From Bacteroidales bacterium (GTDB lineage Bacteria; Bacteroidota; Bacteroidia; Bacteroidales; G3-4614), in assembly GCA_017935575.1 (NCBI GenBank), contig JAGBHI010000017.1:1-36529 (forward strand): DNA of 36,529 nt. The letters are read 5' to 3'. The notes under the pieces are model-generated. The model did no database searches, was not told the origin of the DNA, and was given only the letters and a program-made list of their open reading frames with translations. The translations under genes were made by a program, and so were the position numbers. Shown piece after piece: positions 1 to 36,529 of this stretch. How positions within the stretch are numbered: the stretch's first letter is position 1; the number at the start of each line of letters is the position of its first letter.

Positions 1-40
1 CCAATTAGCCTAATTAGGCTGATAATACTAACAACTAAGG
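1..40. repeat. Palindromic intergenic repeat, partial copy
   Basis: Positions 7-20 form a perfect 14-bp palindrome (AGCCTAATTAGGCT). It is followed by GGCTGATAATACTAACAACTAA, split here as GGCTGATAATA + CTAACAACTAA, which closely matches the sequence at 1009-1030. This looks like one module of the dispersed repeat family also found at 919-1036, 27395-27429 and 30191-30338. The copy may begin upstream of the window. Confidence 0.6.
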
Positions 41-63
41 AGCAAAGTACTGTACAACTTCTT

Positions 64-112
64 ATATTTTTACCACTTATTGCCATTCTCTAAATATTTT
101 CTTTGCATTGTA
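64..112 (+). promoter_or_regulatory. Phage-locus promoter motif, copy 1 (scaffold/capsid operon)
   Basis: The upstream box ATATTTTTACCA (64-75) and the downstream box TTTGCATTGTA (102-112) are separated by exactly 26 bp. The same two boxes with the same spacing lie upstream of the portal gene (25438-25486, 22 of 23 positions identical) and, on the minus strand, of the tail-hub gene (25414-25366). TTTG at 102-105 coincides with a Bacteroidota-type -7 box (TTTCTTTG, one mismatch to TAnnTTTG). The upstream box sits just before the place expected for the -33 box. It could be an alternative sigma-factor promoter or an activator site plus a weak -7. The gene start at 158 lies 45 bp downstream. Confidence 0.72.
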
Positions 113-143
113 AAAACACCACAATAGTGTGGTAAAATACAAT
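107..143. promoter_or_regulatory. Operator-like or leader-hairpin inverted repeat before the scaffold gene
   Basis: A nested inverted repeat is visible: ATTGTA (107-112), then ACCACA (118-123), loop ATAG, TGTGGT (128-133), then TACAAT (138-143). It begins inside the downstream promoter box and ends 14 bp before the ATG at 158. It could bind a dimeric repressor or form an RNA hairpin near the start of the transcript. There is no T-tract after it, so it is not a normal intrinsic terminator. Confidence 0.5.
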
Positions 144-157
144 TAACAAATTAATCT

Positions 158-913
158 ATGGAAAAATTTTTAGAGAAAAACGAAACTCTGCCCAATGGCT
201 GGCGTGGAGTGGTGGTAAAGAGGCTTACAAAGCATTACCCCGAAAAAAGTTTTGAGACCGACGACGAACTGTTTGAAACGCTTGCAGAGTTTGATGCTCG
301 CTTAGATGAGCGTTTTGAGCGTTTGCGTAACGACCAATGCAAACTTGCAGGAATTTTTAACTCAAATCCGAAAATGGCAGGATTTATCTCTTCGGTTATT
401 GAGGGAGAGGATCCTCTTATTGCCTGTGTCAGATTCTTTGGAGGCGATGTGTTGGAGTGTGCTCATGACGAAAATCGTTTGTCGCAACTTCGTCGCGAGA
501 ACGATGCTTATTTAGAGCGTATGGCTTCTGCCGAAAAATCACGAAAAGAGATTGAGGAGAATTGGAATTTGAGCGAGAAGTCAATAAAACGCTTTAAAGA
601 GGCAAAGGGTATGACCGATGAAGAGTTTGAGCTCTTTATGGAGAAGGTTTGCCACTTGTGCGAGCACGTATTTATGTGCGACTTCAGCTTTGAGATTCTT
701 GATACTCTTTTCAAAGGTGTGAACTACGACACCGATGTTGATATTGCCGAGCAAACCGGAGAGGTTAAAGGTCGCAATCAGAGAATTATTTTTGATAAAG
801 AGCATAACTCCGATGCTGATGTCTCTCCATCATCTTTCTCAAAAGAGGAGAGCAACGATAATCTTACTCCTATGTTTGGTTTACGTCGCAGAAAAAGTGT
901 CTGGGACTTATAA
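158..913 (+). CDS. Probable capsid scaffold protein (phage)
   Basis: A 251-residue soluble protein, rich in Glu, Lys and Arg, lies directly before the major capsid gene, the usual place of a scaffold. Predicted coiled-coil or helical stretches run from about residue 40 to 60 and from 105 to 165. The last 40 residues are Ser/Asp-rich and end in a basic patch (LRRRKSVWDL), which resembles the capsid-binding tails of phage scaffolds. No enzyme motif is seen. The ATG at 158 is the first in frame after the promoter motif. The assignment rests on position, length and composition; I do not recognise a named family. It could instead be a minor head protein. Confidence 0.55.
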   Translation: MEKFLEKNETLPNGWRGVVVKRLTKHYPEKSFETDDELFETLAEFDARLDERFERLRNDQCKLAGIFNSNPKMAGFISSVIEGEDPLIACVRFFGGDVLECAHDENRLSQLRRENDAYLERMASAEKSRKEIEENWNLSEKSIKRFKEAKGMTDEEFELFMEKVCHLCEHVFMCDFSFEILDTLFKGVNYDTDVDIAEQTGEVKGRNQRIIFDKEHNSDADVSPSSFSKEESNDNLTPMFGLRRRKSVWDL

Positions 914-918
914 TTTAA

Positions 919-1036
919 GTTTTTAGTTGTTGGTTTTCAACGTCGTTGCCCCTTCGGGGTAGTTTTTAGTTGCAACTTCGTATCTCTTATACAACTTATT
1001 AGCCCATGGGCTAATAATACTACCAACTAACAACTG
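919..1036. repeat. Modular palindromic repeat between scaffold and capsid genes
   Basis: The 185-bp gap begins with AGTTTTTAGTTGTTGG (919-934) and the CCCC-TTC-GGGG mini-hairpin (949-959). A second AGTTTTTAGTTG follows at 961-972. A perfect 22-bp palindrome centred on AGCCCATGGGCT occupies 996-1017, and the module ends with CTAACAACT near 1027-1035. The first 50 bp match the modules at 21336-21386 and 30191-30241. The remaining gap to 1099 is AT-rich with no clear promoter. Confidence 0.7.
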
Positions 1037-1098
1037 TTTAAAAAAAATCACATCACAAACAGCTTCTTAATTATTAATTATTTAAACACTATTTTATT

Positions 1099-2487
1099 AT
1101 GAAAAAGATTTTGAATTTTATTAAAGAAAATCAAATTTGGGTTTTATTGGCTCTTTTTGTTATTGCCCTTGTGGTAATGTATGTTTCAAATTGTTCGCTT
1201 TATGCGTTGGCAGCTGTTATTCCGGCTGTAAGTACAGGAAAAATTGTTACGGGCGAACCTCTTACTCGCGACTTGGCTACGCGTAACAGTTCTGACCTCA
1301 TAAAGAGCGAGATTGATAAGCGTATAACAAAGATACGCCCTATGTCAACTCCTATTGACCAACTTTCGCGTTGGGCCGGTGCCAGAAAAGCAAACTCAAT
1401 GGTAGTTGATTACTACTCTGTTGATATTAAACCTACAAAGGCGGTTTTGAGTGTTGCTTATACCGAACCTACATCTGATACGGTTACTTCTGCTGCTCAA
1501 AAGGTTACTATAAGTACAAGTAATAATGATATTTTTGAGGTGTCTGAGACTATCCTTGTTCAAGGTGTAAAGGGGTATGAAAACGACGGAGTTACTCCAT
1601 CTAAGTCTGATTTGGTTCTTTACATAACAAGTAAAGAGGAGAACGGCAACTTGAATGTCTATGCTATTAATGGTAAAAAGATTGGTTCGGTTGAGAAGTG
1701 TGTTCCTTCAATCCCTGCTTCAAAAACTTTGATACGAATGGGACGTGCGGCAACCGAGTTAGATGTTCAAACTGCTCAGTTTGAGGCTTTGCCTGTTAAG
1801 GAACAAAACAACTGCCAAATTTTTAAAATACAAGTTGAGCAATCTACTTTCCAAAAAATTGCAGCCAAAAATGTGCCTTGGGATTTTTCAGATTCTGAGG
1901 AGGCTGCTATTTACGATATGCGTTTGGGTATGGAGAAGACCTTTATGTTTGGCGTCAAAAATACCCTTTACGACTCTCGTAAAAAAGAGAACGTTATGCT
2001 TACCGGCGGTATTTGGTGGCAAGCAGGTAAGGAGTATGAGTTTGACGCCTCAAAGGAGCTTACTCAAAACGACCTTATTGATATGATGAAAGAGGCATTT
2101 ACCGGTAATGGTGGTAATAAACGTAAAGTGCTTATTGGAGGTAGCGACTTTATCGGTCGTATCAATAAACTTGATGTAACTAAGGTTATAAGTGCTGACG
2201 ATGAGTATGTTAAGTGGGGTATCGATTTCTCTGAAATTCGCTCAAAATTTGGTAAGTTCTACATCTTGTACTCTGAGGTGTTTGACGATTGCGGTATGAG
2301 CGATTACGGCTTTGCTTTTGACCCTGAGTTTATTACCCGCTGGGCGCATGTACCTTTCGGACATCAAAAACTTGACCTTAAGAGTGCCGGTATCCGCAAC
2401 ACCGATGCTGTGGTTATGACCGAAGCAAGTTGTTTAACTCTTCGTTATCCTGCCGCTCATATGCGTATTGTTCCCAAACAGGGTTAA
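1099..2487 (+). CDS. Phage major capsid protein with an N-terminal membrane segment
   Basis: A 462-residue protein that I place in the HK97-fold major capsid family of Bacteroidota short-tailed phages (DUF5309-like). From about residue 47 the sequence runs GKIVTGEPLTRDLATR, then KIRPMSTPIDQLSRWAG, the usual beginning of such capsid proteins. The C-terminal half has the typical region with KVLIGGSDFIGRINKLD and ends near AAHMRIVPK. What is odd is an extra N-terminus of about 46 residues: basic start MKKILNFIKENQ, a hydrophobic segment at about 13-31, and a second mildly hydrophobic stretch to 45. This predicts membrane attachment or an export-like signal. No internal Met near residue 47 offers an alternative start, so the extension is in frame and probably translated. 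It is downstream of the scaffold gene, as in most phages. Confidence 0.82.
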   Translation: MKKILNFIKENQIWVLLALFVIALVVMYVSNCSLYALAAVIPAVSTGKIVTGEPLTRDLATRNSSDLIKSEIDKRITKIRPMSTPIDQLSRWAGARKANSMVVDYYSVDIKPTKAVLSVAYTEPTSDTVTSAAQKVTISTSNNDIFEVSETILVQGVKGYENDGVTPSKSDLVLYITSKEENGNLNVYAINGKKIGSVEKCVPSIPASKTLIRMGRAATELDVQTAQFEALPVKEQNNCQIFKIQVEQSTFQKIAAKNVPWDFSDSEEAAIYDMRLGMEKTFMFGVKNTLYDSRKKENVMLTGGIWWQAGKEYEFDASKELTQNDLIDMMKEAFTGNGGNKRKVLIGGSDFIGRINKLDVTKVISADDEYVKWGIDFSEIRSKFGKFYILYSEVFDDCGMSDYGFAFDPEFITRWAHVPFGHQKLDLKSAGIRNTDAVVMTEASCLTLRYPAAHMRIVPKQG

Positions 2488-2564
2488 TTCTCTTTCTAAG
2501 GTTGTCGGCTTACGTGCCGACAACTCTTTAGATTATTTATAAATCAAGTTTATAATTATTGTTT

Positions 2565-2945
2565 ATGAAAAGATATAAGACTAATCATGGAAATCTTACG
2601 ACATTTATAAGAGTGGGTGATAAGAATGTGAGAATTAAATTTATTTCGGGTAACAACGTATATGGATATTTTGAAACAGATAATATTGATATTCAGAAGG
2701 CTCTTGAAAAGGATTTGTCTTTTGGGGTAAAATTCTTTCTTGATGATACAGTTCAACAAAAAATAGAGAAGCCATTGAATTCAGATGTGCTCTATGTTAA
2801 TGAGGTAACATCGTGGCAACAGGCAAAAAAATATCTGAATAAAAAACCATATGGCATATTGTATGCCGAGATGAAAACACCTGATGACATCAGGTCTGTG
2901 GCAAATAAATTTAAATTGGTATTCAATAATATTGAGGGTTGGTAG
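2565..2945 (+). CDS. Small phage structural protein, function unknown
   Basis: 126 residues if the ATG at 2565 is used; a TTG two codons earlier is also open. It lies between the capsid and adaptor genes and stops 1 bp before the next start. The N-terminal half looks like a small beta-rich domain (VRIKFISGNNVYGYFETD), followed by IDIQKALEKDLSFGVKFFL, a pattern I associate with small structural proteins of Bacteroides phages. The C-terminal half (VTSWQQAKKYLNKK to the end) looks like a compact helical domain. There is no signal peptide. It could be a decoration, head-completion or assembly protein; nothing in the sequence decides between these. Confidence 0.5.
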   Translation: MKRYKTNHGNLTTFIRVGDKNVRIKFISGNNVYGYFETDNIDIQKALEKDLSFGVKFFLDDTVQQKIEKPLNSDVLYVNEVTSWQQAKKYLNKKPYGILYAEMKTPDDIRSVANKFKLVFNNIEGW

Positions 2946-2946
2946 T

Positions 2947-3576
2947 ATGCTATATAGTAAAGATCTTTTAATTGAACTTGTAAAAATAAATATGCAGGAG
3001 GGCTTTTCGCCTATTGATGCAACATTGGAGCAAGTGTCGGGGCCAAGAATTGGTAGCTACATTGAACAAAAACTACCAGAGGCAATTATGCAGGTTTTTT
3101 GCGATGCACCTGTCTATCTATTGGAGCAGTGTGATGCATCTTCCATTTTGACTCCAAACAAAAATCAAAATGGCAGTGGAGAGGTTATTCTGCCTGATGA
3201 TATGTTACGCTTAACCCTCTTTAAAATGAAGGGTTGGGAGCGTGCCGTAACACGATTTTATCCTGCCGATTCTCCTACTGCAGAACTTCAAACAAATGTT
3301 TATACTATGGCAGGTAGGGCAAAGCCTGTAGCGATACTCTCTTTATCTCATGAAGGTGAGAGAGTCTTAAAATATTACTCTTTACCACCGGAGGTTCAAA
3401 ATCATGAAATAGAAGATGCCCTTTATGTGAAAATTCCTGATATCTCAAAGCCTATTGAGATTAATGAACTGCTTCTGCCCTCAATTACCTATTTGACAGC
3501 TGCTATGGTTTTTGATATAATGGGCGAAGTGGAGCGTGCTGCTATTATGCGAGCAAATATAACAATCAAACAGTAA
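2947..3576 (+). CDS. Probable head-tail adaptor protein
   Basis: The ATG at 2947, 1 bp after the preceding stop, gives 209 residues; an earlier in-frame ATG at 2884 overlaps the upstream gene and is less likely. Blocks such as LPDDMLRLTLFKMKGWERAV and the later LQTNVYTMAGRAKPVAILS are typical of a conserved protein in short-tailed Bacteroidota phages, where it follows the capsid genes and fits a head-completion or adaptor ring role. The C-terminus (YLTAAMVFDIMGEVERAAIMRANI) looks helical, as in connector proteins. It would sit between the portal, encoded about 22 kb away, and the tail hub. Confidence is moderate because the fold is inferred by position and pattern. Confidence 0.6.
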   Translation: MLYSKDLLIELVKINMQEGFSPIDATLEQVSGPRIGSYIEQKLPEAIMQVFCDAPVYLLEQCDASSILTPNKNQNGSGEVILPDDMLRLTLFKMKGWERAVTRFYPADSPTAELQTNVYTMAGRAKPVAILSLSHEGERVLKYYSLPPEVQNHEIEDALYVKIPDISKPIEINELLLPSITYLTAAMVFDIMGEVERAAIMRANITIKQ

Positions 3577-3582
3577 ACTATT

Positions 3583-6060
3583 ATGAAAAATTCTATTGAT
3601 ATTGATAAAGATAATCGTTTCTTAGGTTATCATTATGGTTTGGGTAAAGTTCTTGCTCAGCCTATTTCTCCTCAACCCGGAATGTTTTTTATAAATGGCG
3701 AAACAAATTCGGTTTGGATGTGGGATAGCTTAACTAAAATGTGGATTGATACAAACCGAGTTGATAGCGGACTAAAGGGTATGCTAACTGATGAGAAAGG
3801 TAATTCTCCTGCTGATTTTGTGCCGTCTCAAAAAGTTGGAGTAAAGGAGAGCTATTTTTATGTTGCCAAAACAGATATTGCAAAGGATTTTGTTTTTACT
3901 CATTTTAAGAATGGGAATGATTCTGTTAGTGTAAATGTATTGTCAACTTCTATTGTTGTTCTTTATTGGAATGGCACTTACTGGGAGAAATCTCTTGTTC
4001 CAATGAATATCAATTTGAAAGAACTTGCCAAAGAGTCTGATTTAAGGGCAGAGATAGATAGAGCTTCTAAAAATGATGCAACTTTTGAGACCTATATTAA
4101 TGGCTCGGAGGATAGCTTTTCAACCTCTTTTGTTACTACTTATTCTGGAAGAGATCTTCCTTATGTTATTCCTGAAGGTTCTGTAATATATTTAAGTGGT
4201 GATATCACAGAGATATTGGCTTATTCTGATAAAAATTCAGAGGTTTATAGCGTAGTTAAAAATGGAGATATTGCCGATAGAGATATTACATATATAAAAA
4301 ATAGGTCGGAACTTGGCAATCTGACACTCTCTTTTGCTTATAAAGGAATAATCCCGGAGATAAAAGATGCGAATAAAAGATTGACATCAGCCGAGAATAA
4401 TTTGGGTGATTTAGGTTCTGTTATTTATGGCGGGAGCAAAGATTATAATTTAAATATTATTACCTCTCCTGCTTATATTGATCTTCAAGAGCGTGTAACG
4501 GGATATTTTAAAGGTTACAAGGTCGATTTATCTCAATATGTAGGTAAATATGACAAAGTCTATTTCCGAGGAGCAGAGTGGGATTATCCTTCTGATGGTT
4601 CTCATATTACACGAGGATTAATATTGGATAAAGATGGTAATATTGAAGCTATTGCACCATTCGTGTCAGAAAGGAGTAATGGTTGGCAATCTTTACCTAT
4701 TACTGAAAACTCTAAGACCTTATGGGCTACATATTGTACTAAGCCTGAGGGAGGGGAAGTTTGGAATCCTGAATATGTTTTGATGCAAAGTGAGGGTATT
4801 GAAGGTATTGTCTCAACCGTTGAAAAGTTAGATAATGGTGTAGATGTTATTCTCCCCTCTGATATATATATTCTTAAAGGTAGGGTGTCGCAGCTATTTT
4901 TTAGAGGATTCATAAGATCTTCATCACCTTATAAATATGATATAAAGGTATTGTGCGATATAGGCAAAACTTTCTCTCGTTATTATGAGATTGATGATAA
5001 AGAGGGTGTTATTGCAGAGGGAGATTATCCAATTAAGATTGTGGTAAGAAATGATAAATTGAAAGTGTTAGGTATAGCAGAAGCAACCATTCATCTTATT
5101 TCTCAAACCTCAATAAAATCTCCGTTAAATGTTTTATGTGTTGGGGATAGTACAGCCGTATCGGGTGATTGGGTTGCTGAATTGAGGAGAATGATTAATG
5201 ATGATAATTTGAACTTTGTTGGGCGTAAAGAGGGTAATGCTGAGAGTGTAAAATTAGAAGCGACAGGAGGTTGGAGCTGGAATAGTTTTATAACTCCTCA
5301 AAATGATGCAATAAGATTTGATATCTCTAATTGTATAGGTACACCAACTAAAGGAGGTGTGCTATCTATTGGAAGTTCAAAATATACTATAATAGAGATA
5401 AATCTTACCGAAGGCTCCGGTAATATATTGTGTTCAGGAGTAGTTCCAACGCAAAGTTCAGGAGTATTGATAGGTGAGAATATTGAAATGACTTATACCT
5501 CTTGTCAAACCGAGAAATTTGCTCCATTTTATAATAATGGCAAAATTGATTTTAAGTATTATGCCGATAACTATTGTAATGGTAATATAGATATAATGGT
5601 TGTTCATTTGGGAGTAAATAATTCATTATGGGAGGACTCAGATACAGACTACTCTATTGCTCAAGCTAAAAAGTTTATTGAGGGATATTTTGTTGATTTC
5701 CCAAATGGCAAGATGATTGTATCGGCTATTCCTATGCCCGATGATGGTATAAATGTATATGCAAACTCTTATGACGATAATAATATTAATCGTTACGGAA
5801 CAATCTTCTCTTTCTTGAGATATAATAAAGCATTATATGATTTGGTGGAGGGGTTAAAGAGCAAATACAATATCAGTTATGCTCCAACAAATATCTTTTT
5901 TGATACTGATTATGGCTATCCCAAAACTCATAAGAGTGTAAATACTCGTGTTACAGATTACAAAGAGATGATTGGCATAAACGGAGTACACCCTACGCAA
6001 AAAGGATATTATATGTTTGCCGACGGAATAGCTCCTGTATTCTCTAAAATGGTTGTTTAA
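3583..6060 (+). CDS. Tail fibre or spike with C-terminal SGNH esterase domain
   Basis: 825 residues, the largest protein of the cluster. The N-terminal part (about 1-150) resembles a virion-attachment region and carries tail-fibre-like phrases (GETNSVWMWDSLTKMWIDT). The middle (about 150-510) is beta-rich with repeated glycan-binding-like segments. The C-terminal part is an SGNH/GDSL hydrolase: nucleophile block GDST at about 521-524, the LGVNNS block at about 675-680, and NGVHPTQKGYY near 800-810 with the catalytic-type His. The Asp usual in the last block (DxxH) is Asn here, so catalysis may use another acid or be weak. Such domains deacetylate surface polysaccharides, so a role in recognising or trimming the capsule of a target cell is inferred. 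It follows the adaptor gene by 6 bp. Confidence 0.72.
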   Translation: MKNSIDIDKDNRFLGYHYGLGKVLAQPISPQPGMFFINGETNSVWMWDSLTKMWIDTNRVDSGLKGMLTDEKGNSPADFVPSQKVGVKESYFYVAKTDIAKDFVFTHFKNGNDSVSVNVLSTSIVVLYWNGTYWEKSLVPMNINLKELAKESDLRAEIDRASKNDATFETYINGSEDSFSTSFVTTYSGRDLPYVIPEGSVIYLSGDITEILAYSDKNSEVYSVVKNGDIADRDITYIKNRSELGNLTLSFAYKGIIPEIKDANKRLTSAENNLGDLGSVIYGGSKDYNLNIITSPAYIDLQERVTGYFKGYKVDLSQYVGKYDKVYFRGAEWDYPSDGSHITRGLILDKDGNIEAIAPFVSERSNGWQSLPITENSKTLWATYCTKPEGGEVWNPEYVLMQSEGIEGIVSTVEKLDNGVDVILPSDIYILKGRVSQLFFRGFIRSSSPYKYDIKVLCDIGKTFSRYYEIDDKEGVIAEGDYPIKIVVRNDKLKVLGIAEATIHLISQTSIKSPLNVLCVGDSTAVSGDWVAELRRMINDDNLNFVGRKEGNAESVKLEATGGWSWNSFITPQNDAIRFDISNCIGTPTKGGVLSIGSSKYTIIEINLTEGSGNILCSGVVPTQSSGVLIGENIEMTYTSCQTEKFAPFYNNGKIDFKYYADNYCNGNIDIMVVHLGVNNSLWEDSDTDYSIAQAKKFIEGYFVDFPNGKMIVSAIPMPDDGINVYANSYDDNNINRYGTIFSFLRYNKALYDLVEGLKSKYNISYAPTNIFFDTDYGYPKTHKSVNTRVTDYKEMIGINGVHPTQKGYYMFADGIAPVFSKMVV

Positions 6061-6079
6061 CAATTAAATATTTAAAATT

Positions 6080-6808
6080 ATGACAGACTTTAATCCTACA
6101 ATAACGCCAATGGTATATACAAAAAGCGATGTAGATGCTATTATTAAAAACAAATTGCAAGAGAACCTTATAAGTTGGAATGCCTCTTTTAATATTGATA
6201 ATATTATTAAGCAAGGAATTTATTATATAAGCGGAGAGAGAATATCATTTACAGATAATCTTCCTATATTGAATACAGGGTATATAAGCGGACAAATTAC
6301 CGTGTTAGATGCTAATGGCTGTATTACTCAATATTTGAAACTAACCAATGCAGGTGGTAGTGAGGGTAAAGAGTATATCCGTACCTATACAAGTGGTAGT
6401 TGGAGTACTTGGAGGGAGTTGCAAAGCACAACTGTGTTTAACAATGGTATTGATGATGCGAGTTTGAAGAATTATGAGGATAACGGCTACTACACAGGTG
6501 CTATACTTAATACAATAGGTTCGGCTACAGGTTCGGATTTGTCAAACTTATATCAAATAACAGAAGCATTCAAGGTTGATATTAAAACCTCAAAGGGTTA
6601 TGCTCACTTACCCTCAGGTACTTTCTTTACAATGAAAGTGATGAATAACTATGCTGTAGTAAAAGCATCGCAAAGTTGGGGTGCATCGGCATTTCATACC
6701 ATCACCCAAAAAGCGGATATTCAATTATGGGACGGAACATTCCTTTGCGTACAACGTAGCAGAATAGCGGATAGGGGTTGGACTAATTGGAAAATAATAA
6801 ATATATAA
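6080..6808 (+). CDS. Tail fibre-like protein with pyocin-knob repeats
   Basis: 242 residues. An N-terminal 40 residues with a short helix (YTKSDVDAIIKNKLQ) precede two pyocin-knob-like units. The first has GKEYIRTYTSGSWSTWRELQ at about 95-115, and the second ends with QRSRIADRGWTNWKIINI at the C-terminus. This W-x-x-W motif is common in receptor-binding tips of tailed phages and tailocins. It starts 19 bp after the esterase fibre gene and probably makes a second, or accessory, receptor-binding protein of the same particle. There is no signal peptide, as expected for a virion component. Confidence 0.65.
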   Translation: MTDFNPTITPMVYTKSDVDAIIKNKLQENLISWNASFNIDNIIKQGIYYISGERISFTDNLPILNTGYISGQITVLDANGCITQYLKLTNAGGSEGKEYIRTYTSGSWSTWRELQSTTVFNNGIDDASLKNYEDNGYYTGAILNTIGSATGSDLSNLYQITEAFKVDIKTSKGYAHLPSGTFFTMKVMNNYAVVKASQSWGASAFHTITQKADIQLWDGTFLCVQRSRIADRGWTNWKIINI

Positions 6809-6813
6809 CAATT

Positions 6814-7197
6814 ATGAATTGGGGAGATATAGTAACCGTAGTAAGTACGGTTCTTGCCTCGTTGGGCGGATTTGAGTTTATGAAATGGCTTTTTACTCGA
6901 AGAAGCAATAAGAGAATTGCTGCTGCACAAGCCAATTCAAAAGAGATTGAAGTTGAAACCGATGAGTTTCATCTGTTACGTGAGAGATTGGAGTTGTCAG
7001 ATAGGCAACTCCTTGAAAAAGAGCAAAGATTTTATGAGCAGACGTTGTTGGTGCGAAAGCTCAATAAACAGTTGCTTGAAAAAACGAATGAGAATGGTGC
7101 TCTGTCGGCACGAATAAGCTCATTGGAAGCCGAGCGTGCCATGAAGCTTTGTGAGCGACGTGGCTGTGAACGACGAGAACCTCAAAGCGGATATTAA
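6814..7197 (+). CDS. Membrane-anchored coiled-coil phage protein (holin/spanin-like)
   Basis: The ATG at 6814 gives 127 residues; an upstream ATG at 6787 overlaps the previous gene. One membrane segment (about 5-25) is followed by a basic turn (FTRRSNKR) and a long charged coiled coil (about 35-108). The tail carries two cysteines in CERRGCERREPQ. This plan is common in proteins next to lysis genes of Bacteroides phages. It fits an inner-membrane spanin or a holin accessory, but no function is proven. The gene is followed by a lone repeat half-unit and the DUF5675 gene, so it belongs to the lysis end of the cluster. Confidence 0.55.
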   Translation: MNWGDIVTVVSTVLASLGGFEFMKWLFTRRSNKRIAAAQANSKEIEVETDEFHLLRERLELSDRQLLEKEQRFYEQTLLVRKLNKQLLEKTNENGALSARISSLEAERAMKLCERRGCERREPQSGY

Positions 7198-7201
7198 TAT
7201 A

Positions 7202-7217
7202 GTTTTTAGTTGTTAGA
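7202..7217 (+). repeat. Solo repeat half-unit AGTTTTTAGTTGTTAG
   Basis: Sixteen bases identical to the start of the module at 30191-30206 and nearly identical to those at 919 and 21336. It occupies nearly the whole 21-bp gap between two lysis-region genes and ends 1 bp before the ATG at 7219. Confidence 0.6.
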
Positions 7218-7218
7218 G

Positions 7219-7650
7219 ATGGAGATAAAGGTAAAACGATTATACATTAAAGAGGAGTACACCATTGGCAAAATGTATATCAATGGTATGTGCTTCTGTG
7301 ATACTTTAGAGGATAAAGTGAGAGACCTTAATAAAGATGGCGATTTAAGTGATAATGGCGAAGGTAAGGTTTATGCCCAAACAGCTATTCCTTATGGTAA
7401 ATATAAAGTTATTGTCTCTTTCTCCCCCAAATTTAAACGCATGTTGCCAAGATTATTAGATGTTCCTCACTTTGAAGGTATTCTTATTCATCGGGGTAAT
7501 ACTGCTAAAGATAGTGCCGGTTGTATATTGGTCGGAGAAAATAGGGTAAAAGGTCAGCTCTTAAATTCTACTCCATACGAAAAGAGGTTAATCGCCATCT
7601 GTCTTAATGCCCAATTGCAGAATGAAGATATAACAATTGAAATATGTTAG
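7219..7650 (+). CDS. DUF5675 family protein, probable lysis enzyme or accessory
   Basis: The ATG at 7219 gives 143 residues; a TTG three codons earlier is open but lies in the repeat. The hallmark of DUF5675 is visible: early FCDTLED, a turn IPYGKYKV, and a core with IHRGNTAKDSAGCILVG in which His (about residue 91) and Cys (about 101) are conserved. This His/Cys arrangement resembles the active site of L,D-transpeptidase-like folds, so a peptidoglycan-acting role is often supposed, but this is inference. It lies between a membrane coiled-coil protein and a candidate spanin, where an endolysin would be expected, and no classical lysozyme is seen in the window. Confidence 0.72.
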   Translation: MEIKVKRLYIKEEYTIGKMYINGMCFCDTLEDKVRDLNKDGDLSDNGEGKVYAQTAIPYGKYKVIVSFSPKFKRMLPRLLDVPHFEGILIHRGNTAKDSAGCILVGENRVKGQLLNSTPYEKRLIAICLNAQLQNEDITIEIC

Positions 7651-7656
7651 ATTAAT

Positions 7657-8076
7657 ATGAGACTGAAATATAACAGATATATTATGCTTAGTTTGAGTAT
7701 GGTAGTCGTGTTAATCGCTTTTTATGGTTGCTCTGTAAAAAAGAGTCTGAAAAGTGTGAGTGATACGATATATATTACTCAAAATAGAGAGATTAAAAGA
7801 GTGATTAAAGATACTCTTAGAGATACGACAATAGTATTGGAATATATTCCCGATAGTGTGGGGGAGTGGAAAGTATCAAAAAAGACTGTAACAACGAGGG
7901 TTAAAAATCTTTCGGGTAAAGAAGAGAAGATTATGTCGGAAGAGATACAAAAACAGGAAACCAAAACATTATCTGAAACTAAAAACCGAGGTGATAATAA
8001 AAAGTGGATATGGCTTTTTGCAGGAGTTTTAATATATCTTGCTATTACTGTTATCTTATTGATAAGGTTCAGATAA
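7657..8076 (+). CDS. Candidate unimolecular spanin (lipoprotein signal plus C-terminal membrane segment)
   Basis: 139 residues. The N-terminus is a signal-like hydrophobic stretch (about 9-24) ending in FYGC, a degenerate lipobox with Cys25. The middle is a charged periplasmic region of about 85 residues that may be extended or beta-rich. The C-terminus has a second hydrophobic helix (about 117-137, KWIWLFAGVLIYLAITVILLI) and a basic end. An outer-membrane lipid anchor plus an inner-membrane helix in one short protein is the plan of u-spanins such as phage T1 gp11, which fuse the two membranes at lysis. It is the last gene of the phage cluster and starts 6 bp after the DUF5675 gene. The function is inferred from topology only. 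Confidence 0.55.
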   Translation: MRLKYNRYIMLSLSMVVVLIAFYGCSVKKSLKSVSDTIYITQNREIKRVIKDTLRDTTIVLEYIPDSVGEWKVSKKTVTTRVKNLSGKEEKIMSEEIQKQETKTLSETKNRGDNKKWIWLFAGVLIYLAITVILLIRFR

Positions 8077-8087
8077 ATATTGAAGAT

Positions 8088-8122
8088 AAGCAGAGGTACT
8101 TATGAAAAGTTATACTCTGCTT
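8088..8122. terminator. Bidirectional terminator between phage cluster and tonB operon
   Basis: AAGCAGAG (8088-8095) pairs with CTCTGCTT (8115-8122) around a 19-nt loop. T/A-rich tails on both sides suit termination of both converging transcripts. The last bases overlap the tonB stop codon at 8122-8124. Confidence 0.6.
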
Positions 8123-8865
8123 TATTTCTGTTTAAAGATGTAGGTAATTGACCCTTCCTGGTTGTTGTTGCCTTTTGTCGCTTCAAATTTTGCTTTTCGG
8201 GCACTCTCAACAGCGCGAGCTCTAAGGGTACCATTGTTATATACGGCGCCACTACTGCCAACAGGGTTTGGTATTGCGCTTATTACTTTGCCTGCAGGGT
8301 TTACAATTATTTTAATAACGAGAGTTCCTTCGTCGTTACTATTGTCATATTGAGGACGAGGCAGGGTTTCTCCTTTGGCAAGACCTCTTCCTCCGAGGTC
8401 AAACGAGCCATATCCTGCATTGCCACTCTCTGCTCCGGTTGTGGAATTTCCGTTTTCTGAGCCTTTGTTCTCTGTTGCTGAGCTATTTGATGAAGATAAA
8501 GCCCCAGACACAAGATTATTTATTCGCTCTTGTTCAAGACGCAACTGCTCCTCGCGTGCTTTACGTTCTTGCTCTGCGCGCTCAGCCTCTTCTCTTTTTT
8601 TGTTTTCCTCTTCGGTTGTTATTGAGGGTTCGTCGCTATCTTGTGTTATCTCCTCGGTAGATGATATAACCTTAGGTGGAATATATCCGCCTGCAACTTC
8701 TGTTACAGTTTCGTAAGCACCTCCATAGGCAACAATTATACCACCACCCTCATCACTCTCTGATGCGTGGAGCTTTGTAAAAAAGAGAATAGCAATAATG
8801 GCTCCGTGAAATATCACACTGCCTATTATTCCTATAATCTTGCTGTTGCCTTCGTTATTATTCAT
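8122..8865 (-). CDS. TonB-family energy transducer
   Basis: 247 residues. One N-terminal membrane anchor (about 9-29) follows a short cytoplasmic start. A long periplasmic region includes a Glu/Arg-rich coiled coil (about 85-117), then a Ser/Gly/Asn-rich linker. The C-terminal domain (about 170-247) begins near EGTLVIKIIVNPAGKVISA and ends GSITYIFKQK, the TonB C-terminal fold. The coiled coil in place of the usual Pro-rich rod makes it look partly like TolA. It follows exbD by 5 bp, so this is the third component of an ExbB-ExbD-TonB/TolA motor that uses the proton gradient to drive outer-membrane work. Confidence 0.8.
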   Translation of the reverse strand: MNNNEGNSKIIGIIGSVIFHGAIIAILFFTKLHASESDEGGGIIVAYGGAYETVTEVAGGYIPPKVISSTEEITQDSDEPSITTEEENKKREEAERAEQERKAREEQLRLEQERINNLVSGALSSSNSSATENKGSENGNSTTGAESGNAGYGSFDLGGRGLAKGETLPRPQYDNSNDEGTLVIKIIVNPAGKVISAIPNPVGSSGAVYNNGTLRARAVESARKAKFEATKGNNNQEGSITYIFKQK

Positions 8866-8870
8866 TATCC

Positions 8871-9284
8871 TTATTTTTTGACAGGGCGGGTTGCCAAAAC
8901 CATTTTAACTCCTTTTTCTGCTCCTGCTGCAAGTACGCGAACAACTTCGCCATATTCAATGCTTTCATCAGCATTTACCGAAACAAATACGTCTCCCTCT
9001 TCTGCCACAAGTTGCTCCAATAACGAACCTAACTCTTCTGCCGAAATCATTTTTGGAGAAGTATTGCCTTTTGAAAAGTAGAAGTTGTTATCACTGTCTA
9101 TGGTTACTCTGGCTGCAGGGGTATTTGATACCTGATTTTTGCTCTGAGGTAACATAACTTTTATGGCATTTGGAAACATTGCCGTAGAGGTAACCATAAA
9201 GAATATCAGCAACAGAAATATAACATCGGTCATTGATGCCATACTAAATGTTGCACTTATATTATGTCTGCGTTTAAAAGCCAT
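8871..9284 (-). CDS. exbD: ExbD/TolR family biopolymer transport protein
   Basis: 137 residues with a short cytoplasmic N-terminus, a single membrane helix (about 16-38, MASMTDVIFLLLIFFMVTS) containing the essential Asp of the family, and a periplasmic domain to the end. Length is usual for ExbD. It lies 9 bp after exbB and 5 bp before the tonB-like gene. It forms the rotor-like pair inside the ExbB pentamer and couples proton flow to TonB. TolR is the other possible name; the presence of a TonB-family partner favours ExbD. Confidence 0.88.
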   Translation of the reverse strand: MAFKRRHNISATFSMASMTDVIFLLLIFFMVTSTAMFPNAIKVMLPQSKNQVSNTPAARVTIDSDNNFYFSKGNTSPKMISAEELGSLLEQLVAEEGDVFVSVNADESIEYGEVVRVLAAGAEKGVKMVLATRPVKK

Positions 9285-9293
9285 ATTATCCTA

Positions 9294-9992
9294 CTATTTT
9301 TGTGCCGGTTCGTTCAATAGGTCCATAAACTCCATAGTTTTTGACTCCAAACTATGTACAACGCCATCTACTCTTGCTACAAGATAGTTATAAGCGAACA
9401 AAGCAATAATACCTACAACAAGACCTGCAACGGTTGTTACAAGTGCTTCATATATACCAGCCGAGAGTACTGTAATATCTGCACTTCCTCCGGCTTGAGC
9501 CATATTATAGAATGCTCTAACCATTCCCGAAACTGTTCCCAAAAAGCCTAACATTGGAGCTCCTGCAGCAGTTGTTGCCAACCATGGGAAGTTTTTCTCC
9601 AATTTTGCTATTTCAATATTTCCTGTATTTTCAATTGCCACAAGTACATCGTTCATGGGGCGTCCCAATCGAGAGATACCTTTCTCAATAAGTCGAGCAT
9701 AAGGAGTGTTTGTCTTTTTGCAAAGATTACGTGCCGAAACTATATCGCCATCGTGAATGTAATCTTTAATGCGTGACATAAATGTTGAATCCTCTTTTGC
9801 CGCTTTTCTTATGGCAACCCAACGTTCAATAAATACGTAAATTGCAACTATAGATAGTAACAAAAGTGGAATCATTATTATACCACCTTTCATTGTTAAA
9901 CTCAAAAGATCAAATTCTGCTACACTCTCTTCTGTAATTCCTTCAACAAGTGGCTCGTTTGCCAATTGCATCAATATTGTTAAAATATTCAT
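9294..9992 (-). CDS. exbB: ExbB/TolQ/MotA family proton channel
   Basis: 232 residues with three membrane helices: about 35-57 (GGIIMIPLLLLSIVAIYVFIERW), about 133-160 (the TTAAGAPMLGFLGTVSGMVRAF family signature) and about 175-205. The cytoplasmic loop between helices one and two is normal. It makes the ion-conducting pentamer of the ExbBD-TonB motor in the inner membrane. The 68-bp gap after pdxJ has no convincing promoter, so cotranscription with pdxJ is likely. Confidence 0.88.
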   Translation of the reverse strand: MNILTILMQLANEPLVEGITEESVAEFDLLSLTMKGGIIMIPLLLLSIVAIYVFIERWVAIRKAAKEDSTFMSRIKDYIHDGDIVSARNLCKKTNTPYARLIEKGISRLGRPMNDVLVAIENTGNIEIAKLEKNFPWLATTAAGAPMLGFLGTVSGMVRAFYNMAQAGGSADITVLSAGIYEALVTTVAGLVVGIIALFAYNYLVARVDGVVHSLESKTMEFMDLLNEPAQK

Positions 9993-10060
9993 AATCGTAT
10001 AATGTGATAATTATTTTCTATTAGACTTTATCTCTTTTGTATGGTTTAACAGTGTTGTTT

Positions 10061-10780
10061 TTATGCAGGAGTTATCAAGGATTTATATCTCTTTATAGTC
10101 TCTTCCAATCCAAGATATAGAGCATCGCAAATAAGAGCATGGCCAATTGACACCTCTTTTAACCAAGGAATGTTCTCGGCAAAGAATGCTAAATTTTCAA
10201 GACTCAAATCGTGCCCTGCATTTAACCCTAACCCCAATGAGCGAGCCTTTTGTGCTGCCACAATAAATGGGGCAATAGCCTCTTCGCGATTTTTCTCATA
10301 ATTTGCCGCATATGGTTCGGTATATAGCTCAACTCTATCGGTATCACATTTGGCAGCCCACTCAATCATCTCTTCGTCTGCATCAACAAATATTGAAGTT
10401 CTTATGCCTGCATTCTTGAATTTGGCAACAACTTCTGATAAAAATTCAAAATTATCGCGAGTATTCCACCCTGCATTTGAAGTTATGGCATCGGGTGCGT
10501 CAGGAACAAGCGTAACTTGCGTGGGACGTATTTGTAAAACTTTTTCAATAAATTTGGGCGAAGGATTACCTTCAATATTGAATTCTGTTTTTAATGCGGG
10601 AGCGAGAACGTCCAAATCGGCATATTTTATATGGCGTTCGTCGGGTCTGGGGTGAACGGTTATGCCGTCGGCACCGAAACTCTCGCAGTCAATAGCAGTT
10701 TGTAATATATTGGGACGGTTGCCTCCTCTTGCATTTCTGATGCTGGCAACTTTGTTTATATTTACACTAAGTTTAATCAT
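10061..10780 (-). CDS. pdxJ: Pyridoxine 5'-phosphate synthase
   Basis: 239 residues, the usual PdxJ length. It condenses 1-deoxy-D-xylulose 5-phosphate with 3-amino-2-oxopropyl phosphate in the last step of vitamin B6 synthesis. Recognisable marks are the start [18 protein letters not shown], the active-site stretch [12 protein letters not shown] (about 40-51), TLVPDAPD (about 91-98), and [12 protein letters not shown] (about 190-201). It is first in the operon with exbB-exbD-tonB and divergent from nadK. Both would be transcribed from the palindromic region at 10855-10870 or nearby. The pairing with an energy-transduction operon is common in Bacteroidales. Confidence 0.95.
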
Positions 10781-10854
10781 TATATAAAAGCATTATTTAT
10801 TCCGAAAAGCAAATAAAATAGAGGCTGTTAAAAGCAACTTCTAAAATATTTATT

Positions 10855-10870
10855 TAACTTTGCAAAGTTA
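10855..10870. promoter_or_regulatory. 16-bp palindrome giving back-to-back -7 boxes (nadK / pdxJ)
   Basis: TAACTTTGCAAAGTTA is a perfect palindrome. Each half is TAnnTTTG, the Bacteroidota -7 consensus, so one site reads as a -7 box on both strands. On the plus strand it precedes the nadK ATG by 25 bp; on the minus strand it lies about 75 bp before pdxJ. The -33 boxes at the expected distances are weak on both sides, so real promoter use is likely for nadK and only possible for pdxJ. Confidence 0.55.
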
Positions 10871-10895
10871 CTATTTTTTATTGAGTTATAAAAGA

Positions 10896-11765
10896 ATGAA
10901 AATAGCCCTTTACGGAAACAGTTATCAAAAGGCAAAGAGCGAGCATGTCCTGTTGCTTTTTGAGGCTTTGCGCAAATATGATATTGAACTTTTCATAGAA
11001 AAAAAATATTTTGAGTTTTTATCAGAGCAGAAGGTTTATATCCCTTCTGCACAAACTTTTGATGTTTTAGAGTATAACGTTGATGTGGTTTTAAGTGTTG
11101 GCGGTGATGGGACATTTTTACGTACTGCCGAGCAAACAGCAGGGCTAAACATACCTATACTCGGTATAAATGCAGGGCGTTTGGGTTTCCTTGCCGATGT
11201 CTCAAAAACTGAGATTGAAACAGCCGTAGAGGAACTTATGAACGGAAACTACAATATTGATGAGCGTACAATGTTGCAGATTGAGGTTGATGGATTACCC
11301 TCAGATTGCACACCATATGCACTTAACGAGGTAGCAGTTTTAAAACAAGATTCGTCGTCAATGATAACCATAAATGCGACGCTCGGAAATGACTTTTTAA
11401 ATAGTTATCAGGCCGACGGACTGATTGTTGCAACGCCAACAGGTTCAACAGGTTACTCTTTGAGCGTAGGCGGTCCGATACTTATGCCTGAAAGTGCCGA
11501 TTTTGTTATATCGCCTGTTGCGCCACATACACTAAATGTTCGTCCTTTGGTTATCCCCGATAATCAAGAGATTAAACTCCTTGTAGATAGCCGTACAGGT
11601 AATTACCTTGTTGCTTTGGACGGACGCTCATATATAATGCCATGCGATAAGGAGATAAAATTGAGTAAAGCTCCATTTAAAACCTTGGTTGTTAAAAGAA
11701 CAAATCACACCTTTCCGGTAACCCTTCGCAACAAACTCATGTGGGGTGTCGATAATCGGAATTAG
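10896..11765 (+). CDS. nadK: NAD kinase
   Basis: The ATG at 10896 gives 289 residues starting MKIALYGNSYQ, the usual start of the family; in-frame sequence further upstream overlaps the promoter. It phosphorylates NAD to NADP with ATP or polyphosphate. The GGDGTFLR motif (about 69-76), the NAGRLGFLADV stretch (about 89-99), and ATPTGSTGYSLSVGGP (about 184-199) are all present and normal. The C-terminal part contains the usual VAPHTLNVRPLVIPD. It is divergent from pdxJ, an arrangement seen widely in Bacteroidales. Confidence 0.95.
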   Translation: MKIALYGNSYQKAKSEHVLLLFEALRKYDIELFIEKKYFEFLSEQKVYIPSAQTFDVLEYNVDVVLSVGGDGTFLRTAEQTAGLNIPILGINAGRLGFLADVSKTEIETAVEELMNGNYNIDERTMLQIEVDGLPSDCTPYALNEVAVLKQDSSSMITINATLGNDFLNSYQADGLIVATPTGSTGYSLSVGGPILMPESADFVISPVAPHTLNVRPLVIPDNQEIKLLVDSRTGNYLVALDGRSYIMPCDKEIKLSKAPFKTLVVKRTNHTFPVTLRNKLMWGVDNRN

Positions 11766-11796
11766 TATATAAATTTAGGGTAAATATCATAATAAT

Positions 11797-12501
11797 TTGA
11801 TAGAAACAAGAGAGTTTTATGACAATGAATTTGGCGTTGTAAAAGTTAAATACAATGTTCGGGCTCGTCGTATAATATTTAGGGTGAAAGATGGTTGCTT
11901 GAATATTACAATTCCGCCTCTCTCAACCCTTGATTTTGTTAAAGAGAGATTGGCTGAAAATAGAGAACGGATACGTAAACTGTTTAACAGAAATCCTATA
12001 AACACACTAAGTGTAGGCACTACAATTGATACTTGTTGTTTTAAAATAGCAATCCATTCACATTCAAGAGATAAACTCCTCTTCGCTTTTAAAGATAGTC
12101 AATTGAATATATTTGTTCCGTCTGCTATTAAAATTGAAGAAGCGGAGTTCCAGAAGTTTTTGAAGTCTAAAATATTGCATCTTTCAAAACGAATTGTTTT
12201 GCCATTCTTTAAGAAAAGGATAGATGAGTTGGCAGTGATAAATGGGTTGAAGTATAATAAACTTTCAGTATCAACAGGCAGGAGCAGGTTAGGTGTTTGC
12301 AATGTAAAGAAAGAGATAAAACTCTCGGTATATCTTATGTTTTATCCTCAACATTTGATTGATTATGTAATTATGCATGAGTTGGCTCATTTAACAGAGA
12401 TGAATCATAGTCCTCGCTTTCACTCTTTGTGTAATGCCTATTGCGGAGGAAGAGAACGAGAACTTGAACGAGAACTCAAAAAGTTTATATTTCCGCTTTA
12501 G
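11797..12501 (+). CDS. YgjP-like metal-dependent hydrolase (M48-like)
   Basis: 234 residues from a TTG start: in the frame between the last stop (11776-11778) and the conserved region there is no ATG, and TTG at 11797 is the only usual start codon. The family marker is a zinc site near the C-terminus, MHELAHLTEMNHSPRFH (about 189-205), with HExxH-type ligands and the downstream NHxxxFH. The N-terminal half with KVKYNVRARRIIFRVKDG is typical of the YgjP domain (DUF45). Biological role is poorly known. It begins 31 bp after nadK and is probably cotranscribed with it. Confidence 0.8.
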   Translation: MIETREFYDNEFGVVKVKYNVRARRIIFRVKDGCLNITIPPLSTLDFVKERLAENRERIRKLFNRNPINTLSVGTTIDTCCFKIAIHSHSRDKLLFAFKDSQLNIFVPSAIKIEEAEFQKFLKSKILHLSKRIVLPFFKKRIDELAVINGLKYNKLSVSTGRSRLGVCNVKKEIKLSVYLMFYPQHLIDYVIMHELAHLTEMNHSPRFHSLCNAYCGGRERELERELKKFIFPL

Positions 12502-12544
12502 TGTATAAAAAATAGCCAAAGAAGGTATAAAAAACTAATATAAT

Positions 12545-12575
12545 TTTGTAGTTAAGAGATAATTATATATCTTTG
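12545..12575 (+). promoter_or_regulatory. Promoter of the rimP-nusA-infB operon
   Basis: TTTG at 12545-12548 and TATCTTTG at 12568-12575 are 19 bp apart, an exact match to the Bacteroidota sigma-ABfr pattern. Transcription should start near 12580-12585, just before the hairpin at 12593. Confidence 0.75.
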
Positions 12576-12592
12576 TTGCATAAATAAAGGTG

Positions 12593-12621
12593 GAGGGGGC
12601 AAGCAAGCCCCCTCGCTTTTT
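12593..12621 (+). terminator. Leader hairpin with T-tract (possible attenuator of rimP-nusA-infB)
   Basis: GAGGGGGC (12593-12600) pairs perfectly with GCCCCCTC (12607-12614) over a 6-nt loop and is followed by GCTTTTTAT. It has the form of an intrinsic terminator but lies between the promoter at 12545-12575 and the rimP ATG at 12647. The genes downstream encode NusA, which acts on hairpin-dependent pausing and termination, so autoregulation is a reasonable inference. It could instead stop read-through from upstream or protect the 5' end of the mRNA. Confidence 0.65.
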
Positions 12622-12646
12622 ATCCAATACTTAACAATTTTATAAT

Positions 12647-13111
12647 ATGATAGAGGTAAAAGATATTGAAAATAAGGTGATTGAGTTGCTTGGTGATGGC
12701 TCAACATTTTTAGTTTCGGCAACTGTGGCCCCAGATAATACCATTGTTGTAACAATTGATGATGATGACCGTGTTGATATTGAATTGTGTGAAAAATTAC
12801 ATCGCGATTTGGAGGCTCAATTTGACAGAGATATAGAGGACTACTCTCTTGAAGTGGGTTCGGCAGGGTTGACTTCGCCTTTGGTTATGCCTCGTCAATA
12901 TAAAAAGAGTATAGGTGGAGAGGTTGAAGTTTTGACCAAAGATGGTAAGAAATTTTATGCAACACTCTCATCTGTCAGCGAGGAGGGATTTACTGTTTTG
13001 GTTAAGAAAAAGGTAAAGCCCGAAGGTGCTAAACGCAAAATTGAGGTAGAAGAGGAAGAGAATTATCTCTACACTCAAGTTAAGTATGTAAAAAACGTTA
13101 TTACATTTTAG
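12647..13111 (+). CDS. rimP: Ribosome maturation factor RimP
   Basis: 154 residues, usual length. The N-terminal domain (about 1-80) includes VDIELCEKLHRDLEAQFDRD and the conserved YSLEVGSAGLTSPL; the C-terminal SH3-like domain follows (about 85-154). It helps assemble the 30S subunit. It lies before nusA and infB, the nearly universal bacterial arrangement, with a 53-bp gap to nusA. Confidence 0.92.
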   Translation: MIEVKDIENKVIELLGDGSTFLVSATVAPDNTIVVTIDDDDRVDIELCEKLHRDLEAQFDRDIEDYSLEVGSAGLTSPLVMPRQYKKSIGGEVEVLTKDGKKFYATLSSVSEEGFTVLVKKKVKPEGAKRKIEVEEEENYLYTQVKYVKNVITF

Positions 13112-13164
13112 AAATTGAACTTCTAAATAAAATCAGAAAATAATAATTAAAAATATAAAATAAA

Positions 13165-14421
13165 ATGGCAAAGAAAGAGATTGTAAACACAATGATTGAG
13201 ACGTTCTCAGAGTTTAAACTTTTGAAGAACATTGACAGAACAACACTTGTTAGTGTGTTGGAAGAGTCGTTCCGTAACGTACTTGCAAAAATGTACGGTA
13301 CTGACGAGAACCTTGATGTTATCGTAAACCCTGATAAGGGCGATTGCGAAATATGGCGTAACCGTGAGGTAGTTGCTGATGGAAAGATAACTGATGCTAA
13401 TCTTCAAATATCTCTTTCTGAAGCTAAAAAAATTGACGAATCATACGAAGTTGGCGAGGAGGTTGCAGAAGAGGTTCTCTTCTCAGATTTTGACCGTCGT
13501 ACTATCTTGAACCTTCGTCAAACACTTGCTTCAAAAATTCTTGAACTTCAAAAAGATGCTATTTACAATATCTATAAAGATAAAGTTGGAGAGATAGTTT
13601 CGGGTGAGGTTTATCAAATCTGGAAAAAAGAGATTTTGTTGATTGATGATGAGGGTAACGAGTTGATATTACCTCGCGAAGAGCAAATCTCAAATGAGTT
13701 CTTCCACAAAGGAGATACTGTTCGTGCCGTTGTTGCACGAGTTGATAATATCAATAATACTCCCAAAATCATTGTTTCGCGTACATCAGAGTTGTTCTTG
13801 AAACGCTTGTTTGAACTTGAAGTTCCTGAAATTCACGATGGGCTTATTACTATTCATCGTGTAGCTCGTATCCCGGGATTTAGAGCAAAAATAGCAGTTG
13901 AATCGTACGACGAGCGCATCGATCCTGTAGGAGCATGTGTAGGAGTTAAAGGTTCTCGTATTCACGGAATTGTTCGTGAGTTGTGCAACGAGAATATTGA
14001 TGTAATCAACTATACAAAAAATATAGTATTGTTTATCCAACGTGCGTTAAGTCCTGCAAAGGTGGCAACATCGGCAATTCGTGTTGATGAGGAGAGTATG
14101 AGAGCAGAGGTTTTGTTGCGTCCCGAAGAGATGGCATTGGCTATTGGTAAAGATGGATATAACATTCGCCTTGCAATGAAACTTACAGGATATGAGATTG
14201 AGGTATTCCGTGATACTGCAGATGCAGGAGAAGAGGATATCTACTTAGATGAGTTTAACGACGAAATAGAGGATTGGGTTATTGAAGAGTTGAAAGGTAT
14301 CGGTTGCAATACAGCTAAAGATGTATTGGCTATATCTAATGAAGAGCTACTTGAAAAAACAGAGCTTGAAGAGGGAACAATTGAGGATATTAAAGCTGTT
14401 CTCGCTGCAGAGTTTGAATAA
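13165..14421 (+). CDS. nusA: Transcription termination/antitermination factor NusA
   Basis: 418 residues. Domain order is an N-terminal RNA-polymerase-binding domain (about 1-130), S1 (about 135-200), KH1 (about 230-290, RIPGFRAKIAVESYDERIDP then GACVGVKGSRI) and KH2 (about 305-365, LRPEEMALAIGKDGYNIRLA). A short helix-hairpin-helix-like tail (about 370-418) is present, as in other Bacteroidota, and the two acidic repeats of the E. coli protein are absent. It binds RNA polymerase and nascent RNA to control pausing and termination. It is the second gene of the operon. Confidence 0.95.
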   Translation: MAKKEIVNTMIETFSEFKLLKNIDRTTLVSVLEESFRNVLAKMYGTDENLDVIVNPDKGDCEIWRNREVVADGKITDANLQISLSEAKKIDESYEVGEEVAEEVLFSDFDRRTILNLRQTLASKILELQKDAIYNIYKDKVGEIVSGEVYQIWKKEILLIDDEGNELILPREEQISNEFFHKGDTVRAVVARVDNINNTPKIIVSRTSELFLKRLFELEVPEIHDGLITIHRVARIPGFRAKIAVESYDERIDPVGACVGVKGSRIHGIVRELCNENIDVINYTKNIVLFIQRALSPAKVATSAIRVDEESMRAEVLLRPEEMALAIGKDGYNIRLAMKLTGYEIEVFRDTADAGEEDIYLDEFNDEIEDWVIEELKGIGCNTAKDVLAISNEELLEKTELEEGTIEDIKAVLAAEFE

Positions 14422-14477
14422 TCTTTTCATTCTCAAAAAAGTTTAAATAATTAACCCATTCATAAAAGGAGATTTAT

Positions 14478-17216
14478 ATGATAAGATTAAATAAAGTAGC
14501 ACGCGACCTTAATGTAGGAATTCAGACATTGATCGATTTCTTGCAAAAAAATGGTTATGCCGATGAGAGTTTTACACCAAATACTCAAATTGACGACAAG
14601 CAACACCAACTTTTGCAGAAAGAGTTTAATGCTGATAAAAACGTTAAGGAGGGAGCTGATAAGATGCTCCAAGGTAGGAAAGAGAAACCTGCTCAGAGAA
14701 AACCAGAGCCAAAAGAAGAGATTGTTAAAACCGAAGAGCCAAAACGTCCACAGTTTAAGGCTGTAGGTAAAATAGATCTTGATGCTTTAAATAAAAAACC
14801 TGCTCCTGCACCTCAACCCAAAGAGGAGCCTAAAAAAGAACAACCTAAACCTGCACCCAAACCGGTTGAAGTTGCAAAGCCAAAAGTTGAGGTTAAGAAA
14901 GAGCAACCCAAACCAGCACCTAAGCCTGTTGAGGTTGTTAAACCTAAGGAGCAACCTAAAGTACAAGAAGAGCCATCAAAAGAGGTCTTCAATTTAGGAA
15001 AACCTCAAGCACAAACTCAATTTAATATAGTTGGTAAAATTGATTTGGACTCTCTTAATCAAAAAACACGTCCTCAAAAGAAGAGCAAAGAGGAGCGTCA
15101 ACGCGAACGCGAAGAGAAAGAACGTCAAAGAAGCGAGATGTTTAAACGTCCTCAATCTCAAGAAAAAGGAGGAGATGGTGAACGTAAAAAACGTCAACGC
15201 ATAAAAAAAGATAAAATAGATATTAATAATCCTAACGTTCAGGCGCTTGAGGGAGGTAAAAAGCAAAAACCTCAAAAGGTTAAACAACCACGTCCTGTAC
15301 GCGTAGAGGTTTCTGAAGAAGATGTTCAACGTCAAGTAAAAGAGACGTTGGCTCGTTTAACTTCAAAAAATTCGGCACAAAAGAAAGGTGCCAAATGGCG
15401 TAAAGAGAAACGTGAGGCAAACTTGATGCGCGAGCAAGAGTTGGCAAATCAAGAGCGTCTTGAAAGTAAAATACTAAAAATTACAGAGTTCGTGACTGCA
15501 AACGACCTTGCAACTATGATGGGTGTAGAGGTTAATAAAGTTATCTCAACCTGTATGAGTATTGGAATGATGGTTTCAATAAACCAACGTCTTGATGCAG
15601 AAACAATAAATATTGTAGCCGAAGAGTTTGGATTTAAAACAGAGTATGTAAGTGCAGAGGTTGTATCGGCAATAGAGCAGATTGAAGATGCCGAAGAAGA
15701 CCTTCTTCCACGTCCGCCAATTGTAACCGTGATGGGACACGTTGACCATGGTAAAACTTCGTTGTTGGACTATATCAGAAGTGCTAATGTTATTGCAGGA
15801 GAGGCAGGAGGAATTACCCAGCATATAGGAGCTTACAATGTTAAGTTAGATGATGGACGAAGAATAACTTTCCTTGACACTCCGGGACACGAAGCCTTTA
15901 CAGCGATGCGTGCACGTGGAGCACAGGTAACTGACATTGCAATTATTATCGTTGCAGCCGATGACAATGTGATGCCTCAAACAGTAGAGGCTATAAACCA
16001 TGCTGCAGCAGCGGGAGTACCCATTGTCTTTGCAATTAATAAAATTGATAAACCAACAGCAAATCCTGACAAAATTAAAGATGCTTTGGCTGCAATGAAT
16101 TATCTTGTAGAGGATTGGGGAGGAAAATACCAATCACAAGATATATCAGCTAAAAAAGGAATTGGAGTTGAAGACCTATTGGAGAAGGTTCTTTTAGAGG
16201 CTGAGATGTTGGAGTTGAAAGCCAATCCTAAAGCTAAGGCTCGTGGTTCTATTATTGAGTCGGCATTGGATAAAGGTCGTGGATATGTATCAACAGTATT
16301 GGTTGAGAACGGAACTCTAAAGGTTGGAGATATTGTAGTAGCAGGACAATATTTCGGACGTGTAAAAGCGATGTTCAACGAGCGTAATAGCAAAATTAAA
16401 GAGGCAGGACCTGCTGCTCCGGCTCTAATATTAGGCTTTAACGGAGCACCACAAGCGGGAGATACATTTAATGTATTTGATTCTGAACAAGAGGCTCGCG
16501 AATTGGCAAATAAACGTGAACAGTTACAACGCGAACAAGGATTTAGAACAAGTACACGTGTAACTCTTGAGGAGATAGGACGTCGTATAGCTATTGGTAA
16601 CTTCCAACAATTGAATATTGTTGTTAAGGCCGACGTTGACGGTTCGGTAGAGGCTTTGAGCGACTCATTAATCCGTTTGTCAACCGAGCAAATACAGGTA
16701 AATGTAATCCACAAAGGTGTGGGACAAATTTCCGAATCGGACGTAACTCTTGCGGCTGCATCAGATGCGATTATTGTAGGATTCCAAGTACGCCCCTCAA
16801 TGGCAGCTCGTAAAGATGCCGAGAAAGAGGGAGTGGATATCCGTCTATACTCAATCATCTACGATGCAATAGAGGAGGTTAAGTCTGCAATGGAGGGTAT
16901 GTTGTCACCCGAAATAAAAGAGATGATAACAGCCACAGTTGAGGTTCGTGAAACATTCCATATCTCAAAAGTGGGAACTGTTGCCGGTGGAGCTGTAAAA
17001 GAGGGTAAAATCAAACGAGGAAATAAAGTCCGTCTTATCCGCGATGGTATTGTAATATATACAGGAGAACTCGCTTCACTTAAACGAATGAAAGACGACG
17101 TAAAAGAGGTTGCAACAGGTTATGAGTGTGGTTTGAGTATAACAAATTACAACGATATTAAAGTTGGAGATATTATAGAGTCGTTTGAAGAGATTGAGGT
17201 TAAACAAACCCTATAA
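14478..17216 (+). CDS. infB: Translation initiation factor IF-2
   Basis: 912 residues. An AAAGGAG ribosome-binding site at 14465-14471 is one of the few strong ones in the window. The N-terminal third (about 1-330) is low-complexity, rich in Lys, Pro, Glu and Gln, with two copies of GKIDLD[AS]LN at about 98-107 and 187-196. The GTPase domain carries G1 GHVDHGKT (about 420-427), G3 DTPGH (about 467-471) and G4 NKID (about 520-523). Domains II-IV follow to the end. It places initiator tRNA on the small subunit. It is the third gene after rimP and nusA. Confidence 0.97.
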
Positions 17217-17240
17217 TAGATACGTTAATAGAGTTACCTG

Positions 17241-17738
17241 ATGAGTATATTTGATATTATAGTGTTGGCGGTAATGCTCTTTGCTTTGGTGCGGGGAGCA
17301 ATTACCGGTCTCATGAAACAGTTGGGTGTAATATTAGGAGTGATATTTGCCCTGCTTTTTACAAAACTCTTATCTCCATATGTGGGAGAGTTTGTATCGT
17401 GGATAACATCAGGAAAAACAGTGTTGGAGGGAACACTGCTTTATGCCATAGTCTTTGTTATTATAGTATTGCTTACGCATTTGATAGCAGTATTGATACA
17501 TAAAACAACAAAGGCATTAGAAATTGCATGGATTGACAGGCTTGGTGGGGCTATTTTTAGTTGTGCCAAGTATCTTGCCATAGCAAGTATTCTGTTAAAT
17601 TTGTATGTGGGAGGATATAAGGCAGTTTATGATAAAGAGCCTGAACCATTGCAAGGAGAATCGTATAAATTGGTTCTTAAAGTGGCTCCTGCCATAATGA
17701 ATTTTGCAGGAGAATATGGTATAAACTTTGGCGACTGA
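17241..17738 (+). CDS. CvpA family membrane protein
   Basis: 165 residues with four predicted membrane helices (about 4-20, 27-45, 63-83 and 102-122). The start FDIIVLAVMLFALVRGAITGLMKQ is the CvpA signature. The family takes its name from colicin V production, but its general role is not settled; links to envelope stress resistance have been reported for some members. It starts 24 bp after infB and 27 bp before sufB, so it is probably cotranscribed with both. The C-terminal 35 residues are soluble. Confidence 0.85.
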   Translation: MSIFDIIVLAVMLFALVRGAITGLMKQLGVILGVIFALLFTKLLSPYVGEFVSWITSGKTVLEGTLLYAIVFVIIVLLTHLIAVLIHKTTKALEIAWIDRLGGAIFSCAKYLAIASILLNLYVGGYKAVYDKEPEPLQGESYKLVLKVAPAIMNFAGEYGINFGD

Positions 17739-17765
17739 TTCTCTTAAAGAGGGGAGAAGTTTACT

Positions 17766-19226
17766 ATGAAAGATAATAAAAGAGAGAAAGATAAGAATGA
17801 TATTCTCGGAGATGTAACCAACTCGGAGTATAAACACGGTTTCGTAACAGATATTGAGACCGATATCATACCTGTAGGTTTAAACGAAGATATAATAAGA
17901 CTTATTTCGCAAAAGAAGGGCGAACCGGAGTGGTTATTGGATTTTCGTTTGCGGGCATTTGAATATTGGAAAAATATGCCAATGCCAAAATGGGCGCATC
18001 TTAATATACCTGAAATAGATTTTCAATCAATAAGTTATTATGCTGCGCCAAAAACAAAAGACGCTCCAAAAAGTCTCGATGAAGTAGACCCTGAGATAAT
18101 CAAAACTTTTGATAAATTGGGAATACCTCTTGAGGAGCGTATGCACCTTGCAGGAGTAGCAGTTGATGCTGTTATGGATAGTGTTTCGGTGCGTACCACA
18201 TATCGCGAAAAACTTGCCGAGTTGGGGGTTATATTCTGCTCTTTTAACGAGGCAGTAAAGGAGTATCCCGATTTGGTAAAAAAATATATGGGAAGTGTAG
18301 TCTCATATCGCGATAATTTTTATGCAGCATTAAACTCGGCAGTTTTCAGCGACGGCTCTTTTGTATATATTCCAAAAGGGGTACGATGTCCAATGGAGTT
18401 ATCAACCTATTTTAGAATAAATGCCGTTGGAACAGGTCAATTTGAGAGGACACTAATAGTTGCCGATGACGATAGTTATGTGAGTTATCTTGAAGGCTGT
18501 ACTGCGCCTATGCGAGACGAAAATCAACTACATGCGGCAATTGTTGAGATTGTTGTAAACGAACGAGCAGAAGTTAAGTATTCAACCGTTCAGAATTGGT
18601 ATCCCGGCGATAAAGAGGGTAAAGGAGGAGTTTACAACTTTGTAACCAAACGAGGAATTTGCCGAGATAATGCAAAATTGTCTTGGACTCAGGTGGAGAC
18701 AGGTTCGGCAATAACATGGAAATATCCAAGTTGCATATTGGCTGGCGACAATTCAATAGGAGAATTTTATTCGGTGGCAGTAACCAATAATTTTCAGCAA
18801 GCCGATACAGGTACAAAAATGATACATATCGGGAAAAACACAAAAAGCACCATTGTCTCAAAAGGAATTTCGGCAGGACGTAGCCAAAATAGTTATAGAG
18901 GATTGGTGCGGGTAGCCCCTAATGCAGATGGAGCACGTAACTATACGCAATGTGATAGCTTATTGCTCTCTTCGGAATGCGGAGCGCATACATTCCCATA
19001 TGTTGATGTAAAGAATAAAACAGCGGTTGTGGAGCACGAAGCCACAACATCAAAAATAAATGAAGAGCAGATATTTTATTGTAATCAGCGAGGTATTCCA
19101 ACCGAGGAGGCAGTAGCATTAATAGTAAATGGCTATGCCAAGGAGGTGATGAATAAACTACCAATGGAGTTTGCCGTTGAGGCACAAAAGCTATTACAAG
19201 TATCGTTAGAAGGCTCGGTAGGTTAA
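17766..19226 (+). CDS. sufB: Fe-S cluster assembly protein SufB
   Basis: 486 residues, usual length. Hallmarks are the region [20 protein letters not shown] (about 199-218), [18 protein letters not shown] (about 240-257) and the C-terminal core with [14 protein letters not shown] and [21 protein letters not shown]. It is the scaffold on which SufBCD builds iron-sulfur clusters; the invariant Cys in SSECGAH is present. A purine-rich GGGGAGAAG lies 8 bp before the ATG. It is followed by sufC after 17 bp. Confidence 0.96.
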
Positions 19227-19243
19227 CCCTATATTGAATAATT

Positions 19244-19999
19244 ATGTTACAAGTAAAAGATTTACGCGCCAACATAGGCGAAAAGGAGATATTAAAAGGA
19301 GTAAACCTAACAGTAAAACCAGGTGAAGTACATGCAATAATGGGGCCTAACGGTTCAGGAAAAAGTACCTTTGCTTCGGTATTGGCAGGAAACCCTGCCT
19401 TTACGGTAACAGGAGGCTCTGTAACATTTTGCGGAAAAGAGTTGTTGGAGTTATCTCCCGAGGACCGTTCACATGAAGGTCTGTTTTTAAGTTTTCAATA
19501 TCCTGTTGAGATACCGGGAGTGAGCATGGTTAACTTTATGCGTGCAGCAATAAACGAGCAACGCAAATATCGTGGCGAAGAGTCACTATCTGCAACCGAT
19601 TTTCTTCGTATAATGCGAGAGAAACGCGAAATAGTGGAGTTGGATAACAAGTTGGCAAGTCGTTCAGTAAACGAAGGATTTTCAGGAGGAGAGAAAAAAC
19701 GAAACGAGATATTCCAAATGGCAATGCTACAACCCAAGTTGTCAATATTGGACGAGACCGATAGCGGATTGGACATTGATGCATTACGAGTAGTAGCAGG
19801 AGGAGTAAACAAACTTAAAACAGAGCAAAACGCAACAATTGTGATAACACACTATCAAAGGTTGCTCGATTATATAGCTCCCGATTTTGTTCATGTGCTA
19901 TACAAAGGACGCATAGTAAAATCGGGTGGTCCTGAACTTGCATTAGAACTTGAAGAGAAAGGATACGATTGGATTAAGAGAGAATTAGGCGAGTTGTAA
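19244..19999 (+). CDS. sufC: Fe-S cluster assembly ATPase SufC
   Basis: 251 residues, an ABC-type ATPase. Walker A is GPNGSGKST (about 35-43), the Q-loop LSFQYPVEIPG (about 82-92), the signature SGGEKKRNEI (about 146-155), and Walker B LSILDETDSGLD (about 165-176). The D-loop and H-motif ITHYQRLL follow. It powers the SufBCD complex in the cytosol rather than membrane transport. It is separated from sufD by only 6 bp. Confidence 0.96.
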   Translation: MLQVKDLRANIGEKEILKGVNLTVKPGEVHAIMGPNGSGKSTFASVLAGNPAFTVTGGSVTFCGKELLELSPEDRSHEGLFLSFQYPVEIPGVSMVNFMRAAINEQRKYRGEESLSATDFLRIMREKREIVELDNKLASRSVNEGFSGGEKKRNEIFQMAMLQPKLSILDETDSGLDIDALRVVAGGVNKLKTEQNATIVITHYQRLLDYIAPDFVHVLYKGRIVKSGGPELALELEEKGYDWIKRELGEL

Positions 20000-20005
20000 A
20001 AGAGT

Positions 20006-21331
20006 ATGGCAGCATCAGAACAATATAAACAGTTGTTGGAGGAGCATCTCTCTTTAATAAACAAAAGGGCGAGCCAACCAATGAACAATGCACGAGAAGG
20101 GGCAATAAAGACCTTTCTTCAATATGGCATACCCTCACAAAAAGAGGAGTTGTTCCGCCATATAAACATAGAAAAACTATACACTCCCGATTACGGAATA
20201 AACCTTGCCAGAGTATCGCAATCAGCAACGCAAGATGTTTATAGATGCAGTGTGCCAGGTTTAAAAACTCAAACCATTTATGTAATAGGCGATATACCGC
20301 AAGTATGTGAGAACCAATCCGAAGTTGAGGTGATGAACATGGAGCAATTTGCAACACAATATCCGCAACTTGCCGCAACTTATTACAACAAGTTGGCTCA
20401 AACCTCAACCGATGGTACTGTAGCTTTAAACACAGCTTTGGCTCAAGATGCAGTGGTTGTATATATCCCTGATGGAGTGGTAATGCAAACACCGTTGCAG
20501 ATAGTGAATGTGCTTAACAGCAACACCCCTGTAATGATGAATCGCCGACTATTAATAGTTGCAGGCAAAAATAGCGTAGCAACTATATTGGTGTGTGAAC
20601 ATAACCTTTCGGAGTCTCAAACATTGGCAACACAAGTAACTGAGATATTTGCAGGGGAGAATTCGCAAATAGAGTATTACGAACTTGAAGAGACAACCTC
20701 TACATCATACAAGGTATCATCTCTATTTGCCGAGCAAGAGGCAAATTCAAATATTTTGATAGCGCCTATGACACTCCATAATGGAGAGACCCGCGCAAAC
20801 TACAATGTAGAGATGGTAGGACAAGGTGCAAATCTGAACATTACAGGATTGTCAATTTGCGATAATAGTCAGGTCTCTGACGTATATACCCGAGTACACC
20901 ATCGTGCATCGCATTGTGAGAGCAACCAACTATTTAAAAACATAGTATCGGATAATGCGGTAGTTTCAATGACAGGAAAGGTATTGGTAGAGAAGGGTGC
21001 GGATAAAACCGTATCACAACAATCCAATAAAAATATATCAATGTCTCAAACTGCCCACATATACACCGAGCCTCAATTAGAGATATATGCCGATGATGTA
21101 AAGTGCGGACACGGAGCAACAGTTGGACAATTAGATGAGTCGGCACTCTTCTATTTGCGTCAGCGAGGTATCCCCGAAGAGGAGGCACGAATGATGTTGA
21201 TGTTGGCATTTGCCGATGATATATTACAGAGAATAAAGTTGGAGCCATTGCGCGACAGATTACGTTCGCTAATTGAGAACCGTTTACGCAAAGGCGATAC
21301 AAAATGTTCCGGCTGTACAATGTGTAAATAA
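20006..21331 (+). CDS. sufD: Fe-S cluster assembly protein SufD
   Basis: 441 residues. It shares the beta-helix core with SufB; the C-terminal part shows the family pattern QLEIYADDVKCGHGATVGQLDESALFYLRQRGI, split here as EIYADDVKCGHGATVGQ and LDESALFYLRQRGI. It pairs with SufB and SufC for iron delivery and complex stability. The last residues, KCSGCTMCK, form a CxxCxxC tail that E. coli SufD lacks; it may be a metal or redox site, or a general trait of Bacteroidota. It is followed by a repeat-filled 115-bp gap before sufS. Confidence 0.93.
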   Translation: MAASEQYKQLLEEHLSLINKRASQPMNNAREGAIKTFLQYGIPSQKEELFRHINIEKLYTPDYGINLARVSQSATQDVYRCSVPGLKTQTIYVIGDIPQVCENQSEVEVMNMEQFATQYPQLAATYYNKLAQTSTDGTVALNTALAQDAVVVYIPDGVVMQTPLQIVNVLNSNTPVMMNRRLLIVAGKNSVATILVCEHNLSESQTLATQVTEIFAGENSQIEYYELEETTSTSYKVSSLFAEQEANSNILIAPMTLHNGETRANYNVEMVGQGANLNITGLSICDNSQVSDVYTRVHHRASHCESNQLFKNIVSDNAVVSMTGKVLVEKGADKTVSQQSNKNISMSQTAHIYTEPQLEIYADDVKCGHGATVGQLDESALFYLRQRGIPEEEARMMLMLAFADDILQRIKLEPLRDRLRSLIENRLRKGDTKCSGCTMCK

Positions 21332-21335
21332 TATC

Positions 21336-21440
21336 AGTTTTTAGTTGTCAGCTCCTAACCCCTATGGGGTAGCTGTTAGTTTTTAGAAAATAAATCCTAA
21401 CAAAAAATATAAATGCTAACAACTAACTAACAATTAACAA
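21336..21440. repeat. Modular palindromic repeat inside the suf operon
   Basis: AGTTTTTAGTTGTCAG at 21336-21351, the mini-hairpin CCCCTATGGGG (about 21359-21368), and CTGTTAGTTTTTAG to 21386 match the module at 30191-30241 and, less closely, 919-972. Further CTAACAACTAACTAACAA lies at about 21416-21433. It fills the gap between sufD and sufS without a visible promoter, and the hairpin could affect read-through into sufS. Confidence 0.7.
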
Positions 21441-21446
21441 CAAAAG

Positions 21447-22661
21447 ATGGATATTGACAAAATAAGAGAAGAATTTCCAATATTAGCACAAGAGGTATAT
21501 AAAAAGCCCCTTGTATATCTTGATAATGCAGCTACAACCCAAAAGCCAAAAGTTGTGATAGATGCAATATCAAATGCCTATTGCACCATAAATGCCAATG
21601 TGCATAGGGGAGTTCACCATTTGAGTCAGCTATCAACCGAAGGACACGAAGGCGGGCGCGAAAGAGTTCGTCAGTTCATAAATGCAAAATCGACAAAAGA
21701 GATAATATTTACTCGCGGAACAACCGAAAGCATAAATCTTGTAGCATCATCATTTGGCGAGGCATTCTTAAATGAGGGAGATGAAGTTATAATCTCTGCA
21801 ATGGAACACCACTCGAACATAGTGCCATGGCAGATGTTGGAGAGTAAAAAGGGTATAAAGCTAAGGGTAATACCCATAACCCCAAATGGAGAATTAGATA
21901 TAGATGCATTCCGTAAACTCTTAAATGAGCGAACAAAATTGATATCTGTTGCACACGTATCAAACGTATTGGGAACAATAAACCCCATAAAGGATATAGT
22001 TGAGGAGGCTCACAAGATAAATGTTCCCGTGCTTGTTGATGGAGCGCAAGGAGCGCCACATATAAAAATAGATGTGCAGGCTTTAGATGTTGACTTCTAT
22101 GTCTTTTCAGGGCATAAAATGTATGCACCAACAGGTATAGGAGTGTTGTACGGAAAAGAGAAGTGGCTTGAAGCTATGCCCCCTTACCAAGGCGGAGGAG
22201 AGATGATAGCAAAAGTAACTTTTGAAAAAACCACATTTAACGAACTCCCATTTAAATTTGAGGCAGGAACCCCCGACTACGTAGGGGTAATGGCAATGAC
22301 TGCTGCACTTGACTATATTGAGAATGTAGGAATAGAAAATATTGCAGCACACGAAACCGGGTTATTGCAATATACAACCTCAAAACTTAGTGAGATAGAA
22401 GGAATAACAATCTATGGCAATGCCACTCATAAAAGCGGAGTAATATCATTTAATGTAGATGGCATACACCCATACGATATAGGAATGTTATTAGATAAAC
22501 AGGGAGTAGCTGTCCGCACAGGACACCTATGTGCCCAACCTCTTATGGATTTGCTCGGCATACCCGGAGTGGTGCGAGCATCGTTTGCACTATACAATAC
22601 ACACGAGGAGTGCGATAAATTTATAGTAGCACTACAGCGAGCAATAGAAATTTGCAGGTAA
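21447..22661 (+). CDS. sufS: Cysteine desulfurase SufS
   Basis: 404 residues, a PLP enzyme of group II. It removes sulfur from cysteine and holds it as a persulfide for SufBCD. The family marks are LDNAATTQKP (about 24-33), the His in EHHSNIVPW, the PLP lysine in SGHKMYAPTGIG (about 221-232), and the active-site Cys in RTGHLCAQPLMD (about 357-368). It is the last suf gene here. A SufE or SufU partner is not found next to it, where the convergent phage hub gene lies instead. Confidence 0.95.
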   Translation: MDIDKIREEFPILAQEVYKKPLVYLDNAATTQKPKVVIDAISNAYCTINANVHRGVHHLSQLSTEGHEGGRERVRQFINAKSTKEIIFTRGTTESINLVASSFGEAFLNEGDEVIISAMEHHSNIVPWQMLESKKGIKLRVIPITPNGELDIDAFRKLLNERTKLISVAHVSNVLGTINPIKDIVEEAHKINVPVLVDGAQGAPHIKIDVQALDVDFYVFSGHKMYAPTGIGVLYGKEKWLEAMPPYQGGGEMIAKVTFEKTTFNELPFKFEAGTPDYVGVMAMTAALDYIENVGIENIAAHETGLLQYTTSKLSEIEGITIYGNATHKSGVISFNVDGIHPYDIGMLLDKQGVAVRTGHLCAQPLMDLLGIPGVVRASFALYNTHEECDKFIVALQRAIEICR

Positions 22662-22676
22662 ATATCTTTTAAATTT

Positions 22677-22709
22677 GGGACTGTGTTAACTTTTTGAATG
22701 CACAGTCCC
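22677..22709. terminator. Hairpin between sufS and the phage hub gene
   Basis: GGGACTGTG (22677-22685) pairs perfectly with CACAGTCCC (22701-22709) across a 15-nt loop, placed between two convergent genes. No strong T-tract follows on the plus strand, and the minus-strand tail AAATTTAAAAG is only AT-rich. It is probably a shared terminator. Confidence 0.55.
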
Positions 22710-22732
22710 ACTTGTCTATAGTAATATCAACT

Positions 22733-25345
22733 TTAGCTTAAATTTTTATATTTACTCTCAAATACCAAATATAATCCATTAAAAGTTAACCCTTCTTTGG
22801 CAATGCCTCCCATCTCAAGACGGAAATATTTGAAAGGTGGAGCAGTTATTGGTATTCTTACACCATCGCAATATGACGAACTTATTACGAATTTGCCAAT
22901 TGAAGTAAAACCTCTATCGGGAAGATTTGAGGCAAGAATATTAATACTCATATTATCTTTAAGAGAATCAATATCTCCTTTCAGAATTATTTCTCTTAAA
23001 TGTTTATATGATATAGGAATTCCTTTTATTGCTCTTGTTCTTAATAAAAATGGTTGAACCGAGTTTTTTACCTCATTTGAATAATTGAATAAAGCCCCTT
23101 CCGAGTCGCAAATATATTGTAGCGGATAGTTGTTTATAAAACCATTTAAAGGAGTATTGGTAAATTGTTGTCTGCTCCACTCTCCTGTATCTAAATTTAA
23201 AGAGAAGATATAGCTATATCCGTTTTTTAAAAATAGTACTTCATTCCCATTATAGTTGTAGCCTGCTTGTGAGGTTGAGATAAACTCTTTAAAGTTGTTT
23301 AAGTATTCTTGATTTGATACAATAATGTTATTCTCTCCTTCAATGCTAATATCTTTAATAATATCGTCTCTATTTAGCCCAAAAGCCGATATCATAGCTG
23401 TTTCACTACCGTTAAGAATATGTATCCCTTTTGTTGAGACAAAAACAATAGCTTTATCAATAGATGTTATACTTTTGCTTGATATGGCAATATCTCGGCT
23501 TATAGGGAGTGTTGAGCTATAAACTATGCCATTGTCGCCTTGTTGCATTGTCCAAATACCATCTTCACAAAATACGTATAGAGGAAACTCTCCATACCTG
23601 CCTTGTGATAACTCTTTTGTTACGGTAGCAATTTTAATAATCTTTGAGTTTGAAATAGTATAACTTTGCTCTTGAGGGAAAAATATTGGATTTTCAATCT
23701 TTGAAACTTTAATCATATTCGGGAAAGATTCATAGCAGAACCTATCTCCAACAGGAATATCTTCATTATAAATTTGAGGCTCTATTGCAGAGAAATCCGA
23801 TTTTAAATAGTATGCACAGTTTTCAACCTCCGATGCTGTAAGAGGCAGAGATATGTAGTAATTATTACCATTATCCTCTTTGAACCAAAGTTCCATCTTT
23901 ATAGCTCTACTATCGGGATACGATATATATGGCGATATATATCCGCTATTGCCAACAATACTATCTTTTTCAACTGCAAATATTCCTGTAGTTGTATTAA
24001 TTTCTACTCTAATATGACATTGCATCTGAGGCTTAAGTGAAAATTCGGGAGTAATATTGTTGTAACTCTTTTGTTCTGTATTAAAAGAGAACAAACTGAA
24101 TGGGAGTGGTAAGTATCTGCGAATTCCACCCAAATGTAACATTGAATTATATGTGTGTGTTACAGCTCCTGATATTCTATAATGAGAATAATTATCAATG
24201 GGTAAAATCTCTTGTGTTGCAAGGTTCTCTAACTCAAAATCAATATTAACCTCTCTTAAATTACTTTCGGGGTATAAATTATCATCTCTCAAATCAGATA
24301 ATTTATAAGATGCAATCTTGAAAAATAGAGTCTCTTCCGTAACTCTCTTCTGTAGTTCCTCATCATTTAGGTAGTCGCATTTCATATCTACATCAAAACA
24401 ACTTAAATTATCTCCTGCAGCTGATACGTCTTTAATAAAAGATAAACCCCTTTTAGGATCGTTACCCATCAGGAATATGGGTTTAGAAATAAAAATATCA
24501 ATACTACTTATAATATCGTCCCACTCTTTAGATGGTACTGAGGCTGTATCAAACATAAGAGAGTATATATTCTCATTGTAATAAAAGTATGGGATATATG
24601 CCGTTTCAGTATTAGAATAAATTTTCAGTGTATGCATTTCCCATCCTCTTAAACTATAATTGGGTATCATAAGAATTGGAGCTGAAGGTTTAATATATGT
24701 ACCGTCGTATAACTTTAGTGCATATCTGACCATAAAAGGCAATGCAAATTTTTTTGCTTTAGAGGCAGAGATATTTACTTCGTTATATTTGCTATAGATA
24801 TATTCAATTAATCTATTATGGTTTGATACTTTAACAGCAATATCACCAAACATGGTTTCGGGTAGATAAATATTTCTATCCATTAAGTTTATGTTGGTAT
24901 GTTCATTAAGAGAAAATCTTATATCGGGAGTCTCTATATCCCCCATATAGCTATATCTGTTTTTATAAAACAGAGCATAATAACAGCCATTTTCGCAAAT
25001 TATGATAAGTATATTTCCTATACTCTCAAATTGAATAACATTTTTAATTGCAGCAATAAGTTGCGGTTCTGAAATTGCCGAATTGTCAATAATACTTCCT
25101 TCCCAATATACCCCATCGTTATTATATGATATTATGTTTGAGTAATTCATATTTTTATGGATATATTGACATACTCGTTTCTCTGAATTTTTGTTTAAGA
25201 GTTTTGCCGGAGTGCCACATACTTCTAAAGCTCCATTTCTCTTTTTAAAATTAACCATATCGCAACACTCTCCATCGTTGCAAATTTCGGAAGGGCACAT
25301 CTTTGAGATGCCCGATAAAACAATCTCCTTGCATATCTTTTCCAT
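22733..25345 (-). CDS. Phage tail hub protein, beta-propeller-like
   Basis: The start is taken at 25345 (MEKICKEIVLSGISK), giving 870 residues; an ATG ten codons earlier would lie across the promoter motif. The N-terminus, with a cysteine-containing stretch (CPSEICNDGECCDMVNF) and then NGALEVCGTPAKLL, follows the plan of podovirus tail hub proteins such as P22 gp10, which open with a list of local parameters. Beta-rich blade-like repeats occupy the middle and later parts (for example VFCEDGIWTMQQGDNG, then AIVFVSTKGIHILNG). The C-terminus has HLREIILKGD and a final domain ending in FNGLYLVFESKYKN, again hub-like. The similarity is architectural and no alignment was run. It is very AT-rich, convergent with sufS and divergent from the portal gene. 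Confidence 0.55.
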   Translation of the reverse strand: MEKICKEIVLSGISKMCPSEICNDGECCDMVNFKKRNGALEVCGTPAKLLNKNSEKRVCQYIHKNMNYSNIISYNNDGVYWEGSIIDNSAISEPQLIAAIKNVIQFESIGNILIIICENGCYYALFYKNRYSYMGDIETPDIRFSLNEHTNINLMDRNIYLPETMFGDIAVKVSNHNRLIEYIYSKYNEVNISASKAKKFALPFMVRYALKLYDGTYIKPSAPILMIPNYSLRGWEMHTLKIYSNTETAYIPYFYYNENIYSLMFDTASVPSKEWDDIISSIDIFISKPIFLMGNDPKRGLSFIKDVSAAGDNLSCFDVDMKCDYLNDEELQKRVTEETLFFKIASYKLSDLRDDNLYPESNLREVNIDFELENLATQEILPIDNYSHYRISGAVTHTYNSMLHLGGIRRYLPLPFSLFSFNTEQKSYNNITPEFSLKPQMQCHIRVEINTTTGIFAVEKDSIVGNSGYISPYISYPDSRAIKMELWFKEDNGNNYYISLPLTASEVENCAYYLKSDFSAIEPQIYNEDIPVGDRFCYESFPNMIKVSKIENPIFFPQEQSYTISNSKIIKIATVTKELSQGRYGEFPLYVFCEDGIWTMQQGDNGIVYSSTLPISRDIAISSKSITSIDKAIVFVSTKGIHILNGSETAMISAFGLNRDDIIKDISIEGENNIIVSNQEYLNNFKEFISTSQAGYNYNGNEVLFLKNGYSYIFSLNLDTGEWSRQQFTNTPLNGFINNYPLQYICDSEGALFNYSNEVKNSVQPFLLRTRAIKGIPISYKHLREIILKGDIDSLKDNMSINILASNLPDRGFTSIGKFVISSSYCDGVRIPITAPPFKYFRLEMGGIAKEGLTFNGLYLVFESKYKNLS

Positions 25346-25365
25346 AATTATAAAATTAAATATTA

Positions 25366-25414
25366 TACGATGCAAAACTATTAAGGTGATATATGTGTGT
25401 AATGTTATAAATAG
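25366..25414 (-). promoter_or_regulatory. Phage-locus promoter motif, copy 2 (tail hub)
   Basis: Read on the minus strand: CTATTTATAACA (25414-25403), 26 bp, then TTTGCATCGTA (25376-25366). It matches the portal copy at 20 of 23 motif positions with identical spacing. The -7 box is TAGTTTTG (25380-25373), a full match to TAnnTTTG. It ends 20 bp before the start codon at 25345. Confidence 0.7.
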
Positions 25415-25437
25415 GTAAATAATCTAAATCACAAATC

Positions 25438-25486
25438 ATATTTATACCATATGAGGAGCAGAATATTTGGGTTCATTTGCATTGTA
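25438..25486 (+). promoter_or_regulatory. Phage-locus promoter motif, copy 3 (portal)
   Basis: ATATTTATACCA (25438-25449), 26 bp, then TTTGCATTGTA (25476-25486), ending 32 bp before the portal ATG. It differs from the scaffold copy at a single motif position. Its upstream box is separated by 23 bp from the upstream box of the divergent hub copy, so the two face away from each other. Confidence 0.72.
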
Positions 25487-25518
25487 ATTCAATACAAATT
25501 TTAAACACCTAATTTATT

Positions 25519-27408
25519 ATGAAAAGTAAAAAATTGGTAGATTATCGCTATTTTAACAACAAATCGTTGCTCCCAAAGCAAACAGGTAAAGAGAATACAT
25601 CTCCGTTGAGCCATTTTAAAATTGATAGTAGCGGAACGCTTGATATGGCCTCAAAGGCGTGGAGTAATTTGCATGATTATCGTTATTTGCGCCGTCGTAA
25701 TCGCGACTATGCCTTTGGTCGCCAATGGAATGATAAAATAACTCTCTCTGATGGTAGAGTAGTTACCGAAGAGCAGTATCTTAAAGAACAAGGTAAAGTT
25801 CCGTTAAAAAACAATCTTATACGACAACTTATAAAAAATGTGGTAGGACAATTTCGTTCAGCACAGACACAACCCGTATGTGTGGCTCGTGATCGCACCG
25901 AACAGCAATTAGGGGAGGTTTTGAGTGGAGCGGTGGAGTATGTGCATCAGCATAACCGATTATGGGAGTTAGATGGCAGAACATTAGAAGAGTTCTTGAT
26001 ATCAGGTAGTTGTGCTCATAAAATAGTATATGGAACGCGAAACGGTAAAAGTGATATATGGATTGATGATGTAGCCCCCTCACGAATATTCTTTAACAGC
26101 ATGAACGATGTTAGACAGTGGGATTGCTCCTTGATAGGCGAGTTGCACGATATGCCGATAGCAGATTTGTTATCGCGTTATGCAAAAGGTAATAGAAAAA
26201 GGGCGTTGGAACTACGTAAAATATATGGAGAAGTTAAAGACTCGGATTTCCAAAATGAGATTACATCATTAACAACCGACAATGCAGATAATGTCGATTT
26301 TTATGTAGCATCTTCAGGCAATATGTGTCGTGTAATAGAGGTTTGGCGATACGAAAGCAGAGAACGATTAAGGTGCCATGACACCCTTGATGGCTCAGTA
26401 TATAAAGCCGAAATAGATACATTAGAAAATATTGAACAAGAAAATGCTCGTCGAATAAAAGAGGCTTCAAAGCAAGGAGTAAAAAGAGAAGATGTGCCTC
26501 TGATAAATTCAGAGTGGTTTGTTGATAAGGTATGGTATTATCGTTATCTGTCGCCTTTGGGACACATACTTGACGAAGGTGAAACTCCATATTGGCACGC
26601 ATCTCACCCATATGCATTAAAACTCTACCCTCTTATTGATGGAGAGGTACATGCCTTTGTTGAAGATGTAATAGATCAGCAACGTTATATAAACCGTCTA
26701 ATAACAATGGTCGATTTTATAATGGGTTCAAGTGCCAAAGGTGTGTTGCTTTTTCCTGAGGATCAAATACCAGAAGGAATGACTATTGAAGATGTCGCAG
26801 AGGAGTGGACACGATATAACGGAGTAATAATGTATCGTCCACGTCCCGGAGTACCTCAACCGCAACAAATTTCGGTAAATGCAACCAATGTAGGAGCATA
26901 CGAATTATTGAATATGCAGATGCGACTTTTTGAGGATATTTCAGGAGTGCACGGAGCAATTCAAGGAAAAACAGCTCCTTCCGGTACGCCCTATGCCCTG
27001 TATGCGCAACAAATACAAAATTCTTCGCTTAATCTCATTGACCTGTTTGAAAGTTTCAAATGCTTTAGGGTTGACCGTGATACCAAAATAGTAAAAACAA
27101 TACAGCAATACTATACTATTGAGCGATATAAGAAGATAGTGGGAGAGGAGCAGCAGAACATATTGAAAAATATAGGAGAAGAAGATGTTAAGAATGCCGA
27201 ATTTGATATAACAATAACCGAATCGGTATCGTCGCCCGTTTATCGTATAGCTTCAAATGAGTTCCTATTAGAGCTTTTCCGTATGGGACAGATTGATCTC
27301 AAAACTTTGTTGGAAAATGGCTCATTCCCCTTTGCTGACAAATTATTGCAAAGTTTGCCGCACAACAATAATATTTTTTTTGTTATAGGTTATGATTGGG
27401 CTAATTAG
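25519..27408 (+). CDS. Phage portal protein (short-tailed phage type)
   Basis: 629 residues, in the normal range for podovirus-type portals. The N-terminal part has RYLRRRNRDYAFGRQWND and then PLKNNLIRQLIKNVVGQFRS, the usual clip/wing entry. The conserved core includes WIDDVAPSRIFFNSMNDVRQWDCS (here from about 180, split as WIDDVAPSRIFF and NSMNDVRQWDC), YPLIDGEVHAFVEDVIDQQR (about 371-390), and the crown-side helix SGVHGAIQGKTAPSGTPYAL (about 475-494). It would form the 12-mer through which DNA enters the head. The neighbours are a divergent tail hub gene and, downstream, a secreted-protein gene; no terminase, scaffold or capsid gene is next to it. The stop codon lies inside an inverted repeat, so the C-terminal end may be altered. 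Confidence 0.85.
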   Translation: MKSKKLVDYRYFNNKSLLPKQTGKENTSPLSHFKIDSSGTLDMASKAWSNLHDYRYLRRRNRDYAFGRQWNDKITLSDGRVVTEEQYLKEQGKVPLKNNLIRQLIKNVVGQFRSAQTQPVCVARDRTEQQLGEVLSGAVEYVHQHNRLWELDGRTLEEFLISGSCAHKIVYGTRNGKSDIWIDDVAPSRIFFNSMNDVRQWDCSLIGELHDMPIADLLSRYAKGNRKRALELRKIYGEVKDSDFQNEITSLTTDNADNVDFYVASSGNMCRVIEVWRYESRERLRCHDTLDGSVYKAEIDTLENIEQENARRIKEASKQGVKREDVPLINSEWFVDKVWYYRYLSPLGHILDEGETPYWHASHPYALKLYPLIDGEVHAFVEDVIDQQRYINRLITMVDFIMGSSAKGVLLFPEDQIPEGMTIEDVAEEWTRYNGVIMYRPRPGVPQPQQISVNATNVGAYELLNMQMRLFEDISGVHGAIQGKTAPSGTPYALYAQQIQNSSLNLIDLFESFKCFRVDRDTKIVKTIQQYYTIERYKKIVGEEQQNILKNIGEEDVKNAEFDITITESVSSPVYRIASNEFLLELFRMGQIDLKTLLENGSFPFADKLLQSLPHNNNIFFVIGYDWAN

Positions 27409-27429
27409 ATTTGGACTAATTAGCCCAAT
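27395..27429. repeat. Perfect inverted repeat across the portal stop codon
   Basis: ATTGGGCTAATTAG (27395-27408) and CTAATTAGCCCAAT (27416-27429) are exact 14-bp inverted arms around ATTTGGA. The left arm contains the last codons and TAG stop of the portal gene. It belongs to the TTAGCCC module of the repeat family (compare 1-20, 996-1017 and about 30250-30290). As RNA it would fold into a stable hairpin and could act as a terminator, though there is no T-tract. Confidence 0.7.
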
Positions 27430-27482
27430 TAACAAACAGCAGACAACAAACAACTGACAACCGATGGCTGATAGCTAACCTA

Positions 27483-27512
27483 TTGCAGTATTAACTCTTT
27501 TTTGTAAATTTG
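27483..27512 (+). promoter_or_regulatory. Promoter of the CotH-domain gene
   Basis: TTG at 27483-27485 and TAAATTTG at 27505-27512, 19 bp apart, fit the Bacteroidota promoter pattern. The ATG follows at 27556, leaving a leader of about 35 nt. Confidence 0.6.
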
Positions 27513-27555
27513 CCTTGATAAATGGTAAAGGAAATAAACAACAAACATAAATATT

Positions 27556-30192
27556 ATGAAAAGAGTACTACTATTTTTTATGGTGTCGCTATTGGCAATA
27601 TTCAATTGCCAACAACTAATGGCACAAGAGGGAGAAGGAATAAAGTTGACAATACAATCAGCGTCGGTAAGCGTACAAGGCTATATGGATAATACTGCAG
27701 ATAAAATTGCCGATGGAAATTATGCAACTAAATTTGAGTCGTTGAATGGTCAAGAGGTTGGAACAACGGCAACCGTAACATTAGCAGAGGAGGCCAAATT
27801 GCAAAAAGTAAAGTTATATTTTTGTAATAATCTATACTACTATTGTCCTAATAAAATTAAACTGCAGGTATCAACTGACAATGTAACGTGGACCGATGTT
27901 GAAGGCTCGGAAGTTGCCCTCCAAGATGTAGCCGTGTATGACAATGCTACAGTAGCAAACGTAGTAACTATAAACACAAACGGAGTTGCTGCAAAGTATG
28001 TAAGAATGGAGATTGTTGAGATAGGAAACTCTTGGTTTCAATTATATGAGTTTGAAGTTTATCGCTCAGAAACAGTTGATGCACGAACAATATCTGTCTC
28101 GGTTAATGACTCATCAATGGGAGAGGCATATATTGGAGCAGAAGGAATAACTGAAGTAACAAATCAAACAGGATATGTAACAATAACAGCACAACCGGCA
28201 GAAGGTTACAAATTTACAGGTTGGACTCTTAATGGCGAAGTAGTAAGCACAAGTGAAACCTATTCCGATTTGGAGGCAGGAGATAAAGAGTATATAGCAA
28301 ACTTTAGAGCATTAAAGGTGTTTAATGTGTCGGTGTCGGTAAACAACACTGAGATGGGAAGTGCAACAGCAACGCAAACAGGCGATATACTTGAAGATAC
28401 CCAAGTAACATTCACAGCCGTACCAACAGGAGAAAACAAATTTGAAAATTGGAAAGCAAATGGAGTGATAGTATCATTAGAGAATCCATATATAGCAACC
28501 ATTACTGATGATATTGAACTCGTAGCAAACTTTACTGATAAATATCCACAACTAACAACCGTACCCACAATATATATTAATACCGAGAATGGAGTAGGGG
28601 TAACAAGCAAAGATGATTATGTGAACGCATACGTAACAGTACGCGGAGCAGAAAACGAAGAGGATAACATCACAGAAGTATTAACCGAGATAAAAGGCCG
28701 CGGAAACTCAACATGGGGAATGGCAAAGAAACCCTACCGCTTGAAATTCGATAAGAAAATTAAATTCTTGGGTAACGAAGCCAAAGAGAAAAACTGGGTC
28801 TTGTTAGCCAACTATGCCGATAAGACATTGATGCGTAACGCCCTTGCCTTTGAGACAGCCCGCAATATGATGAACTTTGGCTTTACCCCCTCAGTAACAT
28901 TCGTTGATGTAGTATTGAATGGCGAGAACTTAGGAAGCTATATGTTAACCGACCAAGTAGAGGTAAAGAGCAAACGCGTACCTGTAACCGAGCAAGAGAC
29001 CACAACCACAATGAGCGACCCTGAAATAACCGGTGGATACTTAATTGAGGTAGATGGCTTTGCCGATAGCGAAATCTCATGGTTCCAAACCACAAAAGGC
29101 ATGAAGGTAACCATCAAATACCCCAAAGATGATGAGATAAACACAGACCAATCAACATACATTGCAAACTATACCCAGAATATGGAAAATGCAATGTTCG
29201 GAGCAAACTTCACCGATGCAGAATTAGGTTGGCGACAATACATAGATGAAGCCTCAATGGTAGATTGGTACATAGCATGTGAGTTATTCGGAAACTCAGA
29301 CTCATGGTGGAGTACCTATATGTACAAAGAACGTGATGCTGTATTTAAGTTTGGTCCGCTATGGGATTTTGATATAGCCTTCAATAACGATAGCCGTTTG
29401 GGTGATGCAACAAACCTAATGATGCGTACCTACGCACACGATCCCAAAACATGGATAGCACGATGGTGGCAAGATGCAGGCTTTGTATCGGCAGTAAAAG
29501 CACGCTGGGCAGAGTTGCGTAAAGCAGGGTTGAAAGAGTTTATGATAAACTATATAAACAATACCGAAGAGTATCTGCAAACATCTCAACAAAATAACTT
29601 CAATATATGGAATATTCTTAATACAAAAGTTTATTACGAACTTGCAGCTCGAGGCTCGTATGCAGCAGAAGTTGAATTTTTGAGAAGTTATGTAAACGGA
29701 CGTATATCGTACTTAGATGCACAATTTGAACTTCCGCAACTATATACTGTAACAGCAAAATCGGCAGATGCAACAATGGGAACAGCAACTGTATCATCAG
29801 CATATGCATTTGCAAACGATGAAGTAACACTAACCGCAAGTCCCGCCGAAGGATATGAATTTATAAATTGGAGTGTGAATGGAACAGAAGTTTCAATTGA
29901 GAACCCATATACAGCAACCATCACAGCAAACACAGAGTTTGTTGCAAACTTTGAGGTATTGTCAGGAATAATATCAACAGAGAGTTCAAGCGAAACAATA
30001 AAAGTAACAGTGTCGGGTAGCGAAATAAAACTCTTTGGAACAATCGCAGGCGAAGAGGTTACATTATACACCGCAAATGGTGTGGTAATAGCCAAAGCAG
30101 AAACTCAAGATGCGGTAACTGCAATTTCTACAACAGCAACAGGAGTTATAATAGTAAAAGTTGGAGAGCAGGTTTTGAAAGTGGTAAAGTAG
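27556..30192 (+). CDS. Secreted CotH-kinase protein with discoidin and InlB-type repeats
   Basis: 878 residues. A signal peptide (about 1-23, ending LMAQ) is followed by an F5/8 type C (discoidin-like) carbohydrate-binding domain (about 30-172), two divergent InlB B-type repeats (about 175-325), a CotH kinase domain (about 333-720), another InlB-type repeat (about 728-800), and a C-terminal beta domain (about 805-878) resembling a type IX secretion sorting domain (GVVIAKAETQ, then GVIIVKVGEQVLKVVK). CotH marks are IKGRGNSTWGMAKKPYRLKF (about 380-399) and LWDFDIAFNN (about 601-610). CotH proteins are atypical kinases that phosphorylate secreted proteins; here the substrate is unknown. Export and surface attachment are inferred. 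It has its own promoter and no obvious tie to the phage genes. Confidence 0.82.
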   Translation: MKRVLLFFMVSLLAIFNCQQLMAQEGEGIKLTIQSASVSVQGYMDNTADKIADGNYATKFESLNGQEVGTTATVTLAEEAKLQKVKLYFCNNLYYYCPNKIKLQVSTDNVTWTDVEGSEVALQDVAVYDNATVANVVTINTNGVAAKYVRMEIVEIGNSWFQLYEFEVYRSETVDARTISVSVNDSSMGEAYIGAEGITEVTNQTGYVTITAQPAEGYKFTGWTLNGEVVSTSETYSDLEAGDKEYIANFRALKVFNVSVSVNNTEMGSATATQTGDILEDTQVTFTAVPTGENKFENWKANGVIVSLENPYIATITDDIELVANFTDKYPQLTTVPTIYINTENGVGVTSKDDYVNAYVTVRGAENEEDNITEVLTEIKGRGNSTWGMAKKPYRLKFDKKIKFLGNEAKEKNWVLLANYADKTLMRNALAFETARNMMNFGFTPSVTFVDVVLNGENLGSYMLTDQVEVKSKRVPVTEQETTTTMSDPEITGGYLIEVDGFADSEISWFQTTKGMKVTIKYPKDDEINTDQSTYIANYTQNMENAMFGANFTDAELGWRQYIDEASMVDWYIACELFGNSDSWWSTYMYKERDAVFKFGPLWDFDIAFNNDSRLGDATNLMMRTYAHDPKTWIARWWQDAGFVSAVKARWAELRKAGLKEFMINYINNTEEYLQTSQQNNFNIWNILNTKVYYELAARGSYAAEVEFLRSYVNGRISYLDAQFELPQLYTVTAKSADATMGTATVSSAYAFANDEVTLTASPAEGYEFINWSVNGTEVSIENPYTATITANTEFVANFEVLSGIISTESSSETIKVTVSGSEIKLFGTIAGEEVTLYTANGVVIAKAETQDAVTAISTTATGVIIVKVGEQVLKVVK

Positions 30193-30338
30193 TTTTTAGT
30201 TGTTAGTTGTCGGCTATGCCGCCCTATGAGGTAGTTGTTAGTATAATTAATTTAATTACTCTAATTAGACCAATAAGCCCAATTAGTCATATTTATTAAC
30301 TAACAACAAACAACTAAAACAACTAAAAACTAACAACT
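30191..30338. repeat. Long modular palindromic repeat before rplU
   Basis: The full 50-bp module AGTTTTTAGTTGTTAG...CCCTATGAGGTAGTTGTTAGT is at 30191-30241. A TAATTAG/CCCAATTAG module follows (about 30250-30290). An inverted copy of the first unit (CTAAAAACTAACAACTA, about 30323-30339) closes it, so the whole block is bounded by outward and inward copies of the same sequence, like a miniature element. It sits between the CotH stop and the rplU promoter and holds no gene. Confidence 0.7.
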
Positions 30339-30342
30339 ATTA

Positions 30343-30373
30343 TTGCAAGTTTAAAATAAAGTTGTTATCTTTG
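30343..30373 (+). promoter_or_regulatory. Promoter of rplU-rpmA
   Basis: TTG at 30343-30345 and TATCTTTG at 30366-30373, 20 bp apart, match the Bacteroidota pattern well. Transcription should begin near 30380, giving a leader of about 80 nt before the rplU ATG. Confidence 0.72.
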
Positions 30374-30390
30374 CACCCGCTATTCCGCGA

Positions 30391-30440
30391 CAGGTTTGGT
30401 AAGCAACCCCAACGAATGGAGTTCACCTGCCGGAGGTACC
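30391..30440 (+). promoter_or_regulatory. Structured 5' leader, candidate L21 autoregulatory element
   Basis: CAGGT (30391-30395) can pair with ACCTG (30425-30429), enclosing a second stem TTGG (30396-30399) with CCAA (30409-30412). ACCT (30425-30428) could alternatively pair with AGGT (30434-30437), so the two folds exclude each other. Leaders that bind the encoded protein are common before ribosomal protein operons; this one is G/C-richer than its surroundings, which suggests selection for structure. No known family is claimed. Confidence 0.5.
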
Positions 30441-30459
30441 AGTTAAAAAATAATAACTA

Positions 30460-30771
30460 ATGTACGCAATCGTAGAAATTCAAGGACAACAATTCCGTGC
30501 CGAAGCCGGCAAAAAATTGTATGTTCACCGCTTGAATGCTGACAAAGGTTCAGTGGTTGAATTTGAGAAAGTGTTGTTGATTGACAACGACGGAGAGGTA
30601 AAAATTGGTGCACCCGCTGTAGAAGGCGCAAAAGTAGTTTGCGAGGTTCTTGACCACATGAAAGGCGAGCGCATAATCGTTTTCAAAAAGAAACGCAGAA
30701 AAGGATACCGCAAACGTAACGGTCATCGTCAATGTTTCTCACAAGTGTTAATTAAAGATATTGTTGCCTAA
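30460..30771 (+). CDS. rplU: 50S ribosomal protein L21
   Basis: 103 residues, standard length. It begins [20 protein letters not shown] and ends with the basic [20 protein letters not shown], the usual L21 signature. It binds 23S rRNA in the large subunit. It has its own promoter and structured leader and is followed by rpmA after 19 bp. Confidence 0.97.
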
Positions 30772-30790
30772 CTATTAAAATTATAAGAAG

Positions 30791-31054
30791 ATGGCTCATA
30801 AAAAAGGTGTCGGTAGTTCGAAGAACGGTCGTGAATCAGAAAGCAAACGACTTGGAGTAAAGGTTTTTGGCGGACAATTCGCTAAAGCAGGCAATATATT
30901 AGTACGTCAAAGAGGAACAGTTCATCACCCAGGTGAGAACGTAGGAATGGGAAAAGATCACACTCTTTTCGCATTAATTGACGGACAAGTAACTTTCGTA
31001 CGTAAAAAAGAGGATCGCTCATACGTATCAGTTCTTCCAGTAGAGAAAAACTAA
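30791..31054 (+). CDS. rpmA: 50S ribosomal protein L27
   Basis: 87 residues, usual length. The start [20 protein letters not shown], and the later [20 protein letters not shown], are typical of L27. The N-terminus reaches the peptidyl-transferase centre; no cleavable N-terminal extension of the Firmicutes type is present. It is second in the rplU operon and followed by an intrinsic terminator at 31087. Confidence 0.97.
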
Positions 31055-31086
31055 TAAGTTACTATAATTAATAGTTAACAGATTAA

Positions 31087-31117
31087 AACAACCGTTCTAT
31101 GGAGCGGTTGTTTTTTT
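31087..31117 (+). terminator. Intrinsic terminator of rplU-rpmA
   Basis: AACAACCG (31087-31094) pairs with CGGTTGTT (31105-31112) across a 10-nt loop and runs straight into a T-tract ending at 31117. It is a classic rho-independent terminator. Confidence 0.9.
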
Positions 31118-31138
31118 ATGCAAAAACTTCTACCTTTG
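31108..31138 (+). promoter_or_regulatory. Promoter of the phosphatase gene, overlapping the terminator
   Basis: TTG at 31108-31110, within the terminator stem, and TACCTTTG at 31131-31138 are 20 bp apart. The ATG of the next gene is at 31162. The overlap may couple L27 operon termination with initiation at this site. Confidence 0.6.
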
Positions 31139-31161
31139 TAAAAGAAGAAACACATAAGACA

Positions 31162-31659
31162 ATGTACACAACCCCAATAAATAAAACATCGTTATTGTTT
31201 GTATGTTTAGGTAATATATGCCGCTCTCCGGCAGCTGATGCAATAATGCATAAGATTGTAAAAGAAGCAGGAGAGGAGGATAATTTTATGATTGATTCGG
31301 CAGGGACATATGGAGGTCATGCAGGCTCGTTGCCCGACCCCCGTATGCGAGCACATGGTGCAAGGCGAGGTTATGTTTTTGACCATCGTTCGCGTCGCGT
31401 TACCGCTGATGACTTTGAATGCTTTGATTATATCTTTGCGATGGACGATGCCAATTACGATGACCTTCGTCGTTTGGCTCCAACCATTGAAGCGCGTGAT
31501 AAAGTTTTGCGAATTGCAGATTACTTTGAGCACTATCAATACGATTGTGTTCCCGATCCCTATTATGGAGGGGCTGATGGCTTTGAGAATGTCTTGAATT
31601 TGCTTGAAGATGCTTGCGAAAATATTTATAAAAGGTTAAAACACGCGATTGAACTTTGA
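31162..31659 (+). CDS. Low-molecular-weight protein tyrosine phosphatase
   Basis: 165 residues from ATG 31162; an earlier ATG at 31099 lies within the terminator and upstream of the likely transcription start. The active-site loop CLGNICRS (C-x5-R, about 15-22) begins after a beta strand (LLFVCLG), and the general-acid Asp is in PDPYYGG (about 132-138). These are complete, so the enzyme should be active. Possible targets are phosphotyrosine on proteins that control capsule or exopolysaccharide export, or arginine phosphate, but no kinase gene is adjacent. Confidence 0.9.
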   Translation: MYTTPINKTSLLFVCLGNICRSPAADAIMHKIVKEAGEEDNFMIDSAGTYGGHAGSLPDPRMRAHGARRGYVFDHRSRRVTADDFECFDYIFAMDDANYDDLRRLAPTIEARDKVLRIADYFEHYQYDCVPDPYYGGADGFENVLNLLEDACENIYKRLKHAIEL

Positions 31660-31685
31660 TTGACGGGTAAAAAATATTACCTTTG
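31655..31685 (+). promoter_or_regulatory. Promoter of the DUF4919 gene, overlapping the phosphatase stop
   Basis: TTTG at 31655-31658 and TACCTTTG at 31678-31685 are 19 bp apart, a close match to the Bacteroidota promoter. It overlaps the end of the preceding gene, so the two genes are transcribed at least partly independently. Confidence 0.65.
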
Positions 31686-31709
31686 ACTTCGCAAAACTTA
31701 AGAAGTGAG

Positions 31710-32390
31710 ATGAAAATAGTGTATATAATATTGATTATGATATTTCCTCTTCTTGCAGTGGCAGAAGATGTTGAGTTAAACTATTCTGTTCCCGATTTTG
31801 AGGAGATTGAGCGAGATGTAAAGGATTATAAGTCGCACTATTTTTATCCAAAATTGATGGAGCGTTTTCAGAATGGCGATACAACAATGACTCCTACCGA
31901 ATTGGAACGTCTCTATTATGGTTTCTCTTTTCAAGAGGATTACGAACCATACCGCGATGTAAAATATAATCGTCAGGCGGCAACGGCTCTTTATACAAAA
32001 GATTCTCATACTCAAGCTGAATGCGATACAATAATAGCAAAGGCAAAATATGTATTGAGTGATTTCCCGTTTGAGCTTCGCCAAATGAAACTGTTGGCTT
32101 ATGCCTATTCTCAAAAAGGCGATGAAGAAAACTCTCTTTTATGGGAAACGCGCCTCCGTCAAATTTTAAGTGTTATTATATCATCGGGCGATGGTATTTC
32201 GCCTGAGTCGGCATGGTATGTTATATCTTCAATACACCCCTATGATGTAATATATTGTTTTGGACTTACTCCTACCGATTATACATTTGTTGAACCCATG
32301 TATGATTTTATTGAGGTAAAAGATGGTCCCGCTGACGGATATTATTTTAATGTTAGTAGAATTTTAAAAGAGTATTATCGTAAACAATAA
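31710..32390 (+). CDS. DUF4919 family exported protein
   Basis: 226 residues from the ATG at 31710, after the promoter; an in-frame ATG at 31683 falls on the -7 box. A signal peptide (about 1-18, MKIVYIILIMIFPLLAVA) leads to a soluble helical domain. It includes TPTELERLYYGFSFQEDYEPY and a TPR-like helical stretch (about 105-160). The family is common in Bacteroidota and its function is not known. The gene stands alone, with a 190-bp gap to lysS. Confidence 0.72.
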   Translation: MKIVYIILIMIFPLLAVAEDVELNYSVPDFEEIERDVKDYKSHYFYPKLMERFQNGDTTMTPTELERLYYGFSFQEDYEPYRDVKYNRQAATALYTKDSHTQAECDTIIAKAKYVLSDFPFELRQMKLLAYAYSQKGDEENSLLWETRLRQILSVIISSGDGISPESAWYVISSIHPYDVIYCFGLTPTDYTFVEPMYDFIEVKDGPADGYYFNVSRILKEYYRKQ

Positions 32391-32510
32391 ATCTATTGTT
32401 AAGTTTGGGATTTATACACTTCCTTAATGCAAATAACAGATAGCTGATAGTAATTTGCTCAAAAAACAATCTTTTTTCTCCAATAAATATGAATATTGTA
32501 ATAAAATTTA

Positions 32511-32518
32511 TACTTTTG
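32511..32518 (+). promoter_or_regulatory. Possible -7 box of lysS-gpsA
   Basis: TACTTTTG fits TAnnTTTG and lies 63 bp before the lysS ATG. No TTTG is found at the right upstream distance, so support is partial. The remaining part of the gap at 32391-32581 is AT-rich and holds no other visible feature. Confidence 0.4.
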
Positions 32519-32581
32519 GGGTAAAATTGGTTTAGTCCGACTTTGTTGGAACATGAAAACCTTATAAAAACGAAACAAAAA

Positions 32582-34120
32582 ATGGATATATCAGAATTAA
32601 GTGAGCAGGAGATAGTTCGTCGTAACTCGCTCGAACAAATCAAAGCAATGGGTATTGAACCATATCCTGCGGCAGAATATAAAGTTGATGGATATGCGTC
32701 AGAAATAAAAGAGAACTTCTCAGACGATGCACCTGCACGTCCCGTATCAATAGCAGGACGTATAATGAGTCGCCGAATAATGGGTAAAGCTTCGTTTATG
32801 GAGCTTAAAGACTCAACAGGAAGAATACAAGTTTATGTCTCTCGCGACGAAATATGTCCCGATGAAAACAAAGACTTGTATAATGTTTTGTTTAAAAAAC
32901 TTCTTGATATAGGTGATTTTATAGGAATAACAGGTTATGTATTCCGTACACAAATGGGAGAGATAACAGTACATGCTCAAAGTTTGACACTTTTGTCAAA
33001 ATCATTACGTCCGTTGCCTATTGTAAAGATGAAAGATGGTGTAGCGTATGATGCATTTGATGATCCTGAGCAACGCTTCCGTCAACGCTATGTTGATTTG
33101 GTAGTAAACGAAGGAGTTAAAGATATATTTGTAAAACGCAATAAAGTATATACCTCAATGCGCGAGTATTTCAATGCGCAAGGATATATGGAGGTTGAAA
33201 CTCCTGTACTACAATCAATACCCGGAGGAGCAGCAGCTCGTCCATTTATAACTCATCATAATGCATTAGATATACCTCTGTATCTTCGTATTGCAAACGA
33301 ATTGTATTTGAAGCGTTTGATAGTAGGAGGTTTTGAGGGAGTTTATGAGTTTTCAAAAAATTTCCGTAATGAGGGAATGGACCGTACTCACAATCCGGAG
33401 TTTACTTGTATGGAGATATATGTCTCTTATAAAGACTACAATTGGATGATGGAGTTTACAGAGAAGATGCTTGAAAAAATAGCAATTGATGTAAACGGAA
33501 CAACCGATGTTAAAGTGGGAGATAATATAATCAGTTTCAAAGCACCATTTAAACGAGTAACCATGACCGAAGCTATTAAAGAGTTTACGGGAGTGGATAT
33601 AACAGGAATGGACGAAGATGCTTTGCGTGAAACTTGTAAAAAATTAAATATTGAGACAGATCCATCAATGGGTAAAGGAAAACTTATTGATGAGATATTT
33701 GGCGAAAAATGCGAAGGAAACTATATCCAACCTACATTTATTACTGATTATCCTATTGAGATGTCGCCATTAACAAAGAAACATCGCAACAACCCTGAAT
33801 TGACTGAACGTTTTGAGTTGATGGTAAGCGGTAAAGAGTTGTGTAATGCATATTCAGAGCTTAATGACCCAATAGATCAACGTTATCGCTTTGAGGAGCA
33901 GTTGCGACTCTCTGAAAAAGGAGATGACGAGGCAATGTTTATAGATGCGGACTTCCTTCGTGCTCTTGAATACGGAATGCCTCCTACATCAGGAATGGGA
34001 ATAGGAATGGACCGTCTTGTAATGCTTATGACAGGACAAACCACTATACAAGAGGTGTTGTTCTTTCCACAGATGCGTCCCGAAAAGCGAGTTAAAAAAG
34101 AAGAAGAGACTGAAGAATAA
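32582..34120 (+). CDS. lysS: Lysyl-tRNA synthetase, class II
   Basis: 512 residues from the ATG at 32582 ([20 protein letters not shown]); upstream in-frame codons from 32543 are less likely. An N-terminal OB-fold anticodon-binding domain (about 60-165) precedes the class II catalytic core: motif 2 [15 protein letters not shown] (about 261-275) and motif 3 [12 protein letters not shown] (about 472-483). It charges tRNA-Lys. The 17-bp spacing to gpsA indicates a shared transcript. Confidence 0.96.
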
Positions 34121-34137
34121 AAGCAAATATACAAGCA

Positions 34138-35139
34138 ATGGAATTACCCGGTAAAGTTGCCATAATAGGCGGAGGAACTTGGGCTACAGCAATAGCAAAG
34201 TTGGTGCTTACAAACGTAGAAGAGATAAATTGGTATATGCGTCGTAAAGATCGTATAGCTGATTTTAAACGTTTGGGGCGTAATCCGGTATATCTGTCAA
34301 GCGTTAAATTTGACATAAATAGGATATACTTTACCAATAATCTTAACGAGGTAATAAAAAAATCAGATACTCTGATATTTGTAACACCTTCGCCATTTAT
34401 AAAGACGCACTTAAAAAAACTGCGTACATCTTTGGCAGGCAAGTTTATAGTCTCGGCTATAAAAGGAATAGTACCTGACGAAAATATGATAGTTACAGAC
34501 TATCTTAAAAATGTATATAATGTAGAAGATAAAAATCTTGCAGTAGTAAGTGGACCATGTCATGCCGAAGAGGTTGCCTTGGAACGACTATCATATTTGA
34601 CAGTAGGCTGTTCTGATGAATCTCGAGCAAAAGATATAGCAAACCTTATAAGCAATCGCTTCTTAATAGCAACAACATCTGCTGATGTTCCGGGAATAGA
34701 GTATGCGGCAGTGCTTAAAAATGTATATGCAGTAGCTGCAGGAATATGTCATGGACTTAAATTGGGAGACAATTTTAAGGCAGTTCTGATGTCAAGTGCC
34801 ATACAAGAGGCAAAACGATTTATTGATGCAGTAAATCCCATGGAGGGCCGAGAAATATGTAAGTCGGTTTATTTGGGCGATTTGTTGGTTACGGGATATT
34901 CGCATTTTAGCCGTAACCACACCTTTGGTACAATGATAGGCAAGGGGTATTCTGTAAAAACAGCGCAAATAGAGATGGAGATGATTGCCGAGGGATATTA
35001 CGGAACAAAATGTATGCATGAAATAAACGAAAGATACAATGTTAAGATGCCAATATTAGAGGCTGTATATAATATATTGTATAATCGTTTACCTGTTTAC
35101 TCGGTAATAAATCAACTTACTCACGAATTAGAACAATAA
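34138..35139 (+). CDS. gpsA: Glycerol-3-phosphate dehydrogenase [NAD(P)+]
   Basis: 333 residues, usual length. The nucleotide-binding start is VAIIGGGTWATAIAKL (about 7-22), the middle contains VSGPCHAEEVALERLSYLTV (about 138-157) and the catalytic Lys region AVLKNVYAVAAGICHGLKLG (about 197-216). It makes sn-glycerol 3-phosphate from dihydroxyacetone phosphate for phospholipid synthesis. In Bacteroides the lysS-gpsA pair is often followed by pgi; here the IS3 element begins 43 bp after the stop. Confidence 0.95.
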   Translation: MELPGKVAIIGGGTWATAIAKLVLTNVEEINWYMRRKDRIADFKRLGRNPVYLSSVKFDINRIYFTNNLNEVIKKSDTLIFVTPSPFIKTHLKKLRTSLAGKFIVSAIKGIVPDENMIVTDYLKNVYNVEDKNLAVVSGPCHAEEVALERLSYLTVGCSDESRAKDIANLISNRFLIATTSADVPGIEYAAVLKNVYAVAAGICHGLKLGDNFKAVLMSSAIQEAKRFIDAVNPMEGREICKSVYLGDLLVTGYSHFSRNHTFGTMIGKGYSVKTAQIEMEMIAEGYYGTKCMHEINERYNVKMPILEAVYNILYNRLPVYSVINQLTHELEQ

Positions 35140-35181
35140 CAAGAGTGTATTTCTTAATATAAAATGAGAGGCTCTTTGATC

Positions 35182-35202
35182 TGACCCCCAAAAGTTGGAC
35201 GG
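35182..35202 (-). repeat. Right terminal inverted repeat of the IS3 element
   Basis: TGACCCCCAAAAGTTGGACG begins at 35182, just after the flanking GATC. The partner repeat is outside the window. The orfB stop codon lies 15 bp inside the element. Confidence 0.75.
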
Positions 35203-35216
35203 ATTAATAATAAAAT

Positions 35217-36110
35217 TTATTGGTAAAGAGTTCGGTATTGCACCGGACTCTTTCCTTTTAGTCTTAGTTTTATCCTATCGTTATTGTAGTAGTGGATATA
35301 CTTCTTCAGTTCTTGTTTGAAGTGTTCCATATCTTTAAATTGTTGCAAATATAGCAATTCAGATTTCATAATTCCAAAGAAGTTCTCCATCATTGCATTG
35401 TCAAGACAGTTACCTTTACGTGACATACTTTGTATAATACCATTACGTTTCAGTGCTAATTGGTATTGCATATGCTGATAATGCCAGCCCTGATCAGAGT
35501 GCAATATAAGACCATTCTTGGGTTTTACTTTCTTTATCGCATCGTTTAACATATTCATCACCATACGCAAATCAGGACTGTTAGATATTGTGTATGAGAC
35601 AATCTCTCCATTATACATATCAAGTATTGGTGATAGATATGCTTTTCTTTCTCCTATCTTAAACTCCGTTACATCAGTTGCCCATTTGCGATTAGGTGCT
35701 TGCACTGTAAAATCACGCTCCAATACATTTGCAGCAACACGACCAACCTCGCCTTTGTATGAACGGTATTTTACTCTGCGGACAACTGATTTAAGGTGCA
35801 TTTCCTGCATCAGTTTCTGCACAGTCTTGTGGTTAATTATGTGCCCTTCATTTCGCAGTTGGATACATACCCGCCGATAGCCGTAACGCTTATGGTGCTG
35901 CGTAAATATCGCGCTTATACGATTACGTATATCTGCGTATTTGTCGGTCTGTTGCCTTGAGATATGATAATAGTACGTTGAACGTGCGATACCTACACAC
36001 CTTAAAGCGAACAGCAAATCACTCTGTTGTAGCCTTAGTTCTTGGATTGCCCCCGCCCAATCGCGCGCAGACGGGCTTCTCTCTCCTCGACTAAGGCTTT
36101 CACTTTTTTT
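35217..36110 (-). CDS. IS3-family transposase OrfB (DDE integrase), read by -1 frameshift
   Basis: From about residue 30 the frame runs through a helix-turn-helix-like region (ARSTYYYH), HTH_21 (HHKRYGYRRVCIQLRNEG), then the rve catalytic core: first Asp in RKWATDVTEFKIG, second Asp in LILHSDQGWHYQ, and Glu in CLDNAMMENFFGIMKSELL. The DDE triad is complete. The 5' part lacks its own good start codon: the frame is open back to the A7 run at 36104-36110, so the protein is expected as an OrfAB fusion. A TTG at 36017 could serve as an independent start but is less likely. Confidence 0.85.
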   Translation of the reverse strand, partial: KKSESLSRGERSPSARDWAGAIQELRLQQSDLLFALRCVGIARSTYYYHISRQQTDKYADIRNRISAIFTQHHKRYGYRRVCIQLRNEGHIINHKTVQKLMQEMHLKSVVRRVKYRSYKGEVGRVAANVLERDFTVQAPNRKWATDVTEFKIGERKAYLSPILDMYNGEIVSYTISNSPDLRMVMNMLNDAIKKVKPKNGLILHSDQGWHYQHMQYQLALKRNGIIQSMSRKGNCLDNAMMENFFGIMKSELLYLQQFKDMEHFKQELKKYIHYYNNDRIKLRLKGKSPVQYRTLYQ

Positions 36111-36529
36111 AGCAGGGCATTCTCTATTTTGAGTTCCCGATTTTCCCTTTGAAGACGTTCAAGTTCTGTTTCCGGCTTCTGTACTTTCTTTGGTCTTCCC
36201 ATAGCTTTTGGTCGGCCTCGTTTTTTGGTTATTGACAGAGCTTCAATGCCACCTTGCCTATAGGTTCTTAACCATACATTCAAACGGCTGGCACTTACTC
36301 TGTACTTTATTGAGGCTTGCACCAAAGATATACCATTGTTCTCAATATCCAATACAACTTTATGTCTAAAATCTGCATTACTGCGAGTGTACGCTTGACG
36401 ATGAAGAGCTTTTGCTCCTTCTCTCTGGTATAATAGCCATAATTTTTTTAGTTGCTCTCCATTTATCCCATAAGTGGTATGGATGTAACTGATGGAATAA
36501 CCTTCTTTAAGCATATGCATATATTTTAG
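36035..36529 (-). CDS. IS3-family OrfA (helix-turn-helix), 5' end outside the window
   Basis: At least 161 residues from the ATG at 36520; the frame stays open upstream to the edge of the window, so the real N-terminus is probably missing. Two helix-turn-helix units are visible (HMLKEGYSISYIHTTYGING and GISLVQASIKYRVSASRLNV), followed by a basic linker and a C-terminal leucine zipper (ETELERLQRENRELKIENAL) used for OrfA/OrfAB dimerisation. It binds the terminal repeats. Confidence 0.8.
   Translation of the reverse strand, partial: LKYMHMLKEGYSISYIHTTYGINGEQLKKLWLLYQREGAKALHRQAYTRSNADFRHKVVLDIENNGISLVQASIKYRVSASRLNVWLRTYRQGGIEALSITKKRGRPKAMGRPKKVQKPETELERLQRENRELKIENALLKKVKALVEEREARLRAIGRGQSKN
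36104..36110 (-). other. A7 slippery site for -1 programmed frameshift
   Basis: On the minus strand the codons CTA AAA AAA GTG contain a run of seven A. A -1 shift here leads to AGT GAA AGC, the frame of OrfB, which is open from this point to 35217. This matches the usual IS3 mechanism. Confidence 0.8.

What the first reader, a model, noticed from the sequence alone, without database searches (positions are those of the whole stretch)
64..25486. Identical two-part promoter motif at three separate phage gene starts
Seen directly: [AC]TATTT[AT]TA[CA]CA, 26 bp, TTTGCAT[TC]GTA occurs at 64-112 (+, before scaffold/capsid), 25414-25366 (-, before tail hub) and 25438-25486 (+, before portal). Pairwise identity is 19-22 of 23 positions with the same spacing in all three. 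The housekeeping promoters I identified (12545-12575, 27483-27512, 30343-30373, 31108-31138, 31655-31685) do not have it. TTTG in the downstream box is the Bacteroidota -7 core; the upstream box lies just before the normal -33 position. The inference is that one dedicated sigma factor or activator turns on physically separated phage genes together.
Basis: seen in the sequence. Interest (0 to 1): 0.93.

Follow-up and report, generated by a model that had tools for sequence, protein, structure and literature searches.

The report
Shared switch for scattered phage genes
A two-part DNA signal with a fixed 26-base gap sits before most pieces of a phage particle whose genes lie apart on the chromosomes of several gut bacteria, which suggests that the hosts keep and switch on a domesticated, gene-transfer-agent-like particle.

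Summary
In detail: three sites, identical 26-bp spacing, 19-22 of 23 positions shared, none in 100 shuffles. It is one corner of a larger regulon. Capsid and terminase genes are in all 28 portal-bearing genomes that I followed from six Bacteroidales families (one, G331, looks like an ordinary prophage), under strong purifying selection, with modules from adjacent (G005) to 432 kb apart, usually with housekeeping genes between them. Record names include Barnesiella, Candidatus Caccoplasma and Candidatus Gallibacteroides. In every family the promoters share one architecture: an upstream box of about 18 bp, 26 bp, then TTTG, the housekeeping -7 element. The box differs between families but is shared by unlinked promoters within each, as expected of one co-evolving DNA-binding factor. 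A spacing-blind test put TTTG exactly 26 bp after the box in 93 of 130 upstream regions and at any other distance in at most 2. A CI-like S24 repressor co-occurs (26 of 28). A phage-conserved two-repeat protein, with a CI-type operator before it in some genomes, is my candidate activator. Best reading: a domesticated podovirus of gene-transfer-agent type, of which I found no report in Bacteroidota in the papers I could search. DNA packaging, co-expression and the activator are untested.

The parts
64..112 (+). bipartite promoter site 1 (ATATTTTTACCA-N26-TTTGCATTGTA) before the capsid operon
   Evidence: the orthologous p158 upstream passes in 27 of 27 examined (counted; G282 gave no p158, G331's match is weak)
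158..913 (+). p158, scaffold-position protein, first gene of the capsid operon
   Evidence: phrog_22323, 1.7e-32, unknown function; directly before the capsid gene in the loci where it was found
1099..2487 (+). major capsid protein, SU10 type
   Evidence: PF17236 1.5e-46; found in 35 of 36 genomes searched
2559..2945 (+). small conserved virion-operon protein
   Evidence: same position in many relatives
2884..3576 (+). head-tail connector-position protein (role inferred)
   Evidence: phrog_22135 4.7e-21, unknown function
3583..6060 (+). fibre-like protein; a weak GDSL-type match in its C-terminal part; mostly the N-terminus is conserved
   Evidence: PF13472 E 0.02, below cut-off; in most relatives only about residues 1-160 match
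6080..6808 (+). second fibre-like protein
   Evidence: phrog_3971 8.3e-10
6787..7197 (+). small membrane-type protein, holin candidate
   Evidence: phrog_32423 1.7e-13, unknown function; weak holin match E 0.28
7210..7650 (+). DUF5675 protein, endolysin candidate
   Evidence: PF18925 2.1e-29; 'endolysin' is an inference from its place in the operon
7657..8076 (+). Rz/spanin-like candidate
   Evidence: weak phrog_1804 match E 0.074
22733..25375 (-). virion/tail protein divergent from the portal gene (likely start is the ATG near 25342)
   Evidence: phrog_32516 1.2e-70; weaker virion and tail matches; partner of the portal gene in f1, f60, f68 and f88
25366..25414 (-). bipartite promoter site 2 (CTATTTATAACA-N26-TTTGCATCGTA) before the tail gene
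25438..25486 (+). bipartite promoter site 3 (ATATTTATACCA-N26-TTTGCATTGTA) before the portal gene
25519..27408 (+). P22-like portal protein
   Evidence: PF16510 3.4e-37, phrog_156 1.7e-67; in 8 of 8 genomes of the family

Best explanation
The three sites are promoters of a regulon that makes a domesticated, podovirus-derived particle of gene-transfer-agent (GTA) type in several Bacteroidales families. Each promoter keeps the housekeeping sigma factor's -7 element (T(T/A)nnTTTG, usually TTTGC). Where the -33 TTTG would lie there is the 3' end of an upstream box of about 18 bp, ending exactly 26 bp before TTTG and read by one dedicated activator whose specificity has drifted between families together with its boxes. 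Shown here: the sites, the fixed spacing, the gene set, its modular spread, purifying selection, largely host-like trees, conserved terminase motifs, and co-occurrence with a CI-like S24 repressor. Inferred: the -7 and -33 assignments; that one activator binds all boxes; that CI, released on DNA damage, controls the activator (my candidate is the phage-conserved two-repeat protein); that particles are made and package host DNA.
For: Sites and rarity. Capsid and terminase in 28 of 28 genomes of the six families; the portal was the criterion by which the 20 genomes outside the window's family were picked, and it is in 8 of 8 inside it. Modules up to 432 kb apart on one contig (G359). Same promoter architecture in all six families: 114 of 130 upstream regions pass a leave-one-gene-out matrix and 93 of these have both the CA end of the box and TTTG; spacing-blind test 93 of 130 at exactly 26, at most 2 at any other distance from 10 to 45. 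78 of 876 ORF upstreams pass the family matrices, 76 of them before genes of this set, one place counted twice. dN/dS 0.014-0.108 in 22 of 24 values, 2 saturated. Shared tree splits with infB 14-16 of 21-24, random maximum 2-3; terminase versus portal 21 of 21. Terminase motor and nuclease motif residues invariant in 24 rows. CI repressor in 26 of 28 against 1 weak hit in 40 portal-negative genomes, at E <= 1e-20. CI-type operator before the two-repeat gene in G336 and L333.
Against: No expression, particle or packaging data. The activator was not found in the window's own genus: no two-repeat homologue in the held f1 loci, which cover only part of those genomes. 16 of 130 upstreams fail at p<=0.05: 10 small-ORF regions, mostly of f22, f88 and f109 (two of the ten, G391 and G270, do have a site), 2 f88 and 2 f22 terminases misread or without a site, and others. 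Dispersal varies: in G005 the capsid and tail/portal loci are adjacent, and in G074 terminase and portal are 3 kb apart. Phage replication-type genes (Lin1244-like, and an ATPase related to one in prophage L077) lie behind a site in G002, G003 and G004, and a tyrosine recombinase with its own site follows the terminase in G006. G331 lacks the repressor and a portal site and groups with a contiguous phage. One prophage (G141:C32) has two sites of the same N26 architecture with its own box, so the system may be phage-derived and no sign of domestication. Relaxed scans have background: 137 hits against 22 control hits in 15 genomes and 49 against 15 in 7 genomes, with G066 no better than control in both.
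Confidence: 0.75

Rival explanations
1. Decaying prophage remnants that still carry the late promoter of an extinct phage; no present function.
For: All genes are of phage origin. A prophage in G141 shows the same N26 architecture with another box before p158 and the virA-type gene.
Against: Open frames with dN/dS 0.014-0.108 in 22 of 24 values, capsid and terminase in 28 of 28 portal-bearing genomes, largely host-like trees, and promoter boxes that change in concert are the opposite of decay.
Confidence: 0.06
2. A dedicated (ECF-type) sigma factor, not an activator, reads both halves.
For: One rigid spacing and two boxes look like a -33/-7 pair.
Against: The downstream half is the housekeeping -7 (T(T/A)nnTTTG); the upstream box is about 18 bp long, longer than a usual sigma region 4 contact (recalled knowledge). 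I did not search the genomes for sigma factor genes.
Confidence: 0.15
3. A functional domesticated particle that does not move DNA: a killing particle or a carrier of the toxin-like proteins in the same regulon.
For: Sites also precede variable proteins with a conserved N-terminus and secreted, immunity-like neighbours.
Against: The large terminase is conserved with its motor and nuclease residues, which a non-packaging particle would not need.
Confidence: 0.2
4. A temperate phage or satellite whose modules have come apart or that still moves.
For: Relatives exist with the modules contiguous (L071, L077, L260, L341). Two modules are adjacent in G005. Replication-type genes and a recombinase stand behind sites in some f1 genomes.
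Against: Terminase and portal trees agree fully (21 of 21 splits) and largely follow infB; neighbours such as suf genes are kept beside the tail/portal pair in most f1, three f60 and one f68 genome; modules are up to 432 kb apart.
Confidence: 0.08

Closest known systems
FpGTA of Faecalibacterium (PMC12946183; abstract, passages and section 9 read)
   Same: Podovirus-like structural genes, split into two operons (about 125 kb apart in one complete genome), conserved across a genus, gut commensal host.
   Different: Bacillota, not Bacteroidota; here three structural loci in the window's genome (capsid; tail/portal; terminase/virA) plus a repressor locus and a toxin-like locus with a site; no shared promoter element is described in what I read; FpGTA has particle, proteome and packaged-DNA evidence, this has none.
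RcGTA and CcGTA with activators GafA, GafY/GafZ (PMC9638019 and PMC11150451, abstracts and outlines read)
   Different: Alphaproteobacteria, with a main gene cluster; my candidate activator matches phrog_27246 (unknown function); its relation to the Gaf proteins was not tested.
Bacteroides phages BF1-TP2, BS-TP4, BKO1-TP3 (PQ571263, PQ571277, PQ571269) and IMG/VR contig L341
   Same: Closest phage relatives found: capsid 43-45% and terminase 45-48% identical in the three phages; L341 capsid 65%.
   Different: Genes contiguous in BF1-TP2 and L341, two-repeat gene beside the terminase; no N26 site before the six genes tested in BF1-TP2 nor directly before p158 in L341.
Housekeeping (sigma-ABfr) promoters of Bacteroidota (PMC7366714, passages read)
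   Same: -7 element TAnnTTTG.
   Different: The place of the -33 TTTG is taken by the end of a family-specific box.

Membership tests
gene transfer agent | phage-derived head, portal, tail and packaging genes kept intact | tested here: met
   capsid and terminase in 28 of 28 portal-bearing genomes, no stops inside, some cut by contig ends; motor residues invariant in 24 rows
gene transfer agent | vertical inheritance and purifying selection in the host lineage | tested here: met
   dN/dS 0.014-0.108 in 22 of 24 values, 2 saturated; shared splits with infB 14-16 of 21-24; exception G331
gene transfer agent | cannot mobilise itself: no replication or integration module | tested here: inconclusive
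   not searched systematically; replication-type genes behind a site in G002, G003, G004 and a tyrosine recombinase after the terminase in G006
gene transfer agent | particles package random host DNA | not testable with these tools
   needs particle purification and sequencing
gene transfer agent | transfer of genes to recipient cells | not testable with these tools
   needs culture work
sigma-ABfr promoter | -7 TAnnTTTG | tested here: met
   T(T/A)nnTTTG in the 114-site consensus, the second place more often T than A
sigma-ABfr promoter | -33 TTTG | tested here: not met
   at the usual distance (recalled) the place holds the conserved CA end of the box and spacer bases with little information
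CI/LexA-type repressor | HTH plus S24 peptidase domain | tested here: met
   own genome: PF00717 2.8e-16; PF12844 5.1e-07, 29.9 bits against a cut-off of 30.2; in G002 33.4 bits
transcription activator (two-repeat protein, phrog_27246) | binds the promoter box and activates | not testable with these tools
   candidate by operator, position and phage conservation only
transcription activator (two-repeat protein, phrog_27246) | DNA-binding fold | tested here: inconclusive
   all-helical model, pLDDT 93.8; no significant fold match; best Z 3.2, 10.1 A over 95; Pax and Myb domains at Z 2.0-3.0, 3.1-3.2 A over 49-50

The most novel reading that the evidence does not exclude
A new class of gene transfer agent in the phylum Bacteroidota, old in a clade that includes gut Barnesiella, its podovirus genes spread over the chromosome and held together by a co-evolving promoter code: a CI-type damage switch releases a two-repeat activator that fires all boxes at once, and the same code has recruited tailspikes, a recombinase and toxin-like proteins as accessory cargo.
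Probability: 0.5. Interest if true: 0.92.

Novelty: new variant of a known kind. Interest (0 to 1): 0.85.

Why it matters
If right, an important gut order carries an inherited particle that could move host genes between cells, which would bear on how Bacteroidales exchange DNA. The promoter box gives a sequence handle to list the parts of such a spread-out system, which tools that look for clustered prophage genes could miss. It also offers a natural case of one DNA-binding protein and its unlinked sites changing together across six families, so the code between them can be tested directly. Hosts with cultured members (Barnesiella, Coprobacter) make it testable.

Tried and rejected
Ordinary prophage: disfavoured because modules are up to 432 kb apart, with housekeeping neighbours, and trees are largely host-like; not excluded for every genome, since two modules are adjacent in G005 and G331 looks like a prophage. 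Remnant: disfavoured by selection and concerted box change. Terminase by Pfam PF03237: matches in 3 of 28 genomes, none in the own one; the own terminase was found only with a related prophage's protein. The first named-genome scan, with the portal, found no relative; the capsid alignment gave 137 relatives, 80 kept. In IMG/VR the capsid alignment found 4.

The small ORF next to the repressor as activator: considered because it lies behind a box in f1, f60 and f68, but its model (pLDDT 87.5) shows no HTH; fold searches gave nothing significant (best E 0.016 viral, 0.062 PDB; best Z 3.9, 3.9 A over 79); I saw no convincing box there in f22, f88 and f109, and no such ORF in G001 and G007. CI itself as box reader: disfavoured because its putative operator half (TTACCATA, judged by eye) looks much the same across families while the box changes.

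Extra hits judged chance or coding: secDF in G263, a second prophage in G000:C49, 4 of the 10 relaxed hits in the own genome. Solved structures: no homologue of the terminase at E <= 0.01; for the two-repeat protein only one hit at E 0.32. No paper names BF1-TP2 in the library.

Limits: 393 genomes were drawn from the order, 34 had a portal match, and most misses are not listed, so prevalence inside f22, f60, f68, f88 and f109 is not known; I followed 28 genomes of six families. The f26 genomes carry a compact capsid-portal locus and got only a quick promoter scan. Shuffles keep base composition only. Family matrices were trained on the sites they found; leave one gene out. In one search the box was chosen without the spacing, but the training boxes had been chosen with it. 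Related genomes are not independent. The consensus uses the 114 of 130 rows with p<=0.05, some of them poor. Trees: infB 29, capsid 29, terminase 25 and portal 26 genomes. My confidence in the main reading was lowered from 0.78 to 0.75 on recheck because of the adjacent modules in G005 and the replication-type genes behind a site.
Full report
Observation. The three sites are as described. With up to 3 mismatches the window holds these 3 and 100 shuffles hold none; the own genome holds these 3 against 1 for the reversed control.

The genes. The capsid operon (158-8076) and the divergent tail/portal pair (22733-27408) lie about 15 kb apart in the window, with housekeeping genes between them (nusA, infB, sufB and a sufS-type aminotransferase by Pfam; tonB, exbD, exbB, pdxJ, nadK, rimP and others named by me from the translations). 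Capsid is SU10 type, portal P22-like. The portal is in 8 of 8 genomes of the window's family and in 34 of 393 genomes of the order. I followed 28 portal-bearing genomes of six families (f1, f22, f60, f68, f88, f109); capsid and terminase are in all 28 (the G003 and G270 portals and the G003 terminase are cut by contig ends). Three of the 28 (G002, G141, G237) also hold a distant second copy of each gene, which in L071 and L077 belongs to a prophage. Distances between modules vary: capsid and tail/portal loci are adjacent in G005; terminase and portal are 3 kb apart in G074; the three genes lie within 49 kb in G263, over 280 kb in G296 and 432 kb in G359. suf genes lie beside or near the tail/portal pair in most f1 genomes, in G391, G263 and G066 of f60 and in G074 of f68. 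Relatives with the genes together are L071, L077, L072 and BF1-TP2.

Vertical inheritance. NG86 dN/dS for capsid, terminase and portal lies between 0.014 and 0.108 in 22 of 24 values (8 genome pairs per gene; two undefined because synonymous sites are saturated), against 0.037-0.103 for infB. Trees share 15 of 24, 14 of 21 and 16 of 23 splits with infB (random maximum 2-3); terminase and portal share 21 of 21. All six families are monophyletic in every tree except f60 in the three phage-gene trees. The cause is G331, whose capsid and terminase group with IMG/VR contig L341, where the genes are contiguous; G331 also lacks the repressor and a portal site. I treat it as a prophage, which leaves 27 genomes. 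Residues of the terminase ATPase and nuclease motifs (KARQWGGST, D460, D469, E521, D621, D622; motif roles recalled) are invariant in 24 rows without G331.

The promoter. Upstream regions of p158, tail, portal, terminase, the ejection-type gene virA and a small ORF next to a repressor gene were scored by leave-one-gene-out matrices; 114 of 130 pass at p<=0.05. By gene: p158 27 of 27, portal 25 of 26, tail 16 of 16, virA 14 of 14, terminase 18 of 22, small ORF 14 of 25; with the box ending in CA and an exact TTTG as well: 26, 24, 7, 14, 14 and 8, in all 93 (several tail sites have TTTA or TTCG). Boxes by family: f1 ATAAATTTAMCA, f60 ATAATTATCRCA, f68 ATAAATATCRCA, f88 GATTTTATAACA, f22 CATTCTATCGCA, f109 ATGAAGCTGCCA and relatives. 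When the box alone was placed, without the spacing, TTTG followed at exactly 26 in 93 of 130 and at any other distance from 10 to 45 in at most 2. Of 876 ORF upstreams in the loci, 78 pass; 76 precede genes of this set (one place counted twice through overlapping loci), one a tyrosine recombinase, one an unrelated gene. The 114-site consensus shows T(T/A)nnTTTGC; the housekeeping consensus is TAnnTTTG at -7 and TTTG at about -33 (PMC7366714, passages). In the window's genome further sites lie at G000:C88 (terminase, a TerS-like ORF, virA), G000:C68 (toxin-like gene) and G000:C40 (small ORF). A relaxed pattern with 1 mismatch gives 10 hits in the own genome against 3 for the control, 137 against 22 over 15 genomes; another gives 49 against 15 over 7 genomes; G066 is no better than its control in both. 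In four genomes of the Barnesiella family the family pattern gives 7, 19, 6 and 8 hits against 0, 2, 1 and 0, among them a tail-gene homologue, tailspike-like and unknown paralogous genes.

The switch. A CI-like protein with an S24 peptidase domain lies in one place per genome, divergent from the small ORF and near a gapA-type gene (named from translations; not so in f22). It is in 26 of 28 genomes of the set, in 1 of 40 portal-negative genomes (weak, 34%, with a stop) and in 3 of 5 f26 genomes, at E <= 1e-20; the six families may be one clade, so this is association, not proof. A dyad close to TATGGTAAAATTACCATA occurs in this intergenic region: a strict pattern found it 6 times, in 5 repressor loci (four of f109, and G066), in 148 kb, and twice in 2.5 Mb of other held loci; weaker versions elsewhere I judged by eye. 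One of those two lies before a two-repeat protein gene in f68, which had not been looked for. A profile search of held ORFs then found this family in the related phages, in f60- and f68-type loci and in Muribaculaceae-labelled records, but not in held f1, f22, f88 or f109 loci. In phages it sits just before the terminase, at times with one gene between. In five f60/f68-type copies it stands apart; the dyad is strict in two (L125, L333), degenerate by eye in two (L095, L099) and not evident in one (L097), and none has an N26 site. 19 of 21 members match phrog_27246, unknown function. The model is confident and all-helical; weak matches to Pax and Myb DNA-binding domains are below any useful threshold. 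It could also be a small terminase subunit.

Origin of the promoter. The prophage in G141 has two sites with its own box, CCAAAAATAACA and CCAAAAACAACA, each 26 bp before TTTG, before p158 and the virA-type gene, and none before its tail, portal, terminase or two-repeat gene. No such site was seen before the genes tested in L077, L072 and BF1-TP2, nor directly before p158 in L341. So the architecture may be phage-born and later kept and extended.

Other genes behind sites. Toxin-like proteins, a tyrosine recombinase after the terminase in G006, and in G002, G003 and G004 a Lin1244-like gene (PF14297, 5.2e-12) with an ATPase gene 84-86% identical to one in prophage L077. The last two kinds would fit an element that is not fully domesticated.

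Literature. I read listings only. 'Gene transfer agent' with Bacteroidota (15 papers), Bacteroidales (13) and Muribaculaceae (0), with Bacteroidetes or Barnesiella (15 of 2,333 listed), with podovirus-like or Bacteroid (10 of 54 listed), domesticated prophage with host names (12 of 507 listed) and Barnesiella with phage terms (1) showed no report of such an element in what was listed; only open-licence papers are held. One GTA paper mentions RcGTA-like terminases in viruses of Salinibacter, a Bacteroidota member (PMC7947584, passage). The nearest system is FpGTA (PMC12946183).

Names. Calling f60 Coprobacter-like rests on G331's title, and f26 Muribaculaceae-like on the similar loci; both are uncertain.

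Verdict. The promoter regulon is real (about 0.97). One dedicated factor: about 0.85. Packaging of host DNA: about 0.6. The two-repeat protein as the activator: about 0.45.

Noticed in passing
G000:C68, L230:1343-2464 (site at 1277); also L215, L217, L219: Variable proteins with a conserved N-terminus (LVKDPxKLYWDEENxVYMxYSPISDRF) behind the same promoter, followed by secreted 184-191 aa proteins; looks like a toxin/immunity array or particle cargo.
   Followed up: partly
L214:4099-5425 (G002), L215 (G003), L216 (G004): A Lin1244-like gene and an ATPase gene behind a site; the ATPase is 84-86% identical to one in prophage L077.
   Followed up: partly
L228:2098-2865 (G263), site at 2019: A protein with a JAMM-like HTHP...SPGDM stretch (recalled motif; no Pfam match) behind a site, preceded by repeated lipoprotein-like genes.
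   Followed up: partly
L170:7556-8755 (G006); same type of site at G004:C41:8985 and G003:C24:14975: Tyrosine recombinase gene with its own bipartite site directly downstream of the terminase in G006; the site recurs in two other f1 genomes.
   Followed up: partly
L164:11924-11985: Two face-to-face, overlapping bipartite sites between a TerS-like ORF and virA, also seen in G002-G006.
   Followed up: no
G359 (Barnesiella family), L361, L365, L369, L372: About ten extra pattern hits; several looked at precede paralogous 150-186 aa proteins and one a beta-helix tailspike-like protein.
   Followed up: no
f26 loci L074, L075, L076, L078, L079 and part of L303-L340: Genomes with a compact capsid / small gene / short portal locus and the terminase elsewhere or missing; the portal of G032 has four in-frame TGA.
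   Followed up: partly
L331:11941-15675: In one Muribaculaceae-labelled genome the portal, a GGTAATTTTACC dyad, the two-repeat gene, a 148-aa ORF and gapA are adjacent, linking the regulator to the gapA locus of other families.
   Followed up: partly
window 35217-36529: Two adjacent genes that look like the two parts of an IS3-type transposase (integrase core PF00665 2.7e-24 and an HTH gene).
   Followed up: partly
G000:C88, L164 near 11623-11677: TTTG lies only 12 nt before the annotated terminase start codon in six of eight f1 genomes, the own one among them, which would give an almost leaderless mRNA.
   Followed up: no

Follow-up and report, generated by a model that had tools for sequence, protein, structure and literature searches.

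The usual view of tailed phages is that their shells form in the cytoplasm from soluble subunits. A tie to the membrane is described for phage T4, whose heads begin on the inner membrane via the portal (PMC5694885). For the Porphyromonas gingivalis 'Nixviridae', a signal peptide has been remarked on the major capsid proteins (MCPs) and a prohead protease is named as the likely cutter (PMC10367356). Gene transfer agents (GTAs) were found in a survey of the gut mainly in Ruminococcaceae and Oscillospiraceae (PMC12946183). In the open-licence literature, we found no report that links rhomboids with phage capsids and no report of a Bacteroidota GTA.

The window, which is the whole stretch of DNA analysed here (36,529 nucleotides from a Bacteroidales bacterium), contains the genes collected in Table 1. 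The ORF that starts at the ATG at position 1099 is open over 462 residues, and its product matches Pfam SU10_MCP over residues 66–457 (E 1.5e-46; 159.7 bits against a curated cut-off of 24.1). The AlphaFold2 model consists of a helix (residues 12–37), a stretch of low confidence (residues 34–71) and an HK97-type capsid domain, and Foldseek matches the model to the capsids of phage VP1 (3.2e-17), phicrAss001 and SU10. A PDB profile match (VP1, 9in6) is limited to part of the capsid core. By Pfam family, fold and gene context, the ORF encodes an HK97-fold, SU10-type MCP. Its match to phrog_26635 spans residues 15–457, so the hydrophobic part lies already within that phage family. With moderate confidence, and jointly with the membrane reading given below, we assign it to a podovirus-like lineage of Bacteroidales phages whose MCPs carry an N-terminal signal-anchor.

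Table 1. Phage-related features of the window, with positions, strand and the basis of each assignment.
Feature	Position	Strand	Basis or remark
Probable scaffold; gene directly upstream of the MCP gene in phages and most chromosomal copies	158..913	+	phrog_22323
Major capsid protein, SU10_MCP family, HK97 fold, phrog_26635	1099..2487	+	Pfam, PHROGs, profile, AlphaFold2, Foldseek
N-terminal extension of the MCP, residues 1-47	1099..1239	+	basic start, hydrophobic helix about 12-37, A-L-A / A-V-I-P junction
Small conserved gene after the MCP gene	2565..2945	+	phrog_23743
Connector/head-completion-like gene, putative role	2884..3576	+	phrog_22135
Tail/receptor-type protein	3583..6060	+	weak GDSL-lipase similarity, E 0.02
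Tail-fibre-like protein	6080..6808	+	phrog_3971
Putative lysis cassette: holin-like membrane protein, DUF5675 protein, spanin-like protein	6787..8076	+	putative roles
Virion structural protein, homologue of BKO1-TP3 gp34	22733..25375	-	phrog_32516
P22-type portal protein, 23 kb from the MCP gene across housekeeping genes	25519..27408	+	Pfam, PHROGs, profile

The translation of the MCP gene begins MKKILNFIKENQIWVLLALFVIALVVMYVSNCSLYALAAVIPAVSTGKIVTGEPLT, and G47 is the first residue of GKIVTGEPLT. Ahead of GKIVTGEPLT lie MKKILNFIKENQIW and then the hydrophobic stretch VLLALFVIALVVMYV, and the protein runs from a basic start through a hydrophobic helix (about 25 residues) and a flexible linker to the capsid domain. 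The ORF, the hydropathy and the AlphaFold2 helix all bear out the earlier note, which had described an extension with a basic start and a strong hydrophobic segment ahead of GKIVTGEPLT. In six close relatives, the frame of the extension is unbroken and synonymous sites are near saturation (pS 0.61–0.89 versus the window), with pN/pS versus the window of 0.35–0.46 for residues 1–46 and 0.05–0.07 for the capsid core. These comparisons indicate that the extension is under coding constraint and not a product of chance, and they exclude a frameshift or a fusion of two frames; with the frame intact in all six relatives, the extension does not stem from a frame-fusing sequencing error, which had been named as a possible refutation.

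The residue letters of the extension drift and its hydropathy and flanking charge are retained, as in signal peptides and anchors. Among 90 non-redundant relatives, the best 19-residue hydropathy of the N-terminal part has medians of 2.02–2.14, versus a median of 0.96 and a maximum of 1.57 elsewhere in the same proteins, and the charge before the segment is more positive than the charge after it in 89. The window MCP has the layout of a Sec signal peptide, with a basic n-region, a hydrophobic h-region and A36-L37-A38 as c-region, export and cleavage being predictions from this layout. A lipoprotein anchor was rejected as a general feature, since the window has V-S-N-C in place of the lipobox [LVI][ASTVI][GAS]C and L-S-G-C is present in few relatives only (L022, L024 and L026).

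A scan of genome contigs recovered 37 Bacteroidales MCP loci with 48–90% identity; across the order, 22 of the 295 genomes searched contain the MCP. Nearly all chromosomal relatives begin with the basic start, followed by the hydrophobic segment, and their junction is made of small residues (ALAAVIPG, for example). The extension is also present in three sequenced Bacteroides temperate phages (PQ571269, PQ571277 and PQ571263) and in dozens of IMG/VR phage contigs; across Bacteroidales chromosomes, temperate phages and IMG/VR contigs, it is carried by all but two of the relatives that could be checked. These two, L062 and L063, are the only relatives that begin directly at the capsid part, and their small clusters, flanked by host genes, contain hardly more than MCP, connector and portal. 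Residue 47 is therefore not the normal start of the family, as had been supposed; the extension is the rule in phages and chromosomes alike. On a quick tree with a midpoint root and some long branches, the segment needs one change of state, most simply ancestral presence and a single loss in a reduced chromosomal lineage. Because true phages share the extension and the loss sits in reduced chromosomal clusters, tree and distribution indicate that it is ancestral, and the suggestion that it could be a domestication trait falls. In the same tree, the IMG/VR entries L070–L074 cluster with the chromosomal copies and not with the phages.

In the sequenced phages, a small opposite-strand gene upstream of the MCP gene matches the Pfam rhomboid family PF01694 above cut-off (5.5e-8 and 2.6e-5). 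It sits between the small conserved gene phrog_27246, which its position suggests to be the small terminase gene, and the large terminase gene. A single rhomboid match is found in each of 42 of 49 phage records, and in all 39 IMG/VR contigs measured it is divergent from the MCP gene and located upstream, at a median distance of 1610 bp (range 1455–2280) from the MCP match. The seven negative records comprise chromosomal-type or short pieces (G582–G585), a record cut at a contig edge (G597), one with a disrupted frame (G590) and one below the Pfam threshold that was recovered with a family-specific profile (G625; L146). The rhomboid frame looks broken in phage contig L081, which may reflect an assembly error. 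The active-site residues H50, H55, N59, G104, S106 and H148 are invariant in 46 non-redundant copies; furthermore, a profile search finds GlpG (E 7.7e-11), and GlpG is the best Foldseek match of the AlphaFold2 model (pLDDT 94.5). Sequence and model, in which the GxS serine, the HxxxN motif, the catalytic histidine and the fold are all found, point to a small rhomboid with intact catalytic residues that is apparently active.

No PHROG family matched the phage rhomboid, tblastn with one copy retrieved two records only in 50,697 phage genomes, and single-protein searches of viral contigs and an alignment-based rhomboid search returned nothing. The chromosomal MCP copies have no linked rhomboid, the host's own rhomboid being found elsewhere only, and the clusters of L062 and L063, whose MCPs lack the segment, also lack a rhomboid.

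The segment of the phage MCPs ends in GASSGVMMA[DAN]ASxLPDAG (consensus GASSGVMMAxAxxLPDAG), with an agreement of about 80–98% at the V, A, A, L, P, D, A and G positions and A-x-A right before the conserved LPDAG in 43 of 52 proteins. This phage-type motif is present in 43 of the 51 rhomboid-linked MCPs versus 2 of the 39 others, one of which comes from the phage contig with the broken-looking rhomboid frame. The chromosomal MCPs retain the segment without the phage motif and without a linked rhomboid. On the tree, rhomboid presence and MCP motif take two changes and track a single deep split, so that the correlation does not consist of many independent events. Linkage and motif association make the rhomboid the most likely candidate for cutting the MCP; it shares a divergent operon with the terminase, and could have another substrate.

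The shared membrane segment and the neighbouring intramembrane protease suggest that these shells may be built at the membrane and then cut free. Specifically, the MCP would be made as a membrane-tethered precursor that is held at the inner membrane with its basic N-terminus inside, and the segment would be cut after the hydrophobic helix, releasing for head assembly a mature shell protein that begins near the linker. In free phages, the most likely cutter would be the rhomboid, whose gene lies at a distance of 1.5–2.3 kb. It would act on the GASSGVMMAxA motif or close by, and GASSG, a run of small residues where the helix ends, is a possible cut site. In chromosomal copies, which have no linked rhomboid, the cut may be made by host signal peptidase I at the A-x-A site or by a host rhomboid. 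We judge the chances evenly balanced that a tethered precursor is cut free in this manner, with the rhomboid as cutter in phages and a host protease in chromosomal copies. Membrane insertion, topology, cleavage, the identity of the protease and assembly at the membrane are what we infer from the sequence patterns above. In this orientation, a signal-anchor of the classical kind would carry the capsid domain across into the periplasm, and it is difficult to see how DNA could be packaged there; translocation must therefore be limited somehow, or the orientation be unusual. Association with the membrane and subsequent removal of the segment, both of them in line with the earlier note, stays the best reading, which we would credit about halfway, but not in its role there as a domestication trait.

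Alternatively, the segment could be an analogue of a scaffold-like delta-domain that acts in the prohead by self-association or scaffold binding and never enters the membrane; a cytoplasmic maturation protease would remove it, or it would be kept, and the rhomboid would serve, for example, lysis or modification of the host membrane. HK97-type MCPs often have N-terminal assembly domains that are later removed, in keeping with such a role. The signal-peptide-bearing Porphyromonas phage MCPs, in addition, are suggested to be prohead-protease substrates (PMC10367356). However, no prohead protease family match was found among the ten element proteins tested (Pfam, PHROGs), the hydropathy of the segment is membrane-grade and its N-flank positive, and the conserved motif follows the presence of an intramembrane protease. 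We consider the delta-domain analogue unlikely. A cut by host signal peptidase I through the Sec route, and not by a rhomboid, in phages and chromosomal copies alike, with the MCP partly exported, appears less likely again. The tripartite layout, the frequent A-x-A before LPDAG in phages and the A-L-A-like junctions in many chromosomal MCPs are consistent with it, whereas the conservation of GASSGVMM and LPDAG far exceeds what signal peptidase needs, and cytoplasmic filling with DNA would be impossible for a capsid protein that is exported in full.

The MCP gene of the window lies among host genes. Downstream of the head-tail-lysis module (158–8076) lie tonB/exbD/exbB, pdxJ and nadK, and the portal and virion genes (22733–27408) have sufS on one side and, on the other, a CotH-type gene with rplU after it. 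In the window genome, contig C88 (about 21650–23620) carries the large terminase gene along with virion-protein genes. All 22 MCP-bearing genomes have portal and terminase homologues, mostly one each, and G313, G424 and G520 among them hold or also hold phage-type clusters. In the single-contig genomes G546 and G579, portal and terminase are in separate loci. The Walker and nuclease motifs of the terminase are invariant, including in the copy of the window genome, and all 8 genomes of the host family carry the MCP. No autonomous replication or integration genes were recognised among the neighbours of the loci read, as compared with the reference set only. Across the 22 genomes, head, portal and terminase genes are dispersed over several chromosomal loci and vertically inherited. 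The window gene is part of this dispersed set, which is mostly single-copy and similar in make-up to a gene transfer agent. We regard the set as a candidate GTA, known here from its genes; any transfer of DNA would be a prediction from them.

An ordinary decaying prophage remnant, with an MCP that is functionless in this host, would accord with the position of the genes amid housekeeping genes and with a cluster that showed no recognisable gene for an integrase, a repressor or replication. We consider this highly improbable, given the low pN/pS of the capsid core, the presence of the MCP throughout the host family, the portal and terminase homologues in every MCP-bearing genome and the intact terminase motifs.

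PF03237 found no terminase in own-genus genomes or phages. The supposedly missing terminase is the phage gene annotated 'tail spike': these genes of the Bacteroides TP phages (L038:7820-9934, L039:1-927) are large terminases by PHROGs, as tested on L038 and its homologue L213. A giant phage gene, tried as a hidden terminase, was rejected, its product being a polyvalent protein of 5,553 residues (PQ571269 42666-59327; L069:2667-19328) that adjoins the portal and has ddrB-ParB, InPase, LPD38 and SNF2 helicase domains. The locus L213 itself (G424, contig C32) has tail, portal, terminase, scaffold and MCP genes in one contiguous cluster, in which the membrane segment is present and a rhomboid is absent. 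Its genome has the dispersed set as well, and the cluster is possibly near the ancestor of the chromosomal type. Very reduced MCP-connector-portal clusters lie among host genes, with the terminase elsewhere, in G523 (L210) and G318 (L211); in one search, the G318 portal was flagged for four in-frame TGA codons. The window itself carries a 22-base repeat, 91% identical, at 17–38 and 1009–1030, upstream of the scaffold gene and of the MCP gene, and the contig ends with two transposase genes that look IS3-like (35217–36520). An Rfam scan of the window gave no matches.

The start site of the MCP bears on whether the segment is made at all. The earlier claim that no start codon exists at the junction holds for ATG and GTG but not for TTG, which encodes L37 (1207–1209), though it is not conserved as a start: in 36 chromosomal relatives, the aligned codon is TTG in 7, CTG in 7, CTT in 5, TTT in 4 and others in the rest. 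The A+T content of the 20 bases upstream averages 78% for annotated starts versus 40% for the phage internal codon. Translation from L37 in the window, or from the ATG in the phage VMMA motif (an ATG lies near the junction in 46 of 48 phage MCPs), giving an MCP without the extension or in two forms, is very unlikely, as the chromosomal relatives have no conserved start codon at the junction, the upstream A+T favours the annotated starts and the extension evolves like coding sequence. The coding constraint and the upstream A+T together argue that the extension is probably translated, as first proposed.

Tentatively, we suggest a phage lineage whose membrane-tethered MCP is freed by a phage rhomboid and whose domesticated, dispersed descendants form an undescribed GTA-like system across several Bacteroidales families that has kept the tether and not the protease; as a whole, this picture is possible rather than probable. 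An anchor on every shell protein of the lineage, together with a fixed intramembrane protease with an intact active site, points to a different route of assembly and maturation and, if true, to capsid maturation that uses an intramembrane protease. Isolates of the phage lineage exist (BKO1-TP3, BS-TP4 and BF1-TP2). With a dispersed and conserved set of head, portal and terminase genes in gut Bacteroidales, GTA-like systems would reach into a phylum in which we found none described in the open-licence literature.

Compared with the known systems, the window lineage has the fold and the Pfam SU10_MCP domain in common with the MCPs of SU10-type phages, VP1 and phicrAss001, and adds an N-terminal signal-anchor. 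MCP signal peptides were known before, and the rhomboid link is new as far as the open-licence literature shows: the 'Nixviridae' of P. gingivalis have a signal-peptide-like N-terminus on a Bacteroidota phage MCP, a likeness by description, but are predicted siphoviruses with a prohead protease, and the part of the report at hand mentions no rhomboid (PMC10367356). The phage rhomboid shares the fold, the GxSG serine, HxxxN and the catalytic histidine with GlpG-type rhomboids, but is phage-encoded, divergent in sequence and fixed next to a capsid gene. In T4, prohead assembly is tied to the membrane, as proposed here; there the portal ring nucleates, whereas here the shell protein itself would be anchored (PMC5694885). 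Finally, as in RcGTA and the Faecalibacterium FpGTA (PMC12946183), head, portal and terminase genes are conserved in a host lineage over several loci; the set described here, seen as genes, differs in its phage ancestor, with a P22-like portal and an SU10-type MCP, and in its Bacteroidota host.
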